This document shows positions 1 to 64,000 of a DNA stretch of 64,000 nucleotides, piece after piece; the stretch's first letter is position 1; every line of letters starts with the position of its first letter. A model generated the notes under the pieces. The model was not told the origin of the DNA. It saw only the letters and a program-made list of their open reading frames with translations, and made no database searches. The translations under genes were made by a program, and so were the position numbers. Origin of the DNA: Tabrizicola thermarum (GTDB lineage: Bacteria > Pseudomonadota > Alphaproteobacteria > Rhodobacterales > Rhodobacteraceae); assembly GCF_003574395.1 (NCBI RefSeq), contig NZ_QMJY01000083.1, forward strand, positions 124,001-188,000. The letters run 5' to 3'.

Positions 1-388
1 GATCAAGCGTGTCGAAACAGTCGGCCATGCGCCGCGCCTCACCTTGCGCGACCAGCCGCGTCTCGGCGCCGGGGGTTGCGTCCTGCACCGTGTCGAGGCC
101 GTCGTCCGACGTCGCCTCGGGCCGGGCGCGCAGGCGGTCGATGGCCAGATTGCGGGCAATCGCGATGAGCCAGGTCATGCCGCGTCCCTTGGCCGGATCA
201 TACCGTCCGGCGCGTAGCCAGACCCGTGTGTAGACTTCCTGCAAGGCATCCTCCGCCTCTGCGCGTTCCTTCAACATACGCAGGAGAACGCCCATGAGTT
301 TCGCCGAGGTGTCGCGGTAAAGCGTGCGGAAGGCCGCGCGGTCGGCGGCGGCGCATTGTGCGATCAATCGGGCGACCGGATCATCCAT
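1..388 (-). CDS. ECF-type RNA polymerase sigma factor, N-terminal part
   Basis: Only the first 129 codons are in the window; the gene runs off the left edge. The translation begins MDDPVARLIAQCAAADRAAF and carries a sigma-70 region 2: an acidic/hydrophobic helix with EAEDALQEVYTRVW (about residues 48-61) for core binding, then YDPAKGRGMTWLIAIARN and AIDRLRARP, the -10 recognition helix region. Region 4 would follow outside the window. The ATG at 388 is the only start that keeps the usual short ECF N-terminus. It lies 73 bases downstream of the ASKHA gene on the same strand, so it could be co-transcribed or have its own promoter. ECF factors of this kind usually sit beside an anti-sigma gene, which would be left of base 1. 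The ECF subgroup cannot be fixed without region 4. Confidence 0.85.
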   Translation of the reverse strand, partial: MDDPVARLIAQCAAADRAAFRTLYRDTSAKLMGVLLRMLKERAEAEDALQEVYTRVWLRAGRYDPAKGRGMTWLIAIARNLAIDRLRARPEATSDDGLDTVQDATPGAETRLVAQGEARRMADCFDTLD

Positions 389-461
389 GCGGCAGACGTT
401 ACGGATTCCGGCCGATATGGCAAGGTCTTGCGCGAAATGGCCGACACGCCGCCCGCGCCGC

Positions 462-2504
462 CTAGCCGCGCCGCCGCCGCCGCCCGCCGTCGTCGCCCGC
501 CGTCTTGGTGTTGAAATTGACGTCGGGGAGGGAAACGATGCTCTCCAGATTTGGAAACAGTTCGACGGCGTTGGGGATGGCGCTGGCGTTGACGAAATGC
601 TCCTGGAAGCGGGGTTCGATGGCGGTCTCGATCTTGTGGATGTCGCGGACGGTGGCCTCGATCTCGGCCCGCGCGGCGCGGTTCAGCAGGGCGATGCGCG
701 CGCCGGTGCCGGCGGCGTTTCCGGCAGAGGTCACCTTGTTCAGCGGCACGTCGGGGATCATGCCGAGGATCATCGCGTGTTTCGGGCTGATATGCGCGCC
801 GAAGGCCCCGGCGAGGATGATGCGGTCCACGTGATCCACGCCGAACTTGTCCATCAGAAGCCGCGCGCCGGAGTAGAGCGCGGCCTTGGCCATCTGGATT
901 TCGCGGATGTCGCGGTTGGTGACGGTGATCTTCGGCCCGCCAGTCGCGCTGCCGTCGTGGACGAGGTAGCTGTAGGTGCGGCCATCGAGGAAGAGGCGGT
1001 CGGTCCCGACCTGTTCGGGGCTGCCGATCAGGCCCTGGGCATCGACGATCCCGGCCAGACGCATCTCGGCCACCATCTCGATGATGCCCGAGCCGCAGAT
1101 GCCGGTGACGCCGGTGGTCGCGGTCGCGGCGGCAAAGCCCGGATCGTCGGACCAGAGGTCGGAGCCGATGACCTTGAAGCGGGGCTCTTTCGTCACGGGG
1201 TCGATTTCCACCCGTTCGATGGCACCGGGCGCGGCACGCTGACCGCTGGAGATCTGTGCGCCTTCAAACGCCGGGCCGGTGGGCGAGGAACAGGCGAGGA
1301 CCTTGGTCGTGTTGCCCAGCAGGATTTCCGCGTTGGTGCCGACATCGACGACCAGCATCAGGTCTTCCGACTTGTCGGGGTTTTCCGACAGCGCCACGGC
1401 GGCGGCGTCCGCGCCGACATGCCCCGCGATGCAGGGCAGGATATAGACCCGCGCGGCGGGGTGCAGGTGCAGGTCCAGATCGCGGGCGGTCAGGCGCAGC
1501 GCGTTGGACGTGGCCAGCGCAAAGGGCGCCTGACCCAGTTCATAGGGGTCGATGCCAAGGAACAGGTGGTGCATCACCGGGTTGCAGACGAAGACCGAAT
1601 CCATGATGAGCGTCCGGTCCACCTGCGCCTCTTCGCAGAGCTGGCCGAAGAGGGTGTTCATCGCCTGCCGCACTGCGGCGGTCATTTCCGCCGCGCCGTT
1701 GGGGTTCATCATCGAATAGCTGACCCGGCTCATCAGATCCTCGCCGAAGCGGATCTGGGGATTCATCAGGCCCGAGGAGGCGACGACTTCCCCGGTGCGC
1801 AGGTCGCAGAGGTGCCCGGCGATGGTGGTGGAACCAAGGTCCACCGCCACCCCGTAGATCGAGCCTTCGTAAAGCCCCGGCCAGATCTGCATGATCCGGG
1901 GCCTGTCGGTTGCGGCTTCCTGATGCAGGGCCACCGTCACCTTCCACTCGCCCTTGCGCAGCGTGGGTTGCAGCGTGGTCAGGACCGGCAGGTCGATGGT
2001 GACGTTGTCAAAGCCCCACTGGTCGCGGAGCGCGTCGCACAGGCGTTCCAGATCGCCCGAAGGGTCGTGCATGTCGGGCTCGGCCACTTCGACGAAATGC
2101 AGGTGGACCGAGGGGTCCATGCGGATCTCGCGCGCCTCGACGCGTTTCCTGACCACCTGCTTGTGGACCTGGGATTCGGGCGGCACGTCGATGACCACGT
2201 CGCCCATGACCCTGGCCTGACAGCCGAGGCGCCGCCCGTCGATCAGGCCACGGATGCGCTTGTAGCGATCCTCGACCGCGTTCCATTCGGACAGCGCGTC
2301 CTCATGCACGGTGACGCCATGCTTGGGAAATTCGCCATAGCCCGGGGTGATCTGGCACTTGGAACAGATGCCGCGCCCGCCGCAGACGGAATCGAGGTCC
2401 ACCCCCAGCTGCCGCGCGGCGGTAAGGACCGGGGTGCCCAGCGGAAACCGCCCCCGCTTGCCCGAAGGGGTGAAGATGACGAGGGCGTCCTGTTCGGCAG
2501 TCAT
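462..2504 (-). CDS. [2Fe-2S] ferredoxin / ASKHA-domain protein (corrinoid-protein reductive activator type)
   Basis: 680 aa. The N-terminal ferredoxin domain has Cys41, Cys47 and Cys50 (VCGGRGICSKC) and Cys95, the plant-type C-x5-C-x2-C...C pattern. The C-terminal two thirds is an ASKHA ATPase: phosphate-1 loop VDLGSTTIAGHL, phosphate-2 loop VVDVGTNAEI, and an adenosine motif ILAGAFGAHISPKHA. This architecture is that of RamA-like proteins, which use ATP and low-potential electrons to re-reduce cob(II)alamin of corrinoid methyltransferases. No corrinoid protein or MttB-type methyltransferase is in the window, so the client is unknown. The last residues are Gly/Arg-rich (GGRRRRRG), which is unusual. 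The ATG overlaps the stop of the upstream cupin gene in an ATGA, implying coupled translation. Family call is strong; substrate is not known. Confidence 0.85.
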   Translation of the reverse strand: MTAEQDALVIFTPSGKRGRFPLGTPVLTAARQLGVDLDSVCGGRGICSKCQITPGYGEFPKHGVTVHEDALSEWNAVEDRYKRIRGLIDGRRLGCQARVMGDVVIDVPPESQVHKQVVRKRVEAREIRMDPSVHLHFVEVAEPDMHDPSGDLERLCDALRDQWGFDNVTIDLPVLTTLQPTLRKGEWKVTVALHQEAATDRPRIMQIWPGLYEGSIYGVAVDLGSTTIAGHLCDLRTGEVVASSGLMNPQIRFGEDLMSRVSYSMMNPNGAAEMTAAVRQAMNTLFGQLCEEAQVDRTLIMDSVFVCNPVMHHLFLGIDPYELGQAPFALATSNALRLTARDLDLHLHPAARVYILPCIAGHVGADAAAVALSENPDKSEDLMLVVDVGTNAEILLGNTTKVLACSSPTGPAFEGAQISSGQRAAPGAIERVEIDPVTKEPRFKVIGSDLWSDDPGFAAATATTGVTGICGSGIIEMVAEMRLAGIVDAQGLIGSPEQVGTDRLFLDGRTYSYLVHDGSATGGPKITVTNRDIREIQMAKAALYSGARLLMDKFGVDHVDRIILAGAFGAHISPKHAMILGMIPDVPLNKVTSAGNAAGTGARIALLNRAARAEIEATVRDIHKIETAIEPRFQEHFVNASAIPNAVELFPNLESIVSLPDVNFNTKTAGDDGGRRRRRG

Positions 2505-2917
2505 TCCGGCGCGGGCTCCGTTGCGGGGGCTTCATGCGTGAAGTGGTAGACGATCTGGTCAAAGCGGTCGCGGGCGAAGGTGTAGAACCAGCGCAGGCTT
2601 TGGGTGACTTCGGGCACGCCATGCTCGGCCATGCCGGGAATGTAAAGGGCGACGCCGGGGGCCAGGCGGTGCGCGACCCCGTCGATCAGCACGCTGCCCT
2701 CGCCCTCCAGCCCGAAATAGACCTCGGGCTCGGCATGGCGATGCAGCGCGAAGGTCTCGCCGGGTCGCATCTCGGCGATGCCGCAGACGAGGGTGTCGGT
2801 CGGCGTCACCTCGCCCGAGATCAGCGTACGCCATGACAGCGTGCCGCGCGCCGGATCGTCCCAGCGGGCGGGGGCGCAGTCCTGCGCGTCGATGCGGATG
2901 GCGGCGGGCCGTGTCAT
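2501..2917 (-). CDS. Small cupin-domain protein, possible metal-dependent lyase
   Basis: 138 aa, a single conserved beta-barrel cupin. Motif 1 is ETFALHRHAEPEVYFGLEGEG in sense, with putative metal ligands His59, His61 and Glu65; motif 2 is PGVALYIPGMAEHG with His99. Tyr67 lies two residues after Glu65. The spacing H-x-H-x3-E-x-Y...H(+40) equals what I recall for the DMSP lyases DddW and DddK, but many cupins share it, so substrate is open (anomeric sugar, acyl or sulfonium compounds are all possible). The gene sits between a class III CoA-transferase upstream and the ASKHA protein downstream, all on the minus strand; its TGA overlaps the next ATG. No signal peptide, so it is cytoplasmic. Confidence 0.75.
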   Translation of the reverse strand: MTRPAAIRIDAQDCAPARWDDPARGTLSWRTLISGEVTPTDTLVCGIAEMRPGETFALHRHAEPEVYFGLEGEGSVLIDGVAHRLAPGVALYIPGMAEHGVPEVTQSLRWFYTFARDRFDQIVYHFTHEAPATEPAPE

Positions 2918-3065
2918 GCTGGTCCGGTTCTAATCCGGCTTGCGGCGGCAGCAAGGATGGAATGCGGCAACTGGCAGCGTCATTCCGTCATGTGCCCTTC
3001 CGGCCAGGCGCGGGGGCGGCGTTCGACAGGGCATGGTCCGGGGATGGCATCGCCGGGGACGGGCC

Positions 3066-4250
3066 TCACAGCGCTTTGTCGCCCGGGGTTCGGCCCCGGA
3101 CCTCGTCGGTGCCGTCCAGCCAGGCCAGGATCGCCGCCCGGTCCCCGTCAAGGCGCGGGGCCGGAGGCAGGGCGGTCTGGTCGGGCAGGGTGGACATCTT
3201 GATCGGGTTGCCCGGAGCGGTGAAGGCGGGGCCGCCGGGGTGGGGCGCGACCGGCAGGATCATGTTGCGCGCGCGAAGCTGGGGGTCGGCCAGCACCTCC
3301 AGCATGTTCTGGACCCGGGCGGTGGGCAGGCCCGCGGCGTCCAGCACCTCCAGCCAGTGGGCGACGGGCCGGGTCAGCGTCACCATCTCGATCAGCCGCT
3401 TCAGAAGCGCGTGGTTGTCGCAGCGCGCGGCGTTGGTGGCAAAGCGCGGATCGGCGGCGATGTCGAGGCCGAGCGTGTCGCACAGCCGGGCGAACATCGC
3501 ATCATTTCCGGCAGCGATCACCACGAAGCCGTCGGCGGCGCGGAAGGTGGCGAAGGGGGTGATCGTGGGGTGGCGGGCTCCGGTCGGGCCGGGGGCTGTG
3601 CCGGTCGCCGAGGCGATGGCGAGCGCGTGTTCCTGGATCGCCAGCTGGGCATCCAGCATGGCGACGTCGATCATCGCGCCTTCTCCGGTCCGTTCGCGCT
3701 GGAAAAGGGCGGCAAGGATGCCTTGCGCCAGATACATGCCCGCGACGATGTCGCCGATCGAGGCCCCGACACGGACCGGGGGACCGCCTGTCTCTCCGGT
3801 GATCGACATCACCCCGCCACGCGCCTGCACCACCATGTCATAGGCGGGCTTCCCGGCGTCCGGCCCGGTCCGGCCGAAGCCGGAGACGGCGGCGTAGATC
3901 AGGCGCGGATGGCGGGCGTGCAGAGCCTGCCAGCCATAGCCCAGCCGGTCCATCACGCCGGGGCGGTAGTTTTCCACCAGCACATCGGCCCGCGCCAGCA
4001 GCCGGTCGAAGATCGCGCGGTCGGCATCCTGCTTCAGGTCCAGCGCGATGGACTGCTTACCTGCGTTCAGCGTGGCGAAATAGGCGCTTTCGCCCGCCAC
4101 GAAGGGCGGAAAGGCGCGGGTGTCGTCGCCGGTGCCGGGGCGTTCCACCTTGATTACGCGGGCGCCGAGGTCCTGCAGGCCTTGCGTGCAGAAGGGCCCG
4201 GCCAGCACATGCGTCAGGTCGAGGATCGTGATCCCGTCGAGAGGTGCCAT
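3066..4250 (-). CDS. CaiB/BaiF family (class III) CoA-transferase
   Basis: 394 aa from the chosen ATG. It begins MAPLDGITILDLTHVLAGPF, the typical N-terminus of the family, and contains the nucleophilic aspartate Asp138 in GKPAYDMVVQA followed by the Gly-rich MSITGE segment. These enzymes move CoA between carboxylic acids through an Asp-anhydride/thioester intermediate in the cytoplasm. An upstream in-frame ATG exists at 4274, but GGAG sits six bases before the ATG at 4250, which decides the start. Single-domain length argues against the two-domain DddD fusion. The cupin follows 148 bases downstream on the same strand and the gene is divergent from the ABC-F ATPase. Substrate cannot be deduced. 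Confidence 0.85.
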   Translation of the reverse strand: MAPLDGITILDLTHVLAGPFCTQGLQDLGARVIKVERPGTGDDTRAFPPFVAGESAYFATLNAGKQSIALDLKQDADRAIFDRLLARADVLVENYRPGVMDRLGYGWQALHARHPRLIYAAVSGFGRTGPDAGKPAYDMVVQARGGVMSITGETGGPPVRVGASIGDIVAGMYLAQGILAALFQRERTGEGAMIDVAMLDAQLAIQEHALAIASATGTAPGPTGARHPTITPFATFRAADGFVVIAAGNDAMFARLCDTLGLDIAADPRFATNAARCDNHALLKRLIEMVTLTRPVAHWLEVLDAAGLPTARVQNMLEVLADPQLRARNMILPVAPHPGGPAFTAPGNPIKMSTLPDQTALPPAPRLDGDRAAILAWLDGTDEVRGRTPGDKAL

Positions 4251-4280
4251 CTGTGTCTCCTTCGCGGCCACCATGACATG

Positions 4281-4310
4281 GTATCATCACGGCACGTTGA
4301 CGCCGGTCAA
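4281..4310 (-). promoter_or_regulatory. Possible sigma-70 promoter for the CoA-transferase gene
   Basis: Read on the minus strand, TTGACC (4310-4305) is followed after 18 bases by TGATAC (4286-4281), about 30 bases before the start codon at 4250. This is a moderate match to -35/-10 elements in the short divergent spacer to the ABC-F gene. Inference from pattern only. Confidence 0.3.
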
Positions 4311-4331
4311 ATCCCCCTCTACCTCGCCCGC

Positions 4332-6140
4332 ATGGCACGCGCACCCCTTCTGCAACTTTCCGGCATCTCGCTGACCTTCGGCGGCAATCCGGTCTTCGAC
4401 GATCTGTCGCTGACCGTCCAGCCCGGCGACCGCATCGCGCTGGTCGGGCGGAACGGCAGCGGCAAGTCCACGCTGATGAAGGTCATGGCCGGGCTGGTCG
4501 AGGCCGACCGCGGCACGCGCGTTGTCCCGCCCGGCGTGACCGTGGGATACATGGAGCAGGAGCCGGACCTGAGCCGCTTTGCCACGCTGGGAGAGTTTGC
4601 GGCCTCGAACCTGCCGGAAGGGCAGGAGTATCGCCTGTCAGTCGTGGCCGAGGGGCTGAAGTTCAACCCCGAGACGCCGGTGGCCACGGCTTCGGGCGGG
4701 GAACGTCGCCGTGCGGCGCTGGCCAAGCTGCTGGCCGAGGCGCCGGAGCTGATGCTCTTGGACGAGCCGACCAACCACCTGGACATCCAGGCCATCGAGT
4801 GGCTGGAGGCGGAACTGCGCGACACGCGGGCGGCCTTTGTCCTCATCAGCCACGACCGGGCCTTCCTGCGGGCGCTGAGCCGCGCGACGCTGTGGATCGA
4901 CCGGGGCGAGGTGCGCAGGCGCGACGCGGGGTTCGACGGCTTCGAGGACTGGCGCGAAACCGTCTGGGCCGAAGAGGACGAGGCCCGCCACAAGCTGGAC
5001 CGCAAGATCAGGCACGAAGCAAAATGGGCGGTCGAGGGGATCAGTGCCCGGCGCAAGCGGAACATGGGCCGCGTCCGGGCGCTTCAGGCGCTGCGGGCGG
5101 AACGCAAGGCGCAGATCCGGCGGCAGGGGACGGCGGCCTTTGCCTTGGAGAGCGGCCCGACCTCGGGCAAGAAGGTCATCGAGGCGGTCGGGCTGACCAA
5201 GGCCTATGGCGACAAGGTGATCGTCAAGGACTTTTCCTTGCGCGTCCTGCGCGGGGACCGGGTGGCCTTCGTCGGACCGAATGGCGTAGGAAAAACTACG
5301 CTTCTCAAGATGTTGACTGGCGAAGTTCAACCGGATGCCGGGACCGTCACGCTGGGCACCAACCTGGAGATCGCGGTCTTCGACCAGACGCGGACCCGGC
5401 TCGACCTGGACGCGAGCCTCTGGGACAACCTGACGGTGGATCCCCTGATGCGGGTGTCGGGCGCCTCGGATCAGGTGATGGTGCGCGGCACGCCGAAACA
5501 TGTGGTGGCCTATCTGAAGGATTTCCTGTTCGACGAGGCCCAGGCCCGCGCCCCGGTGCGCAGCCTGTCGGGCGGGGAACGCGCGCGGCTTCTTCTGGCG
5601 AAACTGATGGCGCAGCCGTCGAACCTGCTGATCCTGGACGAACCGACCAACGATCTGGACGTGGAAACGCTGGACCTGTTGCAGGACATCCTGGGCGATT
5701 ACGACGGGACGGTGCTGCTGGTCAGCCACGACCGCGATTTCATCGACCGGGTGGCCACCGCGACCGTGGCGATGGAGGGCGAGGGCAGGGTGCAGGCCTA
5801 TCCCGGCGGCTGGTCGGACTATGCCGCGCAACGCCCCGATCCGGTGGAGGCCGAGCCCAGGCCCGCCCCGCGCGCGGCGCAGGCCTCTGTTGCGACGAAG
5901 GCCGAGACGGCAAAGCCGAACGGCCTGTCCTTCACCGAACGCAAGCGGCTGGACGACCTGCCTGCCGTGATCGCCCGGCTGGAGGCCGAGATCGCCAGGC
6001 TGTCGGAGCTTCTGGCCGATCCCGACCTCTTCACCCGCGAGCCGGTGAAATTCCGCAAGGCGACCGAGGCGCTGACCGAGCGCCAGAGCGCGCTTGAGGC
6101 GGCGGAAAGCGAGTGGCTGGACCTGGCCGATCGCGCGTAA
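4332..6140 (+). CDS. uup: ABC-F family ATPase, Uup type
   Basis: 602 aa with two ATP-binding cassettes and no membrane domain. The first Walker A is GRNGSGKST (residues 39-47) with signature SGGERRRAAL; the second is GPNGVGKTT with LSGGERARLLL; both have [10 protein letters not shown] / ILDEPTNDLD Walker B boxes. The C-terminal tail (about the last 80 residues) is Glu/Arg/Leu-rich and predicted coiled coil, as in Uup, which acts on ribosomes and branched DNA. The reading frame is open far upstream, but the family N-terminus MARAPLLQLSGISLTFGGN begins at 4332. No strong Shine-Dalgarno is visible. Divergent from the CoA-transferase; a second ABC-F paralogue lies at 29.7 kb. Cytoplasmic. Confidence 0.9.
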   Translation: MARAPLLQLSGISLTFGGNPVFDDLSLTVQPGDRIALVGRNGSGKSTLMKVMAGLVEADRGTRVVPPGVTVGYMEQEPDLSRFATLGEFAASNLPEGQEYRLSVVAEGLKFNPETPVATASGGERRRAALAKLLAEAPELMLLDEPTNHLDIQAIEWLEAELRDTRAAFVLISHDRAFLRALSRATLWIDRGEVRRRDAGFDGFEDWRETVWAEEDEARHKLDRKIRHEAKWAVEGISARRKRNMGRVRALQALRAERKAQIRRQGTAAFALESGPTSGKKVIEAVGLTKAYGDKVIVKDFSLRVLRGDRVAFVGPNGVGKTTLLKMLTGEVQPDAGTVTLGTNLEIAVFDQTRTRLDLDASLWDNLTVDPLMRVSGASDQVMVRGTPKHVVAYLKDFLFDEAQARAPVRSLSGGERARLLLAKLMAQPSNLLILDEPTNDLDVETLDLLQDILGDYDGTVLLVSHDRDFIDRVATATVAMEGEGRVQAYPGGWSDYAAQRPDPVEAEPRPAPRAAQASVATKAETAKPNGLSFTERKRLDDLPAVIARLEAEIARLSELLADPDLFTREPVKFRKATEALTERQSALEAAESEWLDLADRA

Positions 6141-6344
6141 GTGATCGTCTATCGCCGGTGACTGGCGGCGATCGGCCCAAAGGCGCCGGCTCCTCGGCGT
6201 CACGCCGCCCATGCGCCACAGGCGGCCTCAAGTCACCGTGAGCAGGCATTGTGCTTTTGCAGCATCATCCCCATTCCAAGTCCGAGCCTCCCGGAACCGT
6301 CGCGCCTGCGGCGGGTTGAGGTTGGCCAGAACAAGGAGACAGAA

Positions 6345-6944
6345 ATGAAAACTATCGCAGCACTCATCACGACCGTCGCTCTGACCGCCCCGGCCTTTGC
6401 TGGCGGCCCGACTGCCGTGGCAGAAGAGCCGACCATCGCTCCGGCGGCCACCGCCTATGTCGCCCCGAGCCTTGACTGGACGGGCGCCTATGTCGGTGCC
6501 CAGGTCGGCTACGGCGATGTCGATTCGAACGGCGCGGGCCTGGATGGCAACGACTGGTTCGGCGGCGTCCACGGCGGCTATCGCTGGGACCTGGGCAGCT
6601 GGGTGGCGGGCACCGAAGTGTCCTATGACGCCAACAACATCGGCCTTGGCGCCACCGCTGGCGACGAGCTGAGCAATGTGCTGGCGCTGAAACTGACGGC
6701 GGGCCGCGAGATCGGCAGGAGCCTGGTCTACGGGACCCTCGGCGCGGCGCGGGCCAATGCTACGGTCCTCGGTGTCGATTACAAGGACAACGGGCTCGTC
6801 TACGGCCTGGGCTTCGACTACGCGGTGAGCGACCGCTGGACCGTCGGCGGCGAAGTGACCGAACACAAGTTCGACAACTTCGACGGAACCGGCAACGACT
6901 TCGACGCGACCACGGTCAAGGCCAAGGTCGGTATGCGTTTCTGA
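6345..6944 (+). CDS. Outer-membrane beta-barrel protein (Omp25/31-like)
   Basis: 199 aa. A cleavable signal peptide, MKTIAALITTVALTAPAFA, precedes a Gly- and aromatic-rich body with alternating beta strands (DWTGAYVGAQVGYGDV, GVHGGYRWDLG, VAGTEVSYD) ending in a terminal Phe (VKAKVGMRF), the usual Bam-recognition end of a barrel. This fits the small eight-stranded OMP_b-brl family common in alphaproteobacteria. AAGGAGAC lies seven bases before the ATG at 6345. It is alone in its transcription unit, with a roughly 200-base upstream region and a strong terminator hairpin immediately downstream. Likely structural or adhesin-like in the outer membrane; no specific ligand can be assigned. Confidence 0.85.
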   Translation: MKTIAALITTVALTAPAFAGGPTAVAEEPTIAPAATAYVAPSLDWTGAYVGAQVGYGDVDSNGAGLDGNDWFGGVHGGYRWDLGSWVAGTEVSYDANNIGLGATAGDELSNVLALKLTAGREIGRSLVYGTLGAARANATVLGVDYKDNGLVYGLGFDYAVSDRWTVGGEVTEHKFDNFDGTGNDFDATTVKAKVGMRF

Positions 6945-6961
6945 CGCTCCGATCCTGACCT

Positions 6962-6997
6962 GGTGCGGCGCGGTTGCCCCCCGCGCCGCACCCCTTT
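6962..6997 (+). terminator. Rho-independent-like terminator after the OMP gene
   Basis: Perfect 11-bp inverted repeat GGTGCGGCGCG (6962-6972) / CGCGCCGCACC (6982-6992), then CCTTT. It lies between two convergent genes and could serve both strands. Confidence 0.7.
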
Positions 6998-7004
6998 GCC
7001 GGTT

Positions 7005-7478
7005 TCAGGGGCAGGCGACGGGGTGCAGCAGGAAACTGCGGTCATCCCCTGCTTTCGCTTCCAGTGTGGCAAAGGCCCTGTCGTTTTCCAGGGTCATCCC
7101 AAGGCTGGACACTTCGATCAGGATCGCACCGTGCTTTGCCGGTGTGATCTGGAACCCCCCGGCATCCCCCTCCAGCAGACAGAACAAGGTATCGCCGCCC
7201 TCGTTTTCGCAGGCGGCATAGGCTTGGAACGCGTCGCCGGGAACCATGCGCAGCACGAACGTCATCTTTAGCGTCAGGAACGGGCCGGGAGCGTCGAAAT
7301 CGGGCCGGAGCGCGATCTTGGTCACGCGCTGCCCGGGATGGTTGGCCAGGTGACTGGCCGAGTAGCTGCGGGCATAGCAGCTGGTCCTGTCTGGAAACAT
7401 CAGGTCCTGCGGACTTTTGGCTGCAACCGCTGTGGCCAGCATCAGGATCGCCGCACAAAGCGTTGATCTGTTTACCAT
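7005..7478 (-). CDS. Secreted hypothetical protein coupled to the TPM-domain gene
   Basis: 157 aa, not recognised. It starts MVNRSTLCAAILMLATAVAA, a plausible Sec signal peptide, and has four cysteines in the mature part (around CYARSY, ACENEG, FCLLEG and the C-terminal PVACP), suggesting disulfides in the periplasm. The ATG at 7478 overlaps the stop of the upstream TPM-domain gene by seven bases, so translation is probably coupled and the two products may work together. The frame is open further upstream, but the signal peptide marks this start. No enzymatic motif is visible. Confidence 0.65.
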   Translation of the reverse strand: MVNRSTLCAAILMLATAVAAKSPQDLMFPDRTSCYARSYSASHLANHPGQRVTKIALRPDFDAPGPFLTLKMTFVLRMVPGDAFQAYAACENEGGDTLFCLLEGDAGGFQITPAKHGAILIEVSSLGMTLENDRAFATLEAKAGDDRSFLLHPVACP

Positions 7479-8359
7479 TTGCCCGTTGCTCCCCCTCCCG
7501 AGGACCGCCCGCCGCCAAAGCCGCCAGATCCGCTGCCGCCGCCGCCCCGGTCGTTGCGGTTGGTCGGGTCGCGGTCGCGCCGCGCCTCGGGCGAGGACCA
7601 GCGGACCGGATAGGACTTGCGGTCGATGAATCCGCAGGCCGAGCAGGTCAGGTGTTGCAGGCCCATGCCGGGTTCGCTGCGGGTGGGACGCTCGATGATC
7701 TCGCGGCTGCGTTCCAGCGTCGCGGCGCCGCAGTTCGGGCAGGTCACCTGCGCGCGCCGCTTGCGCCAGATGCCGTAGCCCGCCACGGCGGCAACGGCGC
7801 CGAGGCCGAGGAGAGGGGTCAGGCTCGAACTGTCGGGGTCGGCGGGGAAGCCGTCGGTCACGCTGACGGGCTGGCCCGCCAGGAAGGGCGCGATCAGCCG
7901 GTCGCGGGCCGAGGCGATCCCGGCCTCGATCCCGGCGGCATAGTTGCCGTCGCGGAGCGCGGGCAGGACGGCGGTGGAAAGGACCCGCGCCGCGCGGCCG
8001 TCGTAGACCGGGTCGTAGCCCTCGCCAAGCGCGATCCGCGCCTCGCGCCGTTGCGTGTCGAGCAGCAGAAGGATCCCGTCGTTGCGCTTTGCCCCGCCCA
8101 CGCCCCAGGCATTGAACAGCGCCTTTCCGTAGGCCTCGATCGTCAGGCCGCTGTCGCCAAGGCCGGGCAGCGTCACCACCACCATCTGCACCCCGGTTTC
8201 CGACCGGGTATCGGCCAGAAGCCGGGTGATGCGGCCCTCTTCGGTGGCGTCCAGCACATCGGCAAAATCGGACAGCGCGTCGCCGAGAGGTTCGGGAAAG
8301 GTCCGGGCCTCGGCCGACGCCGCAAGCGTCAGCGCGAGGGCAAGGGAACGGAGGAACAT
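7472..8359 (-). CDS. TPM-domain (YgcG-like) membrane protein with zinc-ribbon-like tail
   Basis: 295 aa. Signal peptide MFLRSLALALTLAASAEA, then a TPM phosphatase-like domain (about residues 20-170) with TGVQMVVVTLPGLGD and NDGILLLLDTQRREARIALGEGY, typical of YgcG. A membrane segment LTPLLGLGAVAAVAGYGIW follows near residue 190, then a cytoplasmic CxxC...CxxC module (CPNCGAATL ... CSACGFID) and a Gly/Ser-rich end. In other bacteria TPM proteins are linked to membrane protein quality control and photosystem repair; the role here is unknown. The start overlaps the end of the upstream decarboxylase gene by 31 bases, and the small secreted protein follows with a 7-base overlap, so these three genes form one unit. 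Confidence 0.8.
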   Translation of the reverse strand: MFLRSLALALTLAASAEARTFPEPLGDALSDFADVLDATEEGRITRLLADTRSETGVQMVVVTLPGLGDSGLTIEAYGKALFNAWGVGGAKRNDGILLLLDTQRREARIALGEGYDPVYDGRAARVLSTAVLPALRDGNYAAGIEAGIASARDRLIAPFLAGQPVSVTDGFPADPDSSSLTPLLGLGAVAAVAGYGIWRKRRAQVTCPNCGAATLERSREIIERPTRSEPGMGLQHLTCSACGFIDRKSYPVRWSSPEARRDRDPTNRNDRGGGGSGSGGFGGGRSSGGGATGKW

Positions 8360-9741
8360 GATGCAAGCATTTCTTGTACGGTCGTTGCGATGAACATGAC
8401 ATCTTCCCGGCGGCAGTCAAACGATCCGATCTGGACGCGGATCGCCAGCCGCCCGTCGACGCGGGTCTGGGTCAGGTAGATGCGGCCATCGTCGTTGATG
8501 CGGGTCAGAAGCGCCTCGGTCGCGGCATCGTCGGCCAGGGCAAAGCTGAACAGCGACAGGCGCGGTTCGGTGACGATCTCCACCCCCGGCAGGGCGGCCA
8601 GCTGGTCGCGCGCCTCCTGTGCCCATGCGACATGGTCGCGGATGCGGCGGCGCAGATCGTCAAGCCCGTAGGCCCGCAGCACGAACCACAGTTTCAGCGC
8701 CCGGAACCGCCGACCCAGCGGCACGGTCCATTCGTTGAAGTTGACGATCTCCTCGCGCCCGGCCGTTTCCAGATAGGTCGGGCGCAGGCCCAGGGTGCGG
8801 ACCTGAGCCCCGGGATCCTTCAGGAACTGGACCGAACAGTCGAACTGCGCCCCCAGCCATTTGTGCGGGTTGAACACGATCGAGTCGGCGTCCTCGACCC
8901 CGGCCCAGAGCGCGCGGAGCTCCGGGCAGATCATCGCGCTGCCGGCCCAGGCGGCATCGACATGGGTGGGCAGGCCCTCGGCCTGTGCCACCGCGATGCA
9001 GTCGGCGATGTGGTCGAAGGCCCCGACCGAGGTGCCCCCGGCGCAGAGGATCACGCCCGCAGGCTTCATCCCCGCCGCCCGGTCGGCCCGGATCGCCGCG
9101 CGCAGGGCCTCGCCCGTCATCGCGCGATCGGCGTCGGTAGCGACCTTCACCAGGTTCCGCTGCCCGATCCCCGCCACCCGGATCGCCTTGTCCACGCTGG
9201 AATGCGTCTCGGCGCTGGCGTAAAAGCGCAAGGTCGGCGCGCCGGACAACCCCTCGTCCAGCCCGGCAAAGCCCAGTGCCCTTTCGCGCATGGTCAGCAC
9301 TGCCGACAGCGTGGCATTGGTCGCCGAATCGTGGATCGTGCCGACAAAGCCCTCCGGCAGGCCCACCGCCTGGCGCAGCCAGTCGACCATCACCTGCTCG
9401 ATTTCGGTGGCGGCGGGAGAGGTCTGCCAGATCAGCGCATTGCAGGCCATCGCGTTGACCAGCTGTTCGGCCAGCATCGAGGCCGGCGCAGCATTGGCCG
9501 GGAAATAGGCAAAGAATCGCGGGTGCTGCCAATGGGTCATGCCGGCCGGCACGATCCGTTCGAAATCGTCCCAGATCGCCTGCATCGGCTCGGGGCTATC
9601 GGGCGGGGCAGGGGGCAGCTGGCGGGCCACCGCGCCGGGGACCAGCGGCGCGCGCACCGGGCGGTCGCGCAAGCTGGCGTGATAGTCGGCCGCCCAGTCC
9701 GCCGCGCGCTTCGACCAGAGCCTCAGGTCCTCGTGATCCAT
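8329..9741 (-). CDS. PLP-dependent group II decarboxylase (aromatic-amino-acid decarboxylase-like)
   Basis: 470 aa. Type I PLP fold with His180 (AETHSSVDKA) to stack on the ring, Asp262 (THVDAAWAGS) for the pyridine nitrogen, and Lys294 in NPHKWLGAQFD as the Schiff-base lysine. These are the hallmarks of the DDC/TDC family that decarboxylates L-DOPA, tryptophan, tyrosine or phenylalanine; a few members are aldehyde synthases. An upstream in-frame start exists at 9837, but GGGAGGA lies five bases before the ATG at 9741. The 3' end overlaps the TPM gene. No transporter or amine oxidase is adjacent, so the substrate is not indicated. Confidence 0.85.
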   Translation of the reverse strand: MDHEDLRLWSKRAADWAADYHASLRDRPVRAPLVPGAVARQLPPAPPDSPEPMQAIWDDFERIVPAGMTHWQHPRFFAYFPANAAPASMLAEQLVNAMACNALIWQTSPAATEIEQVMVDWLRQAVGLPEGFVGTIHDSATNATLSAVLTMRERALGFAGLDEGLSGAPTLRFYASAETHSSVDKAIRVAGIGQRNLVKVATDADRAMTGEALRAAIRADRAAGMKPAGVILCAGGTSVGAFDHIADCIAVAQAEGLPTHVDAAWAGSAMICPELRALWAGVEDADSIVFNPHKWLGAQFDCSVQFLKDPGAQVRTLGLRPTYLETAGREEIVNFNEWTVPLGRRFRALKLWFVLRAYGLDDLRRRIRDHVAWAQEARDQLAALPGVEIVTEPRLSLFSFALADDAATEALLTRINDDGRIYLTQTRVDGRLAIRVQIGSFDCRREDVMFIATTVQEMLASCSSVPLPSR

Positions 9742-9894
9742 GGTATCCTCCCGATTTCCGCTGCTAATGGGCATCTTGTCGCCGAAACGGCAAGGGGCGA
9801 CCGCGATCCCGACACAGAGGCTCCTTTTTCCGGCCATTACCAGTCGTTAAGGGAATGGTCGCAAGACTGTCACCAGACTTCCCGAGAGGCCCGA

Positions 9895-10512
9895 ATGTCG
9901 CTGTCCCGCCGTGCCGCCCTGTTGGGCATTTCTGCCTTCGCCCTGACCGCCTGCGTCGGCGGGGGCACCTTCAAGACCGAGTATGCGCGCCTGTCGCCGG
10001 AAGTGACGCGCAACTGGCGTCTGGCCGAAGTGCGCGTCGATGTGCCGCGCAGCCTGTCGGTGTCCGAGGCGAAGACGCTTCTGCCCAATGCCGACATCGT
10101 CTGGCGCGAGGATCCGATGGGCGACCGCTATCAGCAGGTCGGAACGATCATCCAGAACGCAGTCCTGCGCGGGGCACAGGGTCTGCGCGGCCGCCGCCCG
10201 GTGGTCATCAGCGTGACCGTCACCCGGTTCCACGCCCTGACCTTCGAGGCCGAGCGGGCCAATTCCGACTGGGGCGTGCACAACGTCGATTTCATCGCTC
10301 AGGTCACCGATGCCCGCACGGGCGAGGTTCTGGTCCCGCCCACGAAGATCCGCGCCGAGACCCCGGCCTGGTCCGGCGCGCGGATGCGCGAGGCGCGGCG
10401 CAAGGGGATCACGCAGAAGTCGATGATCTCGAACCATGTCGCGGCGACGGTGGCGGGCTGGCTGGCGCTGGGTCCCGACAACCGGGGCGAATTCAGCCGT
10501 CAGGGGAACTGA
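9895..10512 (+). CDS. Lipoprotein of Rhodobacterales type, function unknown
   Basis: 205 aa. The N-terminus MSLSRRAALLGISAFALTAC has a twin-arginine-like start and a lipobox LTAC with the modified Cys at residue 20, so it is probably a membrane-anchored periplasmic lipoprotein. The rest is a mixed alpha/beta domain (WRLAEVRVDVPRSL, RRPVVISVTVTRFHAL, VHNVDFIAQVTDARTGEVL) with no catalytic motif that I recognise; it resembles the DUF6778-type proteins of Rhodobacterales, a tentative memory-based call. Its end overlaps the convergent YjbR gene by 20 bases. Confidence 0.65.
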   Translation: MSLSRRAALLGISAFALTACVGGGTFKTEYARLSPEVTRNWRLAEVRVDVPRSLSVSEAKTLLPNADIVWREDPMGDRYQQVGTIIQNAVLRGAQGLRGRRPVVISVTVTRFHALTFEAERANSDWGVHNVDFIAQVTDARTGEVLVPPTKIRAETPAWSGARMREARRKGITQKSMISNHVAATVAGWLALGPDNRGEFSRQGN

Positions 10513-10861
10513 CGGCGCCTTGGTCCAGCGCGGCCTGCACCTTCTTCGGCAGGCCCACGCGGATCAGCGCGTAGGAGGTGGCGATGCGCTCGCGCAGTTC
10601 GGCGTCCGCCACCTGGCCGAAGGGGATCCGCGCCCAGGAGGCGTGCAGGTAAGGCGCGCGGATCGCTCGACCCGTCTCGATCAAGAGGCGGGCTGTTTCA
10701 ACGTGGTCGGTCTTGACCGAGACGCCGTCTCCCCGTTGGCCGATGATGGCGAACATCTTGCCGCCCACCTTCCAGCAGTCGTGGTCGGGGCCGAAGGGCT
10801 GGCTGACCTCGGCCCCCGGAAACCCGGCGCAGAAGGCGTTGACGAAGGTGCGGTCCTGCAT
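10493..10861 (-). CDS. MmcQ/YjbR family protein
   Basis: 122 aa, the family's usual length. It shows the YjbR signature layout: AFCAGFPGAEVSQPFGPDHDCWKVGGKMFAI in sense (conserved Phe/Pro, Asp-x-x-W-K-V-x-x-K-x-F), then VSVKTDHVETARLL and a C-terminal helix ending SYALIRVGLPKK. Proteins of this fold bind DNA in structural studies, but a biological role is not established. The frame extends upstream, but the family domain starts at the ATG at 10861. Convergent with and overlapping the lipoprotein gene by 20 bases. Confidence 0.8.
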   Translation of the reverse strand: MQDRTFVNAFCAGFPGAEVSQPFGPDHDCWKVGGKMFAIIGQRGDGVSVKTDHVETARLLIETGRAIRAPYLHASWARIPFGQVADAELRERIATSYALIRVGLPKKVQAALDQGAVSSPDG

Positions 10862-11040
10862 GGCGGATTTCCCTTGGCGGCTGGCGGGTTCCGATGTAAT
10901 TGTCCCACCCATGACGACATTGCGCAACATCCGCATCTGCTGCATTACCCGCTGACTTCGGTCGCGCGGGTGCTTCGTCATTCCCCCAAACGGATTGAAC
11001 AGCCACCCCGCGCGGGATGCCGCGTGCCAAAGGGACTGAC

Positions 11041-12438
11041 ATGGTGACGATCCGCCTGACCAATTCGAAGACCCGGAAGAAGGAAGAGTTCCGGCCGATC
11101 GACCCGTCGAATGTGCGGATGTATGTCTGCGGCCCCACGGTCTATGACCGCGCGCATCTGGGCAACGCCCGCCCGGTGGTGGTGTTCGACACTCTGTTCC
11201 GCCTGCTGCGGCACGTCTACGGGGCCGAGCATGTGACCTACGTGCGCAACTTCACCGACGTGGACGACAAGATCAACGCCGAGGCGTTGCGGCGCCAGCG
11301 GGCAGGCGCCCCCGGCACGCTGGAGGAGCTGATCCGCCAGCGCACCGAGGAGACCATCGCCTGGTATCACGCCGACATGGACGCCCTCGGGGCGCTGCGG
11401 CCGAACCACGAGCCCCGCGCGACCGAGTTCATCGGCCAGATGATCGCGATGACGCAAGGATTGATCGACAAGGGCCACGCCTACGAGGCGTCCGGCCACG
11501 TCCTCTTCCGCGTCCGGTCCTACAAGGACTATGGCAAGCTGTCAGGCCGCTCGGTCGACGACATGATCGCGGGCGCGCGGGTCGAGGTCGCGCCCTTCAA
11601 GGAATACCCGATGGACTTCGTGCTGTGGAAGCCGTCAAGCGGGCAAGAGCCGGGCTGGGACAGCCCCTGGGGCCGGGGGCGTCCGGGCTGGCACATCGAA
11701 TGCAGCGCCATGGCGCATGAGCTGCTGGGCGAGAGCTTCGATATCCACGGCGGCGGGCTGGACCTGCAGTTTCCCCACCACGAGAATGAGATCGCGCAAA
11801 GCGCCTGCGCCCATCCGCACGGGGATTTCGCGCGTTACTGGCTGCACAACGAGATGTTGCAGGTCGAGGGAAAGAAGATGTCCAAGTCTCTGGGCAACTT
11901 CTTCACGGTGCGGGATCTGCTGGATCAGGGGATACCGGGCGAGGTGATCCGGTTCGTGTTCCTCATGACGCATTACCGCAGTCCGATGGACTGGACGGCG
12001 GGGAAGGCGCGGCAGGCGGAGGCGACGCTGGCCAAGTTGCGGGCACGCATCAAATCACCCGATCTGCATGTTGGTGCAAAAGCACCCGACGATTTTGTCG
12101 CTTGCATTGCAGATGATCTGAATACTGCCGGTGCGATGGCACTACTGGTGAACTATCGGAGTGACCATGAGGTCGCTGGGGCACTCAACCTCCTCGGCTT
12201 CGCGCTGCAGGGGCGGGCCGAACAACTGCCGAGTTCCTCGGCGCGAGCATTACAAGTTTTGACCGCGAGGCTTGCTTTGGCGCGAACCGGCGCAATGACC
12301 ACCAAAGACTTCACCGCCGTCGACGCCCTCAAATCCGCTCTGACCGCCGCTGGCGTCGAAGTGCGCATGTCGAAAGAAGGTGTCGAACTCGTCCCAGGCC
12401 CCGACTTCGACCCGGCCAAACTGGAGGCGCTCCAGTGA
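11041..12438 (+). CDS. cysS: Cysteinyl-tRNA synthetase
   Basis: 465 aa. Class I synthetase: the HIGH box is HLGN in [15 protein letters not shown], the Zn-binding cysteine/histidines include VCGPT (near residue 30) and CSAMAHELL plus [15 protein letters not shown], and the KMSKS loop is [11 protein letters not shown]. The start at 11041 ([13 protein letters not shown]) matches the family; an upstream in-frame ATG at 11017 is less likely, and AAGGG precedes 11041. The region from about 12046 to 12300, encoding the end of the catalytic part and the anticodon-binding domain, is clearly poorer in GC (one 60-base line is about 48 percent by hand count) and its sequence is shorter and less family-like, while the last 40 residues ([20 protein letters not shown]) look normal again. 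Confidence 0.93.
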
Positions 12439-12452
12439 CCCGTGGGATACCC

Positions 12453-12536
12453 GTCCCGGGCCTGACCCGGGACCTCCAGCCGACCCGAGAGGCCCCGGAT
12501 CAGGTCCGGGGCGGGCTCCCGGATCGGGTCCGGGGC
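12453..12536. repeat. Cluster of three REP-like palindromes
   Basis: The cysS-cimA spacer holds three related G+C palindromes: GTCCCGGGCCTGACCCGGGAC (12453-12473, one base over the quoting limit if extended), GCCCCGGATCAGGTCCGGGG (12492-12511) and TCCCGGATCGGGTCCGGGGC (12517-12536). The middle copy is the exact reverse complement of 20 bases upstream of rpsB (36810-36829), so this is a dispersed family. Such elements can act as hairpins that stabilise or end mRNAs. Confidence 0.75.
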
Positions 12537-12556
12537 GGGGTCAGGGGACTGCACGA

Positions 12557-14179
12557 ATGACCCGCGAACGCCTTTACCTCTTCGACACCACGCTGCGCGA
12601 CGGGCAGCAGACGCAGGGTGTGCAGTTTTCCACCGCCGAGAAGGCGCAGATCGCCGGGGCGCTGGATGCTCTGGGCGTCGATTACATCGAGGGCGGCTGG
12701 CCGGGTGCCAACCCCACCGACAGCGAGTTCTTCGCAAGCCCCCCGCCGACGCGCGCCACCCTCACCGCCTTCGGCATGACCCGCCGCGTCGGCCGGTCGG
12801 CCGAGAACGACGACGTCCTCGCCGCCGTCCTGAACGCGGGCACGCCGGCGGTCTGCCTGGTCGGCAAGACGCATGATTTCCACGTCACCACCGCGCTTGG
12901 CGTGACGCTGGAGGAGAACCGCGAGGCCATCGCGGCCTCGATCCGGCATCTGGTCGCGAAAGGGCGCGAGGCGCTGTTCGATGCCGAACACTTCTTCGAC
13001 GGCTACCGCGCCAACCCCGACTACGCGCTGTCCTGCCTGCGGGCCGCGCTGGACGCGGGTGCCCGCTGGATCGTGCTGTGCGACACCAACGGCGGCACGC
13101 TGCCTGCCGAAGTCGGCCGCATCACCGGCGAAGTGATCGCCGCCGGAATCCCGGGCGACAGGCTGGGCATCCATTGCCACGACGACACCGGAAACGCCGT
13201 CGCCAATTCGCTGGCCGCGGTCGAGGCCGGGGCGCGGCAGATCCAGGGCACGCTGAACGGGCTGGGAGAACGCTGCGGCAATGCGAACCTGACCACGCTG
13301 ATCCCGACGCTGCTGCTGAAGGAACCCTATGCCAGCCGCTTCGAGACCGGGGTCACGCAACAGGCTCTGGCGGGCCTGCTGAAGACCAGCCGGATGCTGG
13401 ACGACATCCTGAACCGCGTGCCGCTGCGGTCGGCGCCTTACGTCGGCGCCTCGGCCTTCGCGCACAAGGCGGGGCTGCATGCGAGTGCCATCCTGAAGGA
13501 CCCCTCGACCTACGAACACATCGACCCTGCGCTGGTCGGCAACGAACGCATCATCCCGATGTCGAACCAGGCGGGCCTGTCGAACCTGCGCGCGCGGCTG
13601 GCGGCGGCGGGGATCGAGATCGATCCGAAGGACCCCCGTCTGGGCCGGATCATCGAGGTCATCAAGGCGCGCGAGGATCAGGGCTATGCCTATGACGGCG
13701 CGCAGGCCAGTTTCGAGCTGGTGGCGCGGCGCGAGCTGGGGCTCTGCCCGGAGTTCTTCGAGGTCAAGCGCTATCGGGTCACGGTGGAGCGGCGGAAGAA
13801 CAGGTATGACCGGATGATCTCGCTTTCCGAGGCGGTGGTGGTGGTCAAGATCGGCGACCGCAAGATGATGTCGGTGTCGGACAGCATGGACGAGGACGGC
13901 CACGACCGCGGGCCGGTGAATGCGCTGGCAAAGGCTCTGGCAAAGGACCTCGGGCCCTATCAGGCCTGCATCGACGACATGAAACTGGTCGATTTCAAGG
14001 TCCGCATCACCAATGGCGGAACGGAAGCCGTGACGCGCGTCATCATCGACAGCGAGGACGGGCAGGGCCACCGCTGGTCCACCGTGGGCGTCAGCGCCAA
14101 CATCATCGACGCCAGTTTCGAGGCGCTCTTGGACGCGATCCAGTGGAAGCTGATCCGCGATTTCGGGGCGCCGAAATGA
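12557..14179 (+). CDS. cimA: (R)-citramalate synthase
   Basis: 540 aa. A DRE-TIM barrel begins LYLFDTTLRDGQQTQGVQFS (residues 5-24; the DTTLRDG metal-binding signature), contains the HCHDDTGNAVANS metal histidines and GTLNGLGERCGNA, followed by a linker and a C-terminal LeuA-type allosteric domain (about residues 400-540). This two-domain layout of about 540 aa is that of CimA, which condenses pyruvate and acetyl-CoA into citramalate for isoleucine synthesis independently of threonine; 2-isopropylmalate synthase lacks the long SDSMDEDGHDRGPVNALAKAL-type segment. The frame opens further upstream through the palindrome patch, but homology starts at 12557. The stop overlaps the next ATG. Confidence 0.87.
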   Translation: MTRERLYLFDTTLRDGQQTQGVQFSTAEKAQIAGALDALGVDYIEGGWPGANPTDSEFFASPPPTRATLTAFGMTRRVGRSAENDDVLAAVLNAGTPAVCLVGKTHDFHVTTALGVTLEENREAIAASIRHLVAKGREALFDAEHFFDGYRANPDYALSCLRAALDAGARWIVLCDTNGGTLPAEVGRITGEVIAAGIPGDRLGIHCHDDTGNAVANSLAAVEAGARQIQGTLNGLGERCGNANLTTLIPTLLLKEPYASRFETGVTQQALAGLLKTSRMLDDILNRVPLRSAPYVGASAFAHKAGLHASAILKDPSTYEHIDPALVGNERIIPMSNQAGLSNLRARLAAAGIEIDPKDPRLGRIIEVIKAREDQGYAYDGAQASFELVARRELGLCPEFFEVKRYRVTVERRKNRYDRMISLSEAVVVVKIGDRKMMSVSDSMDEDGHDRGPVNALAKALAKDLGPYQACIDDMKLVDFKVRITNGGTEAVTRVIIDSEDGQGHRWSTVGVSANIIDASFEALLDAIQWKLIRDFGAPK

Positions 14180-14931
14180 GCGTAGAGGCCTGTGCCGAGC
14201 TGGTGCGGCGGGGCGATCCCGACCGTTTTCTGGCGGTGATGGCTGCGCCGCCCCGGGTGCGCGAGCAGCTTTTCCCGCTGTATGCCTTCAACCTGGAAGT
14301 TGCGCGCGCGCCCTGGGTCACGGCGGAACCGCTGATCGCCGAGATGCGGCTGCAATGGTGGCGCGACGTGGTGGAGAATGCCCAGTCCGGGGCGGCGCGC
14401 GCGCATGAGGTGGCGGGGCCGCTGCACGATCTGATCCGCGACTTCGGCCTGCCGATCGAGGTGCTGGATGCGCTGATCGCGGCGCGGCGCTGGGACATCA
14501 CCCGCGACCCGCACGACGGGATTGCCGGGCTGTCCGATTACCTCGATGCAACCGGGGCCGGGCTGATGTGGCTGGCCGGTCGCGCGCTTGGGGCGCCGGA
14601 CGGCGCGGAATATGCGCTGCGGGCCTATGGCTGGGCGGCGGCGGCGGCGGCCTATCTGCAGGCCGTGCCCGAGCTGGAGGCGCGCGGCCGCCAGCCCTTG
14701 CCGCCGGGCACGACGGCCCGGGACCTCGCCCGTCTGGCCCTGGACAGACTGGCCACGGCGCGGCAGGCCCGCAGGCTGGTGCCGAAGGACATCGCTCCGG
14801 CGCTGCTGGCGGGCTGGCAGGCGGAAAGCCTGTTGCGTCAGATGGTTGCGACGGGACGTTGCGACGTGCGGCTCTCGGAGTTCCAGCGCCGCTGGCGGCT
14901 GTTGCGGCAGGCGCTGACCGGGCGCTGGTAG
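14176..14931 (+). CDS. Squalene/phytoene-synthase-fold protein without catalytic Asp motifs (NDUFAF6-like)
   Basis: 251 aa. The fold is recognisable from FPLYAFNLEVARAPW, LIAEMRLQWWRDVVENA and the later helices, but the two aspartate-rich diphosphate-binding motifs of real synthases (DxxxD) are absent: the first place reads YAFNLEVARAP and the second AAAAAYLQAVPELEARG. Loss of both motifs means it is unlikely to make squalene or phytoene. Mitochondrial NDUFAF6, a complex I assembly factor, is a family member that has likewise lost catalysis, so an assembly or lipid-binding role is possible. Start overlaps the cimA stop in ATGA; convergent with the MFS gene, one base between stops. Confidence 0.75.
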   Translation: MSVEACAELVRRGDPDRFLAVMAAPPRVREQLFPLYAFNLEVARAPWVTAEPLIAEMRLQWWRDVVENAQSGAARAHEVAGPLHDLIRDFGLPIEVLDALIAARRWDITRDPHDGIAGLSDYLDATGAGLMWLAGRALGAPDGAEYALRAYGWAAAAAAYLQAVPELEARGRQPLPPGTTARDLARLALDRLATARQARRLVPKDIAPALLAGWQAESLLRQMVATGRCDVRLSEFQRRWRLLRQALTGRW

Positions 14932-14932
14932 C

Positions 14933-16138
14933 TCAGGCCCGGCGCGCCTCGGGGCGCAGCCACAGCCAGATCAGCGCCCCGCCCGCCAGCACCAGGAAGG
15001 GCAGCATGGCCAGGTTGACCATCTGCCAGCCCGCCTGCACCGACCCGCCCGAACAGTTCATCAGCCCGCCCGACGAGAACGAGGCCAGCGTCACCCCGCC
15101 GAAGACGACAAGGTCGTTCAGGCCCTGCAAGCGGCCGCGCTCCTCGGGGCGCTGCGCGGCGGTCAGCATGGTCGTGGCGCCGATGAAGCCGAAGTTCCAG
15201 CCGAGGCCCAGAAGGATCAGGGCGATGAAGAAGTTTTCCAGCTGCACGCCGGCCATGGCGACGGCCCCGGCGGCAGCAAGGATGGTCAGGCCAAGCGCGA
15301 TGATTCTTTCGGTGCCGAAACGGGCGATCAGGTGGCCGGTGAAGAAGCTTGGCGCATACATCGCAAGGACATGGGCGGTGACCACATCCGCCGCATCGCC
15401 CTTGTCGAAGCCGCAGCCGACCACCGCCAGCGGCGACGATGTCATCACCAGGTTCATCAGCGCGTAGGAGACCGTGGCGCAGATCATCGCCACCAGGATC
15501 GTCGGGTTGCGCAGAAGCTCGGCCCGGGAGCGGCCAAGCGGGCTGCCGGCGACCGGGGGCTTCGGCTTCGGGATGTCAAGCGCAAGGAAGAGGAGCGAGC
15601 CGACAAGGTTCAGGCCGATCACCGTAAGGTAGGAGCCGAGGAAGGGCACGGCCATCTCGTCCGCGGTCAGTTTCACCAGTTGCGGGCCGAAGACGGCCGA
15701 GAGGAGGCCCCCCGCCATCACCCAGCTGATCGCCTTGGGCCGGAAGGCCTCGGACGCTGTATCTACAGCGGCAAAGCGGTAAAAGCCGTTCGCCGACATG
15801 TATATACCCGAGAAGACCGCGCCGATGCAGAAGGTCAGGAAGCTGCCTGTGGACAGGCCCCAGGCGCCGATCGCCGCGCCAAGCGCCCCGCCGCCTGCGC
15901 CGAAGAAGAATCCGGCGCGGCGACCGAACCGCTGCATCAGCATCGACAGCGGGGTGGCGGTCAGCATCGAGCCGATGACCATCATCGTGATCGGCAGCGT
16001 CGCCCAGCAGGCGTTGGGCGCAAGCGAGGACCCCGCCAGCCCGGCGATGGTGAAGATCATCGGCAGCTGCGCGCCCAGCACGGCCTGGGCGGCGACAAGG
16101 ACCAGAACGTTGCGGCGGGCGAGGGAGTCGGTGCTCAT
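14933..16138 (-). CDS. MFS transporter
   Basis: 401 aa with about twelve hydrophobic segments. The loop between helices 2 and 3 carries LSMLMQRFGRRAGFFFGA, the major-facilitator signature, and the second half contains a weaker copy (GHLIARFGTERIIALG). The upstream in-frame start at 16174 was rejected in favour of the ATG at 16138 (MSTDSLARRNVLVLVAAQ), after which helix 1 begins. Inner-membrane carrier; the substrate is not evident from sequence or from neighbours (a degenerate SQS-like protein and a DNA glycosylase). Two GTA(G/T)ATAC motif copies lie inside this gene at 15759 and 15800. Confidence 0.85.
   Translation of the reverse strand: MSTDSLARRNVLVLVAAQAVLGAQLPMIFTIAGLAGSSLAPNACWATLPITMMVIGSMLTATPLSMLMQRFGRRAGFFFGAGGGALGAAIGAWGLSTGSFLTFCIGAVFSGIYMSANGFYRFAAVDTASEAFRPKAISWVMAGGLLSAVFGPQLVKLTADEMAVPFLGSYLTVIGLNLVGSLLFLALDIPKPKPPVAGSPLGRSRAELLRNPTILVAMICATVSYALMNLVMTSSPLAVVGCGFDKGDAADVVTAHVLAMYAPSFFTGHLIARFGTERIIALGLTILAAAGAVAMAGVQLENFFIALILLGLGWNFGFIGATTMLTAAQRPEERGRLQGLNDLVVFGGVTLASFSSGGLMNCSGGSVQAGWQMVNLAMLPFLVLAGGALIWLWLRPEARRA
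15759..15766. repeat. GTA(G/T)ATAC motif copy 1
   Basis: GTATCTAC inside the 14-bp inverted repeat GCTGTATCTACAGC (15756-15769). Read on the coding strand of the MFS gene it gives GTA GAT ACA (Val-Asp-Thr), codons otherwise rare in this DNA. Confidence 0.6.
15800..15807. repeat. GTA(G/T)ATAC motif copy 2
   Basis: Perfect palindrome GTATATAC inside the MFS gene; it uses the rare Ile codon ATA (Gly-Ile-Tyr-Met). Confidence 0.6.
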
Positions 16139-16227
16139 GCGCCAAGGCGTAGACCTCGGGCAGGGTGGCGGCAAGGTGCGTTTTGCGGGGAGTTGCGGCT
16201 GGCGCGTGCGGATGCAAGGCTGCGGGC

Positions 16228-16857
16228 ATGGTGGGACGGATCATCCAGACGCTGGACTGCGTGGCCGAAGGGGCGGATTGGCTGGCCGCGCGCGAGCCGC
16301 GCTTTGCCCATGCTCTGACACTGGTGGACCCCTTGCCGCTGCGCCGCGAGCCGGATGGCTTTGCGGCCCTGCTGCGCGCCATTGTGGGTCAGCAGGTCTC
16401 GGTCGCCAGTGCCCGGGCGATCTGGGCGCGGCTTGAGGCGATGGGCCTGACCGAGGCCGAGGCGATGGCGGCGGCGTCTGATGAGGAGCTGCGGGCGGCT
16501 GGCCTGAGCCGCCAGAAGGCGCGCTATGGGCGGGCCTTGGCGCAGGCTGGCATTGATTTCAATGAGTTGCGCGATGTTCCTGATTCGGACGTGGTGAAGG
16601 CGCTGGTCGCGGTGCCGGGGATCGGAGTCTGGACGGCCGAGATCTACGCGATGTTCGCCTTGGGGCGGGCCGATGTCTTTGCGCCGGGCGATCTGGCCTT
16701 GCAGGAGGCCACGCGGATGCTGTTCGGGCTGGAGGCGCGGCCCTCGGACAAGGCGCTGCGAGGGATGGCCGAGGCCTGGTCGCCCTGGCGGTCGGTTGCG
16801 GCGCGCATTCTTTGGGCCTACTACCGCGTGGCGAAGGAACGGGACGGGGTGATCTGA
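16228..16857 (+). CDS. DNA-3-methyladenine glycosylase II (HhH-GPD family)
   Basis: 209 aa. HhH-GPD base-excision glycosylase: LLRAIVGQQVSVASA (residues 48-62), the helix-hairpin-helix LVAVPGIGVWTAEIYAMF (126-143) and the catalytic aspartate Asp155 in DVFAPGDLALQEA. No C-terminal iron-sulfur cysteines, so it belongs with AlkA-type monofunctional enzymes that remove alkylated purines rather than with Nth/MutY. No Ada-like N-terminal domain. The start at 16228 is preferred over the upstream in-frame one because the family N-terminus (MVGRIIQTLDCVAEGADWLA) begins there. It overlaps the esterase gene by one base (TGATG). Confidence 0.87.
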   Translation: MVGRIIQTLDCVAEGADWLAAREPRFAHALTLVDPLPLRREPDGFAALLRAIVGQQVSVASARAIWARLEAMGLTEAEAMAAASDEELRAAGLSRQKARYGRALAQAGIDFNELRDVPDSDVVKALVAVPGIGVWTAEIYAMFALGRADVFAPGDLALQEATRMLFGLEARPSDKALRGMAEAWSPWRSVAARILWAYYRVAKERDGVI

Positions 16858-17513
16858 TGCGGGAATTGCGGTTCGGCCGGAAGGGTGTGGCACAGGGCAG
16901 GGCGCGGTCGCTGATCGTCTTCCTGCATGGCTATGGCGCCGACGGGGCCGATCTGCTGGGTCTGGCCGATGTGCTGGCCCCGCATCTGAAGGACGCGGCC
17001 TTTGTCGCCCCGGACGCGCCGGAACGCTGCATCGGTGGCGGCTTCGGCTATCAGTGGTTTCCGATCCCGTGGCTTGACGGCTCGTCGCAAGCCGCGGCGG
17101 AGGCCGGAATGGCAGCCTCGGTCAAGGACTTGAACGCGTTTCTTGATGCACGGCTGGCCGAAGAGGGGCTGACGCCGGACCGGCTGGTGCTGGTCGGCTT
17201 CAGCCAGGGCGCGATGATGAGCCTGCATGTCGCCCCGCGCCGGGATCAGGCGGTGGCCGGGGTGGTGGCGATCTCGGGCAGGCTGCTGCGACCCGAGGCG
17301 CTGGCGGAAGAGGCGCGAGTCAAGCCGCCGGTGCTGTTGATCCATGGCGACCAGGATCCGGTGGTGCCATTCGACGACATGGCCCGGGCGGGCGATGCGC
17401 TGGTGGCGGCGGGGTTCCAGACCTATGGCCATGTGATGCAGGGCACCGGCCACGGCATCGCCCCCGATGGCCTGGGCGCGGCGTTGCAATTCATCAGGCA
17501 GGTTCTGGGATAG
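16857..17513 (+). CDS. Alpha/beta-hydrolase carboxylesterase (phospholipase/YpfH family)
   Basis: 218 aa, the usual size. Oxyanion segment IVFLHGYGADGADLL, nucleophile Ser in LVGFSQGAMMSL, acid in LIHGDQDPVVP and base in GTGHGIAPDGL form the catalytic triad of the small carboxylesterase group (abhydrolase_2). Such enzymes cleave short-chain esters or thioesters; several depalmitoylate or act on lysophospholipids. No signal peptide, so cytoplasmic. Translation is coupled to the DNA glycosylase through TGATG, a pairing that suggests co-expression rather than a common pathway. Convergent with glucokinase. Confidence 0.85.
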   Translation: MRELRFGRKGVAQGRARSLIVFLHGYGADGADLLGLADVLAPHLKDAAFVAPDAPERCIGGGFGYQWFPIPWLDGSSQAAAEAGMAASVKDLNAFLDARLAEEGLTPDRLVLVGFSQGAMMSLHVAPRRDQAVAGVVAISGRLLRPEALAEEARVKPPVLLIHGDQDPVVPFDDMARAGDALVAAGFQTYGHVMQGTGHGIAPDGLGAALQFIRQVLG

Positions 17514-17531
17514 GCCTTTCAGGCAAAAGTC

Positions 17532-18506
17532 TTACGCGGCATTGTGCAGATAGGCCGCACAGCCGGTCAGGGCGGCGTAGTCGTCCTCGACCACGGTGAC
17601 CGCGAAATCCTTGAGCAGAAGATCGACTCGCCGCGCCTCGCGGAACGAGGTTTGCAGGCCGAAGCCATCGAAATAGGGCGTCATCGCGCGGGACATGCCG
17701 CCGATCAGGAAGATGCCGCCATAGGGCAGGTGGATCAGCGCGAGATCACCCAGCATCTGACCGAGGATGTGTATATACAGGCGCGCGGCATGGGCGGCGA
17801 TGGGGTCGCCCGCCTCAAGCGCGGTCAGGACCTGGGCCGAGGTCATCTTTGAGGGATGGCCCGCGGCCTGGGCGGCAAAGGCGTGCAGGTTCGCCAGCCC
17901 GCGGCCGGCAAGCACTTCCTCGACCCCGGCATGGGGGACTTCGCCCTCGGCCCGAAGCCGCGCCTGCACGAAACGGGCAAGCTGGACGTCCTCTTCGGTT
18001 CGCACCGGCATGTTCACATGGCCACATTCCGAGGGCGGCACGACCCGGCCCTGCGGCCCGGGATGCACGGGGGCGGCGTTGACCCCGGTGCCAAGGCCCA
18101 CAACCAGCATGGACCCACCCGCCTTGACCGGCCCCTCGATGACCCTGCGCAGGTTGGCGGCCGGGATATGGCCAAGCGCATGTCCCTGCGCCTGAAGATC
18201 GTTCAGGATCGCCACCTTGCACGCGCCGGTCGCGGCTGTCAGCTTTCCGGCATCCATCACCCAGTCGAGATTGGTCATCGTGGCGACCCCGTCCTGCACC
18301 GGCCCGGCAGCGGCCACGCAGACCCCCGAAACGCTGGCCCCCGTTGCATCCAGATAATCGCGCAGCACATGGGCGATGTCCTGGCCGCGGGCCCGATACT
18401 CGGCGTTCGGATAGCGGCGGATCGAGTCGTGCCGGACGCTGGCGCCGTCGGCCAGCGCAACGCGCGTGTTGGTGCCACCGATATCGGCAAGGATCGCGAG
18501 GGTCAT
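17532..18506 (-). CDS. glk: Glucokinase (Glk family)
   Basis: 324 aa. The ATPase phosphate-1 motif is ILADIGGTNTRVALAD (residues 4-19), the sugar-binding Asn-Asp is in VAILNDLQAQGHAL, and the phosphate-2 loop is MLVVGLGTGVNAAPV; PPSECGHVNMPVR carries the glutamate-Cys-Gly-His conserved in bacterial Glk. It lacks the ROK zinc cysteines, so it is the Glk type, converting glucose and ATP to glucose-6-phosphate in the cytoplasm. A LacI-family regulator lies 85 bases upstream on the same strand. A GTATATAC motif copy lies within the gene at 17771. Confidence 0.9.
   Translation of the reverse strand: MTLAILADIGGTNTRVALADGASVRHDSIRRYPNAEYRARGQDIAHVLRDYLDATGASVSGVCVAAAGPVQDGVATMTNLDWVMDAGKLTAATGACKVAILNDLQAQGHALGHIPAANLRRVIEGPVKAGGSMLVVGLGTGVNAAPVHPGPQGRVVPPSECGHVNMPVRTEEDVQLARFVQARLRAEGEVPHAGVEEVLAGRGLANLHAFAAQAAGHPSKMTSAQVLTALEAGDPIAAHAARLYIHILGQMLGDLALIHLPYGGIFLIGGMSRAMTPYFDGFGLQTSFREARRVDLLLKDFAVTVVEDDYAALTGCAAYLHNAA
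17771..17778. repeat. GTA(G/T)ATAC motif copy 3
   Basis: Palindrome GTATATAC inside glk; on the coding strand CTG TAT ATA CAC, using the rare codon ATA. Confidence 0.6.
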
Positions 18507-18591
18507 CGGGCAGGTCCGTCGTTCAAGAGGCTGCTGCGTGATAGGGCGAAAGCGCCGGGCGCGCCAGAGGGTTCAAAGCGGTTCGGGCCGG

Positions 18592-19620
18592 TCAGCGCTG
18601 CGGAGCCGGTCCGGTGGACATGCCCTCGACCAGCTCGGCCTCGAGCAGGCGCTGGACCTCGCCCGCAGCGGGATTGGCGATCCGTGCCAGCAGCATTTCG
18701 GCCACAAGCCGCCCGGCCTCGCGCACCGAAGAGCGCATTGCGGTGAAGATCGGCCGGTCCTCGCCGTTCTTCATGTAGCTGAGGTCGTCGTCGAAGATGA
18801 TGACCGACACGTCGCGGCCAAGTTTCAGGCCCGCCCCTTCGACCGCGCGGCGGACGCCCATGCCCGAGAGCATCGAAGCGGCAACGAAAGCGGTGGGCGG
18901 ATCGGGAAGGTCGAGCATGGTATGGGCGGCGCGGAAGCCGGCGACCTCGGTCATCTCGTCCGAGGCCATGAGCGCGGGATCCGGCGCGATCTGCCGCGCA
19001 GCCAGCGCGTCCACATAGCCCCGGCGGCGGCGGATCGCGAAATCCATGAACTCCAGCCCGTTGACCAGCGCGATGCGCCGGTGGCCGAGGTCCAGCAGAT
19101 GTTCGGTCGCGCGCTGGAAGGCGCGGCGGTTGTTCACGTCCAGCCAGGAATAGTCCTCCGTCGCCCCGGTGGCGCGGCCATGGACCACGAAGGGCAGGCC
19201 GACCTCGCGCAAGAGGGGAATGCGGGGGTCGTTCTCGCGCGGGCCGTGGACGATGACGCCGTCGACATTGCCCTTCACCTTCATCGCACGGTAGGTCTGC
19301 GCTTCCTCTTCGTCGGGGACGACCGACAGGACCATGTCATAGTCGTTGCGGCTGTAGGTTTCGCCCGCACCGGCGATGAAATCGGCAAAGACCGGGTTCA
19401 CGATCTCATGCCGGTTGGCGATGGCGATCACATGGCCCACCGCCATGGCCCGGCCTGTCGCCAGCCGGATCGCACGGGTGTTCGGGTGATAGTTGTGCTC
19501 TTTCGCCGCCGCGATGACACGTTCGCGCGTCGCCTCGTTCACCTCGGGATAGCCGTTCAGCGCACGGGACACCGTGGTCGGCGACAGGCCGAGCCTCTGG
19601 GCAAGATCCTTCAGGTTCAT
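18592..19620 (-). CDS. LacI-family transcriptional regulator (AglR-like)
   Basis: 342 aa from the ATG at 19620; a GTG four codons upstream (19632) is an alternative and neither has a clear ribosome site. The N-terminal LacI helix-turn-helix MNLKDLAQRLGLSPTTVSRA with hinge GYPEVNEATRERV is complete. A periplasmic-binding-protein-like effector domain follows (about residues 60-340). Sequence style and adjacency to glucokinase resemble AglR, repressor of alpha-glucoside uptake, but no sugar transporter or glucosidase is within the window, so the regulon is unproven. No obvious LacI-type palindromic operator is seen in the 85 bases before glk. Confidence 0.85.
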   Translation of the reverse strand: MNLKDLAQRLGLSPTTVSRALNGYPEVNEATRERVIAAAKEHNYHPNTRAIRLATGRAMAVGHVIAIANRHEIVNPVFADFIAGAGETYSRNDYDMVLSVVPDEEEAQTYRAMKVKGNVDGVIVHGPRENDPRIPLLREVGLPFVVHGRATGATEDYSWLDVNNRRAFQRATEHLLDLGHRRIALVNGLEFMDFAIRRRRGYVDALAARQIAPDPALMASDEMTEVAGFRAAHTMLDLPDPPTAFVAASMLSGMGVRRAVEGAGLKLGRDVSVIIFDDDLSYMKNGEDRPIFTAMRSSVREAGRLVAEMLLARIANPAAGEVQRLLEAELVEGMSTGPAPQR

Positions 19621-19706
19621 CGGGCGGGGCACTCAATGCGGTTTGGATGCTGGGACCATAGCCACAGCCTGCCGATGCGTCAAAGCCTAAGGCGCCGGAG
19701 CTGGGG

Positions 19707-19832
19707 CTAGATCCGCGTCAGCGCCAGAATGCCCAGCCAGAACAGGCTGAGCCCGCCGCTGAGCACCACGGGAACCCAGAGTGTCATCCGGGGTGTGGGG
19801 GCAGGGGAACGTTTGAGCGAGACCCGTTTCAT
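19707..19832 (-). CDS. Small single-span membrane protein (41 aa)
   Basis: Too short for most gene finders. The product is a basic N-terminus (MKRVSLKRSPAPTPRM) followed by one hydrophobic helix (TLWVPVVLSGGLSLFWLGI) and a short tail. GGAG sits seven bases before the ATG, and the basic-then-hydrophobic layout is not what chance reading of this DNA would give. It is divergent from the GNAT gene and lies between it and the LacI regulator. Function unknown; an inner-membrane peptide is likely. Confidence 0.55.
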   Translation of the reverse strand: MKRVSLKRSPAPTPRMTLWVPVVLSGGLSLFWLGILALTRI

Positions 19833-19878
19833 GGCTCCAGTTAACCGCGTGTAAGCTTTCTGTTCGGTTAATGGCGGC

Positions 19879-20685
19879 ATGACGAACTGCGACGGATTCG
19901 AGGGATTCCTGCCGTTCCAGCAAAGCCTGCCCTATGCGGTGGCGGCCGGGGCGAATGGCGCGCGGGCGGCATGGGTCGATCTGGACGGGGGCCGGGCGCT
20001 GGCGATCGAACGCGGGCGGCTGCGGCTGGTGTCGCGCGGGCCGGTCTTTGGCAGAGACCTCTCGCCGAACGACCAGCGCCGCGCCATGCGGCAACTGGCG
20101 CATTGGCCGGGAGTGACGATTGCCACGCCCGAGGTGCCTGTGACAGGCTTCGGCCTGATACCGCTGGTCACGCCGATGCATCACGCGATCTGGCGGCTGG
20201 GGCCTGATCTGCGCGCCGGACTGGCCGGGAAATGGCGCAACAGGCTGATGGCGGCGCTGCGGGCGGGCGTGGATGTCACAATGGGCACGCCCGCCACACT
20301 GGAGAAGCTCATCGGCGAGGAAGCGGTGCAGCGCCGCAGGCGCGGCTATCGCTGTCTGCCTCCCGGTTTTACGCGGGCGCTGCCCGCTGAGGCGCTGCGG
20401 CTGTGGGAGTGGCGGCATGACGGGGAAATCAGGGCCGCGATGGCCTTTGTCCGGCATGGCGGCTCGGCCACATACCACCTCGGCTGGGCCTCCGAGGCCG
20501 CGCGGCAACAGGGTGTGCATTCGGTGATGCTGATGACGGCGGCGGGCGCCTTGCAGGCGGAAGGGGTGCAGTGGCTGGACCTTGGGTCTGTAGATACAGA
20601 CCGCGCGCCGGGCCTTGCGCGGTTCAAGCTGGGAACGGGGGCGGCGCTGCACCGGTTGGGGGCGACCTGCCTGGTCTTGCCCTAG
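19879..20685 (+). CDS. GNAT/FemAB-like acyltransferase
   Basis: 268 aa. The C-terminal half resembles a GNAT domain: WRHDGEIRAAMAFVRHGGSATYHLGWAS (beta hairpin), EAARQQGVHSVMLMTAAGALQAEGVQWLDLGSV (acetyl-CoA-binding helix and following strand). The N-terminal half is FemAB-like (LPFQQSLPYAVAAGANG). Proteins of this build transfer acyl or aminoacyl groups to small molecules or peptides; the acceptor is unknown. Cytoplasmic. The segment 20585-20602 is an 18-bp interrupted palindrome that encodes Ser-Val-Asp-Thr-Asp with rare codons. The PhyH dioxygenase follows 42 bases downstream on the same strand, suggesting an operon. Confidence 0.7.
   Translation: MTNCDGFEGFLPFQQSLPYAVAAGANGARAAWVDLDGGRALAIERGRLRLVSRGPVFGRDLSPNDQRRAMRQLAHWPGVTIATPEVPVTGFGLIPLVTPMHHAIWRLGPDLRAGLAGKWRNRLMAALRAGVDVTMGTPATLEKLIGEEAVQRRRRGYRCLPPGFTRALPAEALRLWEWRHDGEIRAAMAFVRHGGSATYHLGWASEAARQQGVHSVMLMTAAGALQAEGVQWLDLGSVDTDRAPGLARFKLGTGAALHRLGATCLVLP
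20590..20597. repeat. GTA(G/T)ATAC motif copy 4
   Basis: GTAGATAC at the centre of GGTCTGTAGATACAGACC (20585-20602), 8-bp arms around GA. It lies inside the GNAT gene and reads GTA GAT ACA. Confidence 0.65.
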
Positions 20686-20727
20686 ACGGTCGTGCGGGGC
20701 AGGGTGGCGGCAAAGGGGAGATGCCGC

Positions 20728-21522
20728 ATGGTCACGGTGACAGAGGACATGGTCGAGGCCTATCAGCGCGACGGGGTCGTGCTGATCCGCGGGCTCTGGG
20801 CCGACTGGGTCGAGATGCTGCGCGCCGGGATCGCGCGGAACATGGCCAACCCGACGCACCAGATGGCGACGCTGAAACCCGGAGAGCCGGGGTATTTCTT
20901 CGACGACTATTGCAACTGGCAGAAGGTGCCCGAATTCGCGGCGGTGATCCGGCAGTCGCCGGCAGCCGAGGTTGCGGCGCAGCTGATGCGGTCGGACACG
21001 GTGCAACTGTTCCACGACCATGTCCTGGTCAAGGAGCCCGGCACCACCAAGCCCACCCCCTGGCACACCGACGGCCCCTATTACTTTGTCGAAGGCCGCC
21101 AGACCGTCAGCTTCTGGTCGCCGCTGGACCCGGTCAGGGAGGCCTCGCTGCGCTGTGTCGCGGGCAGCCACCTCTGGCCCAGGGACGTGCTGCCGACGCG
21201 CTGGATGTCCGAGACCAACTTCTATCCCGGCGACGACGACTACATGCCCGTGCCCGACCCCGAGGCCGAGGGGATGCGCATCCTGGAATGGGAGATGGAG
21301 CCCGGCGACGCGGTGGCCTTCCACTTCCGCACCCTGCATGGCGCGCGGGGGAACACGACGGCGAACCGGCGGCGGGCCTTCTCGCTGCGGCTTGTCGGCG
21401 ACGATGCGCGGTATGTGGAACGGCCGGGACCGACTTCGCCGCCCTTTCCCGGACATGGGATGCGGGCCGGGCAGCGGCTGCGGCCCGACTGGTTCCCGAA
21501 GATATGGCCGATCGGGACGTGA
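20728..21522 (+). CDS. Phytanoyl-CoA dioxygenase (PhyH) family oxygenase
   Basis: 264 aa. Fe(II)/2-oxoglutarate-dependent jelly-roll enzyme: facial triad His113 and Asp115 (PTPWHTDGPYYF) and His204 (FRTLHGARGN), with the 2-oxoglutarate-binding arginine in ANRRRAFSLR. GGGGAG eight bases before the ATG at 20728 decides the start against an in-frame ATG at 20692. Substrates in this family range from phytanoyl-CoA to ectoine and small natural products; nothing here fixes it. Transcribed with the upstream GNAT gene and followed, after 193 bases, by a TDT-family membrane protein. Confidence 0.85.
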   Translation: MVTVTEDMVEAYQRDGVVLIRGLWADWVEMLRAGIARNMANPTHQMATLKPGEPGYFFDDYCNWQKVPEFAAVIRQSPAAEVAAQLMRSDTVQLFHDHVLVKEPGTTKPTPWHTDGPYYFVEGRQTVSFWSPLDPVREASLRCVAGSHLWPRDVLPTRWMSETNFYPGDDDYMPVPDPEAEGMRILEWEMEPGDAVAFHFRTLHGARGNTTANRRRAFSLRLVGDDARYVERPGPTSPPFPGHGMRAGQRLRPDWFPKIWPIGT

Positions 21523-21565
21523 ATGAAAGGCGTCAGGCCATTGATCCAGAAATGCTTTCTGATCT

Positions 21566-21573
21566 GTAGATAC
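21566..21573. repeat. GTA(G/T)ATAC motif copy 5
   Basis: GTAGATAC in the non-coding spacer before the TDT-family gene, 38 bases from copy 6. Confidence 0.6.
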
Positions 21574-21603
21574 ATCTATGGATACATGCCGTCATCGCAC
21601 GTT

Positions 21604-21611
21604 GTATATAC
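21604..21611. repeat. GTA(G/T)ATAC motif copy 6
   Basis: Palindrome GTATATAC in the same spacer, 105 bases before the TDT start codon. Copies 5 and 6 are the only two outside genes. Confidence 0.6.
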
Positions 21612-21715
21612 CAGGCGCCGCGCGCCACGGTCTGTCGAAGCGGTCCCGTGCGACATCGGGGCGGGTCGACAATCGAGCCGGGCTCCTGTCAGCTTCGCGC
21701 AGAGGGAGACTTTCA

Positions 21716-22713
21716 ATGGCTGAACACCCGGTCCGGCACCGCCCGAAACTGTATCCGCCGCCCGAATTTCCACCGCGCAAGGTCGCGCTGTTCGCCAGGA
21801 CCCCGCCCGCGGTATTTCCGGTGATTCTGGGCCTTCTGGGGTTGGCCACGGCGCTGCGGATGGCGGCGGCGCAGTGGGGCACGGGGCAAGAGATCGCCGA
21901 CCTCGCAGCGGGACTTGCCGTGCCGGTCTGGGCCTTTGCGGTCCTTGCCTACAGCGTCAAGATCGTGCGACGGATCAGTGTGATAGCGGATGATCTTAAA
22001 GTCATGCCCGCGCGCGCCGGTCTGGCGGCGGCGACCATGGGGGGCATGGTTGCCGCCGGGCATCTTGGGGTCTTTGTGCCCAAGCTCGCGGTCCCGCTGC
22101 TGTTGCTGATGATCGCGCTGCACGCAGCGCTGGCCGTTCTGACAGTGCGGGTCCTCCTCGGGCTTCCGGCCGAGGCGCGACAGATCAATCCGGGTTGGCA
22201 CATGACCTTTGTGGGCTTCATCGTCGCGGCTCCTCCGGCGGCGATGCTGGGCCTGGACGAACTGGCGCGCGGCCTGCTCTTTCTGACGCTTCCGGTTGCG
22301 CTGGCGATCTGGGGTATCAGCCTTGCGCAACTGGCGCGACGGGTGCCGCCCGCCCCCCTGCGCCCGATGCTGGCGATCCATCTGGCCCCGGCAAGCCTGT
22401 TCGCCTCCACCGCGGCCCTGACCGGACTGCCCTTGCTTTCTGCAGGCTTCGGGCTTCTGGCGCTGGCGATCCTTCTGGCCCTGCTGGCCTCGTTGCGCTG
22501 GATCACGGAATCCGGGTTTTCGCCGCTTTTGGGGGCCTTCACCTTTCCGATGGCCGCCGCCGCGACAGCGCTGATGCAACAGGTCGGGGCGCTCGCCTGG
22601 GTGGGGCAGGGGCTTCTGCTGCTGGCGCTGGGGGTGATCCCCTGGATCGCCTGGCAGGTGCTGAGCCTGTGGCCGGGCGGGCGGCTGGCCGCCAGAACCA
22701 ACGCCGCCGAGGC

Positions 22714-22717
<4 letters not shown>
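21716..22717 (+). CDS. TDT-family (TehA/SLAC1-like) membrane channel
   Basis: 333 aa, about ten membrane helices after a short cytoplasmic N-terminus (MAEHPVRHRPKLYPPPEFPP). The helix hairpin pattern, with FARTPPAVFPVILGLLGLATALRM at the start and repeated small-residue helices, fits the tellurite-resistance/dicarboxylate (TDT) family whose members are trimeric anion channels or C4-dicarboxylate carriers. The ATG at 21716 follows AGAGGGAG; upstream in-frame codons to 21578 lie in the spacer and are not supported. It probably moves a small anion. Its stop overlaps that of the convergent amidotransferase gene by four bases. Confidence 0.8.
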
Positions 22718-25002
<2,285 letters not shown>

Positions 25003-25003
<1 letters not shown>

Positions 25004-26148
25004 TGACCCCCGGCGCGCGCGCTGCGGCCGCCATCGCCGTGCTGGACCGCGTCCTTGCGGGAGAGCCCGCCGAGAAGGCGCTGACCAACTGGGGCCGGTC
25101 GAACCGCTATGCCGGGTCGGGCGACCGGGCGGCGGTGCGGGACCTGGTGTTCCAGGCCCTGCGCCAGCGCCGGTCGGCGGCGGCCTTGGGCGGCGGACTG
25201 ACCGGGCGCGGGCTGATCCTGGGGCTGGCGCGCGCCACGGGGCAAGCGACGCTTTTCAACGGCGAGGGCCACGCGCCACCGCCTCCCGGTCCCGCAGAGA
25301 CCGGCCGTCCCCCCGACGCGGACGAGGCGCTGGACCTGCCGTCCTGGCTGCTCCCCCAGCTGCGCGACAGCCTTGGCCCCGATCTGGAAGCGGTGGCGCA
25401 GGCGCTTCGGCAGCGCGCGCCGGTCTTCCTGCGGGTCAACCTGCGCAAGGCCAATCTCGCCTCTGCCCGGGCGGCGCTGGCGGCGGAAGGCATCGTGACA
25501 AGGCCGCATCCCCTCGCCGCGACGGCGCTGGAGGTGGTGGAGAACGCCCGCAAGGTGCAGACATCGGCCGCCTACCGCGACGGGTTGGTGGAGTTGCAGG
25601 ATGCCTCCTCGCAGGCCGTGGTCGAGGCGCTGCCGCTGGCGGACGGGATGACGGTGCTGGACCATTGCGCGGGCGGGGGCGGCAAGACCCTGGCGATGGC
25701 CGCGCGGGCAAGGCTGCGCCTGCTTGCCCACGATGCCGCCCCGCGCCGGATGGCCGACCTGCCCGACCGCGCCCGTCGGGCCGGGGTGCGGATCACCCTG
25801 ACCGACCGGCCCGAAACGACCGGGCCCTATGACCTGATCCTGGTCGATGCGCCCTGTTCGGGGTCGGGCAGCTGGCGCCGCGACCCCGAGGGCAAGTGGC
25901 GCCTGACGCCGGACCTGCTTGACAGCCTTCGCAAGACGCAAGGCCGGATCCTCGACCGCGTGGCCCCCCTGCTGCGCAGCAAGGGCGCGCTGGCCTATGT
26001 CACCTGCTCGCTTCTGCGGGCCGAGAACCAGGATCAGGTCCGCGCCTTCCTGGATCGCCATCCCGGCTTCCGGCTGGAGCGCGAGCAGACCTTCACACCG
26101 TTGCAGGGCGGTGACGGATTCCATCTTTCGCTTCTTCGTGGAAACTGA
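25003..26148 (+). CDS. rsmB: 16S rRNA (cytosine-967-C5)-methyltransferase type protein
   Basis: 381 aa. The N-terminal NusB-like domain is compact (residues 1-130); the C-terminal SAM-dependent RNA m5C methyltransferase carries LDHCAGGGGKTLAMA (SAM site), Cys285 in VDAPCSGSGSWRRDP and the nucleophile Cys335 in YVTCSLLRAENQ. Together these are the RsmB/Sun two-cysteine mechanism. The start is GTG at 25003, overlapping the guaB TAG by one base, an operon seen in other Rhodobacterales as I recall. Slightly shorter than E. coli RsmB. Acts on free 16S rRNA in the cytoplasm. Confidence 0.88.
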
Positions 26149-26185
26149 ATTTCCACCTGCAACCTAGACGTGTCCATTGTCTCGG

Positions 26186-26202
26186 TTAATGATCCCTTAA
26201 CC
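26186..26202. promoter_or_regulatory. CtrA-type binding site upstream of cckA
   Basis: TTAATGATCCCTTAACC: two TTAA half-sites separated by exactly seven bases, the full consensus for the alphaproteobacterial response regulator CtrA. It lies about 80-105 bases before the cckA start and outside any gene. Confidence 0.6.
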
Positions 26203-26291
26203 GCTTGCAGACATGCTGCGCGGCATCCCGGTCGCGGGCAGGCAGATTTGAGGCAGGTAAGGCTTTGTCGTTGTTGGCTGTGTCTCCGCAG

Positions 26292-28322
26292 ATGCAGAAA
26301 GGGTCCCTCCTTGCCCTGGCGGGTTTCGGACTGGCGCTGATCCTTCTGGGTGCCGCCCTCTGGCGCGAGGGCGGGCCCTACGCCGCCTTCGTGGGGCTTG
26401 CCCTTCTGGCGCTGACGCTTGCCCTGATCGCCTGGAACAGGATCAGCCTGCGCAGGGCCGAACGCGACAGTCATCTGGCCTTTCACCTGATGGCCGACGA
26501 TCCGGTGCCCTGCTTTCTGACCGACAGGGCCGGGCAGATGATCCTGCGCAACCAGGCAGCCGAGACGCGCTTCGGGGCCGATGCCCATTCGCTTCAGGCC
26601 GCACTGGGCAAGACCGCCCTCAACCCGGGTGAACTCTTGCAGCGTCTGCAACGCCGGGCCGAGGCCGAAGGCGCGGCGCGTGAGGATCTTCCCGGTCACG
26701 GTTCGGCCCTGCGGCTGTCGGTCCATCGGGCCGATGCCGAGCATTACTACTGGCGGGCCGAGGATCTGCCGCTGGCCTCCGATCTGCCGCTGCCCGCACC
26801 GGGTGAGCGCGCGCCGGTGGTGACCGTCGGCGCCGATCTGGAGGACGTGCCGGTCGCGATCATGACCTTTGGCCCGGATGGGGCGATGCGGTCGGCGAAC
26901 CTGGCCGCGCGCGAGCTGATGTGGAACGGCGATGCGCGGGCCGCGATGTTCCACGACCTGTTCGAGGGCCTGGGGCGGCCGGTGTCGGAATGGCTGGCCG
27001 ATGTCACCGCGGGGCGGCATCCGGGCGGGTCGGAAGTCCTCCGCCAGAGGGGCGAGCCCGAGCGTTTTCTTCAGATCACGCTTCGCCGCTATGTCGAAAA
27101 CGGCCGGCTCGGCGCGCTGGCGATCCTGAACGACGCGACCCGTCTGAAGACGCTGGAGGCGCAGTTCGTCCAAAGCCAGAAGATGCAGGCGATCGGTCAG
27201 CTGGCGGGCGGCATCGCGCATGACTTCAACAATCTTCTGACTGCAATTTCAGGCCATTGCGACCTGTTGTTGATGCGCCACGGCCGCGAGGACATCGACT
27301 TTGCGGATCTGGAGCAGATCCGGCAGAACGCCAACCGCGCGGCCTCTCTGGTGGGCCAGCTTCTGGCCTTTTCGCGCAAGCAGACCCTGAACCCGGAAGT
27401 GCTGGATCTTGAGGATCTGCTGGCCGATCTGATCCACCTTCTGAACCGCCTGATGGTGGAAAAGGTCGATCTGTCGCTGGCGCATCTGGGGCGCGAGGGC
27501 AACCGTCCCCTGGGTCGCATTCGCGCCGACAAGCGGCAGATCGAACAGGTGCTCATCAACCTCGTGGTCAATGCGCGCGACGCAATGCCCGATGGCGGCG
27601 ACGTGCGGATCGAGACCGAGCCGGTAACGCTGGCCGAAGACCTCAAGCGCGACCGGGCCACAGTGCCCGCCGGGGATTACACCGTGATCCGCGTGGTGGA
27701 CCATGGCATCGGCATTCCCGAACACCAGCTGCGCCAGATCTTCGAGCCCTTCTTCACCACCAAGCGCATCGGCGAAGGCACCGGGCTGGGCCTGTCGATG
27801 GCCTATGGCATCATGAAACAGTCGGGCGGCTTCATCTTCGTCGATTCCGTACTGGGGCAGGGGACCACGTTCTCCTTGTATTTCCCGGTATACGAAGGTG
27901 ATGCCGACGGCTCTCTGCCCAGCGAGCCCAAGCGCGTGGCCGCGCGCAAGGGCGAGGGCGTGGTGCTTCTGGTCGAGGATGAAGCCTCGGTCCGTGCCTT
28001 TGCCAGCCGTGCGCTGACCCTGCGTGGCTATACGGTGCTGGAGGCGGCGAGTGCGGAAGAGGCACTGGCAAAGCTGGAAGACAAGAACTTGCACATCGAC
28101 CTGTTCGTCACCGATGTGGTGATGCCGGGCATGGACGGCCCGGCCTGGGTGCGCCGGGCGCATCTCGACCGGCCGGGGGTGAAGGTGGTCTTCATGTCAG
28201 GCTATGCCGACGACGGCCTGGCCGAGGATCAGGCGCGGGTGCCGAACTCGGTCTTCCTGCCGAAACCTTTCTCGCTCAGCGATCTGACCAACACCGTGCA
28301 GGGACTGCTGAGCTCGACTTGA
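26292..28322 (+). CDS. cckA: Cell-cycle hybrid histidine kinase
   Basis: 676 aa. Two N-terminal membrane helices (LLALAGFGLALILLGAALW and AFVGLALLALTLALIAW), two PAS-like regions (about residues 60-270), an H-box GGIAHDFNNLLTAISGHCDLL, an HATPase with N-box VLINLVVNARDAMPDGGD and G-boxes GIGIPE / GEGTGLGLSM, and a receiver domain with DLFVTDVVMPGMDG. This is the domain order of CckA, which phosphorylates CtrA through ChpT. Alternative start: TTG at 26265 with AAGG upstream would add nine residues. A CtrA site lies upstream, implying feedback. In Rhodobacter relatives this pathway controls motility and gene-transfer-agent production. Ends in a terminator palindrome. Confidence 0.9.
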   Translation: MQKGSLLALAGFGLALILLGAALWREGGPYAAFVGLALLALTLALIAWNRISLRRAERDSHLAFHLMADDPVPCFLTDRAGQMILRNQAAETRFGADAHSLQAALGKTALNPGELLQRLQRRAEAEGAAREDLPGHGSALRLSVHRADAEHYYWRAEDLPLASDLPLPAPGERAPVVTVGADLEDVPVAIMTFGPDGAMRSANLAARELMWNGDARAAMFHDLFEGLGRPVSEWLADVTAGRHPGGSEVLRQRGEPERFLQITLRRYVENGRLGALAILNDATRLKTLEAQFVQSQKMQAIGQLAGGIAHDFNNLLTAISGHCDLLLMRHGREDIDFADLEQIRQNANRAASLVGQLLAFSRKQTLNPEVLDLEDLLADLIHLLNRLMVEKVDLSLAHLGREGNRPLGRIRADKRQIEQVLINLVVNARDAMPDGGDVRIETEPVTLAEDLKRDRATVPAGDYTVIRVVDHGIGIPEHQLRQIFEPFFTTKRIGEGTGLGLSMAYGIMKQSGGFIFVDSVLGQGTTFSLYFPVYEGDADGSLPSEPKRVAARKGEGVVLLVEDEASVRAFASRALTLRGYTVLEAASAEEALAKLEDKNLHIDLFVTDVVMPGMDGPAWVRRAHLDRPGVKVVFMSGYADDGLAEDQARVPNSVFLPKPFSLSDLTNTVQGLLSST

Positions 28323-28393
28323 GGCCGAGCGGGCGAACCTTTCGAAAACGTTAACATCCACGACCAAGGCATTGAAAACATTGGTCGGGAAAA

Positions 28394-28413
28394 TCTGCCC
28401 ACGCGTGGGCAGA
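28394..28413. terminator. Bidirectional terminator between cckA and the protease gene
   Basis: Perfect 20-bp palindrome TCTGCCCACGCGTGGGCAGA. On the minus strand it is followed by TTTTCCC, so it probably ends transcripts coming from either convergent gene. Confidence 0.65.
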
Positions 28414-28421
28414 CCCGGCAT

Positions 28422-28997
28422 CTACTGCCTCAGGATCAGCTTTCCACCGGCGAATTCCATGCGGAACTGCCCCAGATAATCCATCCCCAGCAGCGACTGG
28501 TCCAGCGCCCCCTCGGTCACGAAGGCCTGAAAGCGGTCATTCGTGAACGGGCCCAGTTCGACCCGATCCAGCGTGACCCGCGCGGTCCGCACGACCCCGT
28601 TCGCAGTGTTCGCCTCTCCCAGAAAGCGCAGGGTCTGAAGGTCGATCCCCAGCGCCTCGGCATCGCGTCCCGCCAGCACCATGCCCGAAGCCCCGGTGTC
28701 GACCATGAACGGGACGGGCCTGCCGTCGATCTTCAGCGTCAGATAGTAATGCCCGTCCTGCGCGCGCGGAACCTCGACCACGCCGTCCGCGACGACCTCC
28801 TGCATCGGCATCACATCGCGGCGGATGTCGCTCCACAGCCCGTAACCGGCCATGATGCCGATGACGATCAGCCCCCAGGCCAGGGCCATCCGCAGCGCCT
28901 GGCCGATCCGTTCCCGGAACTCGACCATCACCCAGCCGCCCAACGCGACCAGGATAAGCGCCAGATAGCCCGCGCGGGCCAGTGTGTCTCCGTCCAT
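28422..28997 (-). CDS. Retropepsin-like aspartic protease, membrane-anchored (TIGR02281 type)
   Basis: 191 aa. Two N-terminal membrane helices (YLALILVALGGWVMVEF and ALAWGLIVIGIMAGYGLW), then a periplasmic retropepsin-like domain with the catalytic motif FMVDTGASGMVLAG and the closing GALDQSLLGMDYLGQF segment. A single DTGA motif means it must dimerise to be active. GGAGG five bases before the ATG at 28997 favours it over the GTG two codons upstream. Related proteins from alphaproteobacteria are annotated as clan AA aspartic proteases of unknown target. MarC lies 51 bases upstream on the same strand. Confidence 0.85.
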   Translation of the reverse strand: MDGDTLARAGYLALILVALGGWVMVEFRERIGQALRMALAWGLIVIGIMAGYGLWSDIRRDVMPMQEVVADGVVEVPRAQDGHYYLTLKIDGRPVPFMVDTGASGMVLAGRDAEALGIDLQTLRFLGEANTANGVVRTARVTLDRVELGPFTNDRFQAFVTEGALDQSLLGMDYLGQFRMEFAGGKLILRQ

Positions 28998-29048
28998 CCG
29001 CACCTCCGGTTCCGGCAGATATGGGGGCAGGGGGGCGGCTTGGGAAGG

Positions 29049-29669
29049 TCAGCCGATCAGGCCGGTGCCCTTGACCCCGTCGATCACGAACTGGACCGAC
29101 AGCGCAGCCAGAAGCATCCCCAGCAGCCGGGTGATGACGATGGTCCCGGTCCGGCCCAGCATCCGCTCCAAGGGCGGCGAGGCGAGGAGGAAGGCATAGG
29201 TCACGGCGATCATCACGACCATCAGCCCGAGCACCCAGAGCGTCCCCGCCCAGCCCGGTCCCGCCTGTCCGACCAGCAGGATGACCGAGGCGATCGCCCC
29301 CGGCCCGGCGATCAGCGGGGTGGCGAGAGGGAAGACCGAGGGGTCGTGGTCGGGTTCGGCCAGTTGCCCCTCGCGCCGCTGGGTGCGGCGTTCGAAGAGC
29401 ATGTCGAGCGCGGTCAGGAACAGAAGGATCCCGCCCGCGATGCGGAAGGCGGGCATCGAGATGCCGATGAAGGTCAGGATCGCCTCGCCGGCGAGCCCGA
29501 ACAGCAGAAGCAGGCAGGCCGCAATGATGCAGGCCCGCCGCGCCATCGCCCGGCGTCTTTCCGGCCCCATGCCGCGGGTGAGCGCGATGAACAGCGGCAC
29601 CAGACCCGGCGGGTCGATCACGACGAACAGCGTGGCAAAGGCGGTGATGAGGAAGGCGGTTTCGGGCAT
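29049..29669 (-). CDS. MarC-family integral membrane protein
   Basis: 206 aa, six predicted membrane helices. The N-terminus AFLITAFATLFVVIDPPGLVPLF and central LATPLIAGPGAIASVILLV are the two conserved Pro/Gly-rich segments of the MarC/UPF0056 family. Despite the name, a role in multiple antibiotic resistance has not been confirmed and no substrate is known. AAGGACC precedes the ATG. It is followed on the same strand by the aspartic protease gene and could be co-transcribed with it. Confidence 0.9.
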   Translation of the reverse strand: MPETAFLITAFATLFVVIDPPGLVPLFIALTRGMGPERRRAMARRACIIAACLLLLFGLAGEAILTFIGISMPAFRIAGGILLFLTALDMLFERRTQRREGQLAEPDHDPSVFPLATPLIAGPGAIASVILLVGQAGPGWAGTLWVLGLMVVMIAVTYAFLLASPPLERMLGRTGTIVITRLLGMLLAALSVQFVIDGVKGTGLIG

Positions 29670-29752
29670 AGCGGGTCCTTTTCCGCAAGGCTAGCCCGGC
29701 TGTTCCGGGTTTGGGAAGCGGAACCTGCGCGATCGCAGAGCCGGTCCGAAAG

Positions 29753-31600
29753 TCAGGCCACAGCCTCGAGTCTCTCTTGCGCCTCCAGCCACAGCGCCTC
29801 GGCCCTGTCCAGCGCCTGCATCACCTCGGCATACTTGGCGTTCCAAGTGGCGAGTTCGCCCTTGCGGGCATCCTCGTAGAGGTCCGGGTCGGCCAGTTTT
29901 CTGGCCAGCTTGTCCCGCATGTCGTTCAGCTTGGCCAGCCGCTCCTCGCATCTGCGGACCTCGGCCTTCAGGGCGCTGATCTCGTCCCGGCTGGCTTTCT
30001 TCGGTTTCACAACGGGTTGCGCGGGGGCTTTCACCTCGTCGTCCCCGGCCAGAAGCTGGCGGCGATAGGCTTCCAGGTCCTCGGTGTAGGGGGTCACCGC
30101 GCCGCCCTTGACCAGCCACAGACGGTCGGCCACCAGACCCAGAAGATGCATGTCGTGGGAAACGAGGATCACCGCGCCGGGATACTCGGTCAGCGCCTCG
30201 ACCAGCGCCTCGCGGCTTTCGATGTCGAGGTGGTTCGTCGGTTCGTCGAGGATCAGGAGGTGCGGCGCGTCGATGGTGGCGAGCAGGAGCGAGAGCCGCG
30301 CCTTCTGGCCACCCGACAGGCGGGCGACGACCGTGTCGGCCTGATCGGCCATCAGCCCGAAGCCCGCGAGCCGCGCGCGCAGTTTCGGCTGCGCTTCTGC
30401 CGGACGCAGGCGCATGACGTGCTGGAGCGGCGTTTCGTCAAGGTGCAGCTCATCCACCTGGTGCTGGGCGAAATAGCCGATCCGCAGCTTGGAGGAGCGC
30501 GCCAGCTTGCCCTCGGACGGTTGAAGTTTTCCCGCCAATAGTTTGGCAAGCGTGGATTTTCCTTCGCCGTTCCGGCCCAGAAGCGCGATCCGGTCGTCCT
30601 GGTCGATGCGCAGGTTCAGCCGTTTCAACACCGGCGGGCCGCCATAGCCCACCGCCGCGCCGTCGAGGTTGATGATCGGCGGGGCGAGTACCTCGGGCTT
30701 GGGGAAGGTGAAGACGACCTTCTTTGCGTCCTCTGGCGCGGTGATCGGGGTCAGCTTTTCCAGCATCTTCACGCGGGACTGCGCCTGCACAGCCTTGGAC
30801 GCCTTGGCCTTGAAACGGTCGACGAAGCTTTGCAGATGCGCCCGCCGCGCCTCGACCTTCTTCGCCTCGGCTTGCAGGACCGCGCGGCGTTCGGCCATCT
30901 GGCGGGCGAACTGGTCGTAGCCGCCTTGCCAATAGGTGAGCTTGCGGTTGTCGAGATGCAGGATGCCCTGGACCGCGCGGTTCAGAAGGCCGCGGTCGTG
31001 GCTGATGATGAGGACGGTGTGGGGGTATTTCTGCAGGTAGCTTTCCAGCCAGAGCGCGCCCTCAAGGTCGAGGTAGTTGGTCGGCTCGTCCAGCAGGAGG
31101 TAGTCGGGCTGGGCAAAGAGGACACCCGCCAGCGCCACCCGCATCCGCCAGCCACCCGAAAAGGCCGAGCAGGGCATGAGTTGTTGTTCAGCGTCAAAGC
31201 CCAGGCCCTTGAGAATGCTGGCCGCGCGGCCTTCGGCCGACCAGGCGTCGATGTCGGCAAGGCGGGCCTGGATCTCGGCGATCCGGTGGGGATCCCGGGC
31301 GGTTTCCGCCTCGGCCATCAGGGCCGCGCGTTCGGTGTCGGCGGCAAGGACCGTGTCGAGAAGCGAGGTGTCCGAGGACGGCACCTCTTGCGCCACGCCA
31401 CCGATCCGGGCGCGCTGGGGCAGGGTGATCGAGCCGCCCTCCAGCGCCAGCTCCCCGCGGATCAGCCGGAAGAGCGTGGTTTTCCCCGCGCCGTTGCGGC
31501 CCACGAGGCCCACCTTGTGCCCGGTGGGAATCGTCGCGGAGGCGCCCTCGAACAGGGGACGGCCTTCGACGTTGTATGTGATGTCCTCGATCTTCAGCAT
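29753..31600 (-). CDS. ABC-F family ATPase, YheS-like
   Basis: 615 aa, two cassettes. Walker A boxes GRNGAGKTT (residues 34-42) and GRNGEGKST; signature [15 protein letters not shown] in the first half and [13 protein letters not shown] in the second; [13 protein letters not shown] and [13 protein letters not shown] Walker B. The Lys/Ala/Arg-rich linker ([18 protein letters not shown]) between cassettes is the P-site tRNA-interaction motif of translational ABC-F factors, and the C-terminal coiled coil is long. Most like E. coli YheS. ATG at 31600 chosen because the family begins [17 protein letters not shown]. Second ABC-F of the window; divergent from ndk. Confidence 0.9.
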
Positions 31601-31724
31601 GGGCGGGGAAGTGCCTGAACCTCTGGCCAAGGTCAATGCCGCTGCACCTTTTCAATGCGGCGCGGGCGTGGTAGCAGCCCGGCGTCCCATTCCGGCGCAA
31701 AGCCGCACATTTCTGGAGAGCCAA

Positions 31725-32147
31725 ATGGCCGTTGAACGTACCCTGTCGATCATCAAGCCCGATGCCACCAAGCGCAACCTGACCGGCAAGATCATTGCCA
31801 AGTTCGAGGATGCCGGCCTGCGCGTCGTGGCGTCCAAGCGCATCCACCTGACGCCCGCCCAGGCCGGCGAATTCTATGCCGAGCACAGGGAGCGCGGCTT
31901 CTACGGCGAGCTTTGTGCCTTCATGGCCTCGGCGCCGGTCGTGGTGCAGGTGCTGGAAGGCGAAGGTGCTATCGCGAAGAACCGCGAGGTGATGGGCGCG
32001 ACCGATCCGGCCGCCGCAGCCGAGGGCACGATCCGCAAGGAATTTGCGCTGTCCAAGGGCGAGAACTCGGTCCACGGGTCGGACAGCGAGGCTTCGGCCG
32101 CGCGCGAAATCGCGTTCTTCTTCTCGGGCCTCGAACTGGTCGGCTGA
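31725..32147 (+). CDS. ndk: Nucleoside-diphosphate kinase
   Basis: 140 aa, the usual length. [19 protein letters not shown] starts the fold, and the phosphorylated His117 is in [20 protein letters not shown]. It equalises NTP pools by ping-pong transfer of the gamma phosphate. The ATG at 31725 is preceded by CTGGAGAG; the frame extends upstream only as an artefact of the antisense ABC-F gene. A strong terminator follows within 25 bases, so it is monocistronic. Confidence 0.97.
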
Positions 32148-32169
32148 TCCCGACGCAAGCAGTGCAGGG

Positions 32170-32197
32170 TGGCCCGGGCATCTGTCCGGGCCATTTT
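32170..32197 (+). terminator. Rho-independent terminator of ndk
   Basis: Stem TGGCCCGG (32170-32177) / CCGGGCCA (32186-32193) followed directly by TTTT. Confidence 0.85.
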
Positions 32198-32239
32198 CAT
32201 TTGCAGGAGAGAGGGGCACCTGGCCAAGTCTGGTAATCG

Positions 32240-32255
32240 CATAATCAATATTATG
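32240..32255. promoter_or_regulatory. AT-rich inverted repeat upstream of rpe
   Basis: CATAAT-CAAT-ATTATG, a perfect 6-bp interrupted palindrome in a 40-base AT-rich patch about 70 bases before rpe. It could be an operator or simply part of the rpe promoter; no known consensus was matched. Confidence 0.4.
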
Positions 32256-32325
32256 TAATGTAATGGCTTCTGGAAAGCCCGGTTTGGCCGGGATATGAGG
32301 CAAGGACGCCGCAAGGAGCCTGCCG

Positions 32326-33015
32326 ATGTTCGACCGCACCATCAAGATCGCCCCGTCCATCCTGGCGGCGGATTTTGCGAACTTCGGCGCAGAATGTCGC
32401 GCGGTCGAGGCCATGGGCGCGGATTGGGTGCATGTCGATGTGATGGACGGCCATTTCGTGCCGAACCTAACCTTCGGCCCGGCGATGTGCGCGGCGCTGC
32501 GGCCGCATATCAAGGGCGTGATGGATGTCCACCTGATGATCTCGCCTGTCGATGCCTATCTGGAGGCTTATGCCAAGGCTGGCGCGGACAACATCACGGT
32601 GCATGTCGAGGCAGGCCCGCACATTCACCGGAGCCTGCAAGCCATTCAATCCATGGGCAAAACTCCAGGCGTTGCCATCAATCCCGGAACCCCTGTCGAG
32701 GCCGTGGCCGAACTTCTGGACATGGTGGGCCTGGTCTGCGTGATGACGGTCAATCCTGGGTTCGGCGGTCAGGGCTTCATCGCCAGCCAGGTCGACAAGA
32801 TCGCGCGACTGCGGCAGATGATCGGCGACCGTCCGGTCCATATCGAGATCGACGGCGGGATTTCGGCGAAGACGGCGCCTCTGGTCACCAAGGCTGGGGC
32901 GAACGTGCTGGTGGCAGGCAACGCGGTGTTCTCTGGCGGGTCCGCGGATCAGCCCGCCGCCTATGGCGAAAACATCCGGTCGATCCGGGCTGCCGCCGAG
33001 GCCGCGATTGGCTGA
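32326..33015 (+). CDS. rpe: Ribulose-phosphate 3-epimerase
   Basis: 229 aa TIM barrel. [14 protein letters not shown] opens the fold, [19 protein letters not shown] carries the metal His/Asp, VHLMISP and [12 protein letters not shown] are the other active-site strands, and HIEIDGGI holds the second catalytic Asp. Interconverts ribulose-5-phosphate and xylulose-5-phosphate in the pentose phosphate and Calvin cycles. AAGGAG eight bases before the ATG. The start of gph overlaps its last eight bases. No other Calvin-cycle gene is near, so this is probably the housekeeping copy. Confidence 0.96.
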
Positions 33016-33676
33016 CGCGCTGAACCTTGTGTTCGACCTTGACGGCACGCTGATCGACAGTGCGCCGCAGATTCATGCGGCTGTGAATTCCGTGTTTGCT
33101 GCCAAAGGGTTGTCTGGCTTTTCTCAGGAAACCGTGCGAGGTTTCATCGGCAATGGTGTCGAAGTCCTGTTCGACCGGCTTCTGGCTTTCAAGGGGCTGA
33201 CGCATGACGCCGATCTGCAAGCGGAACTTGTCGGCAACTTTGTCAGGCTCTACGAAGAAGCCTTTGATCTGACGGCACTTTATCCTGGCGTATCTACAGC
33301 GGTTTCCGATCTTGCCGCGGCAGGGCATCACCTGGCGATCTGCACCAACAAGCCCGAGGGGCCGACCCATGCCGTGTTGCGGCATTTCGGGTTGGAGAAA
33401 TTCTTCACCGTCGTCGTCGGCGGAGACACCCTGCCCCGGCGCAAACCCGATCCGGCCCCTTTGCTGAGCGCGATATCTGCGCTTGGCCCGCGCCAGACGA
33501 TTTTCATCGGCGACAGCGAAGTCGACGCAGAGACCGCGCGCGCTGCCGATGTGCCCCTGGCACTGTTCACCCGGGGCTACCGAAGGACCGCACCCGAAGA
33601 TCTTTCCGCAAAGCTGATCTTCGACGATCATGCCGCCCTGCCCCGGTTGATCGCACATCTCGCACCGCGGCTTTGA
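33008..33676 (+). CDS. gph: Phosphoglycolate phosphatase (HAD family)
   Basis: 222 aa from a TTG start. HAD motifs: DLDGTLIDS (residues 9-17), ICTNKPEGP (motif II Thr), RRKPDPAP (motif III Lys) and [10 protein letters not shown] (motif IV). The open frame has no ATG near the family N-terminus; TTG at 33008 gives [13 protein letters not shown] and overlaps the rpe stop by eight bases, so the start call rests on homology and coupling. It removes phosphate from 2-phosphoglycolate made by Rubisco oxygenation or DNA repair; the rpe-gph pairing is common. Contains motif copy 7. Confidence 0.87.
33290..33297. repeat. GTA(G/T)ATAC motif copy 7
   Basis: GTATCTAC inside gph, read in frame as GTA TCT ACA (Val-Ser-Thr). 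Confidence 0.6.
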
Positions 33677-33693
33677 ACGCCGAAACCGCTGAA

Positions 33694-33724
33694 CGGATGA
33701 CAAGTTCCGTCATCCATCCGTTTT
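33694..33724 (+). terminator. Probable terminator after gph
   Basis: GGATGAC (33695-33701) / GTCATCC (33709-33715) stem, then ATCCGTTTT. The T-tract is five bases removed from the stem, so it is a moderate candidate. Confidence 0.5.
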
Positions 33725-33851
33725 GACGGGCTTATCACGCGCGACAAGGTAGACAAACCAAGGAAAGGCACCGTATCTCACGTCCAACCCCTGACTGCCG
33801 CAAGGTCAAGGCGATCGTGCGCCGCAGTCAGGCATACAGGGATGACAGACA

Positions 33852-34637
33852 ATGCGTGATAGCTCGATTTTGCCGCTGCTGAACCGGATCGCCGCTTCGC
33901 AACGGATCGACGATGCCTGGAACCTCGCGACAGATTATTTTGCCGGGCTGGGTTTTGGCCGGGTCAATTACGGCTTCACACGGTTCAAGCATCTGAAAAC
34001 CATCGGCGACCCGGATGATGCGCTGTTCCTGACCACCTGCGATGCAGACTATGTCAAACGCTATTTCCAGGGGGGCTTCTACGCCAAGACGCCGGTCTTC
34101 CGCTGGGCCGAACAGAACGCCGGCATCTGCACCTGGTCCTGGGTGAAAGAGGCGTTCGAGGCGGGCAGGCTGTCGGCGGAAGAGGCCGAGGCGGTGCGGC
34201 AGAACGCGGCTCACGGCATTGTGGCCGGGATGTCGGTAAGTTTTCCTGAGGTGTTGTCGCGGTCCAAGGGAGCCATGGGCCTGATCGCCAATCCGGGGAT
34301 GAGCCCCGAGGATGTCGAAGCGATCCATGCCGCGCAGCGCGAGGAAATCCTGGCGGTCGCCAACATGATGCATCTTACCATCGTCCACCTGCCGCAACTG
34401 TCGCGGCATCGGGCGCTTAGCCCGCGGCAGCGCGAGGCGCTGGAATGGGTGGCCGATGGCAAGACGACGCAGGACGTGGCGCTGTTGATGGGGGTCAGCC
34501 CGGCGATGGTGGAGAAACATCTGCGCCTTGCCCGCGAGGCGCTGGCGGTCGAGACAACCGCGCAGGCGGTGGCCAAGGGTGCGCTTCTGAACATGATTTT
34601 CCAGCGCACGCCCGAACTGTCCCAGGCCGCGCGCTAG
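33852..34637 (+). CDS. Orphan LuxR-family regulator with degenerate autoinducer-binding domain
   Basis: 261 aa. N-terminal autoinducer-binding-like domain (about residues 20-165) and C-terminal LuxR helix-turn-helix LSPRQREALEWVADGKTTQ ... VSPAMVEKHLRLA (about residues 190-240). Aligned by the TraR invariant pattern W57-x3-Y61-x8-D70-P71, this protein has Tyr67, Tyr71, Thr80 and Pro81: the Trp and the amide-binding Asp are both replaced. There is no luxI-type synthase in the window. It may therefore sense a non-canonical ligand or none. It stands alone between a gph terminator and a 383-base non-coding region. Confidence 0.82.
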   Translation: MRDSSILPLLNRIAASQRIDDAWNLATDYFAGLGFGRVNYGFTRFKHLKTIGDPDDALFLTTCDADYVKRYFQGGFYAKTPVFRWAEQNAGICTWSWVKEAFEAGRLSAEEAEAVRQNAAHGIVAGMSVSFPEVLSRSKGAMGLIANPGMSPEDVEAIHAAQREEILAVANMMHLTIVHLPQLSRHRALSPRQREALEWVADGKTTQDVALLMGVSPAMVEKHLRLAREALAVETTAQAVAKGALLNMIFQRTPELSQAAR

Positions 34638-34682
34638 CCTGGCCAGAGGATCTTCGGCCCTGGGTAGAAGGTAAGGGATTCC

Positions 34683-34814
34683 CTACTCGCCTGTAGGCGG
34701 GTGTCGTGTCAGGCAGAGAGTTGACGCTGCGGAAAGCAGGCCCGCGTCATGCTGGTCGACGGCCTTTGGCTGAGGCCGGTTCGTAAGAGTTTCGACCACG
34801 CGTTTCGTGGTCAT
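34683..34814 (-). CDS. Doubtful small ORF (43 aa)
   Basis: Starts MTTKRVVETLTNRPQPKAVD. An AGGA lies seven bases before the ATG, and the start codon sits inside the GACCACG/CGTGGTC hairpin, which could hide the ribosome site. The product is soluble and basic, with no recognised relative. The frame may be chance; listed so that it is not lost. Confidence 0.2.
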   Translation of the reverse strand: MTTKRVVETLTNRPQPKAVDQHDAGLLSAASTLCLTRHPPTGE

Positions 34815-34865
34815 ATCCTGTCCTGCCCTCCGGTCCCTTTTCCCCTGGGGATCGGGCGGGGCTGC

Positions 34866-34895
34866 ACGGCGCGGTTTTCCCCAGAACCGCGCCGT
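34866..34895. terminator. Perfect 11-bp inverted repeat, probable structured RNA or terminator
   Basis: ACGGCGCGGTT (34866-34876), 8-base loop, AACCGCGCCGT (34885-34895). Neither strand has a clean T-tract directly after it, so whether it ends transcription is uncertain. Confidence 0.4.
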
Positions 34896-34959
34896 CATCA
34901 TTTCCAGGTGCCGACCGGACCTGTCCGCCCAGGCCTGCGACCTGCCCGATCCGGGGTGC

Positions 34960-34995
34960 GCAAAGCAACAAGGGCCGGCGCATCTGCACCGGCCC
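34960..34995 (-). terminator. Rho-independent terminator of the rpsB-tsf operon
   Basis: On the minus strand, stem GGGCCGG / CCGGCCC (34995-34972), then TTGTTGCTTT. It begins 25 bases after the tsf stop. Confidence 0.75.
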
Positions 34996-35020
34996 CCTGC
35001 CCTGTCGATCGTTGACAGTG

Positions 35021-35929
35021 TCAGCCCTGAAGCGCCTTCGCCACTTCGGCGGCAAAGTCTTCCTGCTTCTTCTCGATGCCTTCGCCCACGGCAACGCGGG
35101 CGTATCCGGTGATCTCGACCCCGGCTTCCCTGGCCGCGGCTTCCACGGTCAGGTCGGGGTTGATGACGAAGGCCTGGCCGAGAAGCGTGTTCTCTGCCAG
35201 GAACTTCTTCATCCGGCCGGGGATGATGTTCTGATGGATCACCTGCTCGGGCTTCGGCTTGGACGAGGCGGCGTTCTCTTCCAGCGCCTTGGCGGTCTGC
35301 ACCGCCAGTTCCCGTTCCACCACGGCCGGGTCGAGCGTGGCTTCCGACAGCGAGAGCGGGTTCGTCGCGGCGATGTGCATCGCGAATTGCTTGCCGATCT
35401 CTTCCGCCTTGGCCTTGTCGCCCTTCAGCGCCACGAGGACGCCGATCTTGCCCATTCCGGGTGCTGCCGCGTTATGGACGTAGGACACCACGGTGTCGCC
35501 CTCCAGCACATGCAGGCGGCGGAAGGTCATGTTCTCGCCGATGCGGGCGATGGCTTCCTGGATCACCGTCTCGACCGTCTTGCCGTTCAGATGCGCGGCC
35601 TTCACGACCTCGATCGAATCGCCGGTGGTCAGCGCGACATTGGCCACATCCCGCACCAGAGCCTGGAAATCCTCGTTCTTGGCGACGAAGTCGGTTTCCG
35701 AGTTGATCTCGATGGCCACACCCCTGCCGTCCGACACGGCCACGCCGATCAGGCCCTCGGCCGCGACGCGGTCGGCCTTCTTGGCGGCCTTGGCCAGGCC
35801 CTTGGTGCGCAGCCAGTCGACGGCGGCTTCCATGTCGCCGTTCGTCTCGGTCAGCGCCTTCTTGGCGTCCATCATCCCTGCGCCGGTCGATTCGCGCAGT
35901 TCCTTCACCATCTGAGCGGTGATCGTCAT
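35021..35929 (-). CDS. tsf: Elongation factor Ts
   Basis: 302 aa. N-terminal UBA-like domain [24 protein letters not shown], the [10 protein letters not shown] motif that inserts at EF-Tu, and a full-length core and dimerisation domain ending [15 protein letters not shown]. It exchanges GDP for GTP on EF-Tu. AAGGAG lies before the ATG. It follows rpsB by 72 bases on the same strand, with a hairpin between them, the classic rpsB-tsf order; a terminator follows. Confidence 0.97.
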
Positions 35930-35953
35930 GGGTTCACTCCTTGGAAACGATGG

Positions 35954-35977
35954 CCCGGCGGGGATAGGCCCGCCGGG
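35954..35977 (-). promoter_or_regulatory. Hairpin in the rpsB-tsf spacer (possible attenuator)
   Basis: CCCGGCGGG / CCCGCCGGG, 9-bp perfect stem with a 6-base loop, with no good T-tract behind it. It would let part of the transcription or mRNA decay stop between rpsB and tsf and so set their ratio. Confidence 0.45.
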
Positions 35978-36001
35978 TGAAAGTCTGGTGACAGCGAAGC
36001 C

Positions 36002-36766
36002 TCAGGCCTCGGCTTCAGCGACCGCTTCTTCTGCCGGAGCCGCCTCCAGAGCACCCAGGTCGACGCCCGCCGCGCCCATCTGGGCCGACATGCCGTCCAG
36101 CGCCGCGCGGGCGACAAGGTCGCAGTAAAGCGCAATCGCGCGCGCCGCGTCGTCGTTGCCCGGGATGACATGGGTCACGCCCTTGGGCGAGCAGTTGGTG
36201 TCGACCACGGCCACGACCGGAATGCCCAGCTTCTGCGCCTCGAGGATCGCAAGGTCCTCCTTGCCCACGTCGATGATGAAGATCAGGTCCGGGACGCCGC
36301 CCATCTCGCGGATGCCGCCCAGCGAGGCTTGCAGCTTGGCCTGGTCACGCTCCATGCCGAGGCGTTCCTTCTTGGTCAGGCCCTCGCCGCCCGCGCCAAG
36401 GATTTCGTCCAGCTGCTTCAGGCGCTGGATCGACTGCGACACGGTCTTCCAGTTGGTCAGCGTGCCGCCGAGCCAGCGGTGGTTCATGTAATACTGCGCG
36501 CATTTCTCGGCCGCTTCGGCGATCGGCTTCTGGGCCTGACGCTTGGTGCCGACAAAGAGGATGCGGCCGCCCTTGGCGACGGTGTCGCGCACGACTTTCA
36601 GCGCCTGGTCCAGCAGCGGAACAGTCTGGGTCAGGTCGATGATGTGGATACCGTTGCGCTCACCGTAGATGTACTCGCCCATCTTGGGGTTCCAGCGGGC
36701 GGTCTGGTGGCCGTAGTGAACGCCAGCTTCCAAGAGCTGACGCATGGTGAACTCGGGAAGAGCCAT
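36002..36766 (-). CDS. rpsB: 30S ribosomal protein S2
   Basis: 254 aa. [40 protein letters not shown] and the RHWLGG-type [14 protein letters not shown] are the S2 signatures; a coiled-coil insert ([20 protein letters not shown]) is present and the C-terminus is an Ala/Glu-rich tail ([14 protein letters not shown]). The open frame upstream to 36931 runs through the leader and is not coding; AAGGAC precedes the ATG at 36766. First gene of the rpsB-tsf operon; a 20-bp dispersed palindrome lies in its leader. Confidence 0.97.
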
Positions 36767-36809
36767 GCCTTGTCCTTTTCCGGTTTGAACCTCGATGCCG
36801 CCGTCTTCA

Positions 36810-36829
36810 CCCCGGACCTGATCCGGGGC
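36810..36829. repeat. Dispersed palindrome in the rpsB leader
   Basis: CCCCGGACCTGATCCGGGGC, the exact reverse complement of 20 bases in the cysS-cimA spacer (12492-12511). It lies 44-63 bases before rpsB and would form a hairpin in the leader mRNA. Confidence 0.7.
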
Positions 36830-36955
36830 AACCGGTGGACCGTACGGGATTTCTCCCCGCATCGGCCCCGACGACACCTGTGAAGTGCCGCGCGTATAGA
36901 CGGGATGCGGCCCAGGCGCAAGGGGCGGCATGACGCCGGGACGGAAAGGTCGGCG

Positions 36956-37312
36956 TCAGCCGAAATCGTGGTAGCCCTCGGCAATGGCCATGTCGAATTC
37001 CGCCACCCCGTCGAACAGTCCCTCGCCGATCTTCAGGGCGGCCTCGTCGACGGCCTCGCGGGCACGGTCGAGGCTGGGGAACTCAACCACCAGAAGACGC
37101 GGCGGAAGCGAGCCGCTGAGGACCGTCAGGACCGGGCTGCGGATCACGATCCTGCCGCCGAGATAGTCGATCGTCTCCTCGGCGATCTCAAGAAGATTGG
37201 AATAGCGCACCGGATCGAGGATTCGCACGCCGATCACCCAGTAGCCGCGTTTCGGTTGGTCACTGACAACCTTGGGCGGTTTCGCAAACCAGCCTGACAA
37301 CGCATCGGACAT
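36956..37312 (-). CDS. DUF1330 (dimeric alpha/beta barrel) protein
   Basis: 118 aa. RGYWVIGVRILDPVRYSNLLEIAEE, LGGRIVIRSP and RLLVVEFPSLDRAREAV follow the DUF1330 pattern of a small ferredoxin-like barrel with a conserved Gly-Gly before the third strand. No function is established for the family. AGGAGG eight bases before the ATG at 37312 favours it over the TTG two codons upstream. It lies upstream of the rpsB leader on the same strand with about 190 bases between, so probably a separate unit; divergent from psuK. Confidence 0.78.
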   Translation of the reverse strand: MSDALSGWFAKPPKVVSDQPKRGYWVIGVRILDPVRYSNLLEIAEETIDYLGGRIVIRSPVLTVLSGSLPPRLLVVEFPSLDRAREAVDEAALKIGEGLFDGVAEFDMAIAEGYHDFG

Positions 37313-37499
37313 CAGCAAGGCCTCCTGGGAAATGCCTCCGTTTCAACACTCGGACCGGACAGCGGCTGCATCCTATAGATGACTGAAGCTGTCAGCAATT
37401 CGCTTTCCGCCGGGGCACCGCGCTCGCCGGTCCTTCGGCCACCGACGCGGGGTGCAAGAGCAGTTGACCCTGCCTGTCGGAACAAGGCAGAAGGCGCAC

Positions 37500-38390
37500 A
37501 TGACGCCTGACATCCTTTGCATCGGCTCGGTCCTGTGGGACATCATCGGCCGCTCACCCACCTCGATGCGGCTTGGCTCGGACGTGCCGGGGCGGATCAC
37601 CCGCCTGCCGGGGGGCGTGGCGATGAACATCGCGATGACGCTGCGGCGGTTCGGGATGACCCCTGCCCTTCTGACCGCCATCGGTCGGGACGCCGAGGGC
37701 GATGAACTGGTGGCCGCCTGTGACCGGCTGGGGCTGATGACCGACACGGTCTACCGATCCGAAGACCTGCCGACCGACCGCTACACGGCCATCGAGGGCG
37801 CGAACGGGCTGATCGCCGCCATCGCGGACGCGCATTCGCTGGAGGCAGCGGGCGACAAGATCCTGCGCCCCCTGGCCGATGGCCGTCTGGGAACCGAGAA
37901 AGCACCCTGGGCTGGCCCTATCGCGCTGGACGGCAACCTGACCGAGGGCCTGCTGGCGGAAATCGCCGCCTCGCCGCTGTTTTCCCGCGCCGATCTTCGC
38001 GTCGCCCCGGCCTCGCCCGGCAAGGCGGGGCGGCTGTTGCCCCTGCTGACCCACGCGTCGGCCACGCTGTATGTGAACCTGGAAGAGGCGAACATCCTGG
38101 CCCGCAGCGAAGCGGTGACGGCGGTGGACGCCGCGCGGGCCCTGCTGGACCGCGGTGCCGCCCGGGTTCTGGTGACCGACGGCGGCAAGCCAGCCGCCGA
38201 GGGGCGCCGGGGTGACGGCGTGATCGAAGGGGCCCCGCCGCAGGTGCTGGTGACCCGCGTCACTGGCGCGGGTGATACGTTCATGGCCGCCCATCTGGTC
38301 GCCGAACGGCGCGGGCTGGCCCGGCAAGCGGCGCTGGACGAAGCGCTTCGCGCCGCTGCAACCTATGTTTCCGGAGACATCGGCTCATGA
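37500..38390 (+). CDS. psuK: PfkB-family kinase, probable pseudouridine kinase
   Basis: 296 aa ribokinase fold. ILCIGSVLWDIIGRS opens the fold, RLPGGVAMNIAMTLRRFG is the first PfkB signature region and VTRVTGAGDTFMAAHLV contains the anion hole and catalytic Asp. The start at 37500 (MTPDILCIGSV) is chosen over the upstream ATG at 37452. Substrate is inferred from the neighbour: the ATGA overlap with psuG makes a psuK-psuG pair, in which this enzyme phosphorylates pseudouridine and PsuG splits the product to uracil and ribose-5-phosphate. No pseudouridine transporter is adjacent. Confidence 0.85.
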   Translation: MTPDILCIGSVLWDIIGRSPTSMRLGSDVPGRITRLPGGVAMNIAMTLRRFGMTPALLTAIGRDAEGDELVAACDRLGLMTDTVYRSEDLPTDRYTAIEGANGLIAAIADAHSLEAAGDKILRPLADGRLGTEKAPWAGPIALDGNLTEGLLAEIAASPLFSRADLRVAPASPGKAGRLLPLLTHASATLYVNLEEANILARSEAVTAVDAARALLDRGAARVLVTDGGKPAAEGRRGDGVIEGAPPQVLVTRVTGAGDTFMAAHLVAERRGLARQAALDEALRAAATYVSGDIGS

Positions 38391-39301
38391 CGCTGCCCCT
38401 GACCTTTTCGCCCGAAGTGTCGCAAGCGCGCGCCGAGGGCGCCCCGATCGTTGCGTTGGAAAGCACGATCATCACGCATGGCATGCCATTCCCGCAGAAT
38501 GTCGAAACGGCGCGACGGGTGGAAGCCGAAGTCCGGGCGCATGGCGCGGTGCCTGCGACCATTGCAATCATGGATCACCGGATCCACATCGGGCTGACCG
38601 AGGCTCAGCTTGACGGCCTGGGGCAGGCGCAAGGCGTGGCGAAACTGTCGCGCGCCGATCTTGCCGTCTGCCTGGCCACGGGCGGCACGGGCGCGACGAC
38701 GGTGGCCGCGACGATGATCTGTGCGCATCTGGCCGGGATCGGCGTCTTTGCCACCGGAGGGATCGGCGGCGTTCACCGGGGGGCCGAGCGCAGCTTTGAC
38801 ATCTCGGCCGACCTGCGCGAACTGGCCGAGACGCCCGTCACAGTCGTTGCCGCCGGCGCCAAGGCGATCCTCGATCTGCCGAAAACGCTGGAGTATCTCG
38901 AAACCATGGGGGTGCCGGTCATCGCCTTTGGCCAGTGCGAGTTTCCCGCCTTCTGGTCGCGGTCCTCGGGCCTGACGGCGCCCTTGCGGCTGGACAGCGC
39001 GGCCGAGATCGCCGCTGCGCATCTGATGCGCGCCCGGCTGGGTCTGCCCGGAGGTCAGCTGGTCGCCAATCCGATCCCTCCCGAGGTCGAGATCCCGCGG
39101 GAAGAGATCACGCCGCATATCGAGGCGGCCCTGGCCGAGGCCGACGCGCATGGCATCGCCGCCAAGGCGGTCACGCCCTTTCTTTTGCAACGCATCTTCG
39201 AGCTGACGGGCGGGCGGTCGCTGGCGGCGAATATAGAACTGGTCCTGAACAATGCGCGGCTCGGGGCGGCGATTGCCCGGGAACTGGCCAGGCAGGGCTG
39301 A
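38387..39301 (+). CDS. psuG: Pseudouridine-5'-phosphate glycosidase
   Basis: 304 aa. VALESTIITHGMPFPQNVE carries the catalytic glutamate (Glu25) and VVAAGAKAILDLPKTLEYLE the Schiff-base lysine (Lys159); ATGGIGGVHRGAE is the Mn/phosphate-binding loop. All are landmarks of PsuG (indigoidine-synthase-A-like), which breaks the C-C glycosidic bond of pseudouridine 5'-phosphate. The start overlaps psuK by four bases. The pair lets the cell recycle pseudouridine from RNA turnover. Confidence 0.93.
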   Translation: MTLPLTFSPEVSQARAEGAPIVALESTIITHGMPFPQNVETARRVEAEVRAHGAVPATIAIMDHRIHIGLTEAQLDGLGQAQGVAKLSRADLAVCLATGGTGATTVAATMICAHLAGIGVFATGGIGGVHRGAERSFDISADLRELAETPVTVVAAGAKAILDLPKTLEYLETMGVPVIAFGQCEFPAFWSRSSGLTAPLRLDSAAEIAAAHLMRARLGLPGGQLVANPIPPEVEIPREEITPHIEAALAEADAHGIAAKAVTPFLLQRIFELTGGRSLAANIELVLNNARLGAAIARELARQG

Positions 39302-39382
39302 TTTTCCCCCCAAGTTGCCGCGCGCGTCCTTGCGAAGCCGCCGATGGACCCCCTAGATAGACGCCGAAGGGGACATCCACTC

Positions 39383-40066
39383 GTGACCGAACCAAACATT
39401 CCGAGCCGTCGCGGTTTTCTTGCCAGCCTGCGCGCCAGTTTCCTGACGGGCCTTGTCGTCGTGCTGCCGATCGGCCTGACGATCTATTTCGTCTGGGCAG
39501 TGATCGGCTGGATCGATGGATGGATCCTGCCCCTGATCCCGGCCTACTGGCAGCCCGACGCCGTCATGGGCCGCTGGTTCGGCCCGCAGTACGAATTCCC
39601 GGTCCGAGGTGTCGGCGTCCTGGTCTTCCTGGTGGTGACGATCATCGTGGGCTGGCTGGCCAAGGGGCTGATCGGTCGCTCGATCATCCGGTCGGGCGAG
39701 AACCTGGTCGAGCGGATGCCGGTGGTCCGTTCTGTCTACAGCGGCATCAAGCAGGTGGCCGAGACCTTCTTCAACAAGAAGGACAAGAGTTTTGACAAGG
39801 TCGTGCTGGTCGAATTTCCCCGACCGGGCTCCTGGGCGCTTGGCTTCATGTCCACGCAGCCGAAGGGCGAACTGGCCGAGCGGCTTGCGACGATGGGGCC
39901 GGACATGTCGGCGGTCTTCGTGGGTCTGACGCCCTTCACTTCGGGCATGCTCCTGTTCGTGCCGACCAAGGACCTGGTGATGATGGACATGGGCGTCGAC
40001 GACGCGGCCAAGCTGATCGTGTCAGGCGGGCTGGTCTACCCGTTGCCGAAAGATCCGGTGGTCTGA
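39383..40066 (+). CDS. DUF502 family membrane protein
   Basis: 227 aa. Two membrane helices (FLTGLVVVLPIGLTIYFVWAVI and VGVLVFLVVTIIVGWLA) are followed by a conserved cytoplasmic domain with MPVVRSVYSGIKQVAETF and PTTPNPTSG-like PFTSGMLLFVPTKDLVMMDM. Length and layout match DUF502, which has no assigned function. The only suitable start is GTG at 39383, after GGGGA spaced about ten bases. It overlaps the end of the convergent patatin gene by 31 bases. Confidence 0.83.
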   Translation: MTEPNIPSRRGFLASLRASFLTGLVVVLPIGLTIYFVWAVIGWIDGWILPLIPAYWQPDAVMGRWFGPQYEFPVRGVGVLVFLVVTIIVGWLAKGLIGRSIIRSGENLVERMPVVRSVYSGIKQVAETFFNKKDKSFDKVVLVEFPRPGSWALGFMSTQPKGELAERLATMGPDMSAVFVGLTPFTSGMLLFVPTKDLVMMDMGVDDAAKLIVSGGLVYPLPKDPVV

Positions 40067-41076
40067 CGCAGCAGACTGCGCAGGTCGACGCTGCCCTCTT
40101 GCCCGATCTTCGTGCCGCCATCCTGCAGGAACTGCTCTGCCGCCGCCCGACCCGCGGCCTTCAGCCGCTCCAGCAGATAGGGGGTTGGTGCCAGCTTCGA
40201 TTCGGCGGACAGCTCGTTCATCAACCGGTCGTCCGAAATCATGTGGACGTTCACGGCCTTCATCGACCCCCGCTCCATCCGCCCCTCGGCGATCAGGCGG
40301 CGGACGAAGCTGATGGCGCGCAATTCGCCCAGAAGGCTGGCATTGAAGCTGATCTCGTTGATCCGGTTCTGGATCTCCAGTGGCGTGCCGGGGATGTCTT
40401 CGGTCCGCATCGGGTTGATCGACACCACCAGGATATCGTCGGGCAGATCGGGTTCATACAGCGGGAAAAGGGCCGGATTGCCGGAATAGCCACCGTCCCA
40501 ATAGGCCTCGCCGCCGATTTCGACCGTCTGGAACACCGTCGGCAGGCAGGCCGAAGCCAACAGCGCCTCGGGGCCGATGTCCTGCCCCTCGAAAACCTTG
40601 ATCCGGCCGGTCCGCACGTTCGTCGCGCTGACGAATAGCCGGGGGCCTTCCGCCGCGCAGACATGACGGAAGTCCAGATCGCGGACCACCGGCTCCAGCG
40701 GGTTCTGCCAGCTGTTGCCGAAGACATAGGGCGAATAAAGCTGGGCCGCGATGGCCTGGGGCGAGATGGGAAGCAAGGCCGCGCTTGCCGTCTGCCAGAA
40801 CCGCAGCATCGGCAGAAAGGCCTGCATCCAAGGCAACATGCGGAAATCGCCGATTGCGCCGACCTGATCCCAGAGCCGATCCAGCCGCTTGCGCGCGGCC
40901 CCTCTGCCCCCGGCCAGGAGCCCGGCTTTCAGCGCCGCCCCGTTCAGAGCGCCCGCCGAGGTGCCGGAGATCCCGGCAATTTCCAGCGTCTCGTCTTCCA
41001 GAAGGCGGTCCAGCACACCCCAGGTAAAGGCGCCATGGGCACCCCCGCCCTGCAACGCCAGATTGATGCGTCTCAC
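40036..41076 (-). CDS. Patatin-like phospholipase
   Basis: 346 aa. The oxyanion loop is LALQGGGAHGAFTWG (residues 6-20), the nucleophile Ser40 is in GISGTSAGALNG, and the catalytic Asp194 is in AYWDGGYSGNP, a Ser-Asp dyad. The start overlaps the stop of bdhA by four bases. Because 3-hydroxybutyrate dehydrogenase is co-translated with it, a role in polyhydroxybutyrate or its oligomers is a reasonable guess; a phospholipid substrate is equally possible. No signal peptide, so cytoplasmic or granule-associated. Confidence 0.85.
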   Translation of the reverse strand: MRRINLALQGGGAHGAFTWGVLDRLLEDETLEIAGISGTSAGALNGAALKAGLLAGGRGAARKRLDRLWDQVGAIGDFRMLPWMQAFLPMLRFWQTASAALLPISPQAIAAQLYSPYVFGNSWQNPLEPVVRDLDFRHVCAAEGPRLFVSATNVRTGRIKVFEGQDIGPEALLASACLPTVFQTVEIGGEAYWDGGYSGNPALFPLYEPDLPDDILVVSINPMRTEDIPGTPLEIQNRINEISFNASLLGELRAISFVRRLIAEGRMERGSMKAVNVHMISDDRLMNELSAESKLAPTPYLLERLKAAGRAAAEQFLQDGGTKIGQEGSVDLRSLLRQTTGSFGNG

Positions 41077-41846
41077 AGCGCCGTCCAGCCGCCGTCGACG
41101 CTGATCGTCGTGCCGGTCACCTGGTCGGCCGAGGCAGAGCAGAGATAGACCGTCGTGCCGCCGATCTGTTCGACCGTGGCAAACTGCCGGGACGGTTGCC
41201 GGAGAAGCATGACCTCGCGGATCACCGTCTCGCGGTCCATCTTGTGGACCTTCATCTGTTCGGGGATCTGCGCCTCGACCAGGGGGGTCAGCACATAGCC
41301 CGGGCAGATCGCGTTGCAGGTGATCCCCTGCCCGGCAGTTTCAAGAGCGACGGTCTTCGACAGGCCGACGATGCCGTGCTTGGCGGCGACGTAGGCGCTT
41401 TTGTAGGGGCTGGCGGTCAAGCCGTGGGCCGAGGCGATGTTGACCACCCTGCCCCAGCCCTTTGCCCGCATTCCCGGCAGGGCGGCGGCGATGGTGTGAA
41501 AGGCCGAGGTCAGGTTGATCGCCAGAATCGCCTCCCATTTCTCGACCGGAAACTCCTCGATCGGCGCCACGAACTGGATGCCGGCGTTGTTCACCAGGAT
41601 GTCGCAGCCGCCGGCCTTTTCGATCAGCGCGCGGCAGTCGGCCCCCTTGGACATGTCGGCCGCGATATAGCGCGCCGCCACCCCGTGCCGGGCACCAAGA
41701 TCGCGGGCCAGATCATGATCTTCGGGCCGGTCGGTGAAACTGTTCAGAATCACCTCGGCTCCGGCGGCGGCGAGAGCTTCGGCCACACCCAGCCCGATTC
41801 CCGAATTGGACCCGGTGATGATCGCCCGTTTGCCCGAAAGTGTCAT
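41073..41846 (-). CDS. bdhA: 3-hydroxybutyrate dehydrogenase
   Basis: 257 aa short-chain dehydrogenase. NAD-binding TGSNSGIG (residues 11-18), NNAG (86-89), catalytic Ser139, Tyr152 and Lys156 (YVAAK), and the substrate-loop region CPGYVLTPLVEAQIPEQ that is typical of D-3-hydroxybutyrate dehydrogenases. It oxidises 3-hydroxybutyrate to acetoacetate, the step after polyhydroxybutyrate depolymerisation. The frame is open to 41921, but GGAG and homology put the start at 41846. Patatin follows with ATGA overlap. A candidate small RNA ends 74 bases upstream. Confidence 0.88.
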   Translation of the reverse strand: MTLSGKRAIITGSNSGIGLGVAEALAAAGAEVILNSFTDRPEDHDLARDLGARHGVAARYIAADMSKGADCRALIEKAGGCDILVNNAGIQFVAPIEEFPVEKWEAILAINLTSAFHTIAAALPGMRAKGWGRVVNIASAHGLTASPYKSAYVAAKHGIVGLSKTVALETAGQGITCNAICPGYVLTPLVEAQIPEQMKVHKMDRETVIREVMLLRQPSRQFATVEQIGGTTVYLCSASADQVTGTTISVDGGWTAL

Positions 41847-41919
41847 GATCCGCTCCAGATGCTGCACCTGCGAAAGCATGGCATGTCTTGCGGATGAACG
41901 GAAGTCACGGAGCGCAGAC

Positions 41920-41946
41920 AAAAAAACGCCGGCACGAGGCCGGCGT
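41920..41946 (-). terminator. Strong Rho-independent terminator with no protein gene before it
   Basis: On the minus strand, stem ACGCCGGC / GCCGGCGT with a 5-base loop (41946-41926), followed by seven T. It lies upstream of bdhA and the only sequence before it is the candidate small RNA. Confidence 0.85.
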
Positions 41947-41994
41947 CAAGTCTTTGAGGCAGGTTTCATACAGGCAAGAAACCTATCGAGCAGT
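41920..41994 (-). ncRNA. Candidate small RNA of about 75 nt
   Basis: On the minus strand a promoter-like TTGGCC-17-TATAAC (42029-42001) is followed about 7 bases on by a short segment with no start codon in good context, a perfect hairpin AGGTTTC/GAAACCT with a 10-base loop (41984-41961), an AC-rich single-stranded stretch and the T7 terminator. Promoter, body hairpin and terminator in the right order within 110 bases strongly suggest an independent transcript. No known Rhodobacter sRNA was recognised. It lies in the divergent spacer between bdhA and the yejA-like gene. Confidence 0.6.
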
Positions 41995-42000
41995 AAGGTT

Positions 42001-42029
42001 GTTATAGTCCGCTCTCTGCCGATGGCCAA
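42001..42029 (-). promoter_or_regulatory. Promoter of the candidate small RNA
   Basis: TTGGCC (42029-42024), 17-base spacer, TATAAC (42006-42001); four of six and five of six matches to the sigma-70 consensus. No other minus-strand gene start lies near it. Confidence 0.55.
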
Positions 42030-42105
42030 GCTAAAAGTTTGAATTGGCACGATCTCCGTCCTACTCTGCGCGAACACAACCGCAGGGAATGGGGAGCATG
42101 GGGCG

Positions 42106-43926
42106 ATGATGGCGGCACGAGGCACAATTTTGCGCGTGGCCGGGTTGGCGGTGGTGCTGTCGGTCTTTGCGGCAGGCGCATCGGCCGAGCCCAGGCACGG
42201 CATAGCTATGTATGGAGACCCCGCTCTCCCCCCGGATTTTGTGTCTTTGCCGCAAGTGAACCCCGATGCGCCCAAGGGTGGCAGTTTCCGCTGGGGCGAG
42301 GCGGGCAGCTATGACAGCTTCAACCCCTATGTGACCAAGGGACGGCCCGCGGCCGGCATTGCGACCCTGACGGTCGAGACTCTGATGGGGCGGAATTATG
42401 ATGAGCCCTTCTCGCTTTACGGCCTTCTGGCCGAATCGATAGACACCGATGAGGCCCGGTCCTACGTCGAATTCACCCTGCGCCCCGAGGCCCGATTCTC
42501 TGATGGCTCGCCCGTCACGGTGGAGGACGTGATGTGGTCGATGGAGACACTGGGCACCCAGGGCAACCAGCGCTATGCAGCAGCCTGGAAGAAGATCGCC
42601 TCGATGGAAAAGACGGGCGAACGGTCGGTGCGCTTTACCTTCAACACCGAGGACCGCGAACTTCCGCTGATCCTGGGGCTGCGCCCGATCCTGAAGAAGG
42701 CCCAGTGGGAGGGCAAGGACTTCGCCGAGGCGACGATGGAGGTCCCGATCGGCTCGGGTCCCTATGTCCTGTCCGCCTCGGAGCTTGGCGTCCATGCCAC
42801 CTACAGGCGCAACCCGGACTGGTGGGGCAAGGACCTGCCGTTCAACAGGGGCCAGTGGAATTTTGACGAGATCCGCTATGACTACTACGCCAACCCGCAG
42901 GCGATCTTCGAGGCGTTCAAGGCCGGTCAGGTTTCGGCCTACCGCGAGGCCAATGTCTCGAAGTGGCTGTCGTCCTACGATTTCCCGGCGGTGCAGTCCG
43001 GCGACGTCATCAAGGCGGAAATCCCGCATGGCCGCCCATCGGGGATCGAGGGCTTCGTGATGAACACCCGCAGGCCCCTCTTCGCCGACTGGCGTGTCCG
43101 CGAGGCGCTGACCCTGGCCTTCAACTTCGAATTCATCAACCAGACCCTGAACGGCGGGCTGCTGCCCAGGATCCCGTCCTACTTCGGCAACTCATTCCTG
43201 GGGATGGAGCCGGGAACGCCCGCCACGGGACGGGAACTGGAACTTCTGGAGCCGTTCAAGTCCGAACTGCCGCCCGGCGCCATCGAAGGCTATGCGCTTC
43301 CGGTCTCTGACGGGGACCAGGCGAATCGCAAGAACATCCGCGCGGCGGCGGCCCTGCTGGAAGAGGCGGGCTGGACGGTCGGCGCCGACGGAGTGCTGAG
43401 GAATGCCAATGGCGAGCCCTTCACCTTCGAGATCCTGCTCGTCACCGGGCAGGACGAGATGGCCTCGGTCGCAGAGGTCTACATCGAGGCCCTCAAGGCG
43501 CTTGGCATCACCGCGCGGCTGAACAAGATCGACGATGCCCAGTACAAGGAACGCACCAGCGCCTACGACTTCGACATGACCCATTACATCCGGTCGCTGT
43601 CCCTGTCGCCGGGCAATGAGCAACTGCTGTACTGGGGATCTGCGGGCGTGACGGAACCGGGCACGCGCAACTGGATGGGGGTCAACTCTCCTGCCGTCGA
43701 AGCCATGATCGCCGCCATGCTGAAGGCCCCGACCAACGAGGACTTCACCGCCGCGACCAAGGCGCTGGACCGGGTCCTGACCTCGGGGCGCTATGTGATT
43801 CCGATCTGGTATTCGGACGTTTCACGCTTGGCATATTCGGCAAAGCTGAAGTATCCCGAGAGACTGCCACTTTACGGGGACTGGACGGGTTTTCTGCCCG
43901 ACACCTGGTGGTATGAGGCAAAGTAG
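42106..43926 (+). CDS. Family 5 peptide-binding periplasmic protein (YejA-like)
   Basis: 606 aa. Signal peptide MMAARGTILRVAGLAVVLSV then AAGASA; mature protein starts EPRHGIAMYGDPALPPDF, characteristic of YejA rather than OppA. It contains the SBP_bac_5 body (YDSFNPYVTKGRPAAGIAT, LRPEARFSDGSPVTVEDV, NPDWWGKDLPFNRGQWNF). YejA delivers microcin C-like or other peptides to the YejBEF ABC importer, but the permease and ATPase genes are absent here: the next gene is an entericidin. Divergent from bdhA with the candidate small RNA in the spacer. Confidence 0.85.
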   Translation: MMAARGTILRVAGLAVVLSVFAAGASAEPRHGIAMYGDPALPPDFVSLPQVNPDAPKGGSFRWGEAGSYDSFNPYVTKGRPAAGIATLTVETLMGRNYDEPFSLYGLLAESIDTDEARSYVEFTLRPEARFSDGSPVTVEDVMWSMETLGTQGNQRYAAAWKKIASMEKTGERSVRFTFNTEDRELPLILGLRPILKKAQWEGKDFAEATMEVPIGSGPYVLSASELGVHATYRRNPDWWGKDLPFNRGQWNFDEIRYDYYANPQAIFEAFKAGQVSAYREANVSKWLSSYDFPAVQSGDVIKAEIPHGRPSGIEGFVMNTRRPLFADWRVREALTLAFNFEFINQTLNGGLLPRIPSYFGNSFLGMEPGTPATGRELELLEPFKSELPPGAIEGYALPVSDGDQANRKNIRAAAALLEEAGWTVGADGVLRNANGEPFTFEILLVTGQDEMASVAEVYIEALKALGITARLNKIDDAQYKERTSAYDFDMTHYIRSLSLSPGNEQLLYWGSAGVTEPGTRNWMGVNSPAVEAMIAAMLKAPTNEDFTAATKALDRVLTSGRYVIPIWYSDVSRLAYSAKLKYPERLPLYGDWTGFLPDTWWYEAK

Positions 43927-43937
43927 GAGGCAAGAGC

Positions 43938-44051
43938 ATGAAAAGACTGGCAATCCTCGCCCTTCTGGCGGCACTGGCTGGCTGCAACACCATCGCCGGC
44001 GTGGGCGAGGACATTTCGGGCACGGCCCGCACCGTGCGGGACACCTTCTGA
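43938..44051 (+). CDS. Entericidin-like small lipoprotein
   Basis: 37 aa, below usual gene-finder limits. MKRLAILALLAALAGC is a lipoprotein signal with lipobox LAGC; the mature part NTIAGVGEDISGTARTVRD matches the entericidin A/B pattern (GxGxDI). Its AGGAGG ribosome site overlaps the stop codon of the peptide-binding protein gene (TAGGAGG), showing a two-gene operon. Entericidins are antidote/toxin-like lipoproteins in enterobacteria; in alphaproteobacteria they usually occur singly and their role is unclear. Confidence 0.8.
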   Translation: MKRLAILALLAALAGCNTIAGVGEDISGTARTVRDTF

Positions 44052-44101
44052 CCCGGGAGGGACCGATGATCGGGCGGCGGCAGGCGCGATGACCTGCCCG
44101 C

Positions 44102-44725
44102 CTAGGTCAGTGCCGTCACCCAGAGGATCGTCGCGTCCTCTTCCGACAGGCTGACCACGTTGTGCCCCATCGCCGCATCGTAATAGGCGCTGTCGCCCCG
44201 ACGCAGGTCCACCGGTTCGTAGAACTCGGTATAAAGCCGGATGACTCCGGTCAGCACATAAAGGAATTCCTCGCCGTCGTGGCGGACCCAGCCGTCGAAT
44301 TCCTCGAAGGTCCGCGCCCGGATCGTCGCGCGGTAGGGCAGCATTTGCTTCTTGGTCAGGACGCCGGCAAGAAGCTCGTGCTCATAGGTTGCCGTGGCCT
44401 GCGCCTGACCCTCGCCCAGCCGTGTCACCGCCATCCGGCCGTTGACCTGCGCCTTCGAGGGCGGCGTGAAGAGTTGCGGCACCGTGATCGACAACCCGCC
44501 TGCCAGTTTCTTGAGCGCGTCGTAGGTCGGGCTCATCTGCCCGTTCTCGATCTTGGACAGGGTGGAGCGCGCAAGACCCGCCCGGCTTGCCGCCTCTTCC
44601 AGCGTCCAGCCGCGTGACCGGCGCAATTCGCGCACCCGTTCGCCCAGGTTCAGCGGCTCGACATGAGCCTCTCCCCCGGCTTCGCGCGCCACGCGGATCA
44701 TGCTTTTCGGATCGGTCACCTGCAT
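44102..44725 (-). CDS. XRE-family regulator with cupin sensor domain
   Basis: 207 aa. Helix-turn-helix at about residues 28-83 (RVRELRRSRGWTLEEAASRAG, ARSTLSKIENGQMSPTYDAL) and a C-terminal cupin (about 125-205; WVRHDGEEFLYVLTGVIRLYT and DSAYYDAAMGHNVVS). This build is typical of repressors such as PuuR or SutR that sense small acids or amines. It is divergent from the ligase-DsbA-MFS operon with 64 bases between, so it probably controls that operon and itself. Confidence 0.87.
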   Translation of the reverse strand: MQVTDPKSMIRVAREAGGEAHVEPLNLGERVRELRRSRGWTLEEAASRAGLARSTLSKIENGQMSPTYDALKKLAGGLSITVPQLFTPPSKAQVNGRMAVTRLGEGQAQATATYEHELLAGVLTKKQMLPYRATIRARTFEEFDGWVRHDGEEFLYVLTGVIRLYTEFYEPVDLRRGDSAYYDAAMGHNVVSLSEEDATILWVTALT

Positions 44726-44789
44726 GGGCCCCCGATAGTGCAGCCATTCCCCGCTTGCAACTGCCGCGTCGGCTGCCTAGCCCTTCGTC

Positions 44790-46301
44790 ATGCTGTCCGT
44801 CGTCGACAATCGACCGTTTCCCGTGGCACCGCGCGCCTTCAATCTGGCCGGGCATGTTCTGGCGCGGGCGGACCGCTTCGGCGACAGGCCGGCGCTGACC
44901 CTGCTCGGACCGGATGGTGACGAAACGCTCAGCTTCGCGCAGCTGACGCGGCTGACCCAGGGCGCTGCAACCGCGCTTTCAGCCTTCGGTCTGGTTCCCG
45001 GAGATCGGGTGCTCCTGCGTCTGGGGAACAGCCTGGCCTTCCCGATCCTTTTCCTTGGCGCGCTCTGGGCCGGGCTGGTTCCGGTGCCGACCTCGGCCGC
45101 CCTGACCGGGCGCGAGATCACCCGGCTGTCGGCCCTTGTCACCCCCCGACTGGTGGTGGCCGATCCCGGCATCGCCCTGCCCGATATGCCGATCCCCTGT
45201 CTTTCGCCCGATCTCGCGACCTGGGCCGAGCTGCCGCCCGCGCCCCTGCACCTTGGCGATCCGGGGCGGGAGGCTTATGTCATCTTCACCTCCGGCACCT
45301 CCGGCCAGCCGACGGCCGTCAGCCATGCCCACCGCGCCATCCTGGCCCGGCAGTCCATGCACAAGCATTGGGAGGGCCTGGGCGAGGGCGACCGGATCAT
45401 GCACGCCGGGGCGTTCAACTGGACCTACACGCTGGGCACCGGGCTTCTGGACCCCTGGACCCTGGGCGCGACCGCGCTGATTCCGGCAGCGGGCACCTCT
45501 GCGGCCGATCTGCCCGCGCTCTTGCAGCGCAGCCGCGCCACCATTCTGGCCGCTGCCCCCGGTGTCTATCGCCAGCTTCTGCGCAACGAAATGCCCCCAC
45601 TCCCCCATCTGCGCCACGGCCTGTCGGCGGGCGAGGCGCTGCTTCCTGCCTTGCGCGACCAGTGGCGCGCCCGCACCGGCACCGATCTGCACGAGGCGCT
45701 GGGGATGACCGAAATCTCGACCTATGTCTCCGGCTCGCCCGACCGACCGGCACCAGAGGGCAGCGCGGGCTATGTGCAACCGGGCCGCCATGTCGCCATT
45801 CTGGGCGAAGCGGACACACCCCTGCTTCGCGGTGAGATCGGTGAGCTGGCGGTGTCAACAGAAGACCCCGGCCTGATGCGCGGCTATCTCGGCCAGCCGC
45901 CGCCGCAAGGCCAATGGTATCGCACCGGCGACGTGGCGCGGATGGCGGCGGATGGCGCAATCACCCATCTGGGGCGCAAGGACGACCTCTTGAACGCAGG
46001 CGGCTTCCGGGTCTCGCCGACGGAAGTCGAAGCCGCCTTCCAGGACTGTCCGGGCCTGCAGGCCTGCGCGGCGGTCCAGATCGAGCCCAGGCCCGGCACC
46101 ACGATCATCGCGCTGTTCTACGAGGCTTCGTGCGCCATCGACGAGAACCTTCTGCACCAATGCGCGGAAAAGACCCTTGCCCGCTGGAAGCAGCCAAGGC
46201 ACTACCAGCGCCTCGACGCCCTGCCCCGCACCGCAAGCGCCACGGGCACCGGCAAGCTGATCCGCAAGGCGCTGGCCGCCCGCTACAGGAGACCCGAATG
46301 A
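44790..46301 (+). CDS. AMP-dependent acyl-CoA synthetase/ligase (ANL superfamily)
   Basis: 503 aa. ATP-phosphate loop YVIFTSGTSGQPTAV, the aromatic/GMTE core motif LHEALGMTEIS, WYRTGDVAR, the hinge GRKDDLLNAGGFRVSPTEVE and a C-terminal GTGKLIRKAL lysine. It activates a carboxylic acid as acyl-AMP and then acyl-CoA. Shape and length resemble medium-chain or aromatic acyl-CoA ligases; the substrate cannot be read off. First gene of an operon with ATGA overlap to the DsbA-like gene and under likely control of the divergent XRE-cupin regulator. Confidence 0.85.
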   Translation: MLSVVDNRPFPVAPRAFNLAGHVLARADRFGDRPALTLLGPDGDETLSFAQLTRLTQGAATALSAFGLVPGDRVLLRLGNSLAFPILFLGALWAGLVPVPTSAALTGREITRLSALVTPRLVVADPGIALPDMPIPCLSPDLATWAELPPAPLHLGDPGREAYVIFTSGTSGQPTAVSHAHRAILARQSMHKHWEGLGEGDRIMHAGAFNWTYTLGTGLLDPWTLGATALIPAAGTSAADLPALLQRSRATILAAAPGVYRQLLRNEMPPLPHLRHGLSAGEALLPALRDQWRARTGTDLHEALGMTEISTYVSGSPDRPAPEGSAGYVQPGRHVAILGEADTPLLRGEIGELAVSTEDPGLMRGYLGQPPPQGQWYRTGDVARMAADGAITHLGRKDDLLNAGGFRVSPTEVEAAFQDCPGLQACAAVQIEPRPGTTIIALFYEASCAIDENLLHQCAEKTLARWKQPRHYQRLDALPRTASATGTGKLIRKALAARYRRPE

Positions 46302-46945
46302 CCACCGGCCCCATTCGTCTGGACATCTTCTCGGACCCGGTCTGCCCCTGGTGCTATGTCGGCAAGGCCAACCTCGACCGCGCTCTGGCCGATCACCCCG
46401 ACCACCCTTTCGTGATCCGGTGGCATCCGTTCCAGCTGAACCCGGACATGCCCGCAGAAGGCGTGGCAAAACGTGCCTACCTGGAGCAGAAGTTCGGTGG
46501 CAAGGACCGCGTCGAAGCGATCCACGAACGCCTGCGTGAGGTCGCCCGCGCCGCCGGCGTCGCCATGGACCCCGACCGACCGCAGCGGTTGCCGAACACG
46601 CTGAACGCCCACCGCCTGATCCACTGGGCGGGGATCGAGGGCGTGCAGGGCGCCGTGGTGGATGCCCTGATGCGCGCCTACTGGGCGGAAGGGCGCGACA
46701 TCGGCGACATTGAAACCCTCGCCGGAATTGCAGGCGAGAACGGCATGAATCGCGCGGCCACGCTGCGCCTGCTGCGCTCTGACGCCGATGCCGACGATAT
46801 CGCCGCCCGCGACCAGGACGCCCGCCACAAGGGGGTGACCGCCGTGCCGACCTTCCTGATCGCGCAGCAATATGTCGTCAGCGGCGCACAGCCGCCCGAG
46901 ACCTGGGGCAAGGTCATCGAAGAGCTGACAGGCCGCGCCGAGTGA
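46298..46945 (+). CDS. DsbA-family oxidoreductase (FrnE-like)
   Basis: 215 aa thioredoxin-fold protein. Cys16 and Cys19 in DPVCPWCYVGKANL form the active CxxC; the cis-Pro loop is GVTAVPTFLIAQQYVVSGAQ. No signal peptide, so it is the cytoplasmic FrnE/2-hydroxychromene-2-carboxylate isomerase-like group rather than a periplasmic DsbA. The start overlaps the ligase stop. In the operon with the acyl-CoA ligase and MFS it may take part in an aromatic or thiol-dependent step; that is inference. Confidence 0.85.
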   Translation: MTTGPIRLDIFSDPVCPWCYVGKANLDRALADHPDHPFVIRWHPFQLNPDMPAEGVAKRAYLEQKFGGKDRVEAIHERLREVARAAGVAMDPDRPQRLPNTLNAHRLIHWAGIEGVQGAVVDALMRAYWAEGRDIGDIETLAGIAGENGMNRAATLRLLRSDADADDIAARDQDARHKGVTAVPTFLIAQQYVVSGAQPPETWGKVIEELTGRAE

Positions 46946-48144
46946 TGCGGTCCCGCCCCTCCCAGACCGAATTCGTGGCGCTGGTCGCCATGCTGTTCGC
47001 CACCATCGCGATCTCGATCGACGCGATGCTGCCCGCCTTGCCCGAAATTGCCGCGACCCTCTCGCCCGAGACGCCTAACGCCGCGCAACTTGTCGTCACC
47101 AGCTTTGTCCTCGGGATGGGCATCGGCACCCTTTTCACCGGTCCCCTTTCCGACGCCTTCGGTCGCAAGCGCGTGATCCTCGTGGGCTCCGGCCTCTACG
47201 CCCTTTGCGCCCTCGCCTGCTATTTCGCGCCCAGCCTTGAAATCCTGCTGGCCGCACGCCTGTGCCAGGGCCTTGCCGCAGCCGCCCCCCGCACTGTGGC
47301 CATTGCGATGGTGCGCGACCTTCACTCGGGGCGCGAGATGGCGAGGATCATGTCCTTCGTGATGATGATCTTCACCATCGTCCCCGCCATCGCGCCCCTG
47401 ATGGGCCAGGGCATCATCGCCCTGGGCGGCTGGCAGTCGATCTTCCTTGCCTACATCCTCTTTGCCGGTCTCTCGATGCTCTGGCTGGGTCTTCGGCAGC
47501 CCGAGACGCTTCCGGCTGCCAACCGTCGCCCGCTTCACCTCGGCACCCTGTGGAGCGGAACGAAACACCTCTTCACCCATCGCATCGTTCTCGTCTCCAC
47601 GCTCCTCCAGACATTGACGCTGGCCTGCCTCTTCGCCACGCTTTCCAGCCTGCAAGGCATCTTCGAACGCCAGTTCGACCGGGCCGAGAGCTTCCCGCTC
47701 TGGTTTGCCCTCATCGCTGTGGCGTCGATGAGCGGCAGTCTCCTCAACTCCCGCATCGTGATGACGCTGGGGATGCGCCGCGTTGTGCGGCGCACCTATG
47801 CGGGTGTGCTGATCCTGTCGCTGATGGCCCTTGGCACCTTCACAAGCCTCGCATCGGGCAACGTCAGCTTCGCCATGCAAATGATTTGGAGCATTGGCCT
47901 TTTCTCGATGATGGGTCTCACCATCGGCAACCTCAACGCCCTGGCGATGGAACCGCTGGGCCACATGGCGGGCCTTGCCGCGTCGGTGATCTCCTCGCTG
48001 GCGACGGTCGGTTCGGTGATCCTCGCCATCCCGATCGGCCTTGCGTTCAACGGCACCTCGACGCCCCTCATCCTTGGCGTCACGGTCCTGACCGCGATCA
48101 ATCTGATCCTGTCGCTGAAGACCCTGGGCGAGCCGCGCGCCTAG
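46945..48144 (+). CDS. Bcr/CflA-type MFS drug exporter
   Basis: 399 aa, twelve membrane helices. ISIDAMLPALPEIAATL in helix 1 and TGPLSDAFGRKRVILVG after helix 2 are Bcr/CflA signatures, with a second loop VRDLHSGREMARIMSF. The ATG at 46945 forms TGATG with the DsbA-like stop; a GTG at 46942 is an alternative. Exports drugs or organic acids across the inner membrane. As third gene of the ligase operon it may export the ligase substrate or product. Convergent with mfd, overlapping it by four bases. Confidence 0.85.
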   Translation: MRSRPSQTEFVALVAMLFATIAISIDAMLPALPEIAATLSPETPNAAQLVVTSFVLGMGIGTLFTGPLSDAFGRKRVILVGSGLYALCALACYFAPSLEILLAARLCQGLAAAAPRTVAIAMVRDLHSGREMARIMSFVMMIFTIVPAIAPLMGQGIIALGGWQSIFLAYILFAGLSMLWLGLRQPETLPAANRRPLHLGTLWSGTKHLFTHRIVLVSTLLQTLTLACLFATLSSLQGIFERQFDRAESFPLWFALIAVASMSGSLLNSRIVMTLGMRRVVRRTYAGVLILSLMALGTFTSLASGNVSFAMQMIWSIGLFSMMGLTIGNLNALAMEPLGHMAGLAASVISSLATVGSVILAIPIGLAFNGTSTPLILGVTVLTAINLILSLKTLGEPRA

Positions 48145-51100
48145 CCCTTCTTTCCGGCCTTCACCACTTCGGCCAGATCGCGGGCAATGTTGAACGCTCC
48201 CTTGATCCGGTCGGCTTCCGTTTTCATCTCGCCGGCAAGCACGATCCGGTTGCCGTTCACCCGCGCCGCTGGGCCTTGCGCTTTCAGGAAGTCCACCAGA
48301 CCCGCCGGATTGGCGAACTTGTCGTTGTGGAACTGGATCGTCGCGCCCTTCGGTCCCGCGTCCAGCCGGGAAATCCCCGCCCGCTTGCACATCGCCTTGA
48401 TGCGCACGATCAGCATCAGCGTGTTCACTTCCTTCGGCAGCGGCCCGAACCGGTCGATCAGCTCGGCCGCGAACCCTTCAAGCTCTACCTTGGTCGTCAG
48501 CGAGGACAGGCGTCGATACAGCCCCAGCCGGATGTCGAGATCGGGTATATACGTCTCGGGGATCATCACCGGCACCCCGAGGTTCAGCTGCGGCGACCAG
48601 TCGTCGTCGATACTGGTCAGACCCTGCAGCTCGCCGGATTTGATCTTGGCGATCGTTTCCTCCAGCATGTACTGGTAAAGTTCATAGCCCACCTCGCGGA
48701 TATGGCCCGACTGCTCCTCACCCAGCAGATTGCCTGCGCCGCGGAGGTCGAGGTCATGGCTGGCAAGGTTGAACCCCGCGCCCAGGCTGTCGAGACTGCC
48801 CAGAAGCCGCAGCCGTTTCGTCGCCTGCGGCGTCAGCGGCGCGCGGGGCTTGGTCGTCAGATAGCAATAGGCGCGAGTCTTGGACCGCCCCACCCTGCCC
48901 CGGATCTGATAGAGCTGGCTTAGCCCGAACATATCCGCACGGTGGACAATCATCGTGTTCGCCGTAGGAATATCCAGGCCACTCTCAACAATCGACGTCG
49001 CCAGAAGCACGTCATACTTGCCGTCGTAGAACTGGTTCATCCGGTCATCCAGCTCGCCCGCCGCCAGTTGCCCATGCGCGATGACATATGTCGCCTCGGG
49101 GACGTGGGTCTTCAGGAAATCCTCGATCTCGGGCAGATCGGCGATGCGGGGCACGACGAAGAACGTCTGCCCGCCGCGATAGCGTTCGCGCAGGATCGCC
49201 TCGCGGATCGTGACCGTGTCGAATTCGGAAACGTAGGTGCGGATCGCCAGCCGGTCCACCGGGGGCGTCGCGATGATCGACAGATCGCGCACGCCGGTCA
49301 GGGACAGCTGCAAGGTCCGCGGGATCGGCGTCGCGGTCAGGGTCAGGACATGGACCTCCGACCGCATTTCCTTCAGCCGTTCCTTGTGGGCGACGCCAAA
49401 ATGCTGTTCCTCGTCGATGATCAGAAGCCCCAGCTTCTTGAAACTCACGCCCTTGGCCAGCAGCGCATGGGTGCCGACGACGATGTCAACCGACCCGTCC
49501 GCCATTGCCGCCCGGGTGGCATTGGCCTCCTTCGCTGGAACAAAGCGCGACAAGGGTTTGACCGAAATGGGAAATCCTCGGAACCGCTCGGCAAAGCTGC
49601 GATAGTGCTGGCGCGCCAGCAGCGTTGTCGGGCAGATCACCGCAACCTGCATCCCCGACAGCGCCGCCACGAAGGCCGCCCGCATCGCGACCTCGGTCTT
49701 GCCGAAGCCGACATCGCCCACGATGAGGCGGTCCATGGGTGAACCCTTTTCGAGGTCTGCCACCACATCGGCAATCGCCGCAAGCTGGTCGTCGGTCTCC
49801 TGATAGGGGAAGCGGGCCGCGAAGGCCTCCCAGATCGAATGCGGCGCCTCCAGGATCGGGGCGTGGCGCAAGGCCCGTTCGGCCGCGACCCGCATCAGCC
49901 GGTCGGCGATTTCCCTGATCCGTTCTTTCAGCCGGGCCTTCTTCGCCTGCCAGGCCCCGCCGCCGAGGCGGTCGAGAAGCCCCTCTTCATGCCCATAGCG
50001 GCTGAGCAGCTCGATGTTCTCGACCGGCAGATAGAGTTTCGCGTTCTCGGCATATTCCAGCGCCACGCAGGCATGGGGCGCGCCAAGGGCGGTGATCGTC
50101 TCGATCCCCAGATAGCGGCCCACGCCGTGTTCCACATGCACCACCAGATCGCCCGGGGACAGCGTGTCCACCTCGCGCAGGAAGTTGTCGGCCTTGCGCG
50201 TCCGGCGCGGCTTTGCGGTCAGCCGTTCGCCCAGCACGTCCTGTTCCGAAATCACCGCAAGGCCTGGCGCCACGAACCCCGCTTCCAGCGGCCAGACCAC
50301 CAGAAACAGCCCACCCTTCCCCTCGGGCACCTCGCGGAAATCCGCGATTTCCCTGGCGCCGGTCACACCATTGTCGGCCAGAAGTCCCTTCAACCGCTCG
50401 CGCGCGCCCTCGGACCACGAGGCGATGACCACCTGCGCCGTCTGCGCCAAGGTCTGAACATGTTCGGCCAAGGCAGCGAAAAGATTGATCTTCTCCTGCT
50501 GACGCTCGGGCGCGAAGTTCCGTCCGGCCCGCGCGCCCACATCCAGGACACCGGGCCCCGGCGACTGCGGCAAGGGCGAAAGCTGCACCACCCGGTGCCC
50601 GGCGATCGCCTGTTCCCAGGCCGCATCGTCCAGATACAGCTCCTCGGCCGGCACCGGCTTGTAGACCGTATCGATCCGCCCCCTGGCCCCCATGGCCTCG
50701 TGCCGCGCATCGTAGCTGTCCGCGATCCCCTCCCACCGCGCCAGCCGTGCGGCCGTCACCTGGTCGTCCAGCACCACCGAAGCGCCCGGCAGATAGTCGA
50801 AGATCGTCTCCAGCCGCTCATGGAAGAAGGGCAGCCAATGCTCCATCCCCTGGTGCTTGCGGCCGGCGCTGACCGCCTCATACAGCGGATCGTCCGTCCC
50901 CGCCGCGCCGAAGGCGATGCGGTAGTTCTGCCGGAACCGTGCGATCGCGGCCTCGTCGAGGATCACCTCGGAAACGGCGGAAAACTCGACCCTTTTCAGC
51001 TTTTCCGTGGTCCGCTGCGTTTCCGGGTCGAACCGCCGCGCGCCATCCAGAACGTCGCCGAAGAAATCCAGCCGGATCGGCCCGCCACGCCCGGGCGGAA

Positions 51101-51587
51101 AGATGTCCACGATGCCGCCCCGCAGGGCATAATCCCCCGGTTCGGCCACTGTAGATACAGGCGTGAACCCCATCCGCGCGAGGAACCCCTTCAGGCGCGC
51201 CTCGTCAACCCTCTCTCCCACCGAGGCCCGGAACGACGCCGCCCGCACCACCTCGCGCGTCGGAACCTTCTGTGTCGCGGCGTTCAGCGTGGTCAGCAGC
51301 ACGAAAGGCCCTGACAGCCCGTCGGCCAGTGTGGCGAGCGTCGCCATGCGCCGCGCCGAGATTTCGGGGTTGGGGCTGACCCGGTCGTAGGGCAGGCAGT
51401 CCCAGGCCGGGAAGTCCAGCACCACGGCCTCGGGCGCCATGACGGCCAGCGCCGCGCGCATCGCCTCGGCCCGCTTGTCGTCGCGCGCGATGTGGATGAC
51501 CGCCCCGCCCCGCGCCAGTTCGCGCTGAAGGATGCGGGCATCGAACCCTTCGGGTGCCCCGCCCATCAAGATGCGTTCAGCGGTCAT
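48141..51587 (-). CDS. mfd: Transcription-repair coupling factor
   Basis: 1148 aa. UvrB-homology region at the N-terminus, RNA-polymerase-interaction domain (GDLVVHVEHGVGRYLGIETI), then a RecG-like SF2 translocase with GDVGFGKTEVAMRAAF (Walker A), DEEQHFGVAHKERLK (motif II), TLTATPIPRTLQLSL (motif III) and the regulatory C-terminal domain. It removes stalled RNA polymerase and recruits UvrA. It lies 17 bases downstream of a small membrane-protein gene on the same strand. Two GTA(G/T)ATAC motif copies lie within it, at 48545 and 51151. Confidence 0.97.
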   Translation of the reverse strand: MTAERILMGGAPEGFDARILQRELARGGAVIHIARDDKRAEAMRAALAVMAPEAVVLDFPAWDCLPYDRVSPNPEISARRMATLATLADGLSGPFVLLTTLNAATQKVPTREVVRAASFRASVGERVDEARLKGFLARMGFTPVSTVAEPGDYALRGGIVDIFPPGRGGPIRLDFFGDVLDGARRFDPETQRTTEKLKRVEFSAVSEVILDEAAIARFRQNYRIAFGAAGTDDPLYEAVSAGRKHQGMEHWLPFFHERLETIFDYLPGASVVLDDQVTAARLARWEGIADSYDARHEAMGARGRIDTVYKPVPAEELYLDDAAWEQAIAGHRVVQLSPLPQSPGPGVLDVGARAGRNFAPERQQEKINLFAALAEHVQTLAQTAQVVIASWSEGARERLKGLLADNGVTGAREIADFREVPEGKGGLFLVVWPLEAGFVAPGLAVISEQDVLGERLTAKPRRTRKADNFLREVDTLSPGDLVVHVEHGVGRYLGIETITALGAPHACVALEYAENAKLYLPVENIELLSRYGHEEGLLDRLGGGAWQAKKARLKERIREIADRLMRVAAERALRHAPILEAPHSIWEAFAARFPYQETDDQLAAIADVVADLEKGSPMDRLIVGDVGFGKTEVAMRAAFVAALSGMQVAVICPTTLLARQHYRSFAERFRGFPISVKPLSRFVPAKEANATRAAMADGSVDIVVGTHALLAKGVSFKKLGLLIIDEEQHFGVAHKERLKEMRSEVHVLTLTATPIPRTLQLSLTGVRDLSIIATPPVDRLAIRTYVSEFDTVTIREAILRERYRGGQTFFVVPRIADLPEIEDFLKTHVPEATYVIAHGQLAAGELDDRMNQFYDGKYDVLLATSIVESGLDIPTANTMIVHRADMFGLSQLYQIRGRVGRSKTRAYCYLTTKPRAPLTPQATKRLRLLGSLDSLGAGFNLASHDLDLRGAGNLLGEEQSGHIREVGYELYQYMLEETIAKIKSGELQGLTSIDDDWSPQLNLGVPVMIPETYIPDLDIRLGLYRRLSSLTTKVELEGFAAELIDRFGPLPKEVNTLMLIVRIKAMCKRAGISRLDAGPKGATIQFHNDKFANPAGLVDFLKAQGPAARVNGNRIVLAGEMKTEADRIKGAFNIARDLAEVVKAGKKG
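48545..48552. repeat. GTA(G/T)ATAC motif copy 8
   Basis: Palindrome GTATATAC within mfd, encoding Thr-Tyr-Ile-Pro with the rare codon ATA. Confidence 0.6.
51151..51158. repeat. GTA(G/T)ATAC motif copy 9
   Basis: GTAGATAC near the 5' end of mfd; on the coding strand GTA TCT ACA (Val-Ser-Thr). Confidence 0.6.
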
Positions 51588-51604
51588 GGTCAGGTGCGAC
51601 GCTA

Positions 51605-53253
<1,649 letters not shown>

Positions 53254-53730
53254 TCAGCCCTCGGACGGCGCGGTCCTTTCCGCCTTCTTCTCCCACCGGC
53301 CCGACTCTTCGGACCAGTATTGCGCCGCGTGACCGGCGCCGGTCATCGCCTTCCACTGGGCGCGCGCTACGGCCAGACGGTCCGGGTCGTTGCCATCGAA
53401 CAGGACCCAGACCCGCTCCATCGCCCTGATCTCGGCATCGCTGGCATCCGCGCCATCGACAAGGGCCAGCACCCTGGCCCCGTTCGTGGGCGCGCCAAGA
53501 CCCAGCAGCACCGGCTGATCGGCATCATGCGGGCCGCCTTGCAGACCATGCGGCAGAAAGGACTCATCGCCACCTTTCAGCCAGAGCGCCGCATCGAGCC
53601 GCTCCAGCTCTGCGGGATCTGTGCCACGCACCATCACGCGCCAGCCCTGCGCCAGCGCACGCGGGGCGTTGATCGCCAGCGTATCGGCAGGGGCCGATTG
53701 CATCAGATGGAAGAACATCACCGTGCCCAT
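53254..53730 (-). CDS. holC: DNA polymerase III chi subunit
   Basis: 158 aa. VMFFHLMQSAPADTLAINAPRAL, the ALWLKGGDESFLPHGLQGG segment, PVLLG and the VWVLFDGNDPDRLAVAR motif follow the HolC pattern; the tail SGRWEKKAERTAPSEG is flexible. Chi links the clamp loader to single-strand-binding protein. Encoded 82 bases downstream of pepA on the same strand, the usual pepA-holC order. Its stop is adjacent to the convergent hemB stop. Confidence 0.88.
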   Translation of the reverse strand: MGTVMFFHLMQSAPADTLAINAPRALAQGWRVMVRGTDPAELERLDAALWLKGGDESFLPHGLQGGPHDADQPVLLGLGAPTNGARVLALVDGADASDAEIRAMERVWVLFDGNDPDRLAVARAQWKAMTGAGHAAQYWSEESGRWEKKAERTAPSEG

Positions 53731-53812
53731 CAGGGTCCGCTCGTCCTGTCTCCGAGGCGTCTTCCTGACATCGCGCGACCCGGCACCGCGCAGCCCGGAC
53801 CGCGCAGGAGCC

Positions 53813-55282
53813 TCACTTCTCGAACCGGTCGCGGATCAGCCGATCCAGCGCCATGACCCCCCAGCCCGTCGCCCCCTTGGGAGCCAGCGTCGACTCCGAT
53901 TTCAAAAGCGCGGTCCCCGCGATATCCAGGTGGCACCAGGGTGTCCCGGGCTTGACGAAGCGTTGCAGGAACTGCGCCGCGGTAATCGCCCCGCCGTCGC
54001 GGCCGCCGACGTTCATCATGTCGGCTATGCGCGACTTCAGCTTGGCGTCATAGGCTTCGCCCAGGGGCATCCGCCAGGCACCCTCGCCTTCGGCCTTGGC
54101 GGCGGCAAGGAAGGCGTTGCACAGATCGTCGTTGTTGGAAAAGACCCCGGTGTTCTCGTGGCCAAGCGCAACGATGATCGCGCCGGTCAACGTGGCAAGG
54201 TCGATCATGCCGGTCGGCTTGAACCGCTCCTGGGCATACCACATCACATCGGCCAGCACCAAACGCCCCTCGGCATCGGTGTTGATGACCTCGATCGTGT
54301 CGCCCTTCATCGACTTCACGACATCCCCGGGACGCTGCGCGCGCCCGTCCGGCATGTTTTCCACCAGCCCGACAAGGCCCACCACATTCGCCTTGGCCTT
54401 GCGCAGCGCCAGCGTCCGCATGACCCCGGCCACGACGCCCGCGCCGCCCATGTCCATCGTCATCTCTTCCATGCCGCTTGCAGACTTGATCGAGATGCCG
54501 CCGGTGTCGAAGACCACGCCCTTGCCGATCAGGGCAAACGGCGCCTCGCCCTTCCTGCCGCCGTGCCATTGCATGACGACCACCTTCGAGGGGCTTTCCG
54601 ACCCCTGCCCCACGCCGATCAGGGCCCCCATGCCCAGCTTCATCAACTCGTCTTCCTCCAGGATCTCGACGTCAAGGCCAAGCTCCTGCATTGCGGCAAG
54701 ACGGGCGGCGAAATCGTGCGTTGTCAGCACGTTGGCGGGTTCGTTCACCAGGTCGCGGGTGAAGAACACACCTTCCGCAACGGCAGCCATCGGGGCGGCT
54801 GCCCTGGCCACGGCCTCGGGGTTGGTCGCCATCAGCGTCACCGGGCCGGGCGCGGTCTTCTCGCCGCTCTTGTGCGTGTCGAAATCGTAGGCGCGCATGG
54901 CCAGGCCAAAGGCCATGTCGGCCGCGCGCGGATGCCCCTCGGCCAGCAGCAGCGACCCGGCTGCACCATGCGTCCGCGCGACCGCAGCCCCCGCCTTGCG
55001 CGCCTGGGCCTGGTCCGCCTTCTTTCCCAGCCGGATCAATTGCACCGCATCTGCCGCCATCCCGGGCGGAAAGGCCAGATCCATCGCCTCGCCGGGCTTC
55101 AGCTTGCCAAAGGCTTCCGACCCGTAGGCCCGCGACAGGGCGCCTTTTGCCAGCCGGTCAAGGCGGCGAAAGCCGGGGCTTGGCGGCTGGCCGGGCTCGG
55201 CAAGGACCGCGATGCGACCCGTCTGCCTGGAAAGGGCCTCAAGATCGGTGGCCTGGAACTGGATCGGCAGGGGCTTTGGCAT
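53813..55282 (-). CDS. pepA: Leucyl aminopeptidase (M17)
   Basis: 489 aa. The C-terminal catalytic domain has IGKGVVFDTGGISIKSASGME (Lys and Asp ligands), MDMGGAGVV and the signature NTDAEGRLVLADVMWY, with GAIIVALGHENTGVF after it: the bimetal site and catalytic Lys/Arg of M17. The N-terminal domain is shorter than in E. coli. It releases N-terminal residues and, in some species, PepA also binds DNA. The ATG at 55282 gives a compact N-terminus. holC follows. Confidence 0.92.
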   Translation of the reverse strand: MPKPLPIQFQATDLEALSRQTGRIAVLAEPGQPPSPGFRRLDRLAKGALSRAYGSEAFGKLKPGEAMDLAFPPGMAADAVQLIRLGKKADQAQARKAGAAVARTHGAAGSLLLAEGHPRAADMAFGLAMRAYDFDTHKSGEKTAPGPVTLMATNPEAVARAAAPMAAVAEGVFFTRDLVNEPANVLTTHDFAARLAAMQELGLDVEILEEDELMKLGMGALIGVGQGSESPSKVVVMQWHGGRKGEAPFALIGKGVVFDTGGISIKSASGMEEMTMDMGGAGVVAGVMRTLALRKAKANVVGLVGLVENMPDGRAQRPGDVVKSMKGDTIEVINTDAEGRLVLADVMWYAQERFKPTGMIDLATLTGAIIVALGHENTGVFSNNDDLCNAFLAAAKAEGEGAWRMPLGEAYDAKLKSRIADMMNVGGRDGGAITAAQFLQRFVKPGTPWCHLDIAGTALLKSESTLAPKGATGWGVMALDRLIRDRFEK

Positions 55283-55432
55283 CTTGCTCTCTCGTCTGGT
55301 CAGGTTTTCCGCCCTTCGGCGGGGGCTTGCCGGGACGCTACAACCCTGACCGGCGCTTGGCCAGATAGCAGTTTTCGCCGCCGGTGAATTCCGCTAGGGT
55401 CCGCCCCAGATGTAGTAGAGGCCGGGTCGGGC

Positions 55433-56545
55433 GTGTCTAGATTCGACAGATATCTGTTGTCGCAACTGCTCGCGCTGTTTGGCTTTTTTGCCCTGGTGCT
55501 GGTGGCGGTCTATTGGGTCAACCGGGCCGTGGGCCTGTTCGATCAACTGATCGGCGACGGCCAGTCGGCGCTTGTGTTCCTTGAGTTCTCGCTTCTGACC
55601 CTGCCGAACGCGATCCGCCTTGTGCTGCCGGTGGCGGCCTTCGCCGCGACGGTCCATGTGACCAACCGGCTCATGCAGGAAAGCGAGCTGGTGGTCATGC
55701 AGGCCACCGGATTTTCGGCCTTTCGCCTTGCCCGCCCGGTGGTCTATTTCGGCCTCACCGTGATGCTGATGCATCTGGTGCTGACGAATGTTCTGGTTCC
55801 GGCCAGCCAGCGGATCCTTGGCGAACGCTCGGCCGAGATTTCCCGGAATGTCACCTCGCGCTTCCTGAGCGCCGGACAGTTCATCCATCCGACCAGGGGG
55901 GTCACGCTCTACATCCGCGAAGTCAGCCCGACCGGCGAACTTCTGGACCTGTTCCTGTCCGACGAACGCTCACCCACCGAACGCGCGGTCCATTCGGCCC
56001 GCAAGGCCTTTCTGGTTCGCGGCGAGGTCGCCCCGAAACTTGTCATGGTGAACGGATCCACCCAGACGCTCACCCGCGACGGGGCGCGGATGTCGGTGAC
56101 GCGCTTTGCCGACTTCACGCTGGATCTGAGCGGCCTCGTCTCGATCGCAGACGGCGGGCAGATTGCCCTGAACGCCCTGCCGACCCCAGTGCTGCTCGAG
56201 GCCTCTGCCGAGACCCAGGCAGCAACCGGGGCCAGCGCGGCGCAGCTTCTGGAAGAGGGCCACGGTCGCCTCGCCGCGCCGCTTCTGGGAGTCGCCGCCC
56301 CCCTGATCGGCTTTGCCGCGCTGATGCTGGGCAGCTTTTCGCGCTTTGGCCTTTGGCGGCAGATGGCGCTGGCGGTCGCTCTGCTGATCGCGGTCCAGCT
56401 GGTCTGGACCTGGGCGGGCGGCGTCGCCATCGGCTCGGCCACCTCATGGCCGGTCCTCTATCTCGCGCCTGTTGTCGGGATCGTCCTGGGCTGCGGTCTG
56501 CTCTGGTATGCCCAGCAGCCCAGACGGCGGAGGGCGGCGGCGTGA
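55433..56545 (+). CDS. lptF: LPS export permease LptF
   Basis: 370 aa, GTG start at 55433 (MSRFDRYLLSQLLALFGFFA). Six membrane helices in the 3+3 layout with a large periplasmic beta-jellyroll domain between (about residues 125-270, e.g. FLSAGQFIHPTRGVTLYIREV). With LptG and LptB it powers lipopolysaccharide extraction from the inner membrane. The lptG start overlaps by four bases (GTGA). First gene of the lptF-lptG-lptD-surA-pdxA cluster; divergent from pepA. Confidence 0.92.
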   Translation: MSRFDRYLLSQLLALFGFFALVLVAVYWVNRAVGLFDQLIGDGQSALVFLEFSLLTLPNAIRLVLPVAAFAATVHVTNRLMQESELVVMQATGFSAFRLARPVVYFGLTVMLMHLVLTNVLVPASQRILGERSAEISRNVTSRFLSAGQFIHPTRGVTLYIREVSPTGELLDLFLSDERSPTERAVHSARKAFLVRGEVAPKLVMVNGSTQTLTRDGARMSVTRFADFTLDLSGLVSIADGGQIALNALPTPVLLEASAETQAATGASAAQLLEEGHGRLAAPLLGVAAPLIGFAALMLGSFSRFGLWRQMALAVALLIAVQLVWTWAGGVAIGSATSWPVLYLAPVVGIVLGCGLLWYAQQPRRRRAAA

Positions 56546-57639
56546 CGCTGAACCTTTACATCGCGCGGCGGTTTCTGGGAACGGTGGGCAAGGTCTTCCT
56601 CGTCTTCTTCGCCATCCTGATGCTGATCGACATGATCGAACAGCTGCGGCGGTTCTCCGATGCCGGCATCGGTCTGACGGGTGCGGCGGAACTGTCGCTG
56701 CTCAGCGTGCCCGAAACGCTTTACCGCATCCTGCCGCTTATCATGGTCATGGGGGCCATCGCCAATTTCCTCGGTCTCGCGCGGTCGTCCGAACTGGTCG
56801 TCGTGCGGGCAGCGGGGCGGTCCGGCCTGCACTTCCTGATGACTCCCCTTCTGGTCTCGGTTGCCCTGGGCCTTCTGGCGGTGGCCTTCTTCAATCCCCT
56901 CGTTGCCGCCACCTCCAAGGCCTATGACGACAGGCGGTCCGAACTGAGCCACGGCGGGCGGTCGGTCCTTTCGGTGGCCGACACCGGGCTATGGCTGCGC
57001 CAGGGGTCCGAAGACGGCCAGACCGTCATCCAGGCCGCGCGGTCGAACCTGGACGGCACCGAACTGTTCGGGGTGACCTTCATCGGCTTCGACCTGAACG
57101 GCACCCCCGGCACGCGGATCGAGGCCGAGACGGCGCGGCTGGTGGAAGGCGCCTGGGAACTGACCGGGACCAAGACCTGGGACCTGACCCTGCCGAACCC
57201 CGAGCTTCTGGCCGTGGTCGATCCCGGCCCCATCGCCCTGCCTTCGGACCTTACGCCGGAACGGATCCGCGACAGCTTCGGCACCCCTTCGGCCATAGCC
57301 TTCTGGGACCTGCCCGGCTATATCGCGGATCTGGAGCGCGCCGGATTCTCGGCCCAGTCCTACAGGCTGTGGTATCAGATGGAACTTGCCCTGCCCCTTC
57401 TCATGGCGGCCATGGTGCTGGTGGCGGCAGGCTTCACCATGCGCCATGTGCGCTTTGGCGGGACCGGGCGCATGGTCCTCTTCGCGCTGCTGGCCGGGTT
57501 CGGCTTCTACTTCCTGCGCAACTTCGCCCAGGCCCTGGGGGACAGCGGGCAGATACCCGTCCTTCTGGCCGCCTGGAGCCCGCCGGTCGCCGCCGTCATG
57601 CTGTCGCTTGGCCTGCTTCTGCACCTGGAGGACGGCTGA
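56542..57639 (+). CDS. lptG: LPS export permease LptG
   Basis: 365 aa from GTG 56542. Same six-helix and jellyroll design as LptF: helix 1 FLGTVGKVFLVFFAILMLID, SELVVVRAAGRSG coupling helix, periplasmic domain (about 125-260) with LWLRQGSEDGQTVIQAAR, then LPLLMAAMVLVAAGFTMRH and two further helices. Partner of LptF in the LptB2FG exporter. lptD begins one base after the stop. Confidence 0.92.
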   Translation: MTLNLYIARRFLGTVGKVFLVFFAILMLIDMIEQLRRFSDAGIGLTGAAELSLLSVPETLYRILPLIMVMGAIANFLGLARSSELVVVRAAGRSGLHFLMTPLLVSVALGLLAVAFFNPLVAATSKAYDDRRSELSHGGRSVLSVADTGLWLRQGSEDGQTVIQAARSNLDGTELFGVTFIGFDLNGTPGTRIEAETARLVEGAWELTGTKTWDLTLPNPELLAVVDPGPIALPSDLTPERIRDSFGTPSAIAFWDLPGYIADLERAGFSAQSYRLWYQMELALPLLMAAMVLVAAGFTMRHVRFGGTGRMVLFALLAGFGFYFLRNFAQALGDSGQIPVLLAAWSPPVAAVMLSLGLLLHLEDG

Positions 57640-57640
57640 C

Positions 57641-59782
57641 ATGCGGCGCCTCCTTGGCCTGATCCTGGCGCTTGCGACCTTCGCCCTGCCTGCCCTCGCG
57701 CAGGATCGGGCCACGCTGGTCTCGGACAATCTGCAGATCACCGGCGATACAAGGCTGATCGCGGACGGCAATGTCGAGGTCTTCTTCAAGGGCCGCCGCC
57801 TGAAGGCCAGCCGGATCGTCTTTGACCAGTCCACCGACCGGCTGGAGATCACCGGACCCATCGTCCTGACCGAGGAAACGGGGAACACCCTGATCCTCGC
57901 CAGCCAGGCCGAGCTTGCGGCCGACCTTTCGGAAGGCATCCTGTCCTCGGCGCGGCTGGTCCTGAACCAGCAGTTGCAGATGGCGGCAAACCGGATGGTC
58001 CGCGTCTCGGGGCGCTATACCGCGTTGCAGACGGTGGCGGCTTCGTCCTGCAAGGTCTGCGAAGGGGACCCGACGCCCCTGTGGGAAATCCGCGCCCGCC
58101 GTGTGGTGCACGACGAACAGGAACGCCAGATCTACTTCGACCGCGCCCAGTTCCGGCTGGCCGGAGTGCCGATCCTCTACATCCCGCGCCTGCGGATGCC
58201 CGACCCGACGCTGAAGCGCGCGACGGGTTTCCTGATGCCACAGGTCCGCACGACCTCTGACCTCGGCACCGGGATCAAGGTCCCCTATTTCATCGTCCTC
58301 GGCAAATCCGCCGACCTGACGCTGACCCCCTACCTGACAGCGCGCCAGTCGCAGACCCTGGGACTGCGCTATCGGCAGGCCTTTGCGACCGGCCAGATCG
58401 ACGCGACCGGATCGGTGACGCGCGACAAGCTCTTTCCCGGCGAAACCCGCGGCTATCTGCGGGTCACGGGGGAGTTCACCCTGCCCGAGCGCTTCCTTCT
58501 GACCTTCGACGGGCAGACCGTGACCGATCCGGCCTACATGCTGGATTACGGGCTTGGCAACGCCGACCGCCTGGACAGCCGGGTCGAGATCAGGCGCACC
58601 CGCCGCAACGAACATATCTCGGCCCGCATCATCAGCTTCCAGACCCTGCGCGAGGACGAGGTCGACAGCGCCATTCCTTCGCTCGTGGCCGACCTGACCT
58701 TCCACCGGCGCTTTTCGCTGGGGCCGCTGGGGGGCGAAGGCGGCCTTCGGCTGCAGACCCACAACCACTACCGCACTTCGACCAGTCCGATCGACGGCCC
58801 CGACGCCGACACGATCCCCGACGGGCGCGACATGGGGCGCATTTCGGCCCGCATCGACTGGCGCAGAAGTTTCCTGCTTCCGGTCGGGATCGAGGCCTCG
58901 GTCCTGGGCGAAGCGACCGCCGATGCCTATTCCATCACCAACGATGCAACCTATGCGGGCAGCAAGAACCGCACCCATGCCGCAGCCGGTGTCGAGTTGC
59001 GCTGGCCATGGGTCAAGGCCGGGGCGACGGGCGCGACCCATGTGATCGAACCCGTGGTCCAGCTTGTCTATGCCCCGAAAAGTTCGGACACCGTGCCGAA
59101 CGAGGATTCGGCTCTGGTGGAATTCGACGAAGGCAATCTCTTCTCGCTCGACCGCTTCCCCGGCTCGGATGCCGTGGAACGTGGCACCCGGGCCAATCTG
59201 GGCGTGACCTGGACCCGCTTTGATCCGAACGGCTGGTCGTTGGGCGTGACCTTGGGTCGCGTCATCCGTGAAGCCGGCCTTGGCCAGTTCAGCCCGGGCT
59301 CGGGTCTGGCAGGGGCAAGCTCCGACTGGCTGGCCGCCGTCAACTTCACCCTGGCCGACGGGCTGGCGCTCAGCGGGCGACTTGTGCTTGACGACGACCT
59401 CAGCGTGACCAAGGGCGAGGCGCGTGTCACTGTCAACGGGCCGAAGACCGCGGTTGCCACCTCGGTCATCTGGGCCGTGGCCGACCCGCTGGAAAGCCGA
59501 CCCGTCCCGACGCAGGAGATCACCTTCGACGCGCGCCGCAAGATCACGCCGAACTGGACGGCAAACTTCTCCGGCCGCTACGATTTTGTCGCCGACCGCG
59601 GCACGGTGGCGGGGCTGGGGCTGGAGTTCCTGAACGAATGCATCCGGTTTGATGTTTCCCTCTCGCGTCGCTTCACGTCATCCACTAGTGTGAAGCCGAC
59701 GACGGATTTCGGCCTGTCACTGGACCTTGTCGGGTTCGGCAGCGGTGTGACCGGCGGCCCGGCGCGGACCTGTCGGCAGTAG
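57641..59782 (+). CDS. lptD: LPS-assembly protein LptD
   Basis: 713 aa. Signal peptide MRRLLGLILALATFALPALA; N-terminal OstA-type jellyroll (about residues 25-130) beginning DRATLVSDNLQITGDTRLI; then a large beta-barrel. Cysteines near the end of the jellyroll (SSCKVCEGD) and at the C-terminus (LNECIRF, ARTCRQ) could form the inter-domain disulfides known in E. coli LptD. It places lipopolysaccharide in the outer leaflet with LptE, which is not in the window. Downstream of lptG by one base, upstream of surA. Confidence 0.93.
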   Translation: MRRLLGLILALATFALPALAQDRATLVSDNLQITGDTRLIADGNVEVFFKGRRLKASRIVFDQSTDRLEITGPIVLTEETGNTLILASQAELAADLSEGILSSARLVLNQQLQMAANRMVRVSGRYTALQTVAASSCKVCEGDPTPLWEIRARRVVHDEQERQIYFDRAQFRLAGVPILYIPRLRMPDPTLKRATGFLMPQVRTTSDLGTGIKVPYFIVLGKSADLTLTPYLTARQSQTLGLRYRQAFATGQIDATGSVTRDKLFPGETRGYLRVTGEFTLPERFLLTFDGQTVTDPAYMLDYGLGNADRLDSRVEIRRTRRNEHISARIISFQTLREDEVDSAIPSLVADLTFHRRFSLGPLGGEGGLRLQTHNHYRTSTSPIDGPDADTIPDGRDMGRISARIDWRRSFLLPVGIEASVLGEATADAYSITNDATYAGSKNRTHAAAGVELRWPWVKAGATGATHVIEPVVQLVYAPKSSDTVPNEDSALVEFDEGNLFSLDRFPGSDAVERGTRANLGVTWTRFDPNGWSLGVTLGRVIREAGLGQFSPGSGLAGASSDWLAAVNFTLADGLALSGRLVLDDDLSVTKGEARVTVNGPKTAVATSVIWAVADPLESRPVPTQEITFDARRKITPNWTANFSGRYDFVADRGTVAGLGLEFLNECIRFDVSLSRRFTSSTSVKPTTDFGLSLDLVGFGSGVTGGPARTCRQ

Positions 59783-59853
59783 ACGCGGGTGCGACGGGGC
59801 GGCAGAAGCGGCGGGCCAAAGACCCGCGGGATTGAGGAAGAGCGGCGGAAACG

Positions 59854-61056
59854 ATGAAAGTCTCGGTTCTGAAACGACAGGTGGCGGCTGTCGCCCTGGC
59901 CCTGGCCCTGACGGCCCCGGTGCTGGCGCAAGACCTGTTCACCCCCCGGCTTTACGTCAACGACCGGGTCATCACCAATTACGAGGTCGAACAGCGCGCC
60001 CTGTTCCTGCGCGTCCTGCGCGCGCCCGGCAACCCCGAGGAAGAGGCGCTGAAAGCCCTGACAGAGGACCGCTTGCGGCAGTCCGAAGCCGAACGCCTTG
60101 GCCTCAAGCTGAGCGAGGCCGATCTCACGGCCGGCCTCACCGAATTCGCCGCGCGCGCGAACCTTACCCCCGAGGAATTCGTGACCGAGCTTGGCAAGGC
60201 CGGTATCGCTCCCGAAACCTTCCGTGACTTCGTCGCGGCCGGGCTGCTGTGGCGGCAGGCGGTGCGGGCGCGTTTCCTGGGACAGGTGCAGATCTCGGAA
60301 AACGACATCGACCGCGCGCTCGAAGCCTCGGCCCGGCCCCGCGCGTTGCAGGTCCTTGTCAGCGAACTGGTGATCCCGGCCCCCGAAGGCCAGGAAGAGG
60401 CCGCGATGGCCAAGGCACAAGAGCTTTCGGACACCCTCAGCGGCGAGGCTGCCTTTGCCTCGGCTGCCCGGCGCTATTCGGCCGCATCGACCGCAGGGTC
60501 GGGCGGGCGGCTGGACTGGCTGCCGCTGGCCAACCTGCCCGCTGCCATCGGGCAGAAGATCCTTGCGCTGGGCGCGGGAGAGGTGTCCGATCCCATCGCG
60601 GTGCCCGGGGCGGTCGTTCTGTTCCTGCTGCGCGACGTGGCCAGGGACACCAAGGCCGAACCGATCTCGGTCAGCGTCGAATGGGCCGAGTTCCTGGTTC
60701 CCGACGATGCCGCAGAAATCGCCAGGATCCGCGCGGCGAGTGACGACTGCAACGATCTGTATGGTCTGGCCAAGGGCCTGCCCGAGGATCGGCTGACCAT
60801 CACCAAGGCGGGCCTGGAAACGGTTCCGGGCGACGTCGCGCTGGAACTGGCGCGGCTTGACCCTGGTGAAAGCTCGGTCAACCTGACCCGGGGCGGCTTC
60901 CGCCGGTTCCTGATGCTGTGCGGGCGCGAACAGGTGCTCGAACCGGCTCCGACCCGTGACCAGATCCGGGAACAGGTCATCAACCAGAAGCTGGAAGGGT
61001 TGGCGGAAGGCTATCTGGAAGAGCTGCGCTCTGCCGCCATCATCCGCGAGCCGTGA
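59854..61056 (+). CDS. surA: Periplasmic chaperone/PPIase SurA
   Basis: 400 aa. Signal peptide MKVSVLKRQVAAVALALALT... ending APVLAQ, SurA N-terminal helices (VITNYEVEQRALFLRVLR) and a single parvulin-like domain around residues 165-265 (SARRYSAASTAGSGGRLDWLP), with a C-terminal tail that returns to the N-domain. It escorts unfolded barrels such as LptD to the Bam complex. The parvulin part lacks some residues of active enzymes and may be mainly a chaperone domain. pdxA overlaps its stop by four bases (GTGA). Confidence 0.87.
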   Translation: MKVSVLKRQVAAVALALALTAPVLAQDLFTPRLYVNDRVITNYEVEQRALFLRVLRAPGNPEEEALKALTEDRLRQSEAERLGLKLSEADLTAGLTEFAARANLTPEEFVTELGKAGIAPETFRDFVAAGLLWRQAVRARFLGQVQISENDIDRALEASARPRALQVLVSELVIPAPEGQEEAAMAKAQELSDTLSGEAAFASAARRYSAASTAGSGGRLDWLPLANLPAAIGQKILALGAGEVSDPIAVPGAVVLFLLRDVARDTKAEPISVSVEWAEFLVPDDAAEIARIRAASDDCNDLYGLAKGLPEDRLTITKAGLETVPGDVALELARLDPGESSVNLTRGGFRRFLMLCGREQVLEPAPTRDQIREQVINQKLEGLAEGYLEELRSAAIIREP

Positions 61057-62006
61057 GCCGTCCGATCCTGCTGACCTGCGGCGACCCCGCCGGCATCGGG
61101 CCCGAGATCGCGGCAAAGGCCTGGTCTGCGGGCGAGCGTTTCGTCTGGATCGGCGATCCCCGCCATCTTCCCCCCGGCACCGACTGGCGCGAAGTGGCCG
61201 AGGGCGATCCGCCCGGTGACGGGGCCATGGCGGTCCTGCGACACGATTTCCCAGGTCTCGCCCCGGCCGGTCGGCCCGACCCCGCCAACGCCGCCAGCGT
61301 CATCGCGGTGATCGAACGCGCAGTCCGGCTGGTCCGGTCCGGCCAGGGAGCCGCCGTCTGCACCGCTCCGATCAACAAGAAGGCGCTGAAGGACGGGGCC
61401 GGGTTCGCCTTTCCCGGCCATACCGAATATCTCGCCCACCTTGCGGGTGTGGACCGCGTGGTCATGATGCTTGCCTGCCCCGGTCTGCGCGTGGTGCCGG
61501 CGACGATCCACATTCCCCTGTCAGAGGTGCCCGCCGCCCTGACCGAAACCCTGCTGGAAGAGACCATCCGCATCACCCATGCCGGACTGATCCGCGATTT
61601 CGGCCTGCCCGATCCCCGTATTGCGGTGGCGGGGCTCAATCCCCATGCAGGCGAAGGCGGCGCGATGGGATGGGAGGAAGAGCGGATGATCCGCCCGCTT
61701 GTCACCCGTCTTGCGGGCGAAGGGCTGGCGATCACCGGCCCCTGGCCCGCCGACACCATGTTCCATGCGGCAGCGCGAGCGGGCTATGACGCCGCCGTCT
61801 GCGCCTACCACGATCAGGCGCTGATCCCGATCAAGACCATCGACTTTGCGGGCGGCGTCAACGTGACCCTGGGGCTGCCCTTCGTCCGCACCTCGCCCGA
61901 CCACGGCACCGCCTACGACATCGCCGGGCAAGGCCGGGCCGATGCCTCCAGCCTGATCGCCGCCCTGCGGATGGCCCGCGACATGGTGACGGCGCGCCGG
62001 GGCTGA
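61053..62006 (+). CDS. pdxA: 4-hydroxythreonine-4-phosphate dehydrogenase
   Basis: 317 aa from GTG at 61053 (MSRPILLTCGDPAGIGPEIA). Metal-binding and substrate residues lie in FPGHTEYLAHL, ADTMFHAAARAGYDAAVCAYHDQALIP and VRTSPDHGTAYDIAG, the PdxA landmarks. It oxidises 4-phosphohydroxythreonine in pyridoxal phosphate synthesis. In many relatives pdxA is followed by rsmA (ksgA); here the next gene is an opposite-strand PIN protein, so the cluster ends after pdxA. Confidence 0.93.
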   Translation: MSRPILLTCGDPAGIGPEIAAKAWSAGERFVWIGDPRHLPPGTDWREVAEGDPPGDGAMAVLRHDFPGLAPAGRPDPANAASVIAVIERAVRLVRSGQGAAVCTAPINKKALKDGAGFAFPGHTEYLAHLAGVDRVVMMLACPGLRVVPATIHIPLSEVPAALTETLLEETIRITHAGLIRDFGLPDPRIAVAGLNPHAGEGGAMGWEEERMIRPLVTRLAGEGLAITGPWPADTMFHAAARAGYDAAVCAYHDQALIPIKTIDFAGGVNVTLGLPFVRTSPDHGTAYDIAGQGRADASSLIAALRMARDMVTARRG

Positions 62007-62017
62007 GGCCCCGTGCC

Positions 62018-62560
62018 CTAGACCCCCAGCGCCTTGGCCAGCCGGTAAAGCCGCGCCCGCTTCAGCAGCGCGTTCAGCGCCACCGGCTGACCCGAAATCG
62101 CCTCGGCCTTGGCGCGCACGGCTTCGACGATCCGGCCCATGACCTCGGGATGGCGCGAGTGAAGCTCCCACAGAAACCCGTCCGGGTCGCGTCGCGCGAT
62201 GCCTTCGGCGGCCAGAACATGGCCGGGAAAGTCCTGCGCGTTGAAGGTGACGATCGCATCCGCCCCGCTGGCAATGGCGCAGGCCAGCACATGGCGGTCG
62301 TTCGGATCGGGCAGGATCAGCCGCGCCTCGATCTCGGGATGCGCCCGTTCCAGCCCGCGCGGAAAGGCCGCCCGCAGCGCAGCCGCCTCGCCTTCTGCGA
62401 TCATCGGGGCCTCGGGCCCCAGTCTGGCCGTCGCCAGCACCCATTCGCGCAGGATGCGCTCGGAAAAGACCGGCTGGTAGAGACCCGCCTCGCCAGCGCC
62501 TTGCAGGATCTCGCGCAGGACGGTCGGATACAGCACACAGGCGTCAAGGACCGCCTTCAT
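62018..62560 (-). CDS. PIN-domain putative ribonuclease
   Basis: 180 aa. The PIN active site is visible: Asp6 (AVLDACVLYPT), Glu39 (LREW), Asp88 (DPNDRHVLACAIASGAD) and Asp101 (GADAIVTFNAQDF), so metal-dependent RNase activity is likely. The start overlaps the rlmI stop by four bases (ATGA). PIN toxins normally have an antitoxin gene directly upstream; here the upstream partner is the rRNA methyltransferase, and no small DNA-binding gene is present. The ATG at 62560 is set by the overlap and by the first Asp strand. Confidence 0.8.
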   Translation of the reverse strand: MKAVLDACVLYPTVLREILQGAGEAGLYQPVFSERILREWVLATARLGPEAPMIAEGEAAALRAAFPRGLERAHPEIEARLILPDPNDRHVLACAIASGADAIVTFNAQDFPGHVLAAEGIARRDPDGFLWELHSRHPEVMGRIVEAVRAKAEAISGQPVALNALLKRARLYRLAKALGV

Positions 62561-63774
62561 CCGTCCAGCCGGAACGCCAGCGCCTTCAGGTAGGAACTTT
62601 CCGCCAATTGCGGCAGCACCGGGTGGTCCGGCCCGGCAAAGCCGGTGTGGACGATCTGCCCCCTGCGCCCACCTCGCCCGATCCCGCGCGCGCTGGCATT
62701 GCGGAAGGCCAGCAGATCGGCGGCATGGGAACAGGAGCACAGCACCAGATACCCCCCCGGCGCCACCAGCGGCGCGGCCAGCCGCGCGATGCGCTCATAG
62801 GCCCGCAACCCCGCCTCCAGCGCCGGTTTCGCGGGCGCAAAGGCGGGTGGATCACAGATCACCAGGTCGAACCGTGTTCCTTCCGCCCCCAGCGCTTCCA
62901 GCACCTCGAAGGCATCGCCCTGCCGGGTGGCAAAACGGTCCCCGAACCCCGAAGCCTTTGCCCCCTGCCCCGCCAGCGTCAGTGCCGCAGCCGAGGCATC
63001 GACGGCAAGGGCACTCTCTGCCCCCCCGGCCAGCGCCGCCAGCGCAAACCCGCCGACATGGGAAAACACATCCAGCACTCGCGCCCCGTGTGCAAGACGG
63101 GCGGCAAAGGCGTGGTTCTCGCGCTGGTCGAAGAACAGGCCGGTCTTCTGGCCGCCCATGAGATCGGCCATGTAGATCGCCCCGTTCATCGGCACCGGCA
63201 CCGGCCCGGACCGTGCTAGCCCATGCACCACGGCCATCTCCTCCTCCAGCCCCTCAAGCCCCCGAGCCCGGCCCGAGCCGTTCTTGATGACCGTCGTCAC
63301 CCCGGTCACCGCCACCAGCGCCGCCACCAGAGGCGCCAGATGCGCCTCGGCCCAGGCCGCGTTGGGCTGCACGACCGCCACATCGCCAAATCGGTCGATC
63401 ACCACACCCGGCAAGCCGTCCGCCTCGGCATGGACCAGACGATAGAAGGGCTGCGGATACAGCCGTGCCCGATGCGCCAGCGCCCGGGACAGACGCTCGG
63501 CGAACCAAGGCTGCGTGATCTCGGCCGCCGGATCGCGGTCCAGCATCCGGGCGATGATCTTCGAGCGCGGGTTGACCGTCACCAGCCCCATCGGCCGGCG
63601 CTCGCCATCCTCCAGCACCGCCAGCGCGCCGGGAACCAGAGCCTGGGTCCGGCGATCCGTCACCAGCTCATCGGCATAGACCCAGGGAAAGCCATGCCGG
63701 ATGGCACGCGCCTCGGCCTTCGGCTTCAGCCGCACGACCGGACGTCCACGCGGCAGGCTTTCCTGTTCAGACAT
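62557..63774 (-). CDS. rlmI: Class I SAM-dependent rRNA m5C methyltransferase (RlmI-like)
   Basis: 405 aa. N-terminal PUA domain (about residues 13-85; RLKPKAEARAIRHGFPWVY), EEHG-type middle domain, then a Rossmann methyltransferase: FFDQRENHAFAARLA, VLDVFSHVGGFALAALAGG (SAM loop), and the catalytic LVICDPPAFAP and YLVLCSCSHAADLL segments with the reactive cysteines. RlmI makes m5C1962 in 23S rRNA. It is translationally coupled to the PIN gene downstream. Confidence 0.9.
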   Translation of the reverse strand: MSEQESLPRGRPVVRLKPKAEARAIRHGFPWVYADELVTDRRTQALVPGALAVLEDGERRPMGLVTVNPRSKIIARMLDRDPAAEITQPWFAERLSRALAHRARLYPQPFYRLVHAEADGLPGVVIDRFGDVAVVQPNAAWAEAHLAPLVAALVAVTGVTTVIKNGSGRARGLEGLEEEMAVVHGLARSGPVPVPMNGAIYMADLMGGQKTGLFFDQRENHAFAARLAHGARVLDVFSHVGGFALAALAGGAESALAVDASAAALTLAGQGAKASGFGDRFATRQGDAFEVLEALGAEGTRFDLVICDPPAFAPAKPALEAGLRAYERIARLAAPLVAPGGYLVLCSCSHAADLLAFRNASARGIGRGGRRGQIVHTGFAGPDHPVLPQLAESSYLKALAFRLDG

Positions 63775-63858
63775 GTATTAACCCCGGTCCCGTTGCTGCA
63801 ATTGTCCACGCGAGTATCCGGTTTCCCGGGTCGCGGAAAGGGAGTCTGATAGCGCAAA

Positions 63859-63893
63859 GGAAAAGCCCGTCCAAGGCCGGGGCCTGGACGGGC
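63859..63893 (-). terminator. Rho-independent terminator of the right-edge gene
   Basis: On the minus strand, stem GCCCGTCC / GGACGGGC (63893-63865, 12-base loop) followed by TTTTCC. It ends the transcript of the partial gene at the right edge before rlmI. Confidence 0.75.
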
Positions 63894-63917
63894 GTCCAGG
63901 CAGGGTCGGGCAGGGAA

Positions 63918-64000
63918 TTACAGGCTGATCGGGGCGCAGGGTTTTGCAGCGCCGTCCCTGGCCTGAATCAGCGCGCGGTCCTGGACCCGTTTGCTGCCCA
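63918..64000 (-). CDS. C-terminal end of an unidentified protein
   Basis: Only the last 27 codons are in the window, ending VQDRALIQARDGAAKPCAPI before SL and TAA. A terminator follows 25 bases later. Too little for a family call; one Cys near the end. Confidence 0.5.
   Translation of the reverse strand, partial: GSKRVQDRALIQARDGAAKPCAPISL

Follow-up and report, generated by a model that had tools for sequence, protein, structure and literature searches.

A palindrome carried by dozens of ordinary genes around the origin and terminus suggests a recently evolved chromosome-organizing system in Tabrizicola

Introduction

Sequence-specific site arrays that are biased along the chromosome, such as those of RacA/ram, Noc, and SlmA, couple DNA to the cell poles or to division; their proteins and motifs differ from those described here, and their arrays are ori biased or ter excluded rather than ori plus ter. 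The MatP/matS system of Enterobacteria and Vibrio, in which the protein likewise contains an RHH domain, is long established throughout its group, and how cells gain dozens of organizing sites is hard to study in such a setting. The matS sites are 13-mers distributed over 800 kb (excerpted text of PMC7188993). In Caulobacter, ZapT binding is intragenic and ter biased (excerpts of PMC7188993 and PMC7858052). The RHH nucleoid-associated protein CdbA of Myxococcus xanthus is reported to be important in chromosome organization, has more than 550 sites of moderate specificity, and binds c-di-GMP (PMC10313047, in part). The antitoxin BrnA has a C-terminal RHH domain and controls brnTA transcription, antitoxins of its kind being autorepressors (PMC11980606, in part).

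Here we describe a short palindromic motif in Tabrizicola that arises, probably together with its protein, within a single GTDB genus, beside relatives that lack both. It resembles MatP/matS in that short sites recur around the terminus and the DNA-binding protein, here predicted, is small, but the sites also cluster beside ori, more densely than at the terminus. MatP was not found in any of 32 genus genomes (the E. coli control was positive), and the matS sequence differs from the motif. Intragenic, ter-biased sites in an alphaproteobacterium recall ZapT; however, ZapT belongs to the MerR family, the accessible text reports no consensus motif for it, and its gene also occurs in motif-free relatives. 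The likeness to CdbA is an RHH protein with a putative tie to chromosome organization, while the large, moderately specific site set and the c-di-GMP binding set CdbA apart. The closest match is brnTA: an orphan protein of the same Pfam family has GTANNTAC in its promoter, as do 5/9 brnTA operons, yet its gene has no adjoining brnT, and dozens of extra sites lie at ori and dif. Among the titles and abstract openings listed in our literature search, neither the motif nor an ori-plus-ter BrnA array was reported, and no paper on Tabrizicola chromosome segregation was found.

Results

Motif copies around a dif-type site

The window is the whole 64-kb stretch of DNA that was analyzed. A preliminary description had listed nine copies of an 8-bp motif, in the forms GTATATAC and GTAGATAC; a scan of both strands found all nine exactly where it had placed them, and the window also contains a dif-type site that it had not mentioned. 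The features are as follows, with gene ends from our own simple gene calls.

15759..15766, minus strand: motif copy GTAGATAC (TGTAGATACA) in an MFS transporter gene (14933-16138, minus strand); codons GTA GAT ACA
15800..15807, no strand: motif copy GTATATAC in the MFS transporter gene (14933-16138, minus strand); codons GGT ATA TAC
17771..17778, no strand: motif copy GTATATAC in a glucokinase gene (17532-18506, minus strand); codons CTG TAT ATA CAC
20590..20597, plus strand: motif copy GTAGATAC in a GNAT acetyltransferase gene (19879-20685); center of an 18-bp interrupted palindrome
21566..21573, plus strand: motif copy GTAGATAC, intergenic, between PhyH (20728-21522) and SLAC1-type (21716-22717) genes
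21604..21611, no strand: motif copy GTATATAC in the same PhyH/SLAC1-type intergenic stretch
32234..32261, plus strand: dif-type site (XerCD recombination site), core CGCATAATCAATATTATGT at 32238-32256
33290..33297, minus strand: motif copy GTAGATAC in a HAD-hydrolase gene (33008-33676); codons GTA TCT ACA; 1.05 kb from dif
48545..48552, no strand: motif copy GTATATAC in mfd (48141-51587, minus strand); codons ACG TAT ATA CCC
51151..51158, plus strand: motif copy GTAGATAC in mfd; codons GTA TCT ACA

Because GTATATAC is self-complementary, 13 strand matches collapse to these 9 places. In 100 dinucleotide shuffles of the window, the expected number was 0.03 and the maximum 1, in keeping with the earlier hand estimate of fewer than one chance copy in 64 kb; the GC content of about 66% assumed for that estimate agrees with the 63 to 69% measured across 4-kb steps. 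Ranked against an order-1 Markov model, no 8-mer of the window exceeds GTATATAC, with 8 occurrences on both strands versus 0.02 expected. The finer details of the preliminary description also hold: four copies extend to TGTAGATACA, the interrupted palindrome at 20585-20602 reads GGTCTGTAGATACAGACC, 6/9 copies fall within 15.7-21.7 kb, and 7/9 are in coding DNA, the remaining two (21566 and 21604) lying between genes. The rare codons that it saw imposed by the motif, GTA, ACA, and ATA, are joined by TAT or TCT, and the intragenic copies occupy all three reading frames.

The dif-type site, whose 28-bp limits and name we take from E. coli dif, marks the replication terminus. It has one match in this genome and one each in 16 others among the 32 genus genomes searched, with no match at up to one mismatch in the other 15, and cumulative GC skew has a local maximum in the 10-kb bin ending at window position 36000.

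Two zones in the genome

A genome-wide count, set beforehand as a refutation test, found the copies concentrated: 35/41 lie on two contigs, C76, which is the contig of the window with dif (ter), and C74, which carries parABS (ori). By Pfam, C74 encodes parA, parB, mnmG, mnmE, and rho. It has two canonical parS sites, at 146044 and 147946; the motif differs from the parS consensus. In the relative G022, which is assembled in large contigs, 38/46 copies fall within 360 kb of 4.3 Mb: a 160-kb region around parS has 25 and a 200-kb region around dif has 13, leaving 8 elsewhere. The clustering P values refer to zones picked after the sites were seen. Overall, the motif zones extend from about 3 to 80 kb from parS, beside ori, and from about -18 to +150 kb around dif. 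The ori-side cluster, a second one beyond that of the preliminary description, is the denser of the two. Motif pairs with constant spacing (374 bp and 518 bp) recur in six species, and a copy lies at +1051/+1052 from dif in 5/17 dif loci (G000, G011, G241, G012, and G008), some loci being too short to show it; no such copy was found beside dif in G022 or G005.

This distribution fits the chromosome-organizing, segregation, or replication site that had been proposed. The accompanying suggestion of DNA uptake fares less well, since uptake sites would be expected genome-wide rather than clustered at dif and parS/ori.

Across 25 genus genomes, genome-wide strand matches number 34 to 75 in 13 genomes, 2 to 20 in 11, and 29 in G019; G242, counted separately, has 57. 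A family-wide feature was rejected, as 197 other genera, sampled by one genome each, showed no GTATATAC excess comparable to that of the present genome (21 versus 0 in the control). The origin of a second replicon or plasmid was also considered; queries with the window and C74 gave only partial plasmid matches, none covering 80% of the query, and C74 carries parABS and gidA. Nor did a clade-specific gene beside dif emerge: the genes within about 30 kb were mostly matched in the motif-free dif flanks compared.

Conservation and turnover of the sites

In three close relatives, rare codons are kept more often inside the motif than outside it: 38/42 versus 603/1248 in G022 (P = 1.4e-8), 31/37 versus 594/984 in G001 (P = 2e-3), and 25/33 versus 561/1178 in G024 (P = 1e-3). 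For ATA alone, the corresponding values are 12/14 versus 11/41, 11/12 versus 10/31, and 7/10 versus 6/37. Thus, the synonymous-site conservation put forward as a check exceeds a codon-matched control in all three relatives, but it exceeds a plain 8-mer control in only one, G022 (18/27 versus 34%), with no excess in G001 (14/23 versus 61%) or G024 (9/23 versus 36%). Site turnover is high (17/25, 22/29, and 13/25 kept), and window copies are among those lost.

The copy at 17771 has the same codons in G001, G022, and G024 and is missing from motif-free G004, G023, G238, and G244. In mfd, the 51151 copy has identical codons in G022 and G024, whereas VST is encoded by other codons in G001 and in the same four motif-free genomes; the 48545 copy is kept in G022 only. 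The 15759 copy is kept in G022 and not in G001 or G024, nor in motif-free G004, G023, or G244. Two copies are kept in none of the three close relatives, at 15800 and at 20590, where GTCGATAC is found instead. The HAD-hydrolase gene of the 33290 copy was not found in the compared stretches of these relatives.

In orthologues of five motif-free species of the genus, the motif occurs at 0/38 aligned positions, although some of these alignments, such as that of G004 with the racemase operon, may involve paralogues. The claim that selection acts on the DNA and not the protein is supported by this comparison together with the rare-codon conservation; in hemD, motif presence is accompanied by amino acid differences.

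For five genomes (G238, G240, G241, G243, and G244), the class of motif bearing or motif free was decided by hemD alone (with the dif locus as a second criterion in G241), so that hemD cannot count there as independent evidence. G019, whose hemD lacks the motif, was classed as motif free; G013 (hemD cut) and G239 (no hemD match) were left unclassed and counted as motif free in the comparison of MerR DNA-binding domains below. Since the dif-locus tree was noisy with long branches, we used a tsaD tree. It places the motif-bearing species on one side (support of 66/84), and a single change suffices in 69% of the bootstrap trees; therefore, the joint occurrence of gene and motif across the examined genomes is in effect one evolutionary event.

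An orphan BrnA-type gene near parS

In motif-bearing species, an orphan brnA-type gene adjoins hslV; it lies 12 to 14 kb from parS, except in G242, where the distance is 20.5 kb. Distances from hslV to its neighbor are taken from alignment ends. The product of the orphan gene has 92 to 96 amino acids and belongs to the BrnA antitoxin family (PF14384): this genome's protein scores 64.7 bits against a cutoff of 26.1 and seven orthologues score 60.6 to 65.7, so that 8/8 exceed the cutoff. The gene, with an exact GTATATAC in its promoter, is present in 8/8 motif-bearing genomes examined and absent from the hslV locus, the only place considered, in 6/6 motif-free genomes where that locus was found; the comparison covers 8/15 motif-bearing and 6/15 motif-free genomes, and motif-free G014, G016, and G020 could not be placed. 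The gene looks acquired, being missing between the same neighbors in those six genomes. No BrnT toxin gene lies beside it in the stretches compared, which for G242 do not extend to the side facing hslV: there is no room for one in G000, G001, G022, G024, and G009, and the extra stretch in G008 and G012 is a single frame of 404 to 414 amino acids, far longer than BrnT. The AlphaFold model of the monomer is of low quality (pLDDT 62, pTM 0.31), with helices at 62-70 and 75-94 in the RHH region, so the predicted RHH fold rests on the Pfam match; the protein has no PDB sequence match.

Among unrelated plasmid brnTA operons, 5/9 have GTANNTAC in the promoter, at a density of 6 sites in 1620 bp versus 1 in 18,317 positions elsewhere. 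Of the nine promoters, two have no such box and two others show GTGTACAC or GTGCACAC in its place. GTANNTAC is also lacking at three Rhizobium BrnA genes for which no brnT is annotated. This sample consists of 12 stretches chosen for variety from 851 records, in which two Acinetobacter pairs are near-identical. The shared box points to the motif being an operator of a BrnA-type RHH protein. The orphan protein most probably binds the motif sites, and it very likely represses its own motif-carrying promoter.

Discussion

We consider it reasonably probable that a BrnA-type operator has been recruited to mark ori- and ter-proximal DNA, in the manner of matS/MatP but unrelated to it. The BrnA-type gene, with no neighboring brnT, would have settled beside hslV near parS, a place that is empty in motif-free members of the GTDB genus, and its protein would repress itself through the motif in its own promoter. 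Some 30 to 40 further copies would have become fixed in the ori and dif zones through point mutations, for the most part within unrelated genes. Dimers bound to these boxes, some of them closely paired, could form nucleoprotein clusters that compact or bridge ori- and ter-proximal DNA or anchor it at a cell site, as MatP does on matS and RacA on ram. More tentatively, a single acquisition of the orphan antitoxin protein near ori may have led to an organizer that bridges DNA of the ori and ter flanks or holds both at the cell poles.

Chromosome organization or segregation appears the likelier function than gene regulation. Intragenic sites that block or tune transcription near ori and ter would suit an RHH protein whose BrnA-type relatives are autorepressors (PMC11980606, in part), and one dense stretch of sites runs over a proline racemase/FAD oxidoreductase/DHDPS-type operon with its GntR regulator. 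Seven sites of this genome were also called intergenic, though two of them proved to lie in hemD. Against this, the carriers are unrelated (UreF, molybdopterin oxidoreductase, NuoF-type subunits, HemD, HemN-type, GidA-type, Mfd, glucokinase, MFS, and HAD), the intragenic sites fall in all three frames, the dif-flank genes are common to motif-free species, and a regulon confined to the ori flank and dif would be unexpected, which leaves regulation as the main role an unlikely one. Somewhat less probable still is a titration device or cell cycle timer, in which binding to the sites would draw down an autoregulated protein, the free pool of which shifts as ori-side and then ter-side sites replicate. 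The gene does lie near parS with an operator in its promoter, and one site group should replicate early and the other last; however, the conserved positions of individual sites exceed what a pure sponge needs.

It is improbable that the sites belong to ZapT, the MerR-type terminus-binding protein of Caulobacter, whose peaks are mostly intragenic and near ter, with no consensus found in the accessible text (PMC7188993). At 206 kb from dif, a MerR gene does indeed lie next to an ihf-type gene (in L192, a Bac_DNA_binding gene followed by the MerR gene), but it occurs in 31/32 genus genomes, including motif-free ones. Motif-bearing and motif-free genomes encode nearly the same DNA-binding domain in this protein, apart from a D/E difference ahead of the recognition helix that tracks the motif in most rows, and ZapT would leave the ori cluster unexplained. 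We give hardly any credence to a relic of a mobile element, a restriction site, or mutational bias: the RHH gene has the look of an acquisition, yet the sites are base differences within alignable host genes, conserved above the codon-matched control and at positions common to several species.

If the proposed two-zone organizer is real, the motif-free sister species with the same dif-flank genes offer a natural comparison of the states before and after an organizing system was born. Its confirmation would show part of a toxin-antitoxin pair turned chromosome architect, give the Alphaproteobacteria a site system with a defined motif, and make ori/ter organization testable through one small gene.

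A search for a replacement dyad motif in motif-free G007 gave a best z of 8, compared with 26 to 42 for the motif in 6/7 motif-bearing zones, the seventh of which (G024 ter) did not show it in this search, and such a replacement was rejected. A conserved isolated palindrome precedes a GerE/LuxR-type gene (L004/L144/L158); because its GG/CC flanks differ from the motif profile, we set it aside as a motif copy and read it as an unrelated operator.

Motif sites flank the replication terminus and origin

A preliminary description of the window had reported nine copies of the near-palindrome GTAKATAC, and all nine were recovered at the positions it gave. Its view that chance would supply fewer than one copy in 64 kb also held, with 13 strand matches against 0.03 expected from dinucleotide shuffles of the window. 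As it further stated, four copies extend to TGTAGATACA, one forms an 18-bp interrupted palindrome, and seven of the nine lie inside called genes, where they impose rare codons. All three reading frames are used by these genic copies.

The window is the replication terminus region, since it holds both a dif-type site and the cumulative GC skew maximum of its contig, C76 (bin 150,001-160,000, window 26-36 kb), on which the skew also changes sign locally elsewhere. Two features lie near this point:

Window 32238-32256: dif-type site CGCATAATCAATATTATGT, one match in the Tabrizicola thermarum genome
Window 33852-34637, (+): autoinducer-binding LuxR-type regulator, 1.6 kb from dif

Among the 32 genus genomes searched, the dif-type site has a single match in T. 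thermarum and in each of 16 others, with a varying centre, and no match at one mismatch or fewer in 15. A LuxR-type regulator also lies near dif in four genomes without the motif (G004, G238, G244, and G023).

Genome-wide (3.65 Mb, 76 contigs), the motif gives 62 strand matches, or 41 places, of which contig C74 has 23, C76 has 12, and all other contigs together have 6. C74 is an origin region: it carries genes with Pfam matches to ParB, ParA, GidA/MnmG, MnmE, and Rho, two parS sites (146.0 and 147.9 kb), and the lowest cumulative GC skew (bin 150,001-160,000; the contig ends at 175 kb). Its motif sites lie on one side of parS, at 3.4-77.7 kb; in the other direction the contig extends for just 29 kb. 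In G022, a relative assembled in large contigs (4.3 Mb), a 160-kb zone around parS contains 25 places and a 200-kb zone around dif contains 13; the remaining 8 lie outside these zones. Here the ori cluster is one-sided: relative to the skew change, 22 of its 25 places are on the same side as parS. Of the 13 dif places, 10 lie on one side, which by GC skew belongs to the same arm; the T. thermarum dif cluster is balanced, 6 and 6.

Evidence for selection on the DNA of the sites

At aligned coding positions, sites are kept in three motif-bearing relatives (17/25 in G001, 22/29 in G022, and 13/25 in G024) and in none of 38 cases in five motif-free species. Compared with all 8-mers of the same genes, a control that takes no account of the site codons being rare ones, site identity was higher in G022 (18/27 versus 34%) and not above the control in G001 (14/23 versus 61%) or G024 (9/23 versus 36%). 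A second control matched codons, comparing TAT, ATA, GTA, ACA, CTA, TCT, and AGA with the third base in the motif, at residues conserved between species. Identical rare codons were more frequent inside the motif than outside in G022 (38/42 versus 603/1248, p=1.4e-8), G001 (31/37 versus 594/984, p=2e-3), and G024 (25/33 versus 561/1178, p=1e-3); for ATA alone, the counts were 12/14 versus 11/41, 11/12 versus 10/31, and 7/10 versus 6/37, respectively. Kept sites show swaps in the two central bases, and the pooled consensus is YGTAKMTACR. Within 60 bp of 131 sites there are 51 near-copies, against 2.4 expected, and two site pairs keep constant spacing in six species (374 bp, proline racemase region; 518 bp, GidA-family gene).

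The hemD gene (Pfam HEM4) has at least one exact box in 15/15 motif-bearing genomes and none in 15/15 motif-free ones, five of the 30 assignments having been made from hemD itself. At the boxes, HemD has Y and V in all 15 motif-bearing genomes; the motif-free genomes have H in 15/15 and V in 0/15. In T. thermarum, hemD blocks at C74:98930-98998, about 47 kb from parS, are conserved as DNA in four species and contain several half sites GTATCTTTACARGTGTATCTACAG; they may be a strong nucleation site.

Phyletic range of the motif

Across 25 genus genomes, strand matches number 34-75 in 13, 2-20 in 11, and 29 in G019. One genome from each of 197 further genera in the family was also scanned, and none has a GTATATAC excess comparable to that of T. 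thermarum. A tsaD tree of 30 genomes places the 15 motif-bearing species on one side of a weakly supported branch. Motif-free dif flanks contain largely the same genes as motif-bearing ones, and a single site occurs in 800 kb drawn from the ori, dif, and other regions of five motif-free genomes.

An orphan BrnA-type protein is the likely binder

The 9-13 bp spacing of some sites is reminiscent of ribbon-helix-helix (RHH) proteins that read 8-bp boxes. A 96-aa gene adjoining hslV matches Pfam BrnA_antitoxin (E 1e-17), as do seven orthologues. The gene is present in 8/8 motif-bearing genomes examined (G000, which is T. thermarum, G001, G024, G022, G009, G008, G242, and G012), 12-14 kb from parS (20.5 kb in G242), and encodes 92-96 aa, the orthologues being 70-85% identical to the T. 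thermarum protein. No brnT adjoins it in the flanks covered. The eight proteins agree throughout residues 6-16 and 52-62 and over most of 67-92, with a variable middle; structure prediction gave a poor model. Each of the eight has an exact GTATATAC within 180 bp upstream of the gene, accompanied in four by two or three more GT....AC boxes under a rule-based count and in the other four by near-copies judged by eye. Of nine motif-free genomes considered, the hslV locus was covered in six (G007, G238, G003, G244, G004, and G021, the others being G014, G016, and G020). In these six the gene is missing from the locus, where just 6-9 bp separate the end of the hslV alignment from that of its neighbour. 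Since gene and motif share one side of the tree, their co-occurrence is in effect one event. A 404-414 aa frame lies between hslV and the RHH gene in G008 (L252:1585-2829) and G012 (L254:2901-4115), with no counterpart in G009 or T. thermarum.

BrnA carries an RHH at its C terminus and governs brnTA expression (PMC11980606). As an independent test of the operator, 12 plasmid stretches that encode BrnA relatives were compared. BrnT is annotated in nine of them, for which we scored 180 bp upstream of brnT. GTANNTAC occurs there in 5/9, totalling 6 sites in 1620 bp versus 1 in 18,317 positions elsewhere.

Boxes upstream of plasmid brnT genes
Salinibacter: GTATATAC and GTACATAC
Synechococcus: GTATCTAC
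Diaphorobacter: GTAACTAC
Acinetobacter (two, near-identical): GTATATAC
Rhodobacterales (two): GTGTACAC; one with GTGCACAC adjacent

A second near-identical Acinetobacter pair has no box in the 180 bp, and three Rhizobium BrnA genes without annotated brnT have no such box. The GTGTACAC-type boxes of the Rhodobacterales promoters (L255 and L256), which are 13 bp apart, suggest that BrnA proteins vary in operator choice, the difference lying in the third base of both halves.

On these sequence comparisons, binding of the boxes by the orphan RHH protein appears well supported. Most likely, the protein would bind the boxes, repress its own gene, and form clusters on ori-flank and ter-flank DNA. Three features argue for such an organising role: how the sites are distributed, their position inside genes, and the absence of any theme shared by the genes that carry them. 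RHH nucleoid proteins exist, for example CdbA (PMC10313047). As to other terminus-binding proteins, MatP is found in 0/32 genus genomes. ZapT, the MerR-type protein of Caulobacter, does not readily explain the motif, because it is common to both species groups with a nearly unchanged DNA-binding domain. In the ZapT-like protein (L192:1474-2118, orthologues L197-L226), one residue before the recognition helix varies, being D in 13/14 motif-bearing rows and E in 13 of the 16 remaining rows, which include two unclassed ones; this difference may reflect phylogeny only.

Isolated intergenic GTATATAC copies with GG/CC flanks (L004:1501, which is C11:60665 in T. thermarum; L144:2047 in G022; L158:2046 in G242) show conservation and lie upstream of a gene for a GerE/LuxR-type regulator, with an ABC ATPase gene alongside in T. 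thermarum; they look like the operator of a separate regulator.
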